Shown here: positions 1-64,000 of the stretch, one piece after another
Position numbering within the stretch: position 1 is the first letter of the stretch
Layout: every line of letters begins with the position of its first letter
From: Trissonchulus latispiculum
Lineage: Eukaryota; Nematoda; Enoplea; Enoplida; Ironidae
Assembly (NCBI GenBank): GCA_030248195.1
Contig: JASAND010013532.1
Coordinates: 1 to 64,000, forward strand
Length of the DNA: 64,000 nucleotides
Reading direction: 5' to 3'
Notes under the pieces: model-generated
What the model was told of the DNA's origin: nothing
Databases searched by the model: none
What the model saw: only the letters and a program-made list of their open reading frames with translations
Program-made: the position numbers and the translations under genes

Positions 1-9
1 TTCCTGCCG

Positions 10-600
10 GTGCTAACTTCACACTACCATTGCGATCCCAATAAATTGATTAAGGACTACATCTCTAAATGTGATATCTGTTGTGCTAAGAAATCCATTC
101 CCAAGCCCCCTGCTGGCAAGGCAATCGTTGCTAACGGAGCATGGGAGCGAGCACAGACTTCTGGTCAAACCCCGATGGTGAATATTCCTGGTTCCTACAC
201 TTTAAAGACCACTTTTCGAAATTTACCATTGCCTAATCCCTACGATACAAAGAATGCAGGGTTGTCAGCGACATTACAAGAAATGTGTTCTGCACTATTG
301 TTCCTCTAAGAATTTTCCAAACAGACAATGGCGGCGAATTCAGCGGAAATTGCATGCGCCACGCTCTGAATGATTTCCCTTAAAGCATGTTTTTTCGCCC
401 GCGGCACCCTCAGACCACTGGTTTGATCGAGCGTGCCAAGCACACAGGAGAATAAACTCTCTGCTTGGATGCAACAAAATCAATGCTCAGAGTGGTCCCA
501 TGGTTTATCGAAAGTGGTCTACGACATCAACTCCACTTTCTTTGATACCATTAGGAATACACCAGTTGCCGTGATATTTGCAAGAAAGCCTTCATGTTGA
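10..600 (+). pseudogene. Retroviral-type integrase relic
   Basis: A decayed integrase from an LTR-type or integrase-bearing element. Bases 10-309 read as the N-terminal zinc-binding region, with His residues in SHYHCDP and a Cys pair in KCDICCAKK. After a frame break the core resumes near 318 with TDNGGEFSG (second catalytic Asp), and near 400 with RHPQTTGLIERA (the region of the catalytic Glu). In-frame stops and shifts interrupt the core, so no functional protein can be made. The 5' end of the element lies outside the window. The motifs are those of Ty3/gypsy-like or related cellular integrases; the exact family is not resolved. Confidence 0.7.
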
Positions 601-639
601 AAAGAAAGACATTCATGTTGTTGAAAGACATTCATGTTG

Positions 640-700
640 TTGCTGCTGCTGCTGATGATGATAAAATGATGATGATGATGATGGTGATAATAAAAATGGC
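640..700 (+). repeat. Low-complexity GCT/GAT triplet tract
   Basis: A short run of gct, then gat and atg triplets. It follows two near-identical copies of a 16-bp segment (attcatgttgttgaaagacattcatgttgt-like) at 608-640. It is a simple repeat inside the integrase relic, with no sign of coding. Confidence 0.6.
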
Positions 701-903
701 GATAATGATAATGTCAGGGAAGCAAATAACTACGATGGGAATTCCAATGAGGAAAACGAGGCATCAGGCAAATCCTGCCAAGATCCAATAATGACGAGTT
801 TGGAGAACCCGCATCCAGTGATTATATTCTCACCTATATCCAGTGATTATATTATATTATATAATATCCACCTTCACTGAAAGCGTGTACAAGCGTTTAA
901 GAA

Positions 904-1701
904 ATGTTGTTTGCGGTTCGCATGGCAAAAGCTGACGAGGTTTGTATTGAAGGGGTTGAGGTCCTGTCGAAGTGACCGTGTGGCCGAATGGCTAAGGCGT
1001 TGAACCTAGGATCGAAAGGTCCGAGGTTCAATTCCCACCTTAGCCATAATGACGTTACATTGTTTCCTTGAGCAAGAAACTTAGGTCACTGCTCCTCCGG
1101 TCGGATGAGGCGTTAAATTGGTGGGCCCGTGTGCTGCCCTGCTGGGGGTAGTGCACGCTAAAGAATCCTTAATTTACTTATCGTCAAGAGTAGGGCGTGG
1201 AGTTCCCGGTGGAAGGTACCCCCCTTGGTATATACCAGCACTTCTCCAATGTAGTCCGCCTGCGAGGGAGTGCTGGGTGCAAACGAGTCATGTACTCAAA
1301 ATGGATCACACAACTTTCCGAGTTTGTCTCTGATCCCACCCCATCTGCGTTTGGGGCTTGGAGTGTTGAAAGATGGTGTGCTCCTCTACCTGGCGTATGA
1401 ACAGTTAATGGATGTCTTACTACCGGAGCCGAAAGGCCAAGGTGTCTGCTCCAGCTTCCCATTGTGGGACAGCATTCAGGCGACGAAGCGAGAGTCATAC
1501 TAGCGACTGGATGGGGAGAGTCAAAAGGTTAGCGCCCTCATATAGCCTCTTGGCTGAGTAGCCCGGCAATAACAACAACAACAAGAACAGGTCCTGTCGA
1601 CTGATATCGAAGAAGACCCCTTCGCTGAGCCTTTGCTGCCTGGAAGCTTCGTCATATGTAATACCCAGAACATTTCCGATTCCATGGAGGTCATAGCTTG
1701 A
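904..1701 (+). pseudogene. Short coding-like stretch interrupted by a SINE
   Basis: If the SINE and one copy of its 12-bp target duplication are ignored, an uninterrupted reading frame runs from the ATG at 904 through 970 and then 1601-1701, ending at TGA. It is about 55 residues, acidic, and has no recognised domain. Its position 3' of the integrase relic suggests it is the tail of the same element's protein. The function is unknown, and it is dead as it stands because the SINE adds stops. Confidence 0.45.
971..1588 (+). mobile_element. tRNA-derived SINE (family 1), 618 bp, 12-bp TSD
   Basis: The head is tRNA-like: an A-box-like GTGGCCGAATGG near 979, and a B-box GAGGTTCAATTCCC near 1023, which is the layout of a Pol III promoter. 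A conserved-looking body follows (CTTGAGCAAGAAACTTAGG near 1066, then GTGCACGCTAAAGAATCC near 1151), and the element ends in an (AAC)n tail at 1570-1588. The 12-bp sequence AGGTCCTGTCGA occurs at 959-970 and again at 1589-1600, a perfect target-site duplication. The body motif resembles the SINE core found in many aquatic invertebrates; that comparison is from memory. Confidence 0.85.
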
Positions 1702-3000
1702 AGACGTGCGGATGCGCTGTCCTCATTTTCGCTGATATCTAGAAAATAGAGAATCGCAGCAACAATCTTTGAATCAGCCAAAAAACGCTGCTCTGAAATT
1801 AACGAATGCGATATTGTCATCTTAAAGATTCCATGGGCCGACAGATCAAATGTCTGCCCAAAGAATATGCCAGCTAAAGTCTTGAAAATTCACAATGATG
1901 TCCTGGTGTTGCAGACTTCAGCGTGTGTTCTGCGCGAGCGCGAGCAAGTAGTTCCTTGTACAGGCTCTTGCAGTAACTTGAACTTTGACTTTGAAACACA
2001 TGTTAGCTTTATTGGTGCTTGCCGATCATTCACTTCTTTCAGAAAGAATTCTGATTCAGTGTATAATTGTGGTTCTGGGTGCTGTAAACGTACTTGTAAA
2101 TGTTTTTAACTGGAATAGCATGCAGCACAAAATGTCATAAGCACTGTGGGATTACAGCATGTACTAACCGTTAAATAAGAATTTGTGCCTGTTTTGAACT
2201 AATTAGAAGTTTGTTACTAAACTGTTTGATGTTTCATTAAACCAAGCTGTCTGATGTTTTCAAATTAAAACTAACAGTGACCTGTTATTGAAGTAGTATT
2301 CCTGAGGTAACATTACACTATAATTCTGTGTGTCATTCTCCATGCATAACAGGTATATAGGTATATTTGTCGCAGTAATTTCTGTGTTCAGTAAATACTG
2401 TATTTACTGGCCGAGTTCAGTAAATACGGTATTTACTAGTAAGAATGGTATTTTCTTTAAGCGTCCTATAGTTCCACGTAAATACGACTTTTACTGGAAC
2501 TCGTCCAGTAGATCCATTAATACCGTAATTGATTCCTATCTTCGAAATGGTACCAAATAACAGCGACAATATCGATAATGTAATCTGGCACTGCGAACGT
2601 AGGGATTAACGAAATCACGTCATTTTTACATAAATTAAGACAGATACCTGGAGTATTAATTGGAGCAAAGTTGGGTCAACCACAGCTCATTAAACTTTCG
2701 TTAACCTCCACCCGTACAGACCAACACCCCAGTGTTTCGCACTTTGATTGTATCGCATAGAAAAGAATACAATCGTCTAGAGATTATTTTACACGATACC
2801 AAAGCATTATATGTCAGAACTAGTACTGGAAAATTTGGGTACCGTACCTTGCGCATAGCGATCAAGGCGAGGCGAAGTTAGTGTACGTGTCATGTCGAGC
2901 TTTGGACCGACAACGCCAACTTCTGATTGCTCCATAGGACGCTACGCTGCACGGAATTCTTTCTAACTTTAAACAATTTTACGCTAAACCTAATGCTATT
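1702..3000. other. Intergenic, no gene recognised
   Basis: AT-rich sequence without a convincing exon. An open stretch at 1867-2109 ends in a Cys-rich tail (NCGSGCCKRTCKCF), but it has no splice or polyadenylation support. Two near-palindromes at 2388-2440 are listed separately. Confidence 0.4.
2388..2440. repeat. Two adjacent near-perfect 20-bp palindromes
   Basis: CAGTAAATACTGTATTTACTG is followed about 13 bases later by CAGTAAATACGGTATTTACTA. Each is an almost perfect inverted repeat with the same half-site (CAGTAAATAC). They could be a paired binding site or the ends of a small element; the sequence does not decide between these. Confidence 0.6.
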
Positions 3001-3130
3001 ATGGGGGGGGTCGCTTCTTTTGGGCGATTTTTCGACCTTCTCCGATTCTGCTCATTTTTACATATTTTGTACTCCCAATGGGTCCGCGAAACAAGACAAG
3101 TCCGTTTTGCGTGATATTGCTTCTATCGTT
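3000..3130. repeat. Partial copy of the poly-G foldback end
   Basis: A G8 run followed by TCGACCTTCTCCGATT and ACATATTTTGTA matches, in the same orientation, the left end of the inverted-repeat element at 4871-6107 (poly-G, then TCGACCATCTCTGATT and ACATATTTTATT). It looks like a truncated second copy of that element. Confidence 0.5.
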
Positions 3131-3654
3131 CTGTAGAGTCCTTCAAAGGTGACTCCGACATGTGTTAAACATAGGAAAATGAAAAAGTTAAGGTAAAAAA
3201 GTTTGTGTCCAAAAAGTTATGATCGAAAATGTTTTACTAAAATTACATCTTAATTTCGTAATATAACCTTCTTGAAAGGAGTAAAGGAGAGGGAGAAAGG
3301 ATAAGGAGAACAAAAAATCAATCAAAAATTAGAAAATGAATAAAAGGAAAGATTTGTTCAAAATTGGACCTTAAGAGCCTTCAGCTTGAACCCAATCTTG
3401 ACTTTTAGCATGAAAGTTGATTTTAAGTTCGGAATCTAGCCCTGTCGTTACCCCAACTTGTATAGCAAAACTTATGAAATTTATGGTGGAGAACAACCCG
3501 GATTCTCGGAAGCTGAGGCCTTGTTTCCGCTGCGACACTCATCGTTTCCACACTCATCGTCCAAAAACTGTGGATTCTAATTGGTGGAATCCCATTTCTG
3601 CGGCGTTCGTTGGCACATCGAAAAAGCTTGCAAGGTCTGATTTGTGGTGGGTGG

Positions 3655-3735
3655 TGGGCCGTTAGCGAACAGAGCATAGTTTTTACTCTGATAACATAGA
3701 GTGTGCCTAGTGGCACACTCTTATATTATGTACTC
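3655..3735. mobile_element. Truncated MITE end (family of 21965-22405)
   Basis: The stretch CATAGTTTTTACTCTGATAA, then a stem GTGTGCCTAGTGGCACAC, then ATTATGTACTCTTG matches the right terminal repeat of the palindromic element at 21965-22405. Only this one end is present. Confidence 0.6.
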
Positions 3736-4269
3736 TTGATATTACGTAGTGAGAAATTACCGTCCTACAATGACGTCCGCTCTTAATCGGGGAAAATTTA
3801 TTTCACCGATTGGTCATTCTGTATTAACTTATGCGTGTCCTAAATTCTAGTCACCTTAATTCTTCTTAAAGCTAGCATATACTGGTTTAAGGTCGTGCTC
3901 CCCTTACGTGCAGATATAGTTGCAGAAACTGCAATTATTGCCCGATTTCATTCAAATTTTTAGAAAATACATCGGGAAGGATAATAAACGACCTGCAAAA
4001 ACGCCAGCTTCATAACATACATGTACAGTGAGAAACAGAAATTTGAAGTTCTAGAACTATGTACAGAAAATTATTCTCAGCGACTATAATCATTTTAAAG
4101 CTTATTATGTGCTCTACAACTTTGCTTTTAGACATAAGTCTCTAGCTCTTATCGTTTTTGAGCAGTGAATTTTGATCAATTTTTGCTCGAAAATTGGTTA
4201 TTTTTGACACGATCTTGCTGAAAACAGGTTTTGTCGAATTGGAGCCAGTGTACACTACAAGCGTAGACA

Positions 4270-4810
4270 AGTTTATACTCAAATGAAAGAGCTTCGAAAG
4301 AGGCACAAATTAAGTTACTTAGAGCCCTGTACACTGAATGAGTCTAAAGTTCTGGGCGAATAACTGATTTTGACACATTGCGGCCAAAATTTTTTGACCG
4401 AAGATTGCTCCACAACCAATGGGTAAATCTAAAAGATATACTACACATAGTATGTTTGGATAATTTGCCCGGGACGGTTTTTTATTTTTCTCTTTATCAG
4501 CCTCCAATCAAGAGCAATGATTTTTCAAAGTTGGATAAAATGCCAAATTTTCAGAAAATGCTCAATTTCTGCATACTGAAATGATAGTTTGACAAAACCA
4601 AAAAAACGTCCCTGGCAAATTATCTCATAAACATATTGGATACGACCATTTTCTTGTTGCTTAAAATTTTTTCAGAAAAAATTTTGGTCAAAAATTGTGG
4701 CCGCGTTTGGTTAGTTTGCGAAAAATCCAAACTAAGTAGACTCATTTCAATGAAACCAAACGACGCAGAAGATGTAGAGCTTCATTTTGATATGTCGCTC
4801 AGTTCATAGC
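4270..4810. repeat. Diverged inverted repeat (hairpin)
   Basis: The left arm (about 4280-4500: CAAATGAAAGAGCTTC, CAAAATTTTTTGACC, ATAATTTGCCCGGGACG) is found inverted and diverged in the right arm (about 4590-4800: CGTCCCTGGCAAATTAT, GGTCAAAAATTGTGG, GAAGATGTAGAGCTTC). No coding capacity is apparent, so this is most likely an old palindromic MITE. Confidence 0.55.
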
Positions 4811-4870
4811 TCTCAATATTGGGTAATTTATAGCTTTCCAAAGTGGACTGAATGTAAGGGAAGTGCGACC

Positions 4871-6107
4871 TTAAGGGGGGGGGTCCACTTTAGGGTCATT
4901 TTTCGACCATCTCTGATTTTTCTCATTTTCACATATTTTATTGTCCAAGTGAGATATTTTAACGAGTTTATAAAGTTTAAGTTGGATCTCTTACAGTTCT
5001 TGAGAAAATTCACCTCAAAGTAGAGGTATGCATGTGCATGCATAGGAAATCGAAAAAGTGTCGATCATAATTCTGCGCAAAAACTCTCAAAACCGGTGTA
5101 AGATACCGGGTAACATTTGGTATCGATTTAAACCTCTAAACAGATACTGTGTCGTGGAATTAGAATTTTGATTTAGGTCTTCAAAAAATTTTAATGAATT
5201 TTTGAAGTTAGCGAACTGCCGAAAATAGCTAAAATCTGTCGTTTTTGGTGACCAAAAATGGGGTCACTAAGTTTGACTGCATATTATAAAAAATAGAGGT
5301 AGTTGCTAAAAATTCTAACTCCACAGTGACACTGTATATGTATAAAGGTTTCGAACGATACCCAATGTTACTTGGAATCTTCTGCCAGTGTCGAAATTGT
5401 TTTGGCGCAGAAATTAGTTTTTTCTGCATAATTGCGAAAATTGCTGTTTTTTCGAAAGAAAGGCATTTTACGACCAAGCTTTTTTGCGAAATTGTATTTT
5501 CTGCATTTCAGCATATTTATTCATGCCTTAGGATCAATTTGTTGCATGAATTATGCTGCTGTGTTCAGTACTTCTCAGTGCGCCAATCGGGAACCTCAGA
5601 CCCCGAAATTCACAAAACAGCGATTTTTCAAAGTTTTCAAAATATGGCATATTATATATTAATCGAAAGCTCTCAGTGCAGGCATGAATTCTTCTCATAG
5701 AACTATGGCTCGGAAATGCTTCTATTTTAAGTTAAGCGCTCTTAAATATTTTATTACATCGGGGGAAAAGAGGCCTTGTTTCATCGGAAAATCATTTAAG
5801 GAAGCTTCTGAACATGCTTATCTGGCTTAAAACTGAACGAAAATGTTTTTATTCATGGTTTTTAAATGTACATAACAAAATAAGCTAAACATATGAAGTT
5901 GATTTTCGCAAACTTGCTTCAGTTGTTTACAGCACCCACATTTTCGCTGATATTCAAATTGTACTCAATGAATGGCTCATAACTTACGGAGAAATGAACG
6001 AAACAACTCAAAATTTAAACTTCAAATGTACGACATATGTGGCCAGATTATGTGTGAAAATGAGCGAAATCCGTGGTCTAAAATTTTTCCACGATGGACC
6101 CCCTTAA
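4871..6107. mobile_element. TTAA-flanked inverted-repeat element with poly-G ends
   Basis: The left end is TTAAGGGGGGGGGTCCACTT, followed by CTCATTTTCACATATT. The right end is the inverse: AATGAGCGAAATCC, then GATGGACCCCCTTAA. Inside, a second inverted pair is centred near 5270 (GGTAACATTTGGTATCG against CGATACCCAATGTTACTT). Both ends sit in TTAA, the target used by piggyBac-type transposases, although the terminal bases here are G rather than the usual C. There is no transposase reading frame, so it is non-autonomous. Confidence 0.6.
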
Positions 6108-6871
6108 ATTTGGCTAATTAATATAAGACTAATCATTACCCATTTATATTTGAATTGGGCCTAAATATGTAAAATTATTGCTTGAATATTTTAATAAAGT
6201 ACAAAAACATTCAGATAACAAGAATTTTTGGCTTCTTCAGGATTCGTTCTAATCAATATTGGATAATTTTGACCTTATTTACAATTATTCAACTCGCTCC
6301 ACTACAAATATCACATTTTTTCATTCTTGGTATAATAACTGATGTTACTTCAATATGTTTGTTGAGAAAATATTTTATTTTACAAGTTGTCTATATGTAG
6401 TTTGTAGTTGGTGATTCAATTTCCCTGCAGGTGACTCAAACTATGAGTAGAGCATTGATTATGTCTTAAAGCTACTTGCTGCTTCCAGCTTTCAAGGTAG
6501 TCTTTTGCTTGTCCAAGCTTTATCACATAAACATCTATGCCTATGCACTCTTCCATGGGTCTCTATGAATGCCTTTAGGAGACATTCGAACTCCTTGTGA
6601 GTTATTTTAGTTCATTTTATTCATTGTATTTATCCTAACGATAGCTTGGACTATGTTGTGAATATTTGCTTCAAAGGCCGACCTTAAAGTAGTAAAAAAG
6701 GTTCGCTATTATTTTTAACGACTGTAGCAGATATGCCATCTTTTTTGCTTGGACAAGAAAGGGCGGATTTATCAGTCCACCTGTGTAAAAAGTTGAATCT
6801 AAATCTAAATCTAAGCTCGCACAGTGCAGCGCGTCCATTAAGTTGGCTTAACACGCGCTGCATGCTGCCGG
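6108..6871. other. Intergenic, nothing recognised
   Basis: AT-rich sequence with only short incidental reading frames. No splice-supported exon, RNA gene or clear repeat structure was seen. Confidence 0.4.
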
Positions 6872-7714
6872 TAGGGTTGTGTCACTTAGAACTTTGTCAG
6901 GCTTGGGCTGGATTGGTGTCTCTAGTTAGGCCAGGCCCGGGTCAGGCTCGAAGTCCAGTCCTGGCTCGAAGCCGAGGCTCCAGTCAAAACCCGAGCGGCC
7001 CAAACCGCTCGATCAGCCTTAAATGCCCGAACCGACATGTGGTACTTATATGCTTTTTGATGGTGATGATGCGATTCATTGCCAGCCAAAAAACAATATT
7101 GCAGCTATAAAAACAATCCTTTTCTTTTAAAGTTCAAACGCAAAGTTTACCATATGTAACGCAAATTTACCACACTTCACAGGCTTTAGCCAACGGTGGC
7201 CGGGCTGGGACTATTTTCGACTACTATTAGATCTATTATTACTTTAGTTTACAGTTTACGCTTGTACAATAAGTAAATAATAACAATAAGCATGAATCAA
7301 AAATACATTGGTGTATGCGACGCAACGTATTATTTATTATTATTTTATTTATTTATTTTATTTTGTTTTATTTATTATTATATTATTATTAGTTTTATTA
7401 TTATTGGCTGTATCTGCTTCTGCTTGTGAGTTTCACAGAAAGGCATTACTGTGAAAGACTTAACCGACCAAATACAATAACTATAGAATTATATAAAAAG
7501 CGGTGCTTCCTACGTGGTGCTTGAAACTTTTGTGCTCAAAACTCAACACGGACTCGATCAGATACTGTCGCAAACGGCTTTAGCCCGTACAGTGTTCGAA
7601 TTTGGTTCGGCTTTGTGTATGCCTATATCATAAGTCGGGCTGGCTCGGAACCGCGGCACGAGCCTGAGCCCGAACCAAACCCGAGGCCCGACTCACGGCC
7701 TGAACACAATCCTA
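6872..7714. mobile_element. hAT-like non-autonomous element
   Basis: The left end is TAGGGTTGTGTCACTTAG and the right end is CTGAACACAATCCTA, an imperfect terminal inverted repeat of the TAGGGTTGTG type. Just inside both ends lie G/C-rich tracts of repeated GGGCTCGG/CCCGAGCC words. The flanking 8-mers (GCTGCCGG and GCTGGGAG) agree at 5 of 8 bases, compatible with an old 8-bp duplication. The internal part is AT-rich (ATT repeats at 7330-7400) with no transposase. Confidence 0.5.
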
Positions 7715-9701
7715 GCTGGGAGGGAGGAGGCCTCTCTTGATCAAATGCAATGCCTAATCATACAAGGCTTGTTTTCCTTCTGCGTGCAGCTTTTGCTATT
7801 TTAGTTAGGTCTTTATTTAGAAATATATTTCATAACCAGGTATTATTAGTTTTAATGAAGTTATTGACGAGAATGTATACTGAAACAGTCTGTATTTTAA
7901 ATTTTAAATAGCTTTGTATTCATGTTGGAATGAATTTCAGTTTAACAATCATTGCTTGGTGACTGACTACTGTGGCGTAGACTGTTTCAAATTTTAAACC
8001 GGTTTTCCTCATGGTCGGTTGAAAATTATTTGAAAATTATATATGCATAGTTGCTGTTTTTGCTAGTTGTGTTGTGTGTGTATTGGTGATGCGGTGGTAC
8101 TTCAATTCAACACTTGACATTTCTCCTACTATTTTGTGATTTTGTGATAGGTTCGCTAATAAAATAAAGCATAAATAGCATAAAGTTCGATTCCAGCATA
8201 TCTTCTTCACTATCTGTATCTCCTTACGAATGTTTTTGGCTTGACTTATTAGCATACCAATAAAATTTTGAAATGGAGATGCGTTTGTTACTCAAAAAAT
8301 TTGATCGATTCTGATAAACATTTTTTGCCCGAGAACTGTGTCCTTTTTCATTTTTGTTAGCGCTGAGGAATTATTGGCTTTGTTTGGGGGGCTGATAAAA
8401 TCCAGCCCAGCTCCAAGCCCCAGTCTCCAGCCTTATTGGGTAAAACCCAGCACTCCAGCTTCCAGCCCCCCTTGGTAAAATCCAGCCCTGCCCCTAGGGT
8501 AATACCCAGCTCCCATCTTACAGCCCCCAGGGTAGAACGCTGCCGGCTGTCCTCAGTTTCCAGCATCTGGGACAACGAGTATTTTAACTAGGGCATAAAA
8601 ACGTTCCATATAAATTCCAATGTATGATTCCAGCGCTAAGAGTGTTAGTCGGCCTACTTTTTATGGGCCACCGGATCAGCAACTGCCAATCAGTACCATG
8701 TAAGCCAAAATACAAGTTGATTACTTCAGGTATGTATACAGCTACTTAGACTGTTGAGTTTTGCTCTAAGCTTGCACTTTGGCCTGTGATTCTGTCAGAA
8801 ACCTACAACAACAGCAAGCCAATTTTACGTGTCAAAACCCTGCAGTGTTAGAGTAAACTGTTGATGAATAGCGTCGTTTTATTTTACCACGGAGCTGTCT
8901 TATCTTCTCCGGGCCCACGTCGGATGTCCTAGCTTAGATGGTTGGAAATGGGGTTGTTCCAATAGGAGATTTCTCGTGCTCGGGCTGGAATGACCTCTCG
9001 GCTCGGGTTCCCTTCGAGCTCGCTTAACCTGAGCCCGAGTGCAGACACAGCCCGAGAACGACAGCAGTTGGAAAAAGCTACTAAACTTGATTTAGCCAAA
9101 AATTATTCTCTCCATGTTGCATAGAAATGGCTTGAACAAGGCCGGGGGCTGGATATCATCCACAGGGCTGGGCCGGATTTTACCAAGTGGGGCTAGAACT
9201 GGGGGCATTGATTTAACCCGAGTGAAAAAGTCGACGACCTCTATTCTAGAACACAGGCCGAGTTGCATATCGAAATGTGTCTGCAATTTTTGAATAAAAT
9301 TTTCCTTCAACTGAAAGAAATTAAAGCAATTTTGCTCAGAATTTTCTTGAATTAACGATATTCAGAATTTCATAAGCTCAGGCCTGCTGTTAGCATACAT
9401 AAAGCTATACAAGTTTCGTAAATAGTTTTATTGCAGGGAACTGGGTGTTATCAGTTGTATAGTAGGTGTAGAAATTATAACGTTATTGTTTTAGACCTAG
9501 GATAGAAGCCTTTGTTGTATTCCTTATCTAATTTTGACAAAATATGGCAAACAGTTTTACTATCTTGAAGGTCATAACTATATACAGTCAATTCCTGAAG
9601 TCTGTTTGTCCAGTTACGATACATTAACTTTCTGTGTGACAGCGCTTTGATGGCTTGACAGCCATAATTTGACTGAAAACTCTGATGAACAAACTACTAT
9701 A
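7715..9701. other. Intergenic; degenerate CAGCCC and CCCGAG tracts
   Basis: No exon recognised. Bases 8390-8540 contain about eight degenerate copies of an AAAATCCAGCCCC-like word. Bases 8975-9060 contain inverted GCTCGGGCT/AGCCCGAG words like those in the hAT-like element at 6872-7714, probably another decayed end of that family. Confidence 0.4.
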
Positions 9702-9709
9702 CTATATTC

Positions 9710-10301
9710 GGATCTTTTCAGGATAACCCCCCCAGACCCAGATTTCGCAAAACTTGACCAAATGAGGTGAAATTTGGTAGGTACGGGTATGTTTTCGACC
9801 ACGCTGAGTTCAAATATCGCAAAATTTTTCGATTTCGCGAGATTCGATTTTTTCGATTCGTAAGGGGACCAAGGGGAACCGAAAAATTTTTTGTCTTCGA
9901 TTTTGCTTGTAGTATTCAGGGGTTTTCGGGGTCGCGGAACACGAATCTGAAGTCCGTTTTTCCATTCAGCTTTTCATTAGCTCAGAATAAGCTAAATTTT
10001 TAAGCTTAAGATGTAAGCTTATACTGAGCTAACGAAAAGCTGAATCGAAAAACGGACTTCAGATTTGTGTTCTGCGACCCCGAAACCCCCTGAATACAAC
10101 TTTTCAGCAAAATCGAAGACAAAAAATTTTTCGATTCCCCTTGGTCCCCCCTTGCGAATCGAAAAAATCTAATATCGCGAAATCGAAAAATTTTGCGTTA
10201 TTTGAACTCAGCGTGGTCGAAAACATACCCATACCAAATTTCAGCTCGATTGATCAAGTTTTGCGAAATCTGGGCCTGGGGGGGTTATCCTGAAAAGATC
10301 C
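9710..10301. mobile_element. Palindromic foldback MITE, copy 1 (8-bp TSD CTATATTC)
   Basis: A 592-bp near-perfect palindrome, with arms of about 290 bp meeting near 10005 at an AAGCTTA-rich centre. The ends are GGATCTTTTCAGGATAACC and the inverse. CTATATTC lies at 9702-9709 and again at 10302-10309, a perfect 8-bp target duplication. Internal landmarks on each arm are CGACCACGCTGAGTTCAAAT, TTCGGGGTCGC and AGTCCGTTTTTC. There is no coding capacity. Eight-bp duplications are typical of hAT transposases. Confidence 0.9.
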
Positions 10302-10459
10302 CTATATTCTTGCACTTTGCACTAAAATTTAGATTTTTTTGGTACGATCATGGGAAGCTGTTTTAGCGTTACTGCATATGGATCACTCAATTGGGGAATG
10401 GGGGAGATAATTTACTTGATGTTCAGCAAAACTAAACTAAAAAATATTACATTATAAAG

Positions 10460-11245
10460 TTTATTTAAGGGGGGCCAAAAATTTTTGTCATCGATCTTGC
10501 CGAAACATTGCGCACAGCAGTTGTCTGTACCGTAGACGCACACCTGAAACCATTTTTTGATTCAGCTTTTGTTAGTTTAGTATAAGATTTCATTTATAAG
10601 TATACTATGTACTTTAGTTTACGCTTCTTCTTCTTCTTCATATTCCTGGAGCACGGTCAGAGCCATATGAGCTGATCTTCGGAACCCAGATGTAGTCACA
10701 GATAACCCAGCACCAGTCTTAGCGGGTTCGGACTGATCTAAGGCCATGCCATCTGATCCAAGGACCAGCTGATTCTACAGATGGCTGCCCTTCGCTCGGG
10801 GGCAAATTAAGGATGACTATTTGGCTACATCGTTAACTGAGCGACAAAGATCGACACCAGTTCCACTTGTGTAACTGGTGCCCCAGGGAAACAGAATCCA
10901 TTTGGCACGCTGGTCAGCGCCCTAGGGGGCACGTGGAAGGATAATCGTCCAACAGCATCGACCACAGCAAGAAGGAGATCTCCAACAGGACGCGGATTCT
11001 TCTGCTCCCCAGTTTACGCTAAACAAACGAAAAACTGGATTGAAAAACGGACTCGTGTTCAACGACCCAGAATACCCTACATACAGTGTTTCGGCAAGAT
11101 CACTGCCAACAAGTTTTGGTTCCCTTGGAAAATCTTGGAAATGAAAAAAATGGAAATGGAAAAAATGGAAATGTAAAATAAAGTGGAAATGAAAATAGAA
11201 AAAATTAGAAAAACGCTCTTGGAGAGCTTGAACAATTAACATTTT
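10460..11245. mobile_element. Diverged foldback copy with a nested insertion
   Basis: The left part (10467-10620) carries GGCCAAAAATTTTTGTC and TTGATTCAGCTTTTGTTAG, and the right part (11010-11130) carries the inverse (CGAAAAACTGGATTGAAAAA, TTTCGGCAAGATC), so this is the same foldback family. About 385 bp between 10625 and 11010, beginning with a CTTCTTCTTCTTCTTC run, has no counterpart in the other copies and looks like an insertion in the loop. Confidence 0.55.
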
Positions 11246-11789
11246 TGATGTTTAATCAATCAGACATGTGCTGGAATGCATCCACACAATGTTTAAGCCA
11301 AGTTGGTCTGGTTTTGGGATCCGTTAATTTTATGCTTAGAAGAAGATTTCATTTATACTTAAAACAGACATGGAAGTTTAAATGCTGAATATCTTTATTT
11401 TCTACTAGGTATAGGCTAATATTTAATATGGATTACAGTATATTTTTCTTATTTTAGGCAAACAACCAAAGGTTAGCTTTAAACCTCTACTTACGGACTT
11501 ATTTATTGGACTTATAATTATCATTGACATTATCCTTGATTTAGTTAGAGGAGCTATGTAAACAGAGAGTCATCCTGGATTTGATGGATGAGGGTTCAGG
11601 GGATGGCTCCCTTCTCTGGATTTTACTTCCTTTGGTTTTAATCTGCTCTATTCTTGCAGTCCTACTAATTATACCTGTCCTGGCCAGAAGGTTTGCATTG
11701 TTGCTTTGATTTAAATATAGAGGCTTAAAATATGGAGAATATTTGACGTGAAAGTAGTCAGTACAAATGCGATCAAATAAGCGAAAGTA

Positions 11790-12300
11790 TTGTACAGGGA
11801 TCTTTTGTGCGTCACCCCAAATGACCGTCCGTCAATGTTTTGATAAACAACCATTTTAAAATTTTAAAAGGACCTGAGCATAGGCCAAGAGGGATCAAAA
11901 ATGTTTTATTGGGGATTTTGTTTGCTGTTTGCATACCGGGGTTTTCGGGAGAGGCGGGCGGGCACAGTGTGTACGAATCCGAAATCCTTTTATCTTCAGC
12001 TTTTTGTTAGTTCGGGAAAAATTAAGCGTGCAAGCTTAATGTGTAAGTTTAGACTGTGCCGCCTGTGCCAGCAAAAGAGCTGAATCGAAAAACGGATTTC
12101 AGATTTGTGCCTTGCGCCTTTGAAAACCCTTAGAGCAAGTTTTCAGCAAAATTGTAGACATGAAATGTTTTAATGTAACAACTTAAAATTTTAAGTTTTG
12201 TAATTTTTTGCATTTATTCTCCAGTATGCACCATTAAAAATTTTAAAGTTATTGGACCAATAAACCGAGAACTCCGTTACCACGTTCAATTCCGTTTATA
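11790..12300. mobile_element. Diverged foldback copy
   Basis: It starts with a GGATCTTTTGTGCGTCACCC end and contains GGGGTTTTCGGGAG, TCAGCTTTTTGTTAG, an AAGCTTAAT centre and the inverse AGCTGAATCGAAAAACGG. This is the same arrangement as copies 9710-10301 and 34130-34703, with more substitutions. The right boundary is uncertain. Confidence 0.5.
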
Positions 12301-12711
12301 ATTCCTTGGTTTTGATGGCAATTCAATTCAACACTTATTTCCTGAATATTGCGCTGCAGCTGGCACTACAGGACCAGCAACTACAAAGTTCAAAACGTAA
12401 TGCGGTTTGTTAGCATCCCAGTCTAAGATTAAGCACTGGAGGTTGCACTGCACATACATATTTTGGTTTCAAAATCACGCTAAAAGAGTTGAATCTAGTC
12501 TAGTCTAGGCAAGTAATCGTTCTTTTTCATTCAAAAGATGATGTGAATAGTCTTGAAAGCGCCCCTTGAACAATATCAATAAACTGAAAGGTTTCAAATT
12601 ATGTTCTTCTGCGGTTATTATTCAGACTGTATACGAATTATATAGGACGACCAAAGCCATGGCAGCGTGCTGCATTTTGCTAAAAATTATTCTACATATC
12701 TCGACTTCACA

Positions 12712-12900
12712 ATGCTGCTTCTTGGGCTCCCAACTCACTTGTCTTCAGTTATAAGTTTTGTTTGCTGTAGGTACTGTATGGAATGTTGCGACGTGGAAAT
12801 GTGTGCTCCTTGCTGTGATGGAACTGTATTTTGCATGGAAACTTGCAAAACGAATAACTGTTCTTGTCCAGGATGCGTTATACAGGAAGATTATCCATGA
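12712..12900 (+). CDS. Small Cys-rich secreted peptide candidate (terminal exon)
   Basis: The reading frame from the ATG at 12712 to the TGA at 12898-12900 gives about 62 residues: a hydrophobic start (MLLLGLPTHLSS) followed by about 14 cysteines in 46 residues (CC-R-Y-C-x2-CC, C-x2-CC, C-x3-C, then C-S-C-x2-C). Acceptor-like sites at 12748 (cttcag) and 12770 (ctgtag) mean the Cys-rich part could instead be the last exon of a gene whose first exon lies upstream. An AATAAA signal at 12922-12927, 22 bases after the stop, supports a real 3' end. The spacing was not matched to a known family. Secretion is inferred; the function is unknown. Confidence 0.45.
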   Translation: MLLLGLPTHLSSVISFVCCRYCMECCDVEMCAPCCDGTVFCMETCKTNNCSCPGCVIQEDYP

Positions 12901-12927
12901 TAATCTCTTTGCTTCAATGTAAATAAA

Positions 12928-15825
12928 TATGACTGTTGTTTGTTGCTTTACGCGTTTCGACGGGCCAAAACCGTTTCTGTAATTATGTGATGCTGTATAA
13001 TACTGCCACAAGCTGTAAATAGACATGCTTTAAAGAGTAAAACTAATTGCAAATGCAAGTTGCAAATTGCATTGAAAGTTGGCCCCGAAAGTGGTAATTA
13101 TTCCTGTTAAAATGGTTAAAATATATACACAAAAGAAAAATGTGACAAACACTGTTAGGTTTTCGTCTAAAGCAAAAGTCATTTTGTTATTTGGTGGAAT
13201 GGAAGGTTACTTGTTTCCGTCGGTGCATTCTAATTTTTTGCAGATTTTGATCTTTTCAGTTGCCAGATTTCATCGATCTTTACCCAATCTAATTATAGGC
13301 ATGCTAGCTCTATCTGGCTCAGTTTATATTATGTTGGGCCAACGAGAGGCTTGCTAGTTAGCCTGGCTCTTCATAGGTGAATAGCTGCAATCCAAAATTA
13401 GTATATAGGCTTCAAAATTACTGCTGGAGAGTAATTTGATCTATCCTTCTATTATTTGTTCTTCTTTATTTCCAATAACCCTATTTCCGTTGCAATTGTA
13501 GTCCTTCCTTTCAGCTCAGAAGGATCTGGAAAGACCGTCTAGCTTATTTCGATCTAAAATGTTGAGTTCCTTTTGCTCTGGTTAAGTTTTCGAGCAAATA
13601 CAGCTTGGAATCTGCTTACTAAAAGAGCATGGGAAGTGTTTAGATTGCATTTTATGCTGTTCCCCACATTAATGCTGTTTTGTTTTGAAATATGTATTTC
13701 CTGTGTCGAATTTAAATTAATTCAATTTAGCTCAAACAGAAGAACTCAGAGTTAGAATACTATTTTTGCCGTCGTTAACTATGTATAATGTTGCGATATG
13801 TTTAAATTAGTCTAAGGATGACCTAAGCTGACTTTGACTGCTGTGTTGACTTACCATAGATCATTTAGAAGTTAGAACCATATATTAATGCAAATTGTTG
13901 AGTTTAACTGGTGCAAAATCGCTTCTGTATGTAACCTCAACCTTAGATTCAATCCGGCTGAAAAGGCAGATTTGACGACTACATTCACCTTCCTTTCTTG
14001 CACTTGAAATTGCTAGCATCTTGCCTGTTTAGGCTTGTTTGAAGGACATTGGTGCTCTCGGTCCACAATTTTCCAGAAATCCAGCAAATCTTGAGGAAGG
14101 GGGAAGAGAAGAAGGAAAGAATTTATTATTATTTTATTAACGAGGTTTATCTGACAATTTAGACACTCCTAAATGGAGGCAACCCACTGCGTCGCTCACA
14201 ACCTGTCCATGTTTTCCCCCTTTTATTTCTCTGTTTCTCTCTCTCTCAAACATCCATGTTCCAAGTCACTCGGTCTTGTTTTCGTCTGTTCCTCTGGAAA
14301 TGATACTCAGCACTTTTCCGTCTGTTAGGGCTCAGTTTAAATGACAATTTTCTACGCCAGGGCGCACGTGCTCTGCCGAGGGACATTTAACCTTTTGCTT
14401 GACAGGTTTCACACTTTTGTTTCCACTTTCCAGTTCAAACCCGTTGCACGGCTAAAACTGTCACCTTAAAGATTCTATGCCAGCATGTGGTAGTTAATTA
14501 GTTATTGTTATCATGTCTAGTTTAGCTGTCACTGGATAGCACAGATCTGGGTTTGTGACTTAATCCTGATGATCGAAACTGTATCAGTGTAACAGATTTT
14601 AGCAACAGGCTGTCTCTTATATAACTTTTTAAGCTGGAGGCAGCAAAAAATCTAAAGTTGTTTGTAGCGCATAGCTTGTCCGTTCACCTGACCAGTTTCG
14701 ACTTTCTGTTAACAGGTAGGCATCAATCACACACATTTTTAAACACACAGTTCTATTATTTGATTTTTTAATTAAAAATCAGAATACTTTTCCATTTTTT
14801 CCACTTAATTCCATATTTCTATCTCGTGGGTCAATCCACTGAAATTTTGATTCATGGAAAGATTAAATTGTAGCCCTATACGCAACACCTGCAAATTTAT
14901 CTAGGCACGGTTATATTGGTCGAAAATTGTTTCCTAGAAGCCGCTGGGCACTGAATAACTATACTCTTGTTAGTTTGTAAAGAACCTGCTCCTTAATTAA
15001 TATTTTACGCAATACAAGGCAATTTTAATGCTAATTTTTATTGAAACCTTAAAAGTAATTATTCGTGAAAACCAGCAAGGTTAATCAGCTTTCAGCTTAT
15101 GAGTGCACAAAAGTTTTTTTCAGATCTCGATTTTAGGATTTCCTATATAACCCTACCTTGTTTGGGCAGCATAAATCCGGTACAGTGAACGTGGGTTTGC
15201 AAAAATGATTAAGCTCTAGCTCCTACTTATTTCCACTTTCCTTTTTGCGAGCTATTTTTCCTGTCAAATCTTTATACATTAACATGGGGTTCGAATCTGG
15301 TGGGGAGTCTACCCCGACTTTGACAATGAGTCTGCCTATAAGGATTCCAAAATTTTGGAAAAGTCTAACCCAAAATTGTTTATATTTTTTCCAAAAAATC
15401 GCGAAAAATGATTATTTTCAGTTATTTGTAGGAAATGTTTTGAAAAAATCGCGAGAATTTGCTACTTGCTACAAAATGTTCAATTTTTGGTAAAGAGGTA
15501 GCTACCCACTTTCTTTTCTGAACAAGAGGGTCTGCCATTCCTTCTCGCTGAAAGGGTCTGCTCGTTTTTGTCGATCGTCGACGTTGTGCTAATAAGCAAA
15601 ACTTTTATGAAAAATTATTGTTGACAGTTGTGGAGCTGCCATTATAACTGTATCTCGGTCAGAATCCGGCTACGCAGCCAATGATCTCCGAGAGTACATA
15701 TTCTGATGATCAGTTTTTATAACGTGGGAGGGATGTCCAGTTGATCTAGTTGATTTGGTAGTGAACAGTATAACTTCATCGAGTTTTATTTATTCATGTT
15801 CTCCATCTAAGCCCAACTATAAATG
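12928..15825. other. Intergenic, no gene recognised
   Basis: Mixed AT-rich sequence with several open stretches under 95 codons, none with convincing splice sites, domain motifs or codon bias. Bases 14120-14200 hold an ATT-rich run followed by a G/C-richer stretch that may be an unclassified repeat. Confidence 0.35.
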
Positions 15826-15827
15826 TA

Positions 15828-16811
15828 GGGTAAACTCGTCTATAGTTGACACTTTTTGACAAAAATTCATTCCGAGAAAAATTACTCAAAATTTTCAGCG
15901 GCTACCCCATATAAACTCTATATCAAACAAAAGAACGTTTTCTCCTCTTTCTAACGATATATCACATGTAGTTTTGTATTGAGAAATGGAAAAATTCTTC
16001 GCAAAACCGTAACTGTACTAAATTTTTGACAGCTCGGATAATGTGGACACATAGTCCGGGCTAAGTGAATACAACTCGGCTAATGTTGTCACATATGTTT
16101 TACACGTATTTCAGACTGCAATAAAAGCCAAAAACAAGAAATAGGTAACAAATGTTAAAATGATCAAATTAGTAGTTTTGCGGGAGAAGTTTCAAGACTT
16201 TTTGTCCTGTCAAGTTCCTGCGCCTGTAGGCCTCACAATTTAACCAACTGAGCTGAAACTTTGTAAAGGTATGTTTTTCAATACGCTGATTTCAAATATG
16301 CAAACAAATTTCGACTTAAAGGAATCTAATTCTTTAATTTCGGGGTGTCCACTATACCCGGCGAAATTGTCAACTTAGGCCGAGTTGTTTGAAATTTGAT
16401 AGAAAATAGGAAAAAATTCAGAAAAATTTTCTGCAAGGTGAAATTTTAATTTTTATTAGGTTATATAATCTGCACAAAATTCTCTTTCGGATGATCATAA
16501 AGTTTCCAACTTCACTGGCGGAAATGGGCAAGAACTCAAGCTCTGAAGCTTAGTATTTTTGCAAAAATCCTTAGCATTTTTGAACTTTCACAAAATGCTT
16601 GATGTTTGGACGCTTCGTGTATACCAGTGTGTCAAATCACAAATGATACAAAAGTGTGGAATCACAAATGATATATCGTTAGATAGCCCAAAGATTGCGC
16701 TATCATATGTTCTTAATTTGCGCAGAAGAAAATATTCCTACAGGATTATATTTGCACAGAAGCTTAGTATTGTCAACTATACCCGAGTGTCCACTATAAA
16801 CGAGTTTACCC
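15828..16811. mobile_element. TA-flanked terminal-inverted-repeat element
   Basis: The left end is GGGTAAACTCGTCTATAGTT and the right end is AACGAGTTTACCC preceded by CCACTATA, giving an inverted repeat of about 25 bp. Each end abuts the dinucleotide TA (15826-15827 and 16812-16813), the Tc1/mariner target. The word GACAC/GTGTCCACTATA recurs inside (16343, 16790). The longest internal frame is under 90 codons with no DDE signature, so the element is non-autonomous. Confidence 0.65.
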
Positions 16812-16813
16812 TA

Positions 16814-17560
16814 ATTGCATAGATGGAACAACAGCACTCGGAGTATAAGGAAGGTGCAGACAGACAACAAATAATACAAATATTTGTAACATACCCCTCC
16901 ATTTTGTCAACACTGTACATTAATAACTTGAGTCACTTTTGCACGGAGCGCAAAATTATTGGTACATAGAATAATGTGTAAAGCCGGCTAACACTGACGC
17001 GTAGCTGGTGCATAGCCGGTTAATGACAACATATTTACCAAAGTATTTACACGCTACCTCTGCGTAGTTCAAAGACTAATCTTGCTGTGCTTTTGTTGGC
17101 TGTTGTTCGTTCCGGGTAATTTTGCTGCTGCCTTCTCCCTAAATTTGGCTTCAGTTCATTTAATCACAAATGAGACACAGTCACGTTTCTTCAATTCAAA
17201 CAAGCGAAGAACTGCTGGGGAGCCAAGTGTGGTCTAATTGGACACTTTTCCCACTCTTGAAAGAGAAAATTGACAGATAATAAGTTATCGGTATCCGGCT
17301 CTGACGAATAAAATGCCCAACATTGTACCAGTTTGACTCAGACATTGTGTACCAGTTTAATCCGAGATTATGCTCTTGTTTAGTTCCATACAGAACACAA
17401 TGAACCTACTAGTCACTACAGTATGAGGATCAGATGCAAACTTGCACAACCAGCTAAGTGAAATCTCAACTTACGCCCTTTAGAATGAATAAATCGATTA
17501 CAGTACAGCCTGTGAAGTCTGATTCTGAATTATTTTAATTTTAAGGCTTCCTTTATCTGG
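16814..17560. other. Intergenic, nothing recognised
   Basis: No exon or repeat was identified. There is a short internal repeat of TGTACCAGTTT near 17325-17360. Confidence 0.35.
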
Positions 17561-18050
17561 CTTAAGGTGGTGATTCCTTTTAGAGTCACCAACTCTAAAA
17601 GGTTGTTAAAACCTATCGACCAAGATATAGAGTTCAAAGTGAAAGATTGTCGCAGTTGTCTGTCAGGTCAATCTCACTTCGCCTGCAAAGATGCCTTTGC
17701 ATACCAATGGCTGAACCAACCAAGCCGAGGTAACGTATTCACGTTGATTTCGCCGGCCCTATCTATGAAAAATGTGGTTGGTTGTCATTAACGCATTCTC
17801 GTAATGGCCAAAAGTGAAAATAGTGCCTCCTTCTACCTTACGTGCTATTATCAAAGGATTGATTGGAATTTTCAGCCAGCATGGTTATCCAGAGTAGCGA
17901 GTTTCCGACAACGCAACGGCTCTTCTTTTACTTCCATAGAATTCACTGATTTTTTGAATTCAAAATCTGTGATCCACATTCAAGTGTCCCTTATCATCCA
18001 CAGTGCAATGGCCAAGTAGACAGATTCGTAGATTTCAAAGAAAAGCATGA
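17560..18050 (+). pseudogene. Ty3/gypsy integrase relic
   Basis: Translated in shifting frames, this reads as a gypsy integrase: a zinc-region Cys pair (CRSCLSGQ near 17650), then HVDFAGPIY near 17737 (first catalytic Asp), then FSQHGYPE near 17870 and RVSDNA near 17900 (second Asp), and YHPQCNGQVDR near 17993. Several frameshifts and a stop directly after HGYPE disable it. A family-2 SINE follows within 50 bp. Confidence 0.75.
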
Positions 18051-18091
18051 TTAAGTCTCTTAAAAGAGACAGCAACCTACACATAGAGCTG

Positions 18092-18359
18092 TACGGGAAG
18101 CAGGCATAGGAAAGATAAATAAGCCTGATATGGGAATTCAGCTGATGGCCCTGTGGTGTAGTGGTTAGCACGTCTGTCCCGGGATCAGAAGGGCCGTGGT
18201 CAATTCTTTACTTTCAATGGTGAGTGAAAAGCTGAACCTCCCTCTTCCCTTCTCTTCTAAGTCCTGGTTTCGGTGGTAGGATGCCTGACGCCTCCCGTCT
18301 TGGGATTGACCTTGGTTTCTTCTTGATCCACCAGCCCTGATGGAAGCGAAGCGCTACAG
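18092..18359 (+). mobile_element. tRNA-derived SINE (family 2), copy 1
   Basis: It starts near AAGCAGGCATAGGAAAGAT. An A-box TGGTGTAGTGGTTAGCA lies at about 18153, and a degraded B-box (GTGGTCAATTC) at about 18195. The body is TTTCAATGGTGAGTGAAAAG, then GATGCCTGACGCCTCCCG, then CCACCAGCCCTGATGGAAGC, ending in GCGCTACA. The same order occurs, inverted, at 62985-63280 and 63482-63757. The B-box here lacks a T present in the other copies. Confidence 0.8.
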
Positions 18360-19840
18360 AGCTGTCGGAATTTCTGTTGCTGTGTCGTATAACTCCACAT
18401 TCTGCAACAGAGATTCCTCCGTGCCAGCTCATTTGCAGCCGTAACCTCCGAAATTCCCTAAGTATGCTACGCCCAAGAAGTAAACCACCCGATTTCAATC
18501 CCAGGAGCATATTCCGATGACAAAGTTTTTCCCAGTAGGGACAGCAATTTGGGCACGATCGTTTGGCAATAATACTCCAAAATGGATGGAAGGGAAGGTG
18601 AAGGAACGGTTTGGGAGTGTTGCCTATAGAATATAGAGCACAGACATTTTACATCGTTATGCAAATCAGCTTAGACTGCATTGTTTGGATTGGATCCTGA
18701 AAAAATTCTGGAGTCCAAACTTATATATTGACATTTCCTACTGAGGGTCCGCCCCTGCCGGAGGCGAATCTAGACAGGAACCCACTTCCACACGTTCAAG
18801 GTACCTACGCTGTTTACCGGTTAGGTTTTATTTCGGGATCTGATGTCGGGGTTTTCCGACTAGACTGAACCTTTGCCTAAGAGGAAGGAAGTGTTATATG
18901 TTAGCTAATGATAAATATCTCTTGTTATCATATGTTAGTTATGCTTTAGTTTCTGTATTAAATAGCAAAAAGTTAGTAAGTAAGTAGCTGTAGTTATTTC
19001 ATCTACATTATCAATTTTACGTTATAGCATACTTTGAGCAGATCAAAACTCAAAATAATTTATTGGCAGCTCAAAGCGTGATTTTTGTCCGTTTTTGTAC
19101 ATCACGAGATTTAGGGAAATGGTTAGGGATTAGTTGAATTTTCCGCACTCAACAGAGATATTATATATACTGAGTTTATTGCTATATCATAAGTTTGGAG
19201 CATCGGTCTTTTCACCAGGATAATCTCATAACTCTCAGCACAAAAATCACCGAACTATACTCTTTCTTAAGAAATGTTATTGTGCCCAAACTCACCTACC
19301 CCGGATTTCTGCAGCTATGCATACCTTAATCCTCTTTGTACTATTTTTACGCTTCCTTACCTTTTTGCTTATGCTAACCCTTGAAGCAGATAAAGAGAAA
19401 GAGTTGACCTTAAAGAGCTGTCAAAATCTAGCGTCTGAAGTGAAAGGAAATTCACAAAATCATGTGGTTTAGTCCTTAGCCTTAGCTCACTTTTTGTGTT
19501 CCATAGTCTTGTGGTGGACACTTTCTCCTAATCAATCAATTTATGATGACAGAAATGCGGACACAATTTAAGGTTAGCAATAAAGGCAATGTTTCTTCAT
19601 AATGATGGGGTTTTGCTGGCAGCTCATGAATAATTTGGCACATGCTTTTCCCCTTTCCTATGCAGTTCCAACTCCACTCCAGGTACTGAACTTAACAGAG
19701 AGCTCACACTCTTTTACTACAAGGACATTCTTTTAACACTCTTTCACAATGGAGTTGGTATCAACCTTTAGACAAATGTTAAACTAGCTGTTTACAGTTA
19801 TCAGTTAGCTAACAATCTCCTCTCCGAGACTCAAATAGGG
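18360..19840. other. Intergenic, nothing recognised
   Basis: No exon or structural RNA was identified. Bases 18700-18900 are G/C-richer and may be old retroelement sequence, but no motif supports that. Confidence 0.35.
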
Positions 19841-19844
19841 AGGA

Positions 19845-20460
19845 AAATTGACCAACAAATTTGTGGGGGTGCATTGCAACACATATTTGATTGATTAGTG
19901 TTTAAATTAGATTTTAAATTCTAATTGATTAGATTTTAAAAAATTTTAAGTTTGTAACGTTTGAAGAGATAGCAAGGTGAACCAAAAACTCTCATGGCGT
20001 CAATCTTGCCGAAATTTTGTATATAGAGATTTTTTGGGTCGTAGTACAAGAATCTGAAGTCCGTTTTTCTGAAGCCAGCGTTTCTTTATTTCAGTATAAG
20101 TACAGCGTAAGCTTACTACTTTAGAAAAGCTCATGTTTCTTCATGCTCATAAAACCCCGACTACAATGTTTCGGCAAGATTGACGACAAAAATGATTTGG
20201 TTCCCCTTGGTATCCCGTGGTTAAAAAGTTAACAACTAAAATTTAAAACAACTAAAAATTCTAAACAACTAAAAAAGTTTTCAAATTTTATTACCAATCT
20301 GTGTGTTGCAATAAATCCAAACATATTTGTTTGCTACATAAATTGGTCAAGTATCCTCCGATTTTGGCTCCACTTGACATCCCAAAATGCTGAAAATTTG
20401 AAATCGATCATGTGTTGTAATGCACCCACACACAGTTTCAGCTAAATTGGTTGCGTTTTG
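19845..20460. mobile_element. Diverged foldback copy
   Basis: Inverted arms: GGGTGCATTGCAACACA and ACCAACAAATTTGTG on the left against TGTTGTAATGCACCCAC and AAATTGGT on the right. AATCTGAAGTCCGTTTTTCT and TTTCGGCAAGATTGACGACA occur inside, as in the 9710-10301 family. The centre is near 20105. It is heavily mutated and the boundaries are approximate. Confidence 0.5.
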
Positions 20461-21199
20461 AGAAGGGAGTTGAGTTGAGTTTTGAGAAGCGTTGGAGAGA
20501 GACAGAGCATTGGGGGGGGGGGAGATACTTTACTTGATCCCCAAACTGCTTTGCCTTGACTATCCAAACAGCACTATTCAGATCGTTTTAGGAATGGGTT
20601 GCTTGCTTCGAACAACATCATTTGAGGACACAGCTTAAAGCTAAGGCTAAGCAGATTAAGACAAAGGTAACCAATGGGATTTGACAAATTAGAAAGGAGT
20701 GGTGTTTCCCACTTTCAGTCCAGGCAAATACCTGAAACCCACCATTCTCAGTTTGTTGCATTTTAATCATCTTCAACCCTTACGTCTTCCCAAGAGATGC
20801 CTTTCTGAAGTAGGACTTCCTCTGAATTCTAAATCACGCTTTCAAACTAGAGAACTGCTTTACTTTTGTGAGTCGGTTGCTGCCCTGAGCGCTGAATGAC
20901 TTTTAAACTTAGAGCCACAAATTTAATGAGTTTTTATTACGTGGATATCTGTACAGTCTCAGAAACAATTTTATGATACCTACATATAGCAGACAGATGT
21001 TGTCAGTTTATTTAATTTTGCTCATGACTCAGGTAACAAGAGACTTGTTAGAAATTTTATAGGGAGGCATTTATAGGATCATTTAAAATACAATAAACAG
21101 ATATAGTACAGGTATGTAAAAGCAATAAAATCTAAAGTCAGTTAAACACCATTAGAAATTTTCTCAATTATGGTTCGGTTGTATGATAATGTTAAGTTT
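20461..21199. other. Intergenic, no gene recognised
   Basis: An open stretch of 66 codons at 20699-20899 has no motif and no splice support. A G10 run lies at 20513-20522. Confidence 0.3.
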
Positions 21200-21207
21200 T
21201 CCGACAG

Positions 21208-21852
21208 GGGTCTTTCCCATTATCCCACCCCACAGCTCTGAAGAAGTACCGAAGAAGCACAATTTGACTGATTGAGTTGAAATTTGGTAGAGGCAGGTTG
21301 TCGGACCTGCTGATTTCAAAAATGCAAAAATTGCAAAATTTTAAAAAATTTTAAAAATTTTAAAATTTTAGTCTAGTAAGGGGAACCAAGGGCACCCGAA
21401 AAATTTTTTGAAAAATATTTTGCTGAAAACTTGCTTACAGGGTTACAGGGGTTTTCTGGGGTGCTGATCACGAATCAGATATCGCTTTTTCGATTCAGCT
21501 TTTCGTTAGCTCAGGATAAGCCTACATCTTAAGCTTAAAACTTTAGCTTATGCTTACGTTAAGCTAATGAAAAGCTAAGTTGAAAAACTGATTTCAGATT
21601 CGTGATCAGCGCCTCAGAAAACTCCTGTCAGAAAGTTTTTAGCAAATTTTTTTTCAAAAAATTTTTCGGTTCCCCATGGCCCCTTACCAAAATAAAATTT
21701 AAAATTTTAGAATTTTTTAAATTTTAAAATTTTTGCATTTATGAAATCAGCAGGTCTGAAAACGTACGTCCACCAAATTTCAACTCAATCAGTCAAATTG
21801 TGGTTCTTCGGTACTTCTTCAGAGTTGTGGGGAGGGATAATGGGAAAGACCC
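21208..21852. mobile_element. Palindromic foldback MITE, copy 3 (8-bp TSD)
   Basis: A 645-bp palindrome with ends GGGTCTTTCCCATTATCCC and the inverse. The flanking 8-mers are TCCGACAG (21200-21207) and TCCGAAAG (21853-21860), 7 of 8 identical. Arms carry AACCAAGGG, TTTTCTGGGGTGCTGA and TCGATTCAGCTTTTCGTTAG, with the centre near 21530. It is the same architecture as copies 9710-10301 and 34130-34703, but its own subfamily by end sequence. Confidence 0.85.
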
Positions 21853-21879
21853 TCCGAAAGTTCGGCTGGCTGTGTGTTT

Positions 21880-21912
21880 GTTTGTTTGTTTGTTTGTGGT
21901 GTTTGTTTCTTT
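21880..21912 (+). repeat. (TGTT)n microsatellite
   Basis: Six to eight tandem tetranucleotides of the TTTG type, directly after foldback copy 3. Confidence 0.8.
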
Positions 21913-21973
21913 GTTAAGCTGTGTTGTCTTGTGTTTGAGTCGCTAATTACAATTCATATGTAGTTAACAAGAG

Positions 21974-22394
21974 TACATAATAGATAAGAGTATGACAACA
22001 GGCAGGCTCTCTGTTATCAGAGCAAAAACTATGCTATGCGCGCTATCGGCTAACCCCCCCACAAATTGACCCCCTCTCACACCGCCCCTATATGGGTACA
22101 TAGTTCCAAACGGGGGTCGCTCACTCGCTTAGTATGTTTTCTACATGCATATGTTAAACATACACGCTTGCACCCTGTTCCCAAATTAGGCCTCGGTTAA
22201 TTATAACGTGTAATTATGCAAAGCAGTGAGCGACCCCCGTTTGGACCCCGTACCCATATAGGGGCGGTGTGAGAGGGGGTCAATTTGTGGGGGGGGGGGG
22301 GGGTTAGCCGATAGCGCGCATAGCATAGTTTTTGCTCTGATAACAGAGAGCCTGCCTGTTGTCATACTCTTATCTATTATGTACTCTTGTAGTT
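21974..22394. mobile_element. Palindromic MITE with ~170-bp arms
   Basis: The left arm starts CAAGAGTACATAATAGATAA and includes GGCAGGCTCTCTGTTATCAG, CGCGCTATCGGCTAACC and CCTATATGGG. The right arm is the near-exact inverse, ending ATTATGTACTCTTG. The spacer (22110-22215) is unrelated. TAGTTAA lies on both outer sides, a 7-bp candidate target duplication. Truncated ends of the same family occur at 3655-3735 and 36900-36980. No coding capacity. Confidence 0.8.
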
Positions 22395-23445
22395 AATTAT
22401 AAGTTTTTGGAAGTAAACAATTTATCATTCTGTTCTAGGAAATAGCATTATCAAATCCACGGCCTAATTTGAATTTAACGAGATTCTTAGGATTCTGGGT
22501 ACTGGGGGAATTTCCCCACATTCCTCTCAAGCCTATCATGTTGGCTTCAATCTGTAGAGCTCCGTAATAGGCTCCATAAGGCGGCGCGCAAAGGCAGAAA
22601 ACCCATTACTTAAGAAAAGAATGGTGGATTTGCCTTTTAACCACTTCATCTTTAGTTCATTTCTTTAAGACCAATATTTCCTCTATACCTTTCGCTCTAT
22701 GGACGGAGCTCTAATTTTAGTTGAAATATATGCTCTTTGTAGCTAGGTTTCACCTTAATTGCTTTTAACTTTTACTATGGCTGGTATCCATGGCATGAGA
22801 AGGGGGGAAACTAAAGAATCAAGACTTAATGCGCTTTCAAATGCTGTCTGTCGGAGAGTTTATGCTTGAAAGGACAGGTTGCTAGAAAATCGCAACTAGT
22901 CCAGTACACCTGTCACGATAAAGTGAACTAGGATGGAGAATTAGTTGGTACCTGAAGACTGAAGTCAAGTCGTATACTGACAGGCTTTTTGCCTCTGCCA
23001 CTCAGCTATTCGGATAACTTTTCTGACTTATTATTACAACAATTAGTGCAAGTTAGGACTTCCCTGACCGGAAAAATTTTATACTGAAAAATGGGCTTTA
23101 TTTTCCAGCCAAAACCAGAACAGTTAAAGTTAAAATTAAAGTTGAAATTAAACACCATAAAGACCAACTGAGTAAAATAGAGATGCCCATGAGATTAATT
23201 TTTCAAGAAAGCAAGATATCCAAACCTATAAGGCGATTTAGATATTTGATTGTCTATTTGGAAAAGTTGTTTATGTTTTGGCTCCACAAATACAGGCAAA
23301 CGTAAAATATTCCTCTTCCTCTTATAACTAACTCTCAAGTCATTGAGCATGTATTCCCTATTTGTGTTGCACGCCTTATCAAACCAAGACGGCTACAATT
23401 TAAATTGTTTAATCTTTTCTTCCGAATATTACTAGCCAGCCATAT
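22395..23445. other. Intergenic, nothing recognised
   Basis: No exon, RNA gene or repeat was supported. Confidence 0.35.
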
Positions 23446-24239
23446 CAAAACGTCTAAAGTCAAAACGTCTAAAGTCAAAACGTCTAACGTTCATAATGTC
23501 TACCGACGAAACGTCTACTGACAAAACGTCTAATTTTTCTAAAATCGTGTCACACGTTCAAAACGTCTAAACTTTCCGAAATTTTAGTGATTATTTTTTA
23601 CTTATTTTGTGTGGGTCTGGGAAAGTTTTCGAATAGGCCACTTAGGGTGTGGGTGGCAGGGTCTTGCCAAATCTTCAATTTGAAGTTCTGGCATTGTCTC
23701 AAATATACTTCTTATTTTCTGCATTAGCTTCAGTATTCGGCTAGTCATTGATTATTCACTGATTATTTACTGAATACTAATTACTGATTACTGACTGTAA
23801 TCAGTAAAGATGGTGCAACAGATTTCACTGATTACTTATTAATTTTACGCTTAAGTTCTAAAATTTCTAGAATTGTAAATTGTAATGCAAATTGTAAATT
23901 GTAAATTTTATAAATGTTTCAAGCCATTGGCTGGCCGCAGCTATGAAGTTTTCTCTAGAAATCAATGAAGAAATAGCTGGCCCAAGCCCTGGCTTTTCAG
24001 AAATATTTAAAAACTGAACACAATTTAAAATCAAACAATAAACTAGACGTAGAGTTTAATTTAATGTGTTTTAAAAACATTTACTTCAAAATCACATTAA
24101 ACCTGATTTGCTTTCTTGAAAAATGATTTTAGACGTTTTGAACGTGTGACACAATTTTGGAAAAATTAGACGTTTTGTCAGTAGACGTTTCGTCGGTAGA
24201 CGTTATGAACGTTAGACGTTTTGACTTTAGACGTTTTTA
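23446..24239. mobile_element. Terminal-inverted-repeat element with ACGTCTA-type ends
   Basis: Each ~115-bp arm consists of about seven tandem copies of an AAAACGTCTA-based word separated by variable short spacers (AAGTC, CGTTCAT, CCGACG, CTGAC). The left arm is 23446-23570 and the right arm 24129-24239, inverted and nearly identical. The ~560-bp interior is AT-rich and includes a 40-bp stretch (23937-23976) that recurs at 24552-24591. No transposase. Confidence 0.75.
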
Positions 24240-26527
24240 ACGGACACCGATTTTTTCGGTCTGACGGTTCGAAATGCTCATATCCATTAGCAATAATATT
24301 TCCACTAATAACTGAAGATTGAGATGGACTAAAGAATTGGTGATACCAAATTTTTAAGAGATTGCCGTTGGCTATTCTAGGGACAGTTGCTGACCACGTT
24401 CGATTTAGGATTAAAAGTACTCAATACGATGATGCTGCAAAGTAGGTGAAAATTGAAAATGCCGAAAATTACCTCATATGGGCATAATTTTCTTCATTGA
24501 GAGCGACATTAGGAATGGTTCCCGCACAAAATGCTGCAATGCCATATAAATGCAGCTATGAAGTTTTCTCAAGAAACCAATGAAGAAATAGATTTCCCTT
24601 TTTTGTATCAGATGCATTCCCGTCAATGCATAATGGTGGACAGCATGCAAAAAGGATGGAGGGCCGAGAAGAGAGCTGAGTTCCATGGCAGAAAGATTTC
24701 CTCTTCTTTTCTGTCTGGAAAAGTGCAATATTCAAATGTCATTGCGGCCATGTCAGGGTAAAACAAAAGGGCAGCACAAATGCAGATACAGTAAATAATA
24801 CAAGCAGAAATTTATTTTTTGGCCTTTGCTTTGCCGTCTGCGTCTGTTGCCGAAAATTCCAAATCTTTACTCTAACCATCCGACACACCCTCCGCCACCA
24901 ATGAATTGTCTGTCAGAATGAATTAGCAACTCTATTACCAAATTACTGTTTCATTCAGAAGTTGAGCAGTTTGAACTGAAAATAAAGTGTCTGCTGGGGC
25001 GACTTCTCCCACCCTGAACGCTAAGTTTGCCTACTTCATTCTATTTTGTTCTTTGTTTACTAGTGAACGCCATTAAGAAATATTGTGGCTCTACCTTTAT
25101 GGAAATTGGCCAAAGCAGGAATGCGCTCATAGAATATTTTATGAGGTAGTCCTAGCATAGCACGTGTACAGCTTTTATTCTGTTTTTGTACTTTGTACTA
25201 ACTGTTGGGGCAATGCGACTGATTTAGAAAGCTTTGTTTTTAACTTTTACATCTGGTTATAATAGAATTTTTCTTGCTCAAACAAACGCAATGCCCAAAA
25301 AATAAACCAAATGCCGTGGACTATCGAGGTAGAATTATTGAGATGAATCTGTGACTAAATTAAAAGCCAATTAATCCATTCAAAAATAAAGACTAAAGCT
25401 TTATCTTGTATACGGAGTACGGACCTTCCAGGCTGCAGTCAGGCATGCTAACCTTTAAACTACAGAGAAGAGACAGGAAAAATGAGTGGTGTTTTATGAT
25501 TGGTGATTTATGTGCAAATATGTTTTCTTGGAACGCTTCAATATTTTCGATTTACTGTTTCGATATGAGACAATCAAATACGTTTCGAAAAAGTCTAAAT
25601 TTCCATTTCTTAAAGAGGTCCTGAGAAAGCATTTACATACGTCTTTTCTCAAATGACTAGATATAATTAACTATCCACAATCCACATCATTCCACCAGCA
25701 TCTGAACATTTCATCGTAATTAGCTAGTTGAAATACTAGATTAATTTGGAGTGTGAAGACGTGAATTATTATTTGGTAGAGTTTGAGGATCTTTTGCGAA
25801 ACGTTTCATTCTAATGAAATAAAATCGTTCCTCCCTCCAACATTGTACTATTAGAATTTCAGCATTTCGGAAATTTAGGAGGTATTCTGATTATATAGAA
25901 GATAATTTTCTAATTTCAGCCTCCTTTCACATTTTAGCTACATAAGTTACGTTTAGCCTCTGCTAGAGTTGAAACGTTCAAACAAAAGTTCAACAAAATT
26001 AAGCTAACACTAAATTCTTTACACCAGAACCCCCCCCTCTCTTAGTCCTGATGGTGCCTAAGACCTGGATTTTATTACCTGTCCTCGTATATGTCCGTGA
26101 AAGCCTATATTTTCTGGTAGATCTGGCTCACATAAATTAACATTATTCGCTAAATGAATTTGTGGAGTAATAAATTGGACTTAGTCAATATGTGTGTGTT
26201 CAAATTAATTGAATTAGGAATTTTATGAAGTTGTCACCCCAGCAGCACTAGGGAACTGTTGTTTAGGTAAACAGCTTCTATATAAGAAGTAAGGCTTGTA
26301 TTAGACTTTCATTTGCTTTAGAGCGTGGGGTACTGGTTTAATGGAGGGTTTTGAGTCCAAGAAGACTCAAGATAGCATTAGACTCTAAGCTAACACATTT
26401 TTCAGTTAACGGTTTCGCTCCAGTCTTCTTCAATTTCCAATGGTCCAATCGGTAGAGACCATGGACAGTCGCATAAAACTGTGAACAACTGAACAGCTCA
26501 GTTTGAACACTAAATTCATCCATGAAA
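24240..26527. other. Intergenic, no gene recognised
   Basis: Open stretches on both strands at 24474-24761 and a 72-codon stretch at 25406-25624 show no domain motif or splice support. The 40-bp copy shared with the 23446-24239 element lies at 24552-24591. Confidence 0.35.
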
Positions 26528-27458
26528 CTAAAGTCTGACCAAAAAATGTAGAAAGCGAAATTGTTTTCTTTATATCTCAAAAACGCTTCAAGATAACTAC
26601 CATAAAGTATATATTCTCTGAACCGGACTGATGAGATCTTTCTTTTCGTGAAAAAAGTTTTTTGAAATTCCCCGTGCGATTTCAAAGGGCGCCGCTTTTA
26701 TATGTCCAGAAAGATTGGTACATGGTAATGCAACAATTTCCCCTATTTCAGGTGGTTTTTGCTAGTTGACACTGGCTCATGCGAATCAAGGCAGCAACAT
26801 CAAAGACGGCCAAAAACCACCTGAAATAAGGGAAATTGTTTGAAAAATCATTGCGGACGTAATATAAGTCGTAGCCACGAAAGCTTTATATCGTTGGAGT
26901 CACCTCAGATTGAACTTTGTGATAATGCTATTTTTACTCACTTTTGCTAGAATCGCTATACCGAAATTTTGGGTCAAAAAGTGGTATTTTGCGAAAAACT
27001 CGACTTTCAAATTTTGAAATACCACTTATATCAGGTCAAGGGTGATGTCTAGGCGGTCCTGAAAATCTAATCGAAAAATTTTTCCACTGAGCGAGTCACG
27101 AGTAATAGCCAGTCAAAGTCGAAAAAGCGGCAAAGATCAAAGGATTTTGAAAATCGAAAAAATTAAATAACTCACGCAATTTTCAACCAAAAAAAGTTGA
27201 AACTTGGTGTATAGGACTTTCAGGCAAGGGGAAAATTTTCTTGAAAAAATCGCGGCATTACCCTGTACCAATCTTTCTGGACATATAAAAGCGGCGCCCT
27301 TTGAAATCGCACGGGAAATTTCAAAAAATTTTTTTCACGAAAAGAAAGATCTCATCAGTCCGGTTCAGAAAATATATACTTTATGGTAGCTATCTTGAAG
27401 CGTTTTTGAGATATAAAGAAAACAATTTCGCTTTCTACATTTTTTGGTCAGACTTTAG
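26528..27458. mobile_element. Inverted-repeat element with ~200-bp arms
   Basis: The left arm (26528-26731) begins CTAAAGTCTGACCAAAAAAT and ends near GAAAGATTGGTACATGG. The right arm (27253-27458) is its inverse, over 90% identical by eye. Inside lies a second hairpin (26733-26760 against 26812-26840). The reading frame across each arm is open but has no domain motif, and the arms being mirror images makes a repeat the better explanation. Confidence 0.75.
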
Positions 27459-28234
27459 GTGACAGAGTTTTCTGTTACTGTTAGACCGTTGATTAGCGGT
27501 GTTTGAACGGTGCCTATTGCCTAATATATACTAATATTCTTCAAATGCATTATTAACCTAAACGTTTCCTATTGCTCTTACTCTTGCTTACTAACACAAT
27601 ATAACATATAACATAATATAGTAGGTATAACATACCTAGCAATTTTTCTGAACGGTGGGGATTTTGACAGAATTTTGAAATAGAGAAGTTTGGCAGGCCG
27701 TGCCCAAACACTAATTACTTCAGCCTGCAAAAGTTGATTCCGCATTTTTAACGATGTTATCTAATACTTTTAAAAATTTTAGCTTGTCAAACAAGTAAAA
27801 ATACTACGTGGATAACATTTTATTGTTTATTTAGCTAATATCACTATATAGTACTGATTCCAGCAGATATAATACCATGTGGTATGGCCTGGTGTCTGTA
27901 TTTCTGCAGACTATAATTCATCATTCTGTTTAGCTTGAATGTTGGAGACAAACGGCAGTACCTTCTAATGCATACCCCGTGCATAAATTAGACTTCTAAA
28001 TTTTATTGTAGCCAAGCTTATGTAACACACTGCATACCTATATCTGTTTAAACTTCATTTCAGATACGTCAATGTAAACCGTTGGGATCTAATTTGTATT
28101 ATTTTAACTACGTGATTTATTCCATGAAACATTTGCACTTTTCTGGACAAATCTAACATACTGCATATCTGCATGTTCATACTGAGCCTAATTGGTCACT
28201 GAAATTACTCCTACCACTTCTATTCTGTTTCTAT
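27459..28234. other. Upstream region of the globin gene
   Basis: AT-rich, with repeated ATAACATA words near 27600. No clear TATA-linked start could be fixed. Any 5' untranslated exon of the globin would lie here. Confidence 0.3.
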
Positions 28235-28951
28235 ATGCCAGTGCCTGGTCGGTTGGCGTTTATCAGCAAAATGGTCGACAACGGAACTGAGATCGGATCC
28301 CAGAAGCTGAGTGCCTTTCAGAAACGATTGCTCATCCAGACATGGGCTCATCTCTCTAAGGTCGGCGGAGGTGGGATAGGGAATGTGGTCTTTAAGAACT
28401 ATCTTGGCAAGAGGCCAGAGCTTCGACTGATGTTCACCAAGGCATCGGTTTGCAGTGGATTCGCTGGCGACTCAGCCAATCTTCTCTCCGATCATGGCAA
28501 AATGCTGAGCGACCTGCTGGATCAAACCATCAACAGTCTGGACTATTTGGAGGAGGTTTCCTCCGCAGCCGTGGAGTACGGTCGCCAGCACGCCCACCTG
28601 AACGGTCTGCAGTTCGACCAGGACATCTGGGATAAGTTCGGCGAAGTGATGCTGGAGACCATCACTCAGCTGGACTACATTCGAAAGCATCGAGAACTCG
28701 TCAAGGCTTGGATGATTCTGATTTCCTTTCTAACTGATCGATTTCGACAGGGCTACTCTGCCGGCGTTCGGAGACTGAATTTTCAGAGACATCGAGCCAT
28801 GTCCATGAATCCGGCCCTTTACGGAGGCCCCTCCTCGGACGGGGAGCCCCAGTCTCCCATCTGTCGGCAGAGTTTGTCACTTAGCGCTGAGGAAAGCGAC
28901 CATTCACTTTCACAGCATCAGGAAGTTGAAGCGGAGGTGGAAAAGAAATAA
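28235..28951 (+). CDS. Globin, single exon, C-terminal extension
   Basis: A 238-residue haem protein of the globin superfamily, binding O2 or another small ligand. The globin fold spans about residues 24-185: Trp37 at the A-helix position, Phe67 (RLMF) as the invariant CD1 Phe, His87 (SDHGKML) at distal E7, His119 (GRQHAHLNG) at proximal F8, and Trp159 in the H helix. A 24-residue lead precedes the fold, and a polar Ser/Glu-rich tail of about 50 residues (to VEAEVEKK) follows. No signal peptide is seen. There is no intron within the domain, unlike the classic two- or three-intron globins; a 5' exon is not excluded because the ATG sits just before an acceptor-like tatatgccag. ATTAAA at 29002-29007 may be the poly(A) signal. 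The base composition is richer in G/C than the flanks, as expected of coding DNA. Confidence 0.88.
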   Translation: MPVPGRLAFISKMVDNGTEIGSQKLSAFQKRLLIQTWAHLSKVGGGGIGNVVFKNYLGKRPELRLMFTKASVCSGFAGDSANLLSDHGKMLSDLLDQTINSLDYLEEVSSAAVEYGRQHAHLNGLQFDQDIWDKFGEVMLETITQLDYIRKHRELVKAWMILISFLTDRFRQGYSAGVRRLNFQRHRAMSMNPALYGGPSSDGEPQSPICRQSLSLSAEESDHSLSQHQEVEAEVEKK

Positions 28952-29001
28952 ACCTACCTAACAAATGTTTAATACATGTTGTTGACTAAGTTTGCTTACA
29001 A

Positions 29002-29007
29002 ATTAAA
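29002..29007 (+). terminator. Candidate poly(A) signal of the globin gene
   Basis: ATTAAA, 51 bases after the globin stop codon. It is a common variant of the cleavage signal. Inferred from position only. Confidence 0.4.
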
Positions 29008-29179
29008 ATGTATTTAGATAGTTAAGGAATCAGAAAAAAGTAAGTATTAATCATAGGGATGATACGGAACAGTGCGTGGACAGAACTTCCATACGCTCCG
29101 AAAGTGGTAGATCAGTGGTTGCTTCTTTAAGAAAGGGGACCAGCAAGTATGAAATAAGCAACGTTGCATATTCTTTAAA

Positions 29180-29338
29180 GAATGATAAATGAATGATAAA
29201 GATAAAATGAAAGAACGAACGAAACTAGGTTGTGTCAGTACAGAACCTGCGACCCAAAAAATTCGGGCCTGAGGTGGGGATCGAACCCAAAACCTATGTC
29301 GATCTAGGCAAACGCTCTGCCGATTGAGCTACTCAGGC
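29180..29338 (-). mobile_element. tRNA-derived SINE head
   Basis: On the minus strand, 29338-29267 folds as a 72-nt tRNA-like sequence: a perfect 7-bp acceptor stem (GCCTGAG/CTCAGGC), a D arm with an A-box (TAGCTCAATCGGCAGAGC), and a B-box (GGGTTCGATCCCC). The anticodon stem does not pair, so this is not a working tRNA. Downstream, non-tRNA sequence (CCGAATTTTTTGGGTCGCAG) continues to an AT-rich tail near 29180, as in a SINE. Confidence 0.65.
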
Positions 29339-29356
29339 ACAATTTAACCAAGCATA

Positions 29357-29393
29357 AGTTAGTAAGTTAGTAAGTAAGTAAGTTAGTTAGTAA
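29357..29393 (+). repeat. (GTTA/GTAA)n microsatellite
   Basis: Tandem GTTAGTAA-type tetranucleotides. Confidence 0.7.
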
Positions 29394-31270
29394 CAAAAAT
29401 TAAGAAAGTTGTAGTAAATTCTGGGGAAGCCGTAACTTTTTGTGCGCAATCTTTCATGTCATGTCTGCTTGACCATTGTCCAAATTTTCCATACCCCTCG
29501 CCCTTGACGGCAGGCCTTGTCCGGACTGGGGGGATTGGATTCCGTGTGTAACTATATACATATATAATTTAATAGTTTTTTCAGAAATTCTCGGTTAAAC
29601 TTGTAAAAAAGAAACCTTAAGTAATTTGTTAATTAGCCAGTCTGTTCACCAGTGATGTATTCGGCAAAAGAATAGAACATTAGCCTGTGTAAAGACAAAC
29701 GATTTCAGGTTCGATCTCTACTTGGTGCTCAAATTTTGTGACCCCATCCCATGAAGAAACGCAGTGGGATATTTCGGTTTGCTTTGCTTGTTCCACTGTT
29801 TTTATTGACAGGGCAGAATATTGGCTGCCAGGAAAGAATCAATGAGTTTACATGAATTTCAACTGATGAAATATTCGTATTATAAGCGGCTATATTCGCA
29901 ATACTGTTAAAATGCTTGAAAAAATTGAAATTAAATTACGACGACAAGCATCAATGCCTAAAGTATTTTTGAATTACACGTGCTGTATGTAGTAATAATT
30001 GTTTTTCTTTGGTTAAAAAGCAGATCTTATCTGCTCTGCTCACCCAGAACAACTCGATTTTATATTCCTCAACCTAAGCCATGTCGTTACGAATTGTTTT
30101 AATGCGGATTTTTGCAAACAGTTTTTGCACAGTAAGAATTACTCACTTGTAAAAAATTGCACCATTGTAACGCTATTAAAAACAACTTTCATCAGCAACA
30201 TTTTTATGAGCACAGTTTTTCTAGTCATACGGATATAATTCCATGCAATTGTGATATGCAACAAACACTCTTAATTATTCCGGGAAGACGTTGAAACTAT
30301 TTAACGTTAAAGTGCTTCGAAACTCAAAATTAACCATTTCTGGCTTACTTTTTATGCAAGTCTTTCTTTACTAGTTAAATTACTAGTTAAGTTTTCATGA
30401 AATGGTTGGTTAGTATTATTATGGTTGATTAATTAAATGTGCGAGCTGATGGAATTTATCTTCGTATCCGCGTAGGGCGTGGTGTGACTACATAAACTTT
30501 CGCAAGGTTTTGTAATGTTTAGTTACATATATACCAACTCGGAGTCAGAGTGCGGACGACTGAATTCTCATTATCAGATTTGCGTTTGTTTGAAAGTTCT
30601 CTCTACTTTTGGATGAAGTTTTTCTAGGTTAACGTTAAACGATGCAACGCGTGAGGTCCGCGGTTCAATTCCGGCGGGGTCAAACTTTACATGCACGACG
30701 TTTCAGAGCTTTCACTGGTTTTTGTGTCGTACGACGAATAGGAAAAGTGATAACCAGACATGTGCAGGAGGAAAAGTTTGGGGGGATGAACCGGCGACCG
30801 AAACATCCTGGTCTGGAAAGGTTGAAAACCTCTCAACCCCCCAAGCATATGTATGGCAATAACTGCATCCACAAATGGTTTGTTTTCTTCCAAAAGTAAA
30901 ATTTTGTTCAACGTCAGGCAAAGCAATCTCTCAAAAAATCTCAAACACCGTGATTGTACCTGTTCCCAGCTAAGCAAACCAATTCATGCAAAAATTGTTA
31001 ATTGACAAGAATAGCCCAAGCCAAGTTGTCGAATTTAATAAAGCTCAATGTTCTTCAAGGCACACAAATCGATATTATCGATATTCAAATTTCAACACTC
31101 ATCAAAACTTCGGGGTTGTCCCATACAGCATCAGGATGCTCGGACTATTTTTTAGCCTTAAAATATTGCTGAGAACCATAGCACTTTATTGCAACTTCGG
31201 TAAAGATGCCAAGTTGACGCGTGTTGAATTACGACAGAGGTTTACCTTAGTTCTTGCAAATATTTTCCTA
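29394..31270. other. Intergenic, upstream of the DEG/ENaC-type gene
   Basis: No exon recognised. Isolated Pol III B-box-like words occur at about 29705 (CAGGTTCGATCTC) and 30658 (GCGGTTCAATTCC). Each may mark a decayed SINE head, but no A-box or second copy supports it. A 77-bp stretch around 30780-30850 has C/G runs near CAACCCCCCAAGCATATG that recur loosely near 61600. Confidence 0.35.
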
Positions 31271-31282
31271 GGTGTATTCAGA

Positions 31283-31355
31283 ATGAATTTTGTGAGTGAA
31301 CGAGTCATCATATGCCTTCTTTGGTGGTATCTTTTTGTTTTCCATTCTTCGCATG
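31283..31355 (+). CDS. Exon 1: signal peptide or signal anchor
   Basis: It encodes MNFVSERVIICLLWWYLFVF followed by HSSH, and ends in phase 1 before GTAAGA. A basic n-region, an ~16-residue hydrophobic core and a small-residue site (SSHA across the junction) fit a cleavable signal peptide. The start was chosen because the ATG is 12 bases after an acceptor-like ttttcctag (31263-31271), and the hydrophobic core follows directly. The same frame is open upstream to 30986, so a longer cytosolic N-terminus is possible. In that case the segment would act as a membrane anchor, as DEG/ENaC helix 1 does. Confidence 0.6.
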
Positions 31356-34300
31356 GTAAGAGTTTAGTAAATAAACATTTATTGTGTAACTGTAGTTTTG
31401 TCTCGCTTTGAAAACCACAGGACAGTACAGCATTGTGACATTGAAAGTTCTCTAAAATTTAGTGTGGCAAAAGTCAATGGAAGTATAATCAACATCAAAT
31501 CAGACTGTGAATTCTTCTGAATTGGAAGGAGAGCGAAAGAGCTTTTCACAGCTGTTTATTCCCACCGAACGAAACTTAATTGGCTGTTAGCAACACCCTC
31601 TCCAAGCGATACCACTGTACTTTCTATAAAGGGGCTGTATGTAGTAAAGGATTACGGTAGGTTAAGCCTGGTCCCGATCCATTAACGCATTAAATTAACA
31701 TCCAAGCAGATTACTGAAACATTTTTCTTCCATTCTTGAAAAGGGAGGGGTATCCCGCAGCAAATCAGCTTTAAAAACAAATGGGAAGGAAATGTGCAGA
31801 TTCACTAAAAACTATCCCTCTACAATATCTAATATCACCTCACCGTTTTGCGAGGACTAAGTCGCCAACTGAAAATTAAATTGCTGCAGTTGCAGAGATT
31901 TGTTATTGAAGATTTTGGTTTAAAATTGGTCCCAGAGCCTCTGTAACCGAATCGCTCCTTATTTGCCAAAAACTAAAGGATCGTGCTTACAGTTTATAAA
32001 GCAGCTCTGTCACATCTCTGACTTGTAGGCTTCCTCCATCAACAGTTAACAGTATAGTCACGGGTCACGGGGTAGTTGCCTTGTCTGCTTCTACTACTTC
32101 TCAATATCTTTCCTTCTTCAACTTCATTGTCCTCTGAAAATATGCAGAAATCGCTTGGCGAAAATATAACTTTCTCGAATTCAAATTATGGATCGACAAT
32201 GTTCATCTTTCCCTTTGTAGGAAGTTTCCGAACTCAGTGCGCCATAATGCTAGACCAGCATTGATCAAGTAACAAATATTATCAAAATATCACACGATAG
32301 CAACAGTGAATCAGATGTCGCGTAACTCCTTAGCTTTTACACACTACAGAGTTCAGAGTGAATGGCGACGTGTGTTCGTCACATAGCCAATGATGGACGC
32401 AAGTCCGGCCTTGTTAAATGGGCCTTGAGTAATTGTGAAACTAATAATTCGGTGTCACCTATAACTCCACCCGGATCGGAAAGGAGGAAAACAAAATTGT
32501 GGCTGGACATAATCGGTGTAGCACCAACTTGGAATTGGGTATAGTATGTTTCGAACTTTCCTCTACATCCCCTCTTTCTTCGTCAACCCTTCCTATGTTC
32601 TGCGGTCTGAATCGTTGTTTGTTGATGTTGTTGTTGTTGTTTGAGGAGTATATTTTGGGACATCTTCATATTTTGGTCGTAGTGGCTGGCTTCTCACCGT
32701 TTTTTCTGAGAGTTCTTCTGAAAGGTTAAGGTAATTATGTAATTTGGATTGCATTTATTTATTTCATGCCACTTCTTTAACATAAGGATTTTTGTACGTT
32801 TTGGTTTTAGCGGCCGCATTGAAGAAAGGAAACAAAGAGATTGACTTGAGACAAGCTGAAGATTGTTCACCAACTGATCGAGCCATTTGTGTTTCGGAAT
32901 ACGCCCATGTGAATACCATCATGAATCTACTAAATCCCTTCGGTCAACCCAGGGACAACGATGGCGAGATGGATGCTTACGATCAACTTTGTCATGTGTA
33001 CAAAGATTTCCACGACTGTGTGGAGGAGCTAGCTCAGACGAAGCCTTGCATTTTTGATGACCCGTTGACTCAGTTTATCACAATCACAAATGTATGTCAG
33101 TGTATACATTTTGCGAAACTGGTAACGTATATACCGTCTAAAGTTGTAAATTGAACTGACACTACCCTTAAAACCGGAACCGCCACTGGGGAGTAGAGTG
33201 AGGTGGCTGGTGAAAAAATTAATAGCACAAGATAATGCTTACATCTTGATCTTATTATAATTCTGTTTCACCTCGAAAGGTTGAATTATTCCAAAATCCC
33301 AGATTTTACAACTGACAATCTACCGTTTTTAATTTAGAAGCTCAAGCTATTAAGGTTCATGAAACTAAACTGTCTATCTTTACTTTTTGTATTTCTAAAA
33401 TCTGCAGATCTAATCTAATCTAATCTAATCTAATCTAATCTGTAATCTAATCATTATAATAAAATCTAAAATTATTTAGTTGTATTTCAGCAGTTCCTGT
33501 GCGATGAGGAAGCCCATAATCTGGTCCGACAAAATATTGAGTGCATCCAGAGTTTGAGGCTGGAAAAGGATTCACTGGACGAGTGTTCACAGTTTCTGGA
33601 CGGACTGCAGGATCGACAGAAGATCGCCAGCATTCTGCAGGGAACGTCCGAGGAAGAAGTCTGCCCCCATATTATGGAGTTGGTTGATTTTGGAAGCTGT
33701 TTTGCCGACGCCATCGATCGAGTTTGTGACGAAGGAGCCAGACCGCTTGCTGACAGCATGCTGAAAATTACTGCTGAAGTTATTGACAGAGGAATGTGCG
33801 AACCTGGCATAAAGGAAACAAGTGAAACAGGTAGGCTAAATATGTATAAGTGAAGAGTTTAATGTACTGAAAAATTTAAAGTAGATTCTAATGAGCAAAT
33901 TCATGCTGAAAATTTCAGTAAAAGCGAGCTGCTGCTGCCCACAAACAGTAGGAACCGTGCCTTGTTGGTTTAGTGAAATTCAATAATACTTAATTATTAT
34001 TATACATGCCAAATGTAAAAGATTCCTTAAAGGCTAAAGGTTAACAGGTTCCATGTTCCAGCCTGGCAAATGTCTACCAACGTCGAAGTCAAGGTGTAAG
34101 AAAAAACGTACCATGGGGTTAGCAGGATGGGGTCTTATCTCGTTTACCCCCCCCCCAGTACTCAAAATCCTTAAAACTTGACCAAATGAGCTAAAATTTG
34201 GTGTGGGTATGTTTTCGACCACGCTGAGTTCAAATATCGCAAAATTTTTCGATTTCTAAGGGGGGACCAAGGGATACCGAAAAATGTTTTGTCTTCGATT

Positions 34301-37300
34301 TTGCTGAAAAGATGTATATAGGGGTTTTCGGGGTCGCAGAACACGAATCTGAAGTCCGTTTTTCGATTCAGCTTTCCGTTAGCTCAGTATAAGCTTACAT
34401 CTTAAGGTTAAATGTTTAGCTTATACTGAGCTAACGAAAAGCTGAATCGAAAAACGGACTTCAGATTCGTGTTCTACGACCCCGAAAACCCCTATATACA
34501 TCCTTTCAGCAAAATCGAAGACAAAAATTTTTCGGTTTCCCTTGGTCCCCCCTTAGAAGTCGAAAAATTTCGGATTTCGCGAAATCGAAAATTTTGCGAT
34601 ATTTAAACTCAGCGTGGTCGAAAACATAACCACACCAAATTTTAGCTCATTTGGTCAAGTTTTAAGGATTTTGAGTACTGGGGGGGGGAACGAGATAAGA
34701 CCCGCAGGATGGTCCGAACATGCTAAGTTCTACACAGACTTAAAAGTTTTGACTTGACCGGAATTTTTTGTTAAATATCTTAATTTTTCAAGAAAGTTAA
34801 ACAGCAGTTTGACATATCCTATTAAATTTATAATTTTGTTGCAAATGTTTAGAAAATTAGCTTTCCGTTTAAGGTTTAAAATGATAGGACCCTCACAAGT
34901 TTCTTTGCTCCAGCCCTACCTAGGATCCGGTCCGATGTTAAAGTATGGTTACAGTTTTTACGTTCAATTAGTCTACAAAACAAGCAACCTCTAAAAGGGG
35001 TAGAGTTCCGCGCTAGGTGTTGACGTTGACAAGACGTGTCTGTGAATGTATTACGTCAAACTCTTGTATTGGATTGTTGGATATTGGATTATTGTATGTA
35101 CCATTCTTGTCCCACATCTCTACTGGTCCGGCAGGACCGGGAAATTTTATTGAAATGAAACGCATACACACGGTGAGCTGACTGGGGAGATGGCTGGATG
35201 CAGTCCCCGCTTCGCAGCTCAAAACACGAAAGTTCCAAACTTCTGCTGCCAGTCGGCGACGGATTTATAGACTTTTACTATAAAATTGGTGCTACAGTAC
35301 CAAATCTACCACCCCTCCTTCCTATTAATTACTATTGCATTAACCGAGATTTGCAAGGAGTTGACCGCTCAAGAGGGGAAACCCTTTTGAGTGGAGCCAA
35401 CGGGTGATCACGAATGCATAGCAGCAGCGGGGTCACTTCTGTTTCGACAGTAGCCTTGATGACACATCGGGTAATTGCATACAGCAATTATTCAGTGCCT
35501 GATCTTGATTCCCTACCCCCTGCGAAAAAGCAAAATTTGGATCAGGCACTACCCCTACAGGCGAAAGCGACTGGGGTGTGGCAAGTAGCGAAAAAAAACT
35601 TTCAGCAAAATTGGAATGGGCCGTGTGGTATCAGTTTTGCCTATGCAAAAGCAACTTAGGAAAAACTCCTTTGACCTTTTATCCATTTTTGTAATTTTGT
35701 ATTGTTGTATGTAATCTGTCGTTTGTAATGTATCTCTAATCTGTAATCTCGTTTCCAAGCTTAATCTTTAAGCCTAATTGCACTAAATTGGCGTTTCGTC
35801 AATCTGACCGAACATACTGAGAAATACCCAAATCATCTGGTAGACATCGATGCCGAAATTTCTTCAGTACAGCAAACAGGGGAGAATTGAGTCTGTTCGT
35901 GCTTTATTTTAATTAATATTATAGTTGTTGCGATTTGTTTGTTTGTTTCAGAAACTACTCCTGCAACCAAAGACATTACTACTGAATTTGCAGTAGACGA
36001 ACCAGCAGTTACTGTTAAATCTACAGTCGCTACAAGTAAGCTACGTTTACTAGTTAGGATTATTTTGTGAGGCCGGCTGGGATTTCACCGGCTCGGAGCA
36101 GTTTGCAGTGCAGCTATATTATGATTGCTAAGAGATTGATCCTAGTGTTATGTTATAAAAATAGCATAACGTAGCAAAGAAAAGTAGTATAGCTAGATTT
36201 AAAGTTCATTTTAAGCTTAGTTGCTATAAATTGTAAATTTTCTGATTGTTGATTTGCTTCCCGGCCAGTCGGCCGGCCGGCGAGCGAAAGTCGGCCGGCG
36301 GCGAAACGCGGCCGGCAGGCATTAAGCACGAGTTGAGATAACGTGGTGGGATGAGAGGAGGTAGACCCACAGACCCGCAAAAGACGGGTAGACTTCCTTG
36401 CTAGGAAAGAAAATGTGGTAGACCTCTAAGCTGTTCTGACGAAAAGTTGAACATTTCTAAGCAGCAATTTCAGAAAATTACTCAGAAATCACTCAACCGC
36501 CTTTGAAATCATAAGCTTGGATATTGTTGGTAGGTTGTAGGCACACCAAACGGAAGGTCAAGTTTTACTAACCCTTGTGGTGTGGGTGCATGCATGCTGG
36601 AAGCTGATGAGTTCAAAAATTAAAAAATTTTAAAAAATCTAATATTTTAGTTTGGTAAGGGGGGCCAAGGGGAAGCAAAAAATTTTTTGAAAAACATTTT
36701 GCTGAAAACTTACATACACGGGTTTTCTGGGGTGCTGAGCACGAATCTGAAATCCGTTTTTCGATTCAGCTTTTCGTTAGCTCAGTATAAGCTAAAGTTG
36801 TAAGCTTAACATGTAAGCTTATACTGAGCAAATAAAAAGCTGACGAAAAGCTTTCCAAGCGGGGGGGGAGCATTCACATATTGTAGTCGGAGCACCGTTA
36901 CGCAATGCCTAGAACAGAAGCTCTCTAGTAGTTACTATTCTTCTTATTGTATAGTGTAATTATGCACTCTTGCCATAGTTCTTAGTTCAATGAACTGTTT
37001 CTGACCAATATATATATTTCAAGTTTTTTAAATTTAGCACTCACAACAGAAACTTCTTCGGTTGAAGAAACTGAGGCGGAAACTGAGGAAGAAACGGCTG
37101 AAGAAACTGCTGAAGAAACTGAGGAAGAGACTGAAGAAGAAACGACTGATGAAACTGAGGAGGAAACTGAGGAAGAAACGGCTGAAGAAACTGAGGAGGA
37201 AACTGAGGAGGAAACTGAGGAAGAAACGGCTAAAGAAACTGAGGAGGAAACTGAGGAAGAAACGGCTGAAGAAACTGAAGAAGAAACTGAGGAGGAAACT

Positions 37301-40300
37301 GAGGAAGAAACGGACGAAGAAACTGAAGAAGAAACTGAGGAGGAAACTGAGGAGGAAACTGAGGAAGAAACGGCTGAAGAAACTGAGGAAGAAACTGAGG
37401 AGGAAACTGAGGAAGAAACTGCTGAAGAAACTGAAGAAGAAACTGAGGAGGAAACTGAGGAAGAAACTGAGGAAGAAACTGCTGAAGAAACTGAAGAAGA
37501 AACTGAGGAGGAAACTGAAGAAGAGACTGAGGAGGAAACTTTGGAAGAAACGGCTGAAGAAACAGAGGAACAAACGGACGAAGAAACCGAGGAAGAAACT
37601 GAAGAAGAAACTGAGGAGGAAGCGGCTGAAGAAACTGAAGAAGAAACGGCTGAAGAAACTGAGGAAGAGACTGAAGAAGAAACGACTGAGGAAGCTGAAG
37701 AAGAAACTGAAGAAGAAACGGCTGAAGAAACAGAGGAAGAAACGGACGAAGAAACTGAGGAGGAAATTGAGGAGGAAACTGAGGAAAAAACGGCTGAAGA
37801 AACTGAAGAAGAAACTGAGGAAGAAACTGAGGAAGAAACGGATGAAGAAACAGAGGAAGAAACGGACGAAGAAACTGAGGAGGAAACTGAGGAAGAAACT
37901 GAGGAAGAAACTGCTGAAGAAACTGAAGAAGAAACTGAGGAAGAAACTGAGGAGGAAACGGATGAAGAACCTGAAGAAGGGGAAACATCTGAAGGCAAAT
38001 CCTGTAAGTGCTATCAATAATATTACCTAGTGCTGGCAGTTGTGTTCATTTATGCTAAGACTAATTATCCGCACAAAGCACAGCATCCGCACTGCTCCAC
38101 AACACCTCACACTTTACGGAAAGTTAGTGTTTGCAGTATTGACATGCAGATGACAACGACTTTGATCATGAGCGCTGTTGGAAATAATTTTTGCGTAGTC
38201 CTAAATTTGTCGCAAATTTTTGTGGAGTGCTAAAATCCGGATTGTGCAGGGGATGCGCAACCCTTATTGGGGTGGCTCCAAGTGCTACCAGGGGGAGTGA
38301 ATCCCCCAACCCACAAGCACAAGTATGGCTGACTTGACACCTTGCGGTCGTAATCATACCTGAACGGGAGGCCAAATTTAACTGACCCTTGTGGAAGCAC
38401 ATTTGGGTACCCCTTGTGAGAGCGATTTTTCTTAGGGGTACTTTTGAAGGCGATTTTTAAGCGATTTTTGCCATTTTTAACAAAAAACAGCTATTTCTTA
38501 GCAAAAACTCGTTTTTTCGGACGTTTTTTCGCAAAAATAATGATTTTAAGTGAAAAATTGGGGCGAAGCCGGAAAATTTTTGGAAATTTTAGTCGTAAAA
38601 CCTATTTTTTGGGCAATTTTCTTACCCCTTGTGGCCAATTTTCTTACCCCTTGTGGCCAATTTTCTTACCCCTTGTGGGAGCAATTTTGCGACCCCTTGT
38701 GGACGACTTCGCCGGGGGGGGGGGAAATTTCCCCCCCCCCTCCTCCCCCCACGTTATTACTTTAAACATTTTAACCCAACTTCATAAGATCTCCCCCTTC
38801 AATGTCGGACTGTCATTTTCTATACTTTTCGTTTTCGTAATCAAAAGGATTCTGACGGTGAACCGGTCTTCTGTTTCTCACTGGTATCTACGTGGCGGGT
38901 CTGTATTCCGTGGGATATTAGGAGCTGGTTCAACCACCCGGTCTTGTATTGCTCCTCTTTGGAGGTCAGGCCCTAGCCCCAGCGGTTCCACCTCCTGTTA
39001 GTTCACCGTCTTGTCCCCCTTCAGTGGTCACCCATGTCGGAAGATGCCAATCTCTTTCGTCGCGCTTATCTACTGTTCCCCTCTTTCTCACATGGCTCAC
39101 GTGACATCGCTGTTGCTCTCCCGAATACCGAATACCCTCACGATGCGGCGTCCTTCCCAGCCCTGTACCGTTCCAGGCTCCCATGACCAATTCCCATAGT
39201 TGTATCGTTTATACCAAACCGGCTGTCCAATTCGGAATTTGGGGTCTTGTGTTTCTTGAGGTGTATTTCCTTCTTTCGATTGATCGTATTTTGTCAACAG
39301 GTTCCGTCCCCATAACAGTTCAGCTGGTGATTCGCCCAATTCTTTCTTTGTCGATCTATAGCAAAACAGATAATCCGAAACAGCTTTATTTAGCAACTCT
39401 TTTGATGTGAAGGGACGTGATCCGAGCTTTTGCTTGAACATTTTTACGTATCTTTCCGCGATCCCGTTAGACTGCGGATGATGTGCCGGCGATCTGACAT
39501 GTAGGACCCCATTCTCCAAACAAAAAAATTCAAACTGCCGAGATATAAAGCAAGTGCCGTTATCACTGACTAAGGTCTTAGGAATATCGTAGGTTGAAAA
39601 CCTGCGGCGGAGGGAGTCTATGGTAGGCTGTGATGACAGATTTGGCACCGGAACTACGTCTAACCAACAGGAGTAGCTGTCTACAACTAGGAGCCAATAA
39701 CTTCCATGGAAGGGACCCAAGTGGGCAATGTGGATACAATCTGGGGCGGTCTGCTTGCTTGCTAGGGGCGGTCCAATTTCCCAGCTGTGAAGCTGGACTA
39801 CTCTGAGATTGCTGACAATGCGAACAATCCGCCATAAATTGCCTGATAATGCCGTCAATCCCGGGCCACCACACAAATTGGTGGCAACGGGAAGCCATCC
39901 TAGTCTGGCCCAAGTGACCTTTGTGTAAATCAGCCAGGATGTGATTTTGAAGATTCGAGGGAATTATTATTCAGTGACCCCATAGCAGTAATCCGTTGGC
40001 ACTTATTATTTCATACCTTTTGGCATAATATTCTGAAAATTCTCTAGGCACTTTCCTTGTCCAACCAGTTGCTTGCCATTTCTGTACTAGTTGTAAATTC
40101 TTGTCTATGGCAGTCCTCTCTTCAGATCATTCATGGCTACCGGCAGCTGGTTGTCAGACAGCCAAACATCGGGGGATCTTCTTGATTTCTATACTATCTG
40201 GATCATCTCGTTCGCTAGGTTGATGTAGAGGAAGTCTCGAGAGGGCATCTGCGTTGGCATGGCTATGCGTCGTTCGGAACTCAATCTGAAATGACAATGA

Positions 40301-43300
40301 CATTAAGATCATGGCCTATCTTTGTAACCTGCTCAAAGACAATAGTGGCAATGCTTTGGAGGGATGTAGTAAACTAGTGAGCGGTTTGTGATCAGTTTGA
40401 AGCGTAAACGTCGATCCTATGAGGTACATGTAGAATCTTTTGATAGCAAACACGATTGCATAAGCTTCCTTTTCTATTTGTGAATAATCTTTTGAGCGCC
40501 GTTTAATGTTTTGGAAGCAAATGCTATCGGTTTTTCGGTGCCGTCCGGAAATTTGAGACTGAGAACGGCACCTGCACCATAAGCAGAAGCATCGCAGGCC
40601 AAGATCAGTGGTAGTTTCGACAGACATCTTCGCCAATGATAGAGGCGCTCGCTCCCGTGTCTAGTACTTCCATTGGAATCCATTCACCATTGATGCAAAG
40701 CTTAGTACACCATGGTTCGTTCTGGTTTTCGTTTACAGAATGTAACTCCCCACTGGATAGTCTTCTGGATAACAGTGACCTTGTTCAGGACTCGATGAAG
40801 TAGGTTCTTCTTCGTCTTTATTGAAAACTTGATGTACAGGGGCTTTTCTGGTTATCGTCTTGGAACGATCTGGGAACTGTCCGGGAGGTTTAGGCTTATG
40901 ATAACAAATTCTCGCGAAGTTGCCCCAATTTTCCCACAGTTATTGCACTTCTGATCTTTGGCCAGACATCGATGATTCCGAATATTTTTCGATCCACAGC
41001 GGTCACAAACGGAACCATTGTCGTTTTTGGCGCCTCTGGTCCAGTGAACGGAATCGGACTCGCACTGTCCATTTCTGATCTTCTGCATACAGCCATCCAT
41101 CGGATTCAGAGGTTTCTAAGGTCAGTGCCAGCTTAACAGCTTTTGCGAATGTCATCTCTTTCTCACTGAGCAGTTTTCGCTGAATGCCAGCATTTGCCAT
41201 TCCCACAATCAGCCGATCCCTCATTTGTTCGTTTATGTTGTCGGCAGAGAACCCGGCCCATGTCGCTAGCCTGCGCACCCGCGCTATGAAGTCGTTCAGT
41301 TTCTCAGACTTGTCTTGGTAGGCTGTGTGAAATCGGAACCTTTCCATTAGTTGTGTTGGCTCCGGATCCAGATGATCTTTCAAAGCGCCGCACAGCTGTT
41401 GAAAGGCAGGTCTTTCGGTTTCTCAGGGGCAGTCAAAGATTTCCAGAATGTCATAGGTGTCCGGACCCACGGACACGATAAGGAAAGCCCACTTTCATGG
41501 CGTCAACCTCTACCTGCTTCACCAACAACGCCGCCTCTAGTCGTTCCTGAGGAAACGGAATTAGGATTCTGTGCCTCCGTCAAATTGACAAAACTGGAAG
41601 TTGTCCATCTTAGGATTCGCAGCGCCAATGTAGTGATGCGCTACTATGTACAACCAATTCAAAACTGACACAAACTTCACTCGAACCGTGGCTTATATAA
41701 GGTACGAGTTCTGGCATAGAATGATTACAAAGTAGGTACAGCAAAGTAACATATCCTCGCCAAAGTTAGTACTTTTAACATTTTAACCCAACTCCATAAC
41801 AAAAACTCAACTCCATAACGACCCAGAGACTCGTCCTGGAGCGTCCTTCCAACGGCACCCGGTACAGTCTTTGCTTGCTTGCTGTTTACTGGCACCGGAC
41901 ATCCCTAACGGATTTGTTTGTTTTAGCCATCACGACACCGTCGCTGGCTGTTCCGTCAACCACTACAATAAGCATCCAAGTACCATGTGAGCGACTGTTA
42001 ATTAATGTCAAGAACTAGGGATCTGTACGACATAGCATTGAGACAATCTTTTCAGCACACGTTAAACACAAATGCAGTTGGCAATTCATGTTGAAGCTGC
42101 CAAATTTTTGGAATTGAAGCTTCCCAAACAGATTATTAGAATGTATCCATTTTCAGAGCTACCGAATCAAGTTCCACTGCTTGTAGTGTCATTCATAATT
42201 ACTGTTTATTGCAGCTGTGACTACGCCCTCTCTGGCTGTTCCGTCCATTACAACACCTAGCATAGAAGCACCATGTGAGTTTCCCAGAGTTTAGAATAAT
42301 TAATGATCGCTTTTCTAGCTCCTTATACTTAGTAACAGTGGTTCTTAGGTAAACTCTGGAAAAGTGCAGTTTTTGCTTGTTTGCTGTTTACTGGCACCGG
42401 ACATCCCTAACGGATTTGTTTGTTTTAGCCATCACGACGCCGTCGCTGGCTGTTCCGTCTATCACTACGCCAAGCATCCAAGTACCATGTGAGCAACTGT
42501 TAATTAATGTCAAGAACTAGGGATCTGTACGACATAGCATTGAGACAAGCTCTTCGGCACGCATTAAACCAAAATGGAGTTGCCAATTCATGTTGAAGCT
42601 ACCAAGAGATGAGGGAATTTTGCAGCAGTTTTAACGGCTAACAAATCAAGTTCCACTGTTAATAGTGATAGTAATATTTCTAATTACTGTTTATTGCAGC
42701 TGTGACTACGCCGTCGCTGGCTGTTCAGACACTTACAACACCTAGCATAGAACTACCATGTGAGTTGGCTTGAGTTCAGAATAATTAAGGAACGCTTTTA
42801 AAGCTCCTTAAACTTAGTAACAGTGATAATCAGAGTAACTTTTTGTAAAAGAGACGTTAACAATTGTTTTCTGCGGACTCAACTCAACTTCATAACGACT
42901 CAGAGACTCGTCATGGAGCGTTCTACCAACGACACCCGATGCAGTCTCTGCTTGCTTGCTGTTTACTGGCACCGGACATCCCTATCTGATTTGTTTGTTT
43001 TAGCCATCACGACACCGTCGCTGGCTGCTTCCGTCTATTACTACGCCAAGCATCCAAGTACCATGTGAGCCATTGTTAATTAATGTCAAGAACTAGGGAT
43101 CTGTACGACATAGCATTGAGACAATCTTTACAGCACGTTAAATTAAATTAGCACATTAAAGCACATTACAGCACACGAAATAGTCGATTTAATTAAAAAA
43201 TTAAAACGTGGTAAATTAAAACTGAATAAAATGCTGGATATCCATCAAATTTTAAGGTTGTCCGTATAATCAGTATGTTTATAATCAACTCATTTCCTGA

Positions 43301-46300
43301 TTCTTGAAAAGGGTACTCATTTCAGATGTTTTCCAGTACAACCCTGTAATTCAAAACATATCTGAACAAAGCCACTTCAACATGTTAAAATTCGGAAACA
43401 GCAACTTAAACTATTAACTGCAAAACTTGGTTTCAAAATTAATGTCAAAATCGCTCAACTCATTGACGCAATTTTTGCGATTACAACAAAGAAACTTAAA
43501 ACTAAATTTTAATGATATATAAATTTGAAATTTTTTGATGGTTTGCACCTGCTGAAAATATGAAAAATTTTGCGGGCCGGGCCGAGCGGGCCGAAAAATC
43601 TGACGGGCCGGGCCGAGCGGGGCGATACCTTTTTCACGAGCGGGCCGGGCGGGCCGAAGAAAATTTTTACGGGCCGGGCCGAGCCGCGCTGCAAATTTTG
43701 GCTAGTGCAGGTCTCTAGAAGCTACCAAGAGTTGAATTTGTGGAATTGAAAATTTCCGAGATTATTATAATGTAGCAGTTTTCAACAGCTATCAGATCAA
43801 GGTACACTGTTAGTGGTTTTATTCTTAATTACTGGTTTGTTGCAGCTGTGACTACGCCGTCGCTGGCTGTTCCGTCCATTACAACACCTAGCATAGAAGT
43901 ACCCTGTGAGTTCTTTGAGCTAAAATGATTAAAGAACGGACTCCTAAGATATTAAATAAGTCTAACGTTAATCGCAGTCGCCTGTGTAGTATACTTCCGG
44001 AAGTGACCTTAACAATTATGATTTTCGAAATAAAAATAAACTCAACGTCCCACCAAATGCGCCATGCGTCCACTACTGTTATTATTTGTTTCAGCTATCA
44101 CGAACCCGTCACTGGCAGTTCCTTCCATTACTACCCCAAGTATTCCTGGTCCATGTGAGTTCCGTTTTTCGAATTCGTGATTGGTAGAACCCCCGAGCTT
44201 TACGCGAAATCAACTCCAAATCTTTGAAATCTTGAAAACTGTTGTCCATTGCGAATGACTACAAAGAAGTTGTAAACGAAATTTATATTTTAGTTTTGGT
44301 GCCCGTTCACGGGAACAAAACATTGACGAAAGAACTGCGTTTTTAAATCAACAAGCAGCAAAAATGTTTTGAACTCAAGCGTTGTAGAAACGTCACCATG
44401 CGGAATTTCGTATATTATTTGCCAGGGTTTTGACGATTTTTGAGCTCAGTGGAGTCAAATGAGAAAGACCCCTCTATTCCAATGCTAACGCTTTATCCAT
44501 CATGCTTACTTGCTTCCTCCGCTGACCCGGTCTTGACTACGGCTGTTTTGATGATCAAAAATCAAAAATCAGAATTAATTTTGATGCGATTTTTGATTTT
44601 TGATTCAAAATCAAAAATCATAATTATTGAAATTTGAAGGTGAATAAAAAATCAGCAAGAGTGGCCCCTAAAAGGGGATGGTTCTGTATCTGAGCGTTAG
44701 GAAAAAAGGCAGTATATGGCGCTGAATGTGAAAATGAGTCTATTTAGAGGGTTATAGGTTTTACTGAAGGCAACATTAAACAGCCATTACTTTTCATTGC
44801 TTGGAGTTAAATTTTAAAAATCGAAATGTAGCTCAACATTTTAATTTCTCAGGCGTGCCCAAGTTAAATTTTAATTTCCACGATCAGCGATTAAACAAGT
44901 ACAATCTTTTGGAATTAGTATAGACTTTACAAAACATCCTCTAGCTGGGGACAAATCCTTAGTTTTTACCAAAGCGCTTGTCGTTGTGGACTAATGGGAT
45001 CATTGTATCCGGAAACTGAATCGATTGAGTCTTTTACAAAACAGACGATTACGTGAATAGTACTAAGTCAGATAGTTCAACATAGCATTCAGCTATAGCA
45101 GCAACTATTTAGTATCGGTTGCGACGCATCCCGTCGCTGTTGTAACTAGTCTGGAAAAGTCAAGAATCTAGCTCGCATTATACATAGTAAGCCATTTGTT
45201 AAAATAAACATTTTTAATTTCTGTTTAAGACAGACTAATCTAAATCAAATTTATCAAAGCTGCCAATCGAGTCGCCAGTTACTTGTTATCTGTTCTCAAA
45301 ATCTGCTGATCTCATTTGCATAAATACTGGAATCCTTTAAAACAGTTTTCATCAGAGCAATTTTCAGGGGGGGGGCTATGAAAGCATCAATTTCGTAGAA
45401 ATTTTGTCTTAAGGGGGTACGATGGGAGAAAACAAAATATTGAAACAGTCTGGTGCACAATATATCAACCACAAATACTTAGTAGTGTTTTACTAATTCA
45501 AAAATTAAAATTTTTCAAATAAAAAAGCATAAATTAGCTAATCTTATCAGGCCCCCTTCGGTTAAAAAAACGGAGCTGGACCCTATACTAGGCCTACGTT
45601 GAAGATAGGAGAAGTTTGAACTGAGCAGCTGTTTATAGTGCAATTCCTATCTATTTTCCGTGTAAGTTGTTCTGCCTCCAGGCAGAACAAAAACCAGAAG
45701 TGCAAAATTTTGCACCTGCATCAAAAATCTAGATCAAAATGTTTGGTTTTGAGCGAATCAATCTTTTTGATTTTTGATTTTTCTTTTCTAGCTGTGGCTT
45801 TCAGCATGCAAAACTGGCTAATGTCTTTCTTAACCACACTGAAAGAAACTAGCAAATCTATTGAAACTTGGTTTGCTGATGTTTCTTCAGTTCTTATATA
45901 TTTGTTTTTATATATAATACTAAAAGCTGTTCATTGCGATGACACCACTACTGCTTATGCGTTCCTGGTGAATTAGTCCGTATACTCCGTATTTTTTTTG
46001 TTTTTGCTACGGACTCAACCACCACCAAGGCACTACATGAGGCCTATATGGTGTTGCTCTCCGCAGTCCTTTAAAAGTGGTGGACAAGAAGCGGAGAAGC
46101 GAAGACCACGGATAGAAAATGTGATCCCCAAGCCAAGTCGGTGTACGGTTATTGGCCAGTGGCCGCAGTCACACCCAAGGCAAACGACGTTGACTGTCTG
46201 CAACACCGTTTGCCCCCCGCATACCTCAAGTGACTAATATGGCTGAAACCTAGATAGGCCTACTCGGAAAGCCTGGGGACAAAAAAAGGAGGCTGCAGAA

Positions 46301-49300
46301 GCAAGGTTCGAGGGGTTAGAGCCGAGTCTGAAGATAGGAAAGAAGGAAAGTCCACTTGTTTGATCTAAAATGTTTTGAGAACGGCCTAGATGCCTAGACA
46401 TTTTCCACCCCCACCCCCATGCCTATTGTTGCACCTAAACAAACCGAAACTTGAAAGGGATAAATTTATTGTATTCATTAATTAATTAATTAATGCAGCA
46501 ACTGAATAATAGTTTCCAGACTCGCTGGAAAATTCCTAAGTTTAAGGGAACTTATCTTTTTTGGAAGGAGAGGCTCTTTGCTTTCCTTTGGCTACAGATC
46601 CATTGTGATCCGTTGCAGCGGGCTTACAGAGCCCCAATGCTGTATTTTGATAATCCTCTCTCGTAATCCAGTGAAATGCAGGTGCCCAGCAAGCCATTCT
46701 TCCCCATATGCAGGGATGATTATCTGAAACAAAAAAAAAACAAAATTAGTGAAATAATTCTAAATTAACTTTAGTGCAGCCGCTCGCTGCAAGCGCGCGA
46801 TAGTATCTCGATTAATTCGTATACTCCGTATATACTTGCGTGTAAAACTTGCAAAAGTTAACCAAATTAGCTTTATTTATGAATTTAGCACACATTTATG
46901 ATCAATCTGCAGTAAAAGATATAAATTTTAAAAAATTTAGTTTTTTAAATTACGTAGTGATTTATTCTGGAGACATCAAGGTTGAAGGAACCCTTATTAC
47001 TTATTCACTACTTGGAGTTAAGAAGCCATTATCATATCAAAATGCAGCTTAACATTATGTCCTTTTAATGAATACAGTGAAACTAATTTTGGTTTTTCCA
47101 AAAAGGTTTTAGTTTTACTGCGTTTTAGGAGTGTAATTTTCCAGATCCGTTGCATCATTCGATATCTCTATAAAAAGCTGGGTGTCCTTCTTTAATTATT
47201 GTGAAATAGCATTACATTGTGGAGTAATTAGCTAAAATGACTATGCAGCATGGATTTTGCTTGCTTTTCCCAACTTTGGCAAGCAACCACTTTAACTAGA
47301 AAGCATCAATCTGGGCAACTAAAACGTGTGCCGGATTATTTTTGTGTAAAATACAAACTTTGGCAATTCTCGATCTAATTTTTTGATTTTGGATTTCTTC
47401 CTCTGCAACAAAAGCTGTCGAGATACCAACACACTCCAAATGGCTCAACTCGTAGGAGGATCGGCCTTGTGTCAACAGGGCAAGGCCGTCATATTTGTTT
47501 TTCCACGCTGATCAGAAGATCGACTTCAGAGGAACAATTATGCAGTCTGTCGATTATTTGATGGAGATGTGGTCTGTCTTTGAAGAGTAAGACAGTATCA
47601 AAGCACGGTCACCTTGTCAAAGTATAAACCCAGCTTTATTAATAGAACACAAAGATTGCTGTTGTCGTGAACTCAACTTTTACATTTTAGATGTCACTAC
47701 TCCATCTTTGGCAGTTCCGCCCACCGCAACGCAAAGTGTTCCTCTACCGGGTGAGTTATTGGTACTGTAGATTTAAAGACCAGTTTAAATACCAAATACC
47801 ATAATACGTTGGAGTTACGTTCTGCCAATGGCTTGCTTTCTGTTTCTTTCTGAGCTTATTTGAAAAGAGACTAGAAACACTTCCGATGGACCGCAATGTT
47901 TGCGTTACGGCGCCAAGACAAGACAGTACTCCAACTAAATCATCCAAAATAAAAACCTAGTTTCGAAAATCGTATATCAAATTGCAGCGATTTCATCAGT
48001 TCGCTTTCCACATTTAGATCTCACTGCGCCCTCCGTGGCAGGTCCGCACATCACAACTCCAAAGGTGCCTCCACCGGGTGAGCTTTGTAGATGTTCTCTG
48101 TAAAGAGCTCTTTGGACTTTGTATAACTTTGAAAAATGTAATAACAGTGTGACAAGACAACTGGCAGGCTTTGGTACCTTTTTTCGGCAGGGGAATAATT
48201 TAAGATGACAACCACACGCGGAAGTCTTCGGGATGCATTGTAAACTGTGAATTACCGTAAACTGAATATGTACGTAACGTAACATGAACTTAATTTTTCA
48301 TTTCAGAGCTTAAAACATTATCTCCTGCTGATTCGCCTATCTCCGGGCCAAACGCGCCACAAGATATGCCGCGTGGGTTTGTTTGCATTGTTAAGATCAC
48401 TAGAACTTAAAGGGTGCGCTTGCATTATCGGGATTATAGATGTAAAATTTGGACAGATTGTTGAAATTTAAAGAAATCTGAAGTCTATATACTATCGTTG
48501 GCGGAGTATGTTTTAAAAAGTAGTTAAAATCACGTGATTGGATTTGATCACCATTATGGCTTACAAATAGAAATTTCATTTAAGGTTTAAATAATAAATT
48601 GCAATGCACTATCTGAAAGAGCATAAAAAATCTTTAAAACGATGTACACGGTTTTTTCTTTACATGGTTTCTATCAGAAGTTAACAGGAAATATCAGATA
48701 AGGCTAAATTACGAAGGCCATTACTCTAGTCCGTGGCAAATCAAATCATACGATATCAAATCTACAGTGTTTTAAATGGTGTTTTTGTGTTAGGTATGCG
48801 TTTATTCTATTAAACGTACTGCTAAACTGGTAGAAATCATAATAAACACTCAAAATAGAAGCGACTAGTGCCAAATTTTTCATTTTTATTTACTCTTGTA
48901 TGCTACTACACAAACTTGCTAAAATTTCGCATGCAAGTTTATTATGGAGGTACGCAAGGGAATTTTTATTCCTGCTGCAGCAGGAATGTATAAAAAGGGT
49001 TTTGTTATGTCCATTGCAGTATGAATCATTTCTCCATTAAGAAGCCTTATCTTCAACATAGGGGCTAGCTTAGGCTGAGTTTTTTGACAGACAATATGCT
49101 AATTAGGTTTGTTAGCTCCTATTTAAGCAGTCTTCGGCTGTCTTCAATCAACATGGTTGCACATTTTTGAGCATCAGTGTAGCTTGGGAGCTACACCTAG
49201 GTGCACTAGGATTAGGTAGATGGATAGTTAGTATATATGTAGCCTTCTTGCATTTACGAGTAGTCTCGTATAGTTACCAGGCTTGCACTAGTCTACTCGG

Positions 49301-52300
49301 GATTTCACAAATCAGAAATCCCCAATCGAAAATTGCAACAAGACCTCACTTTTGAATAACAAATAAATTCAGTTGTGATTGAATCATAACAGGTCTACCA
49401 AGGAATACTGTCCCTTTTGGGGCCTACTTGTTAATTTATGATTAAAATGTATGTTCCGTGAAATATTAATTTTCAAAATTTTAAACATTCATGAAATTCT
49501 CAAATTGCATAAATCAAAAACTGAAAACATTGTCCCTGAATTAGACTTATCTACACATTTGAGCTATTTTTATTCAGCCGTTAATGAATGACACCATCTT
49601 AACAATTTGAAATTGTACCTATTGGATAAGTCGCAAGTCCAACACTGGATTTTTCAAATTCTGCACACGGTTAGTATTTAACTCCAGCTACCATTCCTGA
49701 AAGGTCGAAATGTATTCAGGAGAATCGTTCCCGGTAATGCAGTGTTCTCTTAATCTATTTGCTGTTATAAACCATTGTTAAGTTTCACCTTCACAAGTTT
49801 TCTGCACTTACTTGCACTCGTTCTCCATTTTTGCCTTTTTAAAGGTGTTTTTATTAGTTGGAATAATGTTGACCGTCGAAAATTTATTTGGTGGCAGTGA
49901 AAATATTCATCACCACATGTTCGCGATCTGTTTTTTGGACTAGCCTGTTCCCGAACGTTCTAACACCACCCTCAAACTCGAAGCTTCAGCCATAAATTAC
50001 CAACTATATGACATCGCTAACTTTTCAAAGCTATCGCAATAGTTTAAGCAGCAAAGATAACGTGCAATGTGCAATGCAATGTGTCAGTGATCTTCAAAAT
50101 ATCGTTTCAGCAATCAAAGCACCCTCATTGACATTTCCGGCAGTAGAAAACCCAGGAAGCATGCCTCGTAAGTCCTACAATTTAATATTGTATCCCATCG
50201 ACAATAAATTTTGTGTGCCATGCAAAATCTTTACGCACGATTTAGAATTCCATGAGCACTTTTATATTGCATGGCTTAAGAATATATATGCTACGGACCA
50301 TGTGTATAATTGTCCCATATGCATATGGGGCAAGAGATTTTGCTCCATATACATATGGGGCAAGTTCTTTGCTGGCATTTCCATATGGGGCAAGAATTTC
50401 TGTCCCATATGCATATGGGCCAACTTCTTTGCCCCATGTGCACATGGGACAAAGATCTTTTGCCCTATATGGAAATGCCAGCAATTTTGAATAATTTTTC
50501 TCATTTGAAAAGTTAGTTCGTGCAAAAATATTATTAAACCACGTCAATATTAAAATACAAGACTGGGATTGAAGGTCGAAAATTACAGAAGATGAAACTT
50601 CTCGATTTGAAATTCTTAACCTTTAAAATTTTGAAAGTGCAAATTTCGTTGATCAAAATATGAAAATTCAACTTCAATCGCAGAAATTATTATTATTAAT
50701 TCAATTTAAGCCTAAATTATCATCGCCAAAAATAGTAAACTTAGAAAATCTGAAAAATTCCTAATCAAAAAATGAAAATTAAACTTCAATCGCAGAAATT
50801 ATTATTATAAATTCAATTTAAGCCTAAATTATCATCGCCAAAAATAGTAAACTTAGAAAATCTGAAAAATTCCTAATCAAAAATAGTCCGGCGCCAAGGC
50901 TTTTCAAATTTTAGGTTTAACTTTCTAAGTTTGCTATTTTTGGCGATGATAATTTAGGCTTGAATTGAATTAATAATAATTTCTGCGACAAAAATTGCTG
51001 GTATTTCCATATGGGGCAAAAGATCTTTGTCCCATGTGCAGATGGGGCAAAGAAGTTGTCCCATATGCATATGGAACAGAAATTCTTGCCCCATATGCAT
51101 ATGGGGCAAAACTTGCCCCATATGCATATGGAGCAAAATCTCTTGCCCCTATGCATATGGGGCAATTATACACGCGGTCAGTAACATATATAACTATTGC
51201 TTGAAGATTACAGCAACAAAAAGAATGATATAAAATTCTTGGAACATATATAAAGTCCGTGGTTTGTAGTCAATCGTCTGACCAACCAAAGAAGTTTGGA
51301 AAGTTTCAATTTTTCTTTTTCTAGAGCTTTTCGGAAATACCAGCACTCATAGTAGCAATATTTGAGAAGAAGTTACTCATGCATCTTAAATAGTCAGTTA
51401 CAACGTGTACTGTACTTATTATTTGCATACGTCACAGAGTTTCATATTTTTCCGGCTACGCCTCAGCGTAGCCGGCTATTATACATTATTCTGCCTGTAC
51501 TCAGTTCTGCACTGCATCTAAAATTTTGCTGGAGCCAAGTTCTTATGTGATGAATATATGTGGGGGTTTCGGAAACTGGGTTCAGCAGTCGGCATCACAC
51601 CTTTTTCTTTCTTCGCTTTGGAAGTTCACATGCCGAAAAAATGCACATAATGAAATGTGGATATTATGCTAATTCAGCTATATTCTATCAAGCGTACTGG
51701 TTCAAACGAGGTATATTGCATGTCACAGAATACAGATTGTGAACAAATAATTCGGAAGGGTTATTTTATAAGCCACTGTTAATAAAATAGTCCATCATAT
51801 CTTAACATCCCAAAAGTTCCGGCTACGGATGTGATTCACCCATCTAGACTCAACCTTTCTCCATGCTGATTGCTACACATGAAGCCAACAGCTGTATCAT
51901 CAGGGACAATTAAACCGTACTTTGTCCAAGTACAAACACATTTGACAATCGACCAGTAGTCTTCATCCTGCGAATAGACTCCTCCTGATCTCGCACCAGC
52001 AAGACTCTACCCAAGTTTCATCCGGTTAGTAACTATAACTGATTACGGTTCATACATCATAATCCCTAAGTGAATCATACTGCCTTCACAGTAACTATAA
52101 TCCATGGCATTAAGGCAAATCTATAACTCAACACATTTTCTAAGTCCACGAAGTCTCTGAACCAATCCCTCCTGCATGCCATATGTTGGGATGCACCAGA
52201 CTGTCTGTATCAAGCACAATCCTTTTGGGACCAACTAGCGGAGAGAACGTTTTGACCTCCACTAGTTGCCAGGAAAGCGCCATTGGACGACTCGTAGGAG

Positions 52301-55300
52301 GAACTGTCACCAGATGCACAGGCGGCGCTTGCATTTTGTGACTTTCGATGACCTTTGTAGTTTCGATAGGAGTGCCATTCTTTCCTTAACTTGCACTCTT
52401 TTGCCTAGTGTCCTGGCTTGTTACACTTGAAACAGTTACCTCTTTTGGCATATGAGCCTTGTATACTTTTGTGCTGACAAAGCCGTTTCTTGACTTTCAA
52501 CGACTTCCTGACTTTCTTTCCTTTTAGCCTCCTGTTGAAGGAGACGACTTTGTACGAAGCTGAGCGTCAACTCACCATCTCGGGAATCTAACGCAGTGAT
52601 TAGATTGTTGTAGGAATCTGGCAAACTTGACAGTAAAATCGTCACCAAATCTTCTTCGCTGGCCACGGCATTGATAGCCGCTAACTGATCCGCCAAATCT
52701 TTAATTTGGTTTGTATGCGTTAACAACATATCCTAGCCTTCTGTCATCACAATGCGAAACAGTTCTTCGCAGAAACAATTTGTTCACCAACGTTCTGCGC
52801 TCGTAATGGGCCTTCAAGTTTTCCTACAGTTCCTGGGTAGTCTTGGCAGCCTTTACCATGAAAACCTGAGAGTCATCCAACCCTAGAACCAGAGTTGCTA
52901 AAGCTCTATTTGCCATTTTTCGGAAGACCCGGAGTAGCGCCAGAAGGTAAAGCTTCAGTTCCCTCGACAAATCCCCAAAGATCTCTTTCCATCAACAACA
53001 TCTGCATTTTAAATTTCGACATAGGGTAATTAGTCCCGTCACATTTATCAATGGAGAGTCCCTTCGATTGCTCCGCCATCACCGGTTCTGCTGTAAGTGA
53101 GAAAAACGGCAGACAAACCAAAAAGGATCAGAACGTCATAAAAAGTCACTTTGATGAGGGTTACCAAGGACACCCTGGGCCCATAACCTAATGGGCAGAG
53201 TACTTAATGACAGGGCCAACTACTGACATAAAGCAAACTTTAGTCTGCACATAACTATATCATCATGTGATGACTACTCTTGGAATAGTTTGTAAATAGT
53301 TGTTATAATGACGTTCAGTCAGTAGCAAAACTTAGGTGAAGATATTTGAGATCATAGGTTTAACTGTTTTAACAAAAGGTGGCTGAGCTCGAACCAAAAA
53401 TGCTAGAAGGTGTCAATATTAGTCCGAACAAGCGATCTGCTTATATTACGCATTTAAATATTGTCTTCTGCGTTTTAAATGCTGCCCTTTAGCTCATATT
53501 ACATCTTTACAAAGTTATCGTAGACTGTAAGGAGCATTTTTGTTACTTGCTTATATAGTCATAGGCCGTAATGTACTGTCCCCCAACCGCTTAGCAACAT
53601 TGTAATAGGACCGCTTAGCAACATTGTAGTAGGTATATGAAACGTACCCATAATAATTTGCCATGTCCCAAACTATCTACATGCCGAATTTCAACTAACT
53701 GTGACTTATCAATAAATTGATATGGACAGCACTTGTGCATGGCAAAAGTTAGAGAATGCGCAAACTAAATAATCTATAGCTGCTCCTACAACTGATACCA
53801 TTTTACCAATTTTTATATGTTTAACCGTCCACAGTAAGTCAACGGCCAGCGGGCTATGATTGCTCCATCAGTATACACAACGCGACAGAAGCAATGCACC
53901 ACAGTGTGACTATGCGCAATGTGTTCAGCGACCCCGATAACATGTACACGCATCCGACTTAATGGACAAGTTCAGTGGACAAGCTACGTCTATTGTTGCT
54001 TTAGATTTTGCACTTTGGACTTTAGAATCATTACGATATTTAAATTTTTGAAAAATAATAATTATGTTGAAAAAGATTCGCAATTGTAGAGCACGCTCAA
54101 ATTGTGGAATTTTAACGTTCTTATTCATTTGCTAGAGGAGCTGAGAGTTAGCTATTCTTAACAGATATTGCTTTAGAGTTTCTACTTACCTATTTGTAAT
54201 AAACTGTTAAATCGTTGGCGTTTCAAAATAGTCAAATTTTATGAAACTATTGTAACTTTGAAGAACTAAGGTTTGTTCTTTCAAGATCTGAAAGTTAGAG
54301 TATTTTGCTTGGACCTGAAAGAAAACAAAAGAGTTAGACATTTTCAGGTAGTGAATCGCTCCGTCATCAAAACTATAAAAATAATTTTCAGAACATTCCA
54401 TATTTCTGCTGGAAATAGCGCCGCTAGTGCTTGGAAACTCGAAAAATTTTCCGGTGAACCAGAAGGATCTTCTTACTTACAATCTATATCCCGAAAACCA
54501 CGGTTCCTGGTTTTGGTGTTAATGATATATTGTTGTTAGCGTCATTTTTTAAAGTGAAGATTCACACTTAGAGCGCTCCTCAAATACAACATTTGGGAAA
54601 TTTGACCTCTTCATTTATTTGCTAGGTGTGCTCGAGAGATCCCTCTCCATTATCCCTCTCCATTTACCTATTTGTAAAGGGTCGTTCAAATGCCATTTTC
54701 AAAAATGGTCAAATCGGATGAAAATTGTTTAAGCTTGCACTCACATTTGTTCCTTCAAAAATTGAAATATTCTGGTGAAAGCGGAAAGGAACGAAAAAAT
54801 ATTTAATGTTTCAGGTGGCGGAGTTGATCGACTAAACTTTGATGTGTTGCAGAGATCAAAGATAATGGAGACTTTGAAGACTTTGGAAGCATTGGTGACA
54901 GTGGCAACTTAGGTGATGCCGAAAAACTTGGTGGCAACTTAGGTGATGCCGAAAAACTTGGTGGCAACTTAGGTGATGCCGAAAAACTTGGAGACAACGG
55001 AAACTTACGTGGCACTGGAAACCTTGGAGACAACGGAAGCTTAGGTGGCACTGGAAACCTTGGAGACAACGGAAGCTTAGGTGGCACTGGAAACCTTGGA
55101 GACAACGGAAGCTTAGGTGGCACTGGAAACCTTGGAGACAACGGAAGCTTAGGTGGCACTGGAAACCTTGGAGACAACGGAAGCTTAGGTGGCACTGGAA
55201 AGCTTGGAGACAACGGAAGCTTAGGTGGCACTGGAAACCTTGGAGACAACGGAAGCTTAGGTGGCACTGGAAACCTTGGAGACAACGGAAACTTAGGTGG

Positions 55301-58300
55301 CGCTGGAAACCTTGGAAACAGTGGAAACTTAAATGGCACTGGAAACCTTGGAGACAACGGAAACTTAGGTGGCGCTGGAAACCTTGGAAATAGTGGAAAC
55401 TTAGGTGGCACTGGAAACCTTGGAGACAACGGAACCTTAGGTGGCGCTGGAAACCTTGGAAACAGTGGAAACTTAGGTGGCACTGGAAACCTTGGAAACA
55501 GTGGAAACTTAGGTGTCACTGGAAATCTTGGAGACCATGGAAACGTAGTTGATGCTGGAGACCTTGCAGACAATGGGAACTTAGGTGAAGATGGGGAATT
55601 TGGAGACTCAGAAAATGAGGAATTTCAAAAGGAAGTGGATGGTCTGATGAGCTTCATGGAGGATTTTATGGTAAGAAAGTATTTCGAAGTTTAATTTAAG
55701 GAATGCATTTGGTTAATTATCTTCAAATAAAAGCTCATTTCTTCTGGATTATTGCACATACGTTATCACTCTGCGGTAGGTGCAAAATTGGGTTCAGGCC
55801 TGGAGACGCTAATTTCCACCTACTACTGCCTGAAGGGAGTCCTGCAGAGCTAGCTAGTGATCAGGACTGGATAGTAAGGATATAGGGCTAGGAAGTAGGG
55901 ATATAGAGCTACGATCTAGGGACATAAGGACTAGTAGCGGCCAAGATAAATAGATAGGTTGGAATAAATACAGTCGCCCTCTGGATTTTATCATAAACGT
56001 CCTTTGGAGGCTTCTTGTCAATTGATAAGGTGGGATGGGTTTTGTATCCCAAATATTCTTTTGTGAGAGTATGATGTAGTATGTTTTATTATATAGTTAT
56101 AGTAAGTAGTATGTTTTACACACATCAACACACAGACAACTTATTGTACAATATATATGTCTGGTAATGTGCAAGCAGTACAAAACATATTGACATTTGT
56201 ACTATGTTACAATAACCAGCTACTTACTACAGCCATCACTTAACAAATAAATGCACTGCGGCTAGTTTTGTTATCTATAGTACTGTAGACTCGCCACCGT
56301 AACTTCTGATAAAGTTCATGGCCTGCTCGCGCACGTCTCCAAAAAATGTATGTTAGTATAGGTATAGTATTTCACTAGCGACTACGTTCTTCTTAACCAT
56401 CTTTGCATTGTTTTTAATCAAGGATACTGTAGACTTTTTCTTTCAGTTTTGTGGTTGTTCACTGCATTGAAGTGGTCAAATATATAGTGTAGTACACGAA
56501 ACAAACAGCTTAAGCTTGCCAAACGTAATTTCTGGTACAAACAGTTTGCTGCTTCAAAAGTAGCAAGTTTGGGCTTTCCAACCCAACTATTTGCAGTTCA
56601 GTTTCTAGTACTGTTTTAGTCTCGAGGAATAAACTGAAGTTAGCCAATTTTTCTTCCTGGGAATTTGTTTTATCTGATCCAAAAGTTTATCCTAAATTTC
56701 TTGTTTGTACTTTGTAGCCCATGCTGTAAACCGTACACGCGTATTGCATTTCTGAATTGGCACAAACCAACCATCTTCACAAAATTTAAATAAAATAGGT
56801 TGGGTAAATATCTTGACTGTAAGTGTACATAAATTTGTTGTTGTTTACTCATTGTGCATAAAACTTGCTTCAGGGTGATCGGTTTCGCCATAACCCGCCA
56901 AATCCTCCGCCAAATCAGCTGTCACTGGAAACCGCTTTTAGAGAAATGCTAGCAATTATAGCTGCCAACATGAGCCAGGAGGAATTAGCGAAAATGAGTT
57001 ACAATCTCTCTGAGTTAGTCTCTTCTTGCAGCTGGAACGGTGTGGTGCAACCATGTGAAAAGTATGTTCACCAATATTGAATAGCAGTGCATATCATAAT
57101 CATGTTGCTTTGTACTACAAAATACCGCAAGCAATGGTGTACTAACAAGGGCATCAATTTTTGAGTCATTATGTACTTGATTTAGTATAAATTAATCAGT
57201 CTTTGCGACTGGGCTGATTGCTGACAGAGCCTTAAATTTACATTAAACAGCAAACAATCTTTGCAAATTTTAAAACAAAATCAGGGCTAAATTCGAAACT
57301 TTATTTTAAGAAATTATGGACAGTTATTTTAGTTTTTTCCAAATTTTTGCGTATTTAATTTAAAATCTGTGGGAATTCTCAGTCTAGAACGAATATATAG
57401 TACGACCTTTCTAAGTGGACTCTTGTCTCTTGGTCCTGTATTTGCTAATCCAGGGCAAACTTTCAATTTATGAGGGGTCCCATACCCACCTCCCATGTCG
57501 AGACAAAATGCTTCTGTCGAGAGCCATAATAAAGTCACAATGCGGTTCCAGCTAATTTAATAGAAATCTGAACATCATTATGTTGGCGATGATCAAGAAA
57601 TGAAAAAGGCTACATATGTGTTAAGTGGTAGCAAATATAATTCGTGGCTTAAAGACATGTATTTTTCCTAATTTCAGTTTATTTGTCAGTAAAATGCTAA
57701 GCCCGATTTATGGTAGCTGTTTTACGTTCAACAACGCATCGGAAGAAAATCGAAGTAGATCTGAACGGGCTGGAGAATACTACGGTTAGTAGGACTACAC
57801 CATTGCTTATGTAGTCCATTTAAATAAAAACTTTACACCACAACTGTGCACTATTTCCAACCTTACCCGCCAAAGAAATATTGCGTATATCATAAAAAAT
57901 GCTAATTACATATATATGTAGAAGTTACATTTTTTATAGCTAGCACATTTTCATCAGGAGAAAAACCGTTGTTAGAATATATATACAGACTTTGCTAAAT
58001 TCCATATAGTTTCTATTAAACTGCTTTAATTCACTTAAGATTTGTGTCATGCAAACCATTGGACTCCTTGAATTATAGTCAGTCAACAATTTTAGGTCTT
58101 CAAGCAACCATGAAACTGCATCCAGGATCCTACCTTCCATATGTGTCCACTGCGTCCATGAAAATCCTAATAACTTCTCCACGTCACTATCCAAGCTTAA
58201 CGCTGAATCCTTATCCAGCTGTTGCCGGTCAAATAACAGCCTTCGCAATGATTATGGTGAGTTTCCTGTAATTTGTGCATTGTAAAGCTTAGAAATCACT

Positions 58301-61300
58301 TGCAGGAAACGCAATCACTCAACCTGACTTTATGCGAATTTATATTTACCAACTCATATATAGTAGGGTTTAAGGCCCTACTGACAATATTCACGTGTCA
58401 TGTATGTAATACTTCCTTGTCTATGTTTTTCGTCAGGAAACTTGTATCTACTTTGCATAAACTAATTTGAATATTCTGAATTTTGGACTTTAAAAGGGGT
58501 ACGCTTCTCACTGTTGGGGGTTCAAGCCGTCTCAGTTTACCTTATCCTTTGGGATCCCTGAGTGCTTCTTCTTCTCGAACTTCCGGGTAGACTAGTAGAA
58601 AGCCTCCAGTCTGGTGATAGAATGGGCACGGATTCCCGAGGTTATTAAAGGTGGGCGTTTCCATTCAATTATGCCATATTTTCTGCTCTATGCTCCATTT
58701 ACTTATTGGATTTCTTGTCAATGTAAGTCTGGTATATGTAAACCTTTACTGTTATCGTTTTATACACCTCTTCTTGTCTACAGTAAATTTATAATCGGCC
58801 ATTTGGCCTTTGTTTTACCTGTAAATCTTAGTTTTCGGTTTGTTCAGTCGGTAATTTTTACAGAATTCAAATCTGGCAGTCCTGCTTGTGTTAGACAATA
58901 GGGCCACGTTAAGGCAAATCTCGCTGGCGAGACTTGTCGTTGGCTGGCCTGGACCTATCTCCAGTTCAGGTTGCGTATCCATGACTACTGCACAGCACCC
59001 CCGTAAAGTTGTCGGGTCCCACTAGCCCCGTGGACCAATTGCTTACACTTATGTTCATAATTCACATTGTCAGAAGTCCATGACATATTCCCACAAATTA
59101 AAAGATAAAAGAAAATTATCACGAAGTATTGTATACGCACAGAAAGTTTAATTGATCTGTTTGTAATGCATTTAAATACCATAGCCTTCTCTCTACACAT
59201 TTGCATAGTGCACATTTGCCATTATGCCGAAAAGACAAATTGTGGAATGCCAAGTGTTATCAAATATTGCAATCTGCCGCTCTGAAGTTCGGCGTTGGTA
59301 CCAGCATTCCGCGAATTGCCCGTCTTCGTAACATGTCACTAACATATATTATCTACCCTCTAGAAATAAATATATTTGTAGACATCATTAGAAACTTTAA
59401 CATGCGCAATTGTTAATAACTGTCATCTGATTTTAGACCACTGTTGTCCAGGTGAATCGAAGAAACGCTCCTTGCGCCAGTGATAACGCAATCTTAGAAT
59501 TTGCTAATTTTCCAACTTCTAAATGGAGCGCTGTGGTAAGTTAATAATATTTTAAAGTTGCGTTATCACTTAGAGTCATAATATTCGAGTTTTTAGATAA
59601 CCAAATTCGGGAACAGTTAAATTAATTTGGTAGCATTCTAGTTGTTCAGTTGCTCAGATGTTATCCATAAGAAATCCCTAGTTCTTCTCTTAGTGGTATA
59701 CCAGGGACACAAAGCTGCTTATACATCCTACACCCTACGTTAACCTAAGCCCAAAAATGTTATCTTAAAGCAATTAGAAAACAATGTTAAAAACTAAATG
59801 GTGTTAATTTTGGCTTGTATTCAGCAAAAATTGCTCCCGAAAGGGTACCCACATTAGATCTTTACTCTAACTTAATCTTAACGAGTTTTCTCTCTAACTA
59901 TAATTTGTACGCAGATTAGGTGAAACTTGAAAAGCAAGAGTGCCAGCATTGATCTGGGTATGTACTTTCTTGGAACTTAAGTACAACACGATTTTATGTT
60001 ATCTATTTCTGAAATGTTACTTGGTAGGGTTGTGAAGTTTTATCAGTCCAACATGAGAAAATTAAGGCCTGTGGATGTGCCGACTCTACGAAGCCTCTCC
60101 CTGTCAACAGTACAGCCTGCACAAATCCCACTCAATGTAAAATTTTTTTCTGACGAGTATATAGTTTAGTTTATTTCTATTATTATTATTATTATTATTA
60201 CGTCTACCATTATTTTTCCATTGTCTTAATACTTTTCACTTCAAAGAATAACTAAATGTTGTACGTCGACAAGTCATAACTTCAGTATCGCTGTGCAAAT
60301 CCCCTCGCTACCTAAGCTCCTATACGACGGGGATGACATGACACCGCAGTCGCACCGACTCTTAGCTGCCTGTTATAATGTGTTTGTACACTGTTCTTTT
60401 GGTATTTCTTTATTTAGTGAAGTGTCTTCAAAACTATACTGATACTCATCCAGAAACAAACACTGACTGCATGCCGCCCTGCAGGTAACACTTTCCTGAA
60501 AGAACTTAGCTAAATGTATAAACTAATGAACCTTATACATGTGCAGAAGATGTGTACAGATCAATCAATAAATAATAATTTTAATTTTTACTTTCAGTTA
60601 AGATCAGTATATGCAAATTAAATATTTTGGCTAGCGAATTTCTGTTTCCAGGCAAGAATATTTTCGAACAATCACTACAAGTTTGAAATGGCCTGCTATA
60701 AATGCAATTGTTTCGGTTAGTTAGATCCTATGTATATTGTATAACTCCTTAAAATCTGCTTCTTATGGATAAATTAGATTCTTGGACAGGGATTAAAACT
60801 GAAGGCTGTTTGTATACTGAAAATCGTTAAGCAGGCAACGGCTGTCTTAGTAGTAATCAAACAGTTTCTTAATGTTAAACAGGAAACTGGTTTCTTTTCT
60901 AGTTTTGATCTTTGGCGGTTCTGGAAATTTAGTCGTGCCCATGGAAAGAATCCGCTAACCTCTTAAACGCTAAAAAGAGATTCGCTGTGGCATGGGGAAG
61001 TAGTCACCCGATCAAATATGTACCAAGAATTTAAGATATTAATAACTACAAGGGGCTCTCTTCCGTTGTCTCTCACTCCCAAGATATATCAGAATAGAAA
61101 CCTCCTTATTAACCCACTTTCCCACTAATTGGGCAGAAAAATTTCGTACTCAATTAATTGACAGATACTGACTAACTTCCGGAGGACGCCCTTATTCTCC
61201 CTCAAGATTAATTCTCTAAACTTTGTTGCTCTAGCAAGACCAATGCCATAACAAAGCTGATCATTGTAATTCCACTAGTGATGAAGAAAGGTTGGTTTTC

Positions 61301-62772
61301 GCTTTTTGATGTTTTCATAAAGATCTTCGCAGGACATAGGATGGGGTTGTACAGTATTAAAATTTCTAAACTTCGTTTGACAATCCCATGTAATCAGTAG
61401 TAATGTTTGAACTTAATTAATTAACGGGAGAAGTTTTTCAACAAACATGTAATAATATGTAGGTACACATTCCGCTACGTAATGTCAAGTCAACTGCAAC
61501 ACGGTAATTGTGTAAAAACAATATCGATAATATAACAAGATAAATACGTGTTGACAAAAGAAAATGTTTTATGATACATCACTAATTTTACTATTGTAAG
61601 CACCATACATGTGCTTGGGGGGTTTGGGGGTCTCACTCCCAGACCTGGAGCTCACCCCCCTCCAGAATCCGGATTTTTCCGTTTTCTTTGGCAAAAAACC
61701 GCAAAAATCTGGTTTTCCGGCTGCCTCCACCCCCCGGTTCACCCCCCCCCCCCAAGAAACTCCCCTCCTGCACATGTCTGATAAGCACTCTTTATCGCAC
61801 GCATCTGATATCGTTATTCACTATAGGAGACTGCTAAATATATACCTACATACCGTTTGTACTTTTAGTAACACCAGCGAAGCAAAGATAGTGATTTTCT
61901 TCAACGATTTAAAATGGTTCACTTTCAATGAAGTTCCCATGGAGACGGTATGGTAGTCTGTTTACGATTTTTTCAAACAGCACATTTCGAAAGCTGAGGT
62001 TTAAAAATGCGTTCTAATATGGCTGGAGACGAATTAAGCACACAACAACAACTTGCTCACACTTTTGATTTTTACCTTTGCTACGGGCAATTCCACTGTA
62101 TATCCATCCATCCATCCATCCATGTTCTCAAAATAAACATATTCTCGTATAAAGCCTATTGAGCCGTTCATTTGGAAACGATCAGTACATATGCTTGGTT
62201 TGATTGTGCCTAGTTGACCGCTCTTTGTGTAGCCAAACGAATGCCCCTCTGGCCAGAGGTTTTCAGTCGCTGTAGTGACATCTGTCTCTCTTCCTTTATT
62301 TGTCATCCCCCTTAATTAAATATATCTCGATAGCATAGGCTAATGCAGAAGGTCTGCCAGTCCATGCCCCCCCCAGTCCACACAAGGTAAAAGCCCTACC
62401 GCCATCGGACTTTGGGTAGGAAAAAAATTGCCAAAAGAATTTTTTGTTGCAGATTTTGTTAAAATATGAGAAAATCAAAAATTTTAACAAAATTAGCGTT
62501 AATATCTTCGAAAATTTGCTTGGGGAAAGCCCCCCTCCCCTAGGATTCGACCCTATGTTAAGGTATACTCGACAGTATTACTATTTAAAATTAACCCAAC
62601 GTTACTTGGCTTTGCTAAGCCAGAAGCCTAATCATTGTTTTTATTTCAGATGGCCACGATGCTAAGTGATATTGGGTCCTCCTTGGGCGTATTTGTGGGG
62701 ATGTCAGTAATTTCTGTCCTGGAACTTTTTATAATTTCTGCTCAGCACATATCGTCAAAAATTGGGAAATAA
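31283..62772 (+). CDS. Giant chimeric DEG/ENaC-family gene (overall model, ~26 exons)
   Basis: The model joins exons whose phases agree across every junction except one near the 3' end. Predicted order: signal sequence; 12-Cys domain; Thr linker; Glu/Thr repeat; Pro/Ser/Thr 20-residue repeats; Gly-rich 12-residue repeats; DEG/ENaC ectodomain from the Cys-rich finger onward; second membrane helix with the pore motif; 15-residue cytosolic tail. It totals about 1,390 codons. DEG/ENaC proteins are trimeric Na+ channels with two helices, cytosolic ends and a large ectodomain. Here no first helix of the usual kind and no FPAVT-type post-helix segment was seen, so the signal sequence would either be cleaved (giving a type I protein) or serve as the first helix. 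Alternatively there are two genes, a secreted mucin-like one and a channel whose first exons were missed. The phase match from 50167 (phase 1) into 54853 favours one gene. Confidence 0.6.
32811..33091 (+). CDS. Exon 2: first half of the 12-Cys extracellular domain
   Basis: Entered in phase 1 after ggttttag and left in phase 0 before GTATGT. It encodes about 94 residues with six cysteines (AEDCSPTDRAIC, YDQLCHVY, FHDCVEEL, KPCIFDD). The G left by exon 1 plus CG gives Ala, so the two exons join in frame. The domain resembles Cys-rich secreted ectodomains of ecdysozoans (DUF19-like spacing), but no family is certain. Confidence 0.7.
33411..33450 (+). repeat. (AATCT)n microsatellite
   Basis: About eight tandem TCTAA pentanucleotides, 40 bases upstream of the exon 3 acceptor. 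Confidence 0.85.
33491..33830 (+). CDS. Exon 3: second half of the 12-Cys domain
   Basis: The acceptor is tgtatttcag and the donor GTAGGC. It enters in phase 0 and leaves in phase 1. It encodes 113 residues with six more cysteines (QFLCDEE, NIECIQS, LDECSQF, EEVCPHI, FGSCFAD, DRVCDEG, GMCEPGI), helical and acidic by composition. With exon 2 it forms a domain of about 200 residues with an even number of cysteines, as expected of a disulphide-bonded extracellular fold. Good third-position G/C bias compared with the introns. Confidence 0.75.
34130..34703. mobile_element. Palindromic foldback MITE, copy 2 (8-bp TSD GCAGGATG)
   Basis: A 574-bp palindrome in intron 3. The ends are GGGTCTTATCTCGTT plus a C run, and the inverse. 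GCAGGATG occurs at 34122-34129 and 34704-34711, a perfect 8-bp duplication. Arms carry CGACCACGCTGAGTTCAAAT and TCTGAAGTCCGTTTTTCGAT, nearly identical to copy 9710-10301. It probably inserted recently, because arm identity and the duplication are intact. Confidence 0.9.
34712..35951. other. Intron 3 remainder
   Basis: No exon recognised. Open stretches at 35198-35659 are G/C-richer but end without donors that fit the gene phase. Confidence 0.35.
35952..36035 (+). CDS. Exon 4: Thr-rich linker
   Basis: The acceptor is tttgtttcag and the donor GTAAGC. It is an 84-nt phase 1-1 exon. It encodes ETTPATKDITTEFAVDEP, then AVTVKSTVAT. High Thr and Val with no Cys suggests an O-glycosylated spacer. 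Confidence 0.65.
36600..36860. mobile_element. Truncated foldback copy (intron 4)
   Basis: One arm of the 9710-10301 family: GGGGCCAAGGGGAAGC, TTTTCTGGGGTGCTGAGCAC, TTCGATTCAGCTTTTCGTTA and the AAGCTTA-rich centre. The second arm is lost after about 30 bp (CAAATAAAAAGCTGACGAAA). Confidence 0.7.
36900..36980. mobile_element. Truncated MITE end (family of 21974-22394)
   Basis: AGAACAGAAGCTCTCTAGTAG, then TAATTATGCACTCTTG, resembles the right terminal repeat of the palindromic MITE at 21974-22394, with substitutions. Confidence 0.4.
37038..38003 (+). CDS. Exon 5: Glu/Thr repeat domain
   Basis: A 966-nt phase 1-1 exon between aatttag and GTAAGT. After TLTTETSSVEETEAE it encodes about 300 residues of ETEEE / TAEE / TDEE units with no aromatic or Cys residues. 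The charge is extremely negative, and threonines are regularly spaced, as in O-glycosylated mucin-like or ion-binding stalks. The repeat is built from GAAACTGAGGAA-type 12-mers. It is free of stops in several frames on both strands, so the correct frame is chosen by splice phase at both ends and by the flanking non-repeat peptide (GETSEGKS). Copy number is likely to vary. Confidence 0.75.
38610..38705 (+). repeat. Tandem 22-bp repeat, 3-4 copies
   Basis: CCAATTTTCTTACCCCTTGT plus GG is repeated in tandem in intron 5, preceded by diverged GGGCAATTTTCTTACCCC. C/G homopolymers follow at 38710-38750. Confidence 0.8.
39097..39960 (-). pseudogene. Gypsy integrase, near intact core
   Basis: The zinc-binding region (WWPGIDGIIRQF, DCSHCQQSQ) lies around 39790-39913, with a frame change into the core. 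The core has IHIAHLGPF/VVDSYS, TLVSDNGTCF and HHPQSNGIAERY, containing the Asp-Asp-Glu positions; the C-terminal part (KFRIGQPVWYKRY) is the usual beta-barrel start. The first catalytic Asp of the usual HIDF motif reads His here (CIHIAHLGPF), so the protein may be inactive. It belongs to the 38755-41801 element. Confidence 0.8.
40316..40683 (-). pseudogene. Gypsy protease-RNase H junction, reverse transcriptase deleted
   Basis: Reading on the minus strand, the aspartic protease active site LDTGASAS lies at about 40640-40665. Within about 15 codons it passes directly into the RNase H start LILACDASAYGAGAV. The protease C-terminus and the whole reverse transcriptase are absent. RNase H continues with a frameshift near 40500 (SQIEKEAYAIVFAIKRF, TLQTDHKPLTSL). 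The junction is an internal deletion. Confidence 0.8.
40852..41383 (-). pseudogene. Gypsy gag with zinc knuckle
   Basis: The gag region reads MERFRFHTAYQDKSEKLNDF and then RLIVGMANAGIQRKLL, typical of the retrotransposon gag fold. After a frameshift near 41090 come two Cys clusters (CDRCGSKNIRNHRC, CNNCGKIG), of which the second has lost its His. It is part of the 38755-41801 element. Confidence 0.8.
41927..41986 (+). CDS. Exon R1 (type A 20-residue repeat)
   Basis: A 60-nt phase 1-1 exon between gttttag and GTGAGC, encoding ITTPSLAVPSTTTISIQVP plus a Ser split across the junction. It directly follows exon 5 in phase (T plus CC gives Ser). The flanking intron sequence is shared with R3 and R5. 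Confidence 0.75.
42215..42274 (+). CDS. Exon R2 (type B repeat)
   Basis: 60 nt, phase 1-1, between tattgcag and GTGAGT, encoding VTTPSLAVPSITTPSIEAP. It shares exon and intron sequence with R4 and R6. Confidence 0.75.
42429..42488 (+). CDS. Exon R3 (type A repeat)
   Basis: 60 nt, phase 1-1, encoding ITTPSLAVPSITTPSIQVP. About 75 bases of the downstream intron (TTAATTAATGTCAAGAACTA, GGGATCTGTACGACATAGC) are nearly identical to those after R1 and R5. Confidence 0.75.
42700..42759 (+). CDS. Exon R4 (type B repeat)
   Basis: 60 nt, phase 1-1, encoding VTTPSLAVQTLTTPSIELP. Pro to Gln and Ser to Thr substitutions set it apart from R2 and R6. Confidence 0.75.
43004..43064 (+). pseudogene. Exon R5 (type A repeat), frameshifted
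   Basis: Splice sites are intact, but the exon is 61 nt: one extra base in GGCTGCTTCCGTC (the other copies read GGCTGTTCCGTC). The frame shifts after ITTPSLAA, and inclusion would break the protein downstream. Because all neighbours are phase 1-1, skipping R5 keeps the frame. It is either a dying exon or a sequence error. Confidence 0.7.
43140..43720. mobile_element. Insertion in the R5-R6 intron with GGGCCGGGC repeats
   Basis: The R5-R6 intron is about 780 bp, against ~210-230 bp for R1-R2 and R3-R4. The extra DNA is AT-rich and ends in a 130-bp tract (43559-43690) with four copies of a GGGCCGGGCCGAGCGGG word. Similar G/C words mark the ends of the hAT-like element at 6872-7714, so this is probably a related, truncated element. 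Confidence 0.5.
43846..43905 (+). CDS. Exon R6 (type B repeat)
   Basis: 60 nt, phase 1-1, between gttgcag and GTGAGT, encoding VTTPSLAVPSITTPSIEVP. Nearly identical to R2. Confidence 0.75.
44095..44154 (+). CDS. Exon R7 (repeat)
   Basis: 60 nt, phase 1-1, between gtttcag and GTGAGT, encoding ITNPSLAVPSITTPSIPGP. The flanking introns no longer match the R1-R6 unit, so this is an older duplicate. Confidence 0.7.
44155..47690. other. Long intron between R7 and R8
   Basis: Contains a TTTTTGATTTT/AAAATCAAAAATC palindromic run (44555-44625), a possible decayed repeat exon near 45120, and an open acceptor-linked stretch at 45792-45976. Two copies of CGTATACTCCGTAT (near 45980 and 46819) flank about 840 bp of non-coding, partly G/C-rich DNA (46020-46330), possibly a retroposon. 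An (AATT)n run lies at 46475-46493. No certain exon. Confidence 0.4.
47691..47750 (+). CDS. Exon R8 (repeat)
   Basis: 60 nt, phase 1-1, between cattttag and GTGAGT, encoding VTTPSLAVPPTATQSVPLP. The junction residue becomes Tyr or Asp rather than Ser because this exon begins AT. Confidence 0.7.
48018..48077 (+). CDS. Exon R9 (repeat)
   Basis: 60 nt, phase 1-1, between acatttag and GTGAGC, encoding LTAPSVAGPHITTPKVPPP. Confidence 0.7.
48307..48372 (+). CDS. Exon R10 (diverged repeat)
   Basis: 66 nt, phase 1-1, between atttcag and the weaker donor GTGGGT. It encodes LKTLSPADSPISGPNAPQDM plus P, keeping the Pro/Ser spacing but little identity. Confidence 0.55.
48373..50110. other. Intron between R10 and R11
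   Basis: No exon recognised. CTGCTGCAGCAGGAAT near 48972 is a short palindrome. Confidence 0.35.
50111..50167 (+). CDS. Exon R11 (diverged repeat)
   Basis: 57 nt, phase 1-1, between cgtttcag and GTAAGT, encoding IKAPSLTFPAVENPGSMP. Its C plus AG of the next exon gives Gln, so it joins the Gly-rich exon in frame. Confidence 0.6.
50273..51206. mobile_element. Foldback element made of CATATGCATATG palindromes
   Basis: Both ~225-bp arms (50273-50500 and 50985-51206) hold six or seven ~28-bp units of the CCCATATGCATATGGGGCAAG type; each unit is itself a palindrome. The arms are inverted copies of each other, starting from GTGTATAATTG words. The interior has a ~90-bp segment (ATTTAAGCCTAAATTATCATCG) twice in direct order (about 50685 and 50805) and once inverted (about 50905-50985). 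It lies in the intron before the Gly-rich exon. Confidence 0.8.
52080..53121 (-). mobile_element. Ty1/copia retrotransposon fragment (gag to protease), antisense
   Basis: On the minus strand: a copia gag start (IDKCDGTNYPMSKFKMQMLL, LWGFVEGTEAL) near 52920-53090; the gag middle part (EDLVTILLSSLPDSYNNLI, LQQEAKRKES) at 52436-52729; a zinc knuckle (CFKCNKPGH) near 52415-52440; and protease-like sequence further on to about 52140. Stops and frameshifts separate the parts. Integrase, reverse transcriptase and LTRs were not seen. It lies within the intron before the Gly-rich exon. Confidence 0.75.
53122..54852. other. Intron before the Gly-rich exon
   Basis: No exon or first membrane helix was recognised on the + strand, although this is where a conventional channel N-terminus would be expected. 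GGACCGCTTAGCAACATTGTA is partly duplicated at 53595-53630. Confidence 0.4.
54853..55670 (+). CDS. Gly/Asn/Leu-rich repeat exon
   Basis: 818 nt between tgttgcag and GTAAGA, entered in phase 1 and left in phase 0. It encodes 272 residues: an acidic start (IKDNGDFEDFGSIGDSGN), three GGNLGDAEKL units, then about 13 copies of a 12-residue repeat (GDNGSLGGTGNL and variants) encoded by a 36-bp minisatellite. It ends in a non-repeat acidic helix (EEFQKEVDGLMSFMEDFM). The repeat frame is fixed by both flanks. The reverse strand is also open (a Pro/Phe-rich shadow) and is not considered real. Probably a flexible or beta-solenoid-like extracellular spacer. Confidence 0.75.
55671..56873. other. Intron between the Gly-rich and first channel exons
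   Basis: No exon recognised. A poly-phase GGATATAGGGCTAGGAAGTA repeat lies near 55876-55910. Confidence 0.35.
56874..57061 (+). CDS. Channel exon 1: start of the DEG/ENaC ectodomain
   Basis: 188 nt between tgcttcag and GTATGT, phase 0 to 2. It encodes GDRFRHNPPNPPPNQLSLET, then a helix (FREMLAIIAANMSQEEL) and LVSSCSWNGVVQPC. The last part is the family hallmark Cys-x-x-Asn-Gly-x-x-x-Cys, which precedes the GxCYTFN motif. The FPAVT-type strand that normally lies 60-100 residues earlier is not present. Confidence 0.8.
57678..57784 (+). CDS. Channel exon 2: YGxCFTFN motif
   Basis: 107 nt between atttcag and GTTAGT, phase 2 to 1. It encodes LFVSKMLSPIYGSCFTFNNA, a close match to the conserved Tyr-Gly-x-Cys-[YF]-x-Phe-Asn motif of the DEG/ENaC palm, then a basic/acidic stretch. 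Confidence 0.85.
58096..58256 (+). CDS. Channel exon 3: palm/thumb segment
   Basis: 161 nt between caattttag and GTGAGT, phase 1 to 0. It encodes GLQATMKLHPGSYLPYVSTA, then SMKILITSPRHYPSL and AVAGQITAFAMIM. It matches the family pattern G-L-x3-L ... Y-x-P ... (V/I)-x-I-(H/T)-x-P ... P ... G. The acceptor was chosen because only it continues the phase of exon 57678-57784. Confidence 0.8.
59437..59535 (+). CDS. Channel exon 4
   Basis: 99 nt, phase 0-0, between gattttag and GTAAGT. It encodes TTVVQVNRRNAPCASDNAIL and EFANFPTSKWSAV. The Pro-x-Cys pattern is at the position of the conserved LPxPYxxC. Confidence 0.7.
60028..60136 (+). CDS. Channel exon 5: Cys-rich thumb
   Basis: 109 nt, phase 0 to 1, after ttggtag. 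It encodes GCEVLSVQHEKIKACGCADS and ends NSTACTNPTQ. The ACGC pair is the family's Cys-x-Cys. The usual upstream partner of the C-x3-C pair is not encoded in exon 4; a very small exon near 59930 could supply it, but no phase-consistent candidate was found. Confidence 0.7.
60176..60200 (+). repeat. (TTA)n microsatellite
   Basis: Seven to eight TTA triplets in the intron after channel exon 5. Confidence 0.85.
60418..60484 (+). CDS. Channel exon 6: Cys-x-x-Pro-Cys
   Basis: 67 nt, phase 1 to 2, between tatttag and GTAACA. It encodes LKCLQNYTDTHPETNTDCMP plus PCR. C-M-P-P-C matches the family C-L-P-P-C motif, with Cys pairing to the previous exon's Cys likely. Confidence 0.8.
60652..60715 (+). 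CDS. Channel exon 7: Y-x3-T-x-S-x3-WP
   Basis: 64 nt, phase 2 to 0, between gtttccag and GTTAGT. It encodes QEYFRTITTSLKWPAINAIV plus S. This matches the conserved (Y)-x-(T/V)-x-x-S-x-x-x-W-P strand that follows the CPPC motif. Confidence 0.8.
60716..61868. other. Interval holding a presumed missing exon
   Basis: Exon 7 ends in phase 0, while the next exon's natural acceptor needs phase 2. Family members have about 20 more residues here, so a small exon is expected. No single candidate fits both phase and length. A C/G-rich hairpin at 61607-61783 (CATGTGCTTGGGGGG against CCCCAAG ... CTGCACATG) lies in this interval and is probably a small MITE. Confidence 0.45.
61869..61947 (+). CDS. Channel exon 8: pre-helix strand
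   Basis: 79 nt between acttttag and GTATGG, left in phase 0. It encodes NTSEAKIVIFFNDLKWFTFN and EVPMET. It corresponds to the N-x-(A)-x-(L/I)-x-(V/I)-(Y/F)-F strand just before the second membrane helix. A phase-0 acceptor at gcaaag (61888) would shorten it and would remove the phase conflict with exon 7, but it has a poor pyrimidine tract. Confidence 0.7.
62100..62125 (+). repeat. (CCAT)n microsatellite
   Basis: Six tandem ATCC tetranucleotides in the last intron. Confidence 0.85.
62650..62772 (+). CDS. Channel exon 9: pore helix and C-terminus
   Basis: 123 nt with the stop TAA at 62770-62772, after ttatttcag. It encodes MATMLSDIGSSLGVFVGMSV, then ISVLELFIISAQHISSKIGK. LSDIGxxLGxFxGxSxxSxxEL is the DEG/ENaC signature of the second helix. 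Gly-Met-Ser stands at the Gly-x-Ser selectivity filter, so permeation could be retained. The cytosolic tail after the helix is only about 10-15 residues. Following signals: AATAAA at 62768-62773 overlapping the stop, and ATTAAA at 62807-62812. Confidence 0.88.
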   Translation: MATMLSDIGSSLGVFVGMSVISVLELFIISAQHISSKIGK

Positions 62773-62806
62773 ACGTACATGTCGCGATCATTCAAATACA
62801 AATTTT

Positions 62807-62812
62807 ATTAAA
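62807..62812 (+). terminator. Candidate poly(A) signal of the DEG/ENaC-type gene
   Basis: ATTAAA, 35 bases after the stop, followed by a T-rich stretch. Confidence 0.45.
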
Positions 62813-62984
62813 CTTTTTTATTATCTTATTTTGGAAATCATTGTCAGTTTCTAATAAATTATATATCTTGTGTCTTGTCTCTGTTCCCATCCTAGATTAG
62901 ATTGAACTATTATTATGGAAATTTGAGGAAAGTTATTCACATTTTTAAAATCGCAACTTAAAAATTCTGCCGTCTCTGGGTCAC

Positions 62985-63280
62985 ACATTTGTAGCGCTTC
63001 TACCAGGGCTGGCGGACCAAAAAGAAGATCGAGCACACACACAGGAAGCGTCAGGCACACTCGTACCACGAAACCAGAAACTAGAAGAGAGAAGGGAAGA
63101 AAAGGTTCAGCTTTTCACTCACCACTGAAAGTAAAGAATTTGTCCCGCCCGAACCACGACCCTTCTGCGCCGGAGTCAGGCATGCTCGTCACCACACCAC
63201 GGGACCATCAGCTGAACTCCCATATCAAGTTTACCAATCTTTTCCTATGCCTGCTTCCCTTACATCTTTCCCGGGTTTTC
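62985..63280 (-). mobile_element. tRNA-derived SINE (family 2), copy 2
   Basis: Inverted relative to copy 18092-18359. On the minus strand the order is: AAGCAGGCATAGGAAAAGAT, GAGTTCAGCTGATGGTCCCG, an A-box (TGGTGTGGTGACGAGCA), a B-box region that is shortened (CGTGGTTCGGGC), AGTGGTGAGTGAAAAGC, the Cys-Pro-type body, and the end GCGCTACA at 62993. Its 3' end touches the 3' flank of the DEG/ENaC-type gene. Confidence 0.8.
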
Positions 63281-63481
63281 TTTAAGACGCGTCCTGCGGC
63301 TTACTCAGCTCAGAATCGTACCGAGAGCGCATCCAGGGCATTCTGAGCCCAAGGGATCCGTGCTCCCCCACACACGTTCGAGACACCTTTAGATCCAACC
63401 AACCAGAAGCAACTACGGGGGAACAGGAACCTGGATCTTTAGGACTTTCACTCTACCAGCCGTCCATCCTGGCAGCCTAAT

Positions 63482-63757
63482 GTAGCGCTTCTACTTGGCT
63501 GGAGGATCAAAAAGCAGACCGAGGACAAGCCCGAACGGGAGGCGTCAGGCACCCTCTTACCCACGAAGCCAGGACCTAAAGAAGAGAAGAAAGGAGGTTC
63601 AACTTTTCACGCACCACTGAAAGTAAAGAATTGTCTCGCCGGGGATCGAACCACGGCCCTTCTGCTCCGAGTCAGACATGCTCATCACTACACCACGGGA
63701 CCATCAGCTGAACTCACATATCAGGCTTATCAATCTTTTCCTATGCCTGCTTCCATT
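63482..63757 (-). mobile_element. tRNA-derived SINE (family 2), copy 3
   Basis: The best-preserved Pol III promoter of the three: A-box TGGTGTAGTGATGAGCA and B-box GGTTCGATCCCCGG, read on the minus strand. It has the same head (GGCATAGGAAAAGATTGATA) and the same end (AGAAGCGCTACA). It lies in tandem with copy 2 after a 200-bp spacer. Confidence 0.85.
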
Positions 63758-63820
63758 ACACATTGCATTACTCTATCCTAATCTCCACAAGTTCTAGGGA
63801 GCATTTACACTTTTGAATTG

Positions 63821-63986
63821 GTTTTAACATCGGCCATTTCACTGAAAAGGTCCGCTTTGCGAAAACTTCTCTCAACGCTTGGAACGATGTTTAGTCAAAA
63901 CGATCTGGAGCAAATTTGGTTCAATTTCAAAAAAGCAGAGTTTGTGATTTCCAACCTAAGCCAGCCAAAAACAAAAAAAAGGATTT
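63821..63986 (+). pseudogene. Possible first ectodomain exon of a tandem DEG/ENaC paralogue (partial)
   Basis: An open frame reads ISLKRSALRKLLSTLGTMFS, then QNDLEQIWFNFKKAEFVIS. It aligns with channel exon 1 of the large gene (LSLETAFREMLAIIAANMSQEELAKM): ISL/LSL, an R-x-x-L helix, then (M/F)-S-Q-(N/E)-(D/E)-L. A TGA occurs at 63984-63986, just after an A8 run and shortly before a good donor (GTATGT at 63993). A one-base change in the A run would remove it. The window ends before the downstream motifs, so it may be a real exon, a pseudogene or chance. Confidence 0.35.
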
Positions 63987-64000
63987 GATCTGGTATGTAA

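Follow-up and report, generated by a model that had tools for sequence, protein, structure and literature searches.

A nematode DEG/ENaC gene with in-phase Gly-rich and Pro/Ser/Thr repeat exons upstream of its finger-to-pore-helix part: a likely subunit with its own extracellular tether

The best explanation for a stretch of DNA from the nematode Trissonchulus latispiculum (the 'window': positions 1 to 64,000, forward strand, of contig JASAND010013532.1 in assembly GCA_030248195.1), to which we attach about even confidence, is that it harbors a DEG/ENaC gene with an intact part from the finger to the pore helix, preceded in phase first by a Gly-rich exon and, farther upstream, by a run of Pro/Ser/Thr exons of 60 bases, and that the product is likely a membrane-anchored subunit furnished with its own extracellular tether. 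The placement of a Pro/Ser/Thr-Gly stalk ahead of the DEG/ENaC ectodomain is solid, and the splice phases suggest that the array, the Gly exon and the channel exons would be joined in one transcript.

A reading made from the sequence alone had proposed a larger fusion, in which splice phases link a signal sequence, a 12-Cys domain and a Glu/Thr repeat to these same stalk and channel exons. Every one of the listed elements (signal-like exon, 12-Cys domain, Glu/Thr, Pro/Ser/Thr and Gly-rich exons, channel motifs) is present in the sequence, and their phases do connect: a 25-exon model on the + strand, with further channel exons added (including one of 56 bases), encodes 1383 amino acids with a single stop, at its end, and with consistent phases throughout. 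As to the fusion itself, one part stands, in that the Pro/Ser/Thr and Gly repeats are in phase with the channel half and keep their order in a second copy of the gene; the inclusion of the 12-Cys and Glu/Thr parts has been weakened, by a second copy of these on a different contig (C16234) and by a paralogue on another (C50). The predicted exons, with one segment between them that bears on this question, are as follows.

31283..31355, + strand: predicted first exon, signal peptide MNFVSERVIICLLWWYLFVFHSSH/A; ends in phase 1; second copy on C16234; tie to the channel uncertain
32811..33091, + strand: 12-Cys domain, first half; phase 1 to 0; no Pfam match; second copy on C16234
33491..33830, + strand: 12-Cys domain, second half; phase 0 to 1; second copy on C16234
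35952..36035, + strand: short Thr-rich exon; phase 1-1; by eye, a similar exon follows the 12-Cys paralogue on C50
37038..38003, + strand: Glu/Thr repeat exon, 12-base unit; phase 1-1; third codon positions hold most of the variants; in-frame copy on C16234
38356..38753, no strand: switch of colinearity from C16234-like to C10987-like; possible false join or structural variant
41927..41986, + strand: Pro/Ser/Thr mini-exon 1; 60 nt, phase 1-1
42215..42274, + strand: Pro/Ser/Thr mini-exon 2; 60 nt, phase 1-1
42429..42488, + strand: Pro/Ser/Thr mini-exon 3; 60 nt, phase 1-1
42700..42759, + strand: Pro/Ser/Thr mini-exon 4; 60 nt, phase 1-1
43846..43905, + strand: Pro/Ser/Thr mini-exon 5; 60 nt, phase 1-1
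44095..44154, + strand: Pro/Ser/Thr mini-exon 6; 60 nt, phase 1-1; read from the ATG at 44064, it would be an alternative first exon, signal-like at its start
47691..47750, + strand: Pro/Ser/Thr mini-exon 7; 60 nt, phase 1-1
48018..48077, + strand: Pro/Ser/Thr mini-exon 8; 60 nt, phase 1-1
50111..50167, + strand: Pro/Ser/Thr mini-exon 9 (divergent); 57 nt, phase 1-1
54853..55670, + strand: Gly-rich repeat exon; phase 1 to 0; its tail, KEVDGLMSFMEDFM, is like the 44-nt adapter exon of three paralogues
56874..57061, + strand: channel exon A, start of the finger; phase 0 to 2
57678..57784, + strand: channel exon B (predicted), YGSCFTFN
58096..58256, + strand: channel exon C (predicted)
59437..59535, + strand: channel exon C2 (predicted)
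60028..60136, + strand: channel exon D (predicted), ACGCADSTKPLP
60418..60484, + strand: channel exon E (predicted), CMPPC
60652..60715, + strand: channel exon F (predicted)
61235..61290, + strand: channel exon H, 56 nt, inferred from phase; the least conserved, with 3 of 56 bases different in the second copy
61869..61947, + strand: channel exon G (predicted), AKIVIFFNDL
62650..62772, + strand: last exon, with the pore helix LSDIGSSLGVFVGMS, a short tail and the stop; AATAAA at 62853

The ten + strand exons between 56874 and 62772 read without an inner stop and encode the finger-to-pore-helix part of a DEG/ENaC subunit. The earlier assignment of a DEG/ENaC C-terminal half is borne out by a Pfam search, in which the predicted channel half matches the ASC family with an E value of 3.4e-47 and 162 bits (cut-off 23.6) over profile positions 131-454 of 455; the closest solved sequence over the same half is that of gamma-ENaC (PDB 9blr chain C), at E 3.1e-26. 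Both queries consisted of the 331-residue channel half without the 56-base exon. The gamma subunit of ENaC has a first membrane helix (TM1) and carries no added stalk. Because the phases of exons F and G are incompatible, the 56-base exon was placed between them; it has the better acceptor score of two listed candidates and fits the length of the corresponding loop in gamma-ENaC. Thirteen cysteines, an odd number, are found in the channel half. Eight of ten conserved cysteine columns (each found in 17 to 20 of 20 paralogues) are kept and two are lost, columns 422 and 486 (present in 20 of 20 channels each) having been lost together; their placement in the thumb and the pairing of the conserved columns are presumed by analogy to ASIC1. 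The channel motifs YGSCFTFN, CMPPC and LSDIGSSLG..GMS are all present, and the last exon supplies a second helix with a G-x-S selectivity motif, corresponding in kind to the 'GAS belt' described for DEG/ENaC channels (PMC10424705), followed by the poly(A) signal downstream.

Taken singly, the channel exons match a profile built without this channel weakly (exon A, E 0.023; exon B, 0.2; last exon, 1.0), and the top rank that the gene's own exons obtain under a full-length profile containing this channel was set aside as circular. In a protein database search with the channel half, 1009 candidates were scored and not one reached E 0.001; the collection is seemingly without animal channels, so that this null has no bearing on novelty. 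The DEG/ENaC set of the genome is large, with at least 95 ASC matches listed, many of them in single exons that cover nearly the whole profile; in that family search, one prokaryote control (Thermotoga maritima) also scored above the cut-off.

A near-identical copy of the channel is found on contig C10987 of the same 733.8-Mb assembly, with 93.9% identity over an 8-kb region. The splice sites of all ten channel exons are kept there. Over the 1053 exon bases the two copies show 9 differences, and of the 351 codons 5 are altered synonymously and 3 with a change of residue. This corresponds to a divergence of 0.85% in the channel exons vs about 4% outside them (Fisher p 4e-9, where the ~6900 non-exon bases are an estimate that includes ~290 bases of the Gly exon). 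The Gly exon of C10987 is in frame and differs in repeat number; matches to the core of the array exons span 11970-25254 of that contig, and nine 60-base phase 1-1 exons are listed in 7.5 kb of its array region. The positions of array core, Gly exon and channel in both copies thus indicate that order and strand have been kept, in a comparison that leaves out C10987:25501-42381. That the locus is a decaying pseudogene or a piece of assembly debris is very improbable: one array exon is frameshifted (a + strand copy at 43000-43060, 61 bases in length, for which the matching C10987 exon at 24388-24447 has 60) and retroelement-like reading frames lie in the introns, but ten channel exons with their splice sites have been kept in two copies, at a divergence about a fifth of that of their surroundings.

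The codon-position patterns of two of the repeats, Pro/Ser/Thr and Glu/Thr, go beyond chance. Upstream of the Gly exon are nine short phase 1-1 exons, eight of them exactly 60 bases long, of the type VTTPSLAVPSITTPSIEVP. Among the six that lie in 41.9-44.2 kb, pairwise differences at codon positions 1, 2 and 3 number 38, 34 and 128 (of 285 each), and the similarity of exons 1 and 2 is 72%, against 32-40% for the sequence flanking them. Searched across the 734-Mb genome with up to 2 mismatches, the exon core gives 35 matches, found only on C9181 (5) and C10987 (30), all of them on the channel's strand, with 0 on the reverse strand and 0 for a reversed control. Eight 60-nt exons, an excess of third-position change and these 35 core matches together give the array a mucin-like character, in the sense of tandem Pro/Ser/Thr repeats under selection. 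The Glu/Thr exon encodes a 313-residue repeat (202 Glu, 77 Thr) with variants at 9/306, 19/305 and 80/305 of codon positions 1, 2 and 3, respectively; in the Gly repeat such a codon-position signal is absent (13/202, 17/201, 12/202). The predicted stalk would comprise ~450 residues in this copy and is probably longer in the second copy, given the 30 array-core matches on C10987; if the Glu/Thr part belongs to it, the length would be ~800 residues, or some 289 nm at 0.36 nm per residue.

Whether that part belongs is the point at which the larger fusion has to be weighed. We consider it probable that two neighbouring or falsely joined genes are present, one (31-38 kb) for a secreted 12-Cys/Thr-rich/Glu-Thr protein and the other a Pro/Ser/Thr-Gly-channel gene that would really begin with an exon at 44064 or, on C10987, ahead of the array. 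The second copy of the 12-Cys domain is on C16234, and none was found on C10987 (23 of 23 candidates scored). C16234 also holds the Glu/Thr exon, in frame and with the same end and donor as in the window, remains colinear with the window only to about 38.36 kb and then diverges, the roughly 24.9 kb beyond this point being without an array-core match. C10987, as far as it was read, is colinear from 38.75 kb, continues leftward with further array exons, and is without a 12-Cys match in the 12 kb before its first array match, at 11970. On C50, a 70% identical 12-Cys domain is followed (L065:1488-3385) by Thr-rich exons, PAN/apple-like exons (by eye) and one exon like 35952-36035, all of phase 1-1, and there is no channel match on C50 among the matches listed, the two channel searches of the genome having scored 93 of 2621 and 121 of 292 candidates. 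The parting of the second copies at 38.36/38.75 kb, together with the C50 paralogue, indicates that the first half may be a gene of its own; the 12-Cys head may well belong to a neighbouring gene, and a break between the halves is more likely near 38.4-38.7 kb than at 50.2-54.8 kb. The signal-like ATG at 44064 would suit a separate start as well, but a signal-like start is also encountered once in a 28-kb background (in 30.0-54.85 kb the signal-like starts are those at 31283 and 44064, and the opposite strand of this interval has none). Further points weigh against two genes: phase 1-1 exons lie on both sides of 38.4 kb, so that the phases are continuous; no terminal exon (acceptor score of at least 12, 8-200 codons, AATAAA within 400 bases) was found in 38.0-41.9 kb; and this genome may plausibly carry large insertions in one haplotype and not in another. 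The same search gave three weak terminal-exon candidates with AATAAA in 44.2-47.7 kb and four in 50.2-54.8 kb (seven, spread over 44.8-54.1 kb), which speak against the joining of array and channel in one gene. The complete fusion, a single-pass type I protein of 1383 residues in which signal peptide, 12-Cys head, Glu/Thr repeat, Pro/Ser/Thr and Gly stalk and channel half follow one another, is possible, though we lean against it. In its favor are a complete open model with consistent phases, a topology that fits (N-terminus outside, pore helix last) and the failure to find TM1 in the window or on its contig after 64 kb; it depends, however, on one join that the second copies do not replicate, and the 12-Cys paralogue on C50 is without a listed channel match.

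Within the switch segment, a 22-base tandem repeat is found at 38610-38702. The idea that the join (38.36-38.75 kb) holds a dispersed repeat is poorly supported, with one 58-base, 83% match elsewhere among the loci compared. A PDB search with the 12-Cys domain gave two matches, at E 0.36 and 0.68, which were taken as chance, and an AlphaFold model of the second 12-Cys exon alone is helical, with a mean pLDDT of 48. Some 4 kb after the channel, on the + strand (contig 66991-67329, L021:2991-3329), an ORF with a signal-like start and several cysteines resembles, by eye, one half of the 12-Cys head.

No recognisable exon for the first membrane helix, which in this family comes with an HG motif and a post-TM1 FPxVxxC strand, was found in the window. 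A Pfam scan of 146 plus-strand ORFs in 29-57 kb (145 of the 147 that passed a filter, from 211, with exon A added as a control) yielded an ASC match in exon A alone. An N-terminal profile, built from 20 channels of this genome and run against 2419 six-frame window ORFs of at least 18 residues, gave a best E value of 0.47; a TM1 exon of fewer than 18 codons would escape this search. In a leave-one-out control, for which three near-identical pairs were dropped together, the N-termini of 20 of 20 channels were recovered (83-residue core, E 6e-20 or better), and for L022, a degenerin outside the profile, both exons of its split N-terminus were recovered within the locus at E 1.3e-12 and 9.7e-7. 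Under a full-length profile built without the window's channel, the spliced channel half scores 89 bits and the long ectodomain exon of L022 scores 97; these values are close, so that a TM1 of similar divergence should be detectable, although single exons of the window's channel score weakly under that profile. The rest of the contig (64001-109423) gave no match below E 0.7. The cysteine that follows TM1 in 20 of 20 channels is also missing here, and the cysteine that we take to be its partner, from the structure of ASIC1, is kept at residue 77 of the channel half. This partner is present in 18 of 20 channel rows, which are all 18 with letters at that place; the rows of L014 and L016 are cut there and are not counter-examples.

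These results bear on a further alternative, which we regard as somewhat improbable, in which the gene encodes a full two-helix channel with TM1 and the N-terminus far upstream of the array, the stalk (or, in paralogues, DUF5648 modules) being a very large insert that separates the finger from the first palm strand. Sequence outside the searches, namely C10987:1-11970, upstream of the array there, and C10192 below 22573, could hold such an exon; TM1 is encoded on a separate upstream exon in L014, L016 and L022, and in L022 an acidic, disordered stretch occupies roughly the corresponding position. However, no TM1 match is found in the 56.8 kb upstream on the window's own contig, nor in about 10 kb before exon A of the paralogues on C10192 and C3907 (best E 0.30 and 0.33, respectively), and the partner of the post-TM1 cysteine is left orphaned. 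The notion that L014 and L016 are retrocopies was rejected: they start at ASC 128-129, yet belong to a distant channel with a TM1 exon upstream.

Exon-A-type matches occur in at least 21 other places on 20 contigs, some of which are probably second copies of each other. In the paralogue on C10192, exon A runs from phase 0 to phase 2 (by eye), as in the window, and in C10192, C11827 and C18384 it is preceded by a 44-base adapter exon, of phase 1 to 0, that resembles the tail of the Gly exon. The adapter search relied on a tail-motif filter and covered 7 paralogue places, 3 of them positive; no comparable candidate was found in C3907 or C14693, and exon A was not placed in C13140 and C14786. The 12-Cys domain gave no better than E 4.1 (C10192) and 1.6 (C3907) in about 10 kb before exon A. 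Among five upstream ORFs of C10192, one matches DUF5648 at E 2.2e-6 and 28.4 bits (cut-off 25), three at 0.0066-0.015 and one not at all; C3907 has one weak match (0.082) among three ORFs, C11827 has a match 4 kb upstream, and none is listed for the window's contig (66 of 66 candidates scored). C10192 bears two DUF5648 matches downstream of its channel as well, and thus more than one gene may be there. DUF5648 is described as a three-bladed propeller for which glycan binding has been suggested, and is called widespread in bacteria (PMC12853789). Strong matches to it (E to 3.9e-34) are also found on C353, C5275, C2108, C17669 and other contigs, with no channel match listed on those.

The window gene and the paralogues on C10192 and C11827 therefore have in common the adapter exon and the phase of the first channel intron, and differ in what lies upstream: DUF5648 modules in C10192, C11827 and perhaps C3907, in place of the Pro/Ser/Thr and Gly repeats of the window gene. 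With an adapter exon common to differing upstream modules, the phase-1 boundary seems to accept various extracellular modules. A wider reading can be put forward tentatively, and we would not yet favor it: that the members of an expanded DEG/ENaC family have given up their N-terminal half (cytosolic gate, TM1 and first palm strand) and taken on shuffled secreted modules instead, at a single conserved phase-1 splice boundary. These modules would be mucin arrays that vary in length, Gly repeats, DUF5648 and perhaps the 12-Cys head, and the product would be a single-pass, self-tethered receptor for force or glycans that joins canonical channels.

Returning to the preferred reading of a tethered DEG/ENaC subunit, a mechanism can be proposed from its predicted parts. 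The stalk would be O-glycosylated, might extend into the matrix or glycocalyx, and could thereby put the palm and finger of a trimer under load. Canonical two-helix subunits in that trimer would likely provide the missing first helix; the tethered subunit would co-assemble with these through its ectodomain and pass force on to them. The whole function, including any role of the tethered subunit in a channel, is conjectural in this sense, and the protein may instead act as a decoy or in adhesion.

Several known systems offer partial parallels. The nearest, C. elegans EGAS-1 to -4, named for 'EGF plus ASC domain', gave currents no different from controls in an oocyte screen (PMC10424705). Compared by description only, EGAS and the window gene are alike in combining a DEG/ENaC (ASC) half with an added extracellular module, which is EGF in the former and Pro/Ser/Thr and Gly repeats in the latter; the EGF family is absent among the 21 Pfam families matched by the 146 plus-strand ORFs of 29-57 kb at E up to 1. 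As the EGAS name implies, module plus ASC is an already known kind, of which the repeat stalk, the DUF5648 modules and a missing TM1 would be new variants. For the MEC-4/MEC-10 touch channel, with its separate matrix proteins MEC-1, MEC-5 and MEC-9, a force-from-filament model has been presented (PMC9108448); our working model likewise has a DEG/ENaC subunit pulled by extracellular filaments, but the proposed tether consists of separate proteins in the former and would be contained within the subunit in the latter. The N-glycans of alpha and delta ENaC act as shear-force tethers (PMC7958617), a similarly glycan-rich link from ectodomain to matrix, provided by N-glycans at single sites rather than by a long repeat stalk.

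The sequence-only reading knew of no described DEG/ENaC protein with this architecture. In a literature search that took in the openings of abstracts, no description of a fused tether or of a TM1-less DEG/ENaC protein of this architecture was found, and to that extent the claim holds; the more general combination of an extracellular module with ASC is, as EGAS shows, known (PMC10424705). How the extracellular tethers of DEG/ENaC mechanosensors are built has been described as largely unknown (PMC7958617), and the candidates named in these sources are separate proteins or N-glycans (PMC7958617, PMC9108448). An in-frame stalk with a variable number of repeats would make tether length genetically alterable, and comparable between natural copies; if TM1 is truly absent, the gene would also offer a test of whether the pore helix by itself is enough for a DEG/ENaC subunit to assemble and gate.

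Elsewhere in the window, a single-exon globin ORF (28157-28951, + strand; Pfam PF00042, E 1.5e-8) lies 2.3 kb upstream of the signal-peptide exon. ORFs resembling gypsy-type and copia-type retroelements (by eye) occupy 39100-41100 and 52100-53100 on the minus strand, within introns of the model, and C10987 also holds, near its array, the sequence of the 39100-41100 region. At 50652-50883, inside an intron, a 112-base unit is tandemly duplicated with 97% identity.
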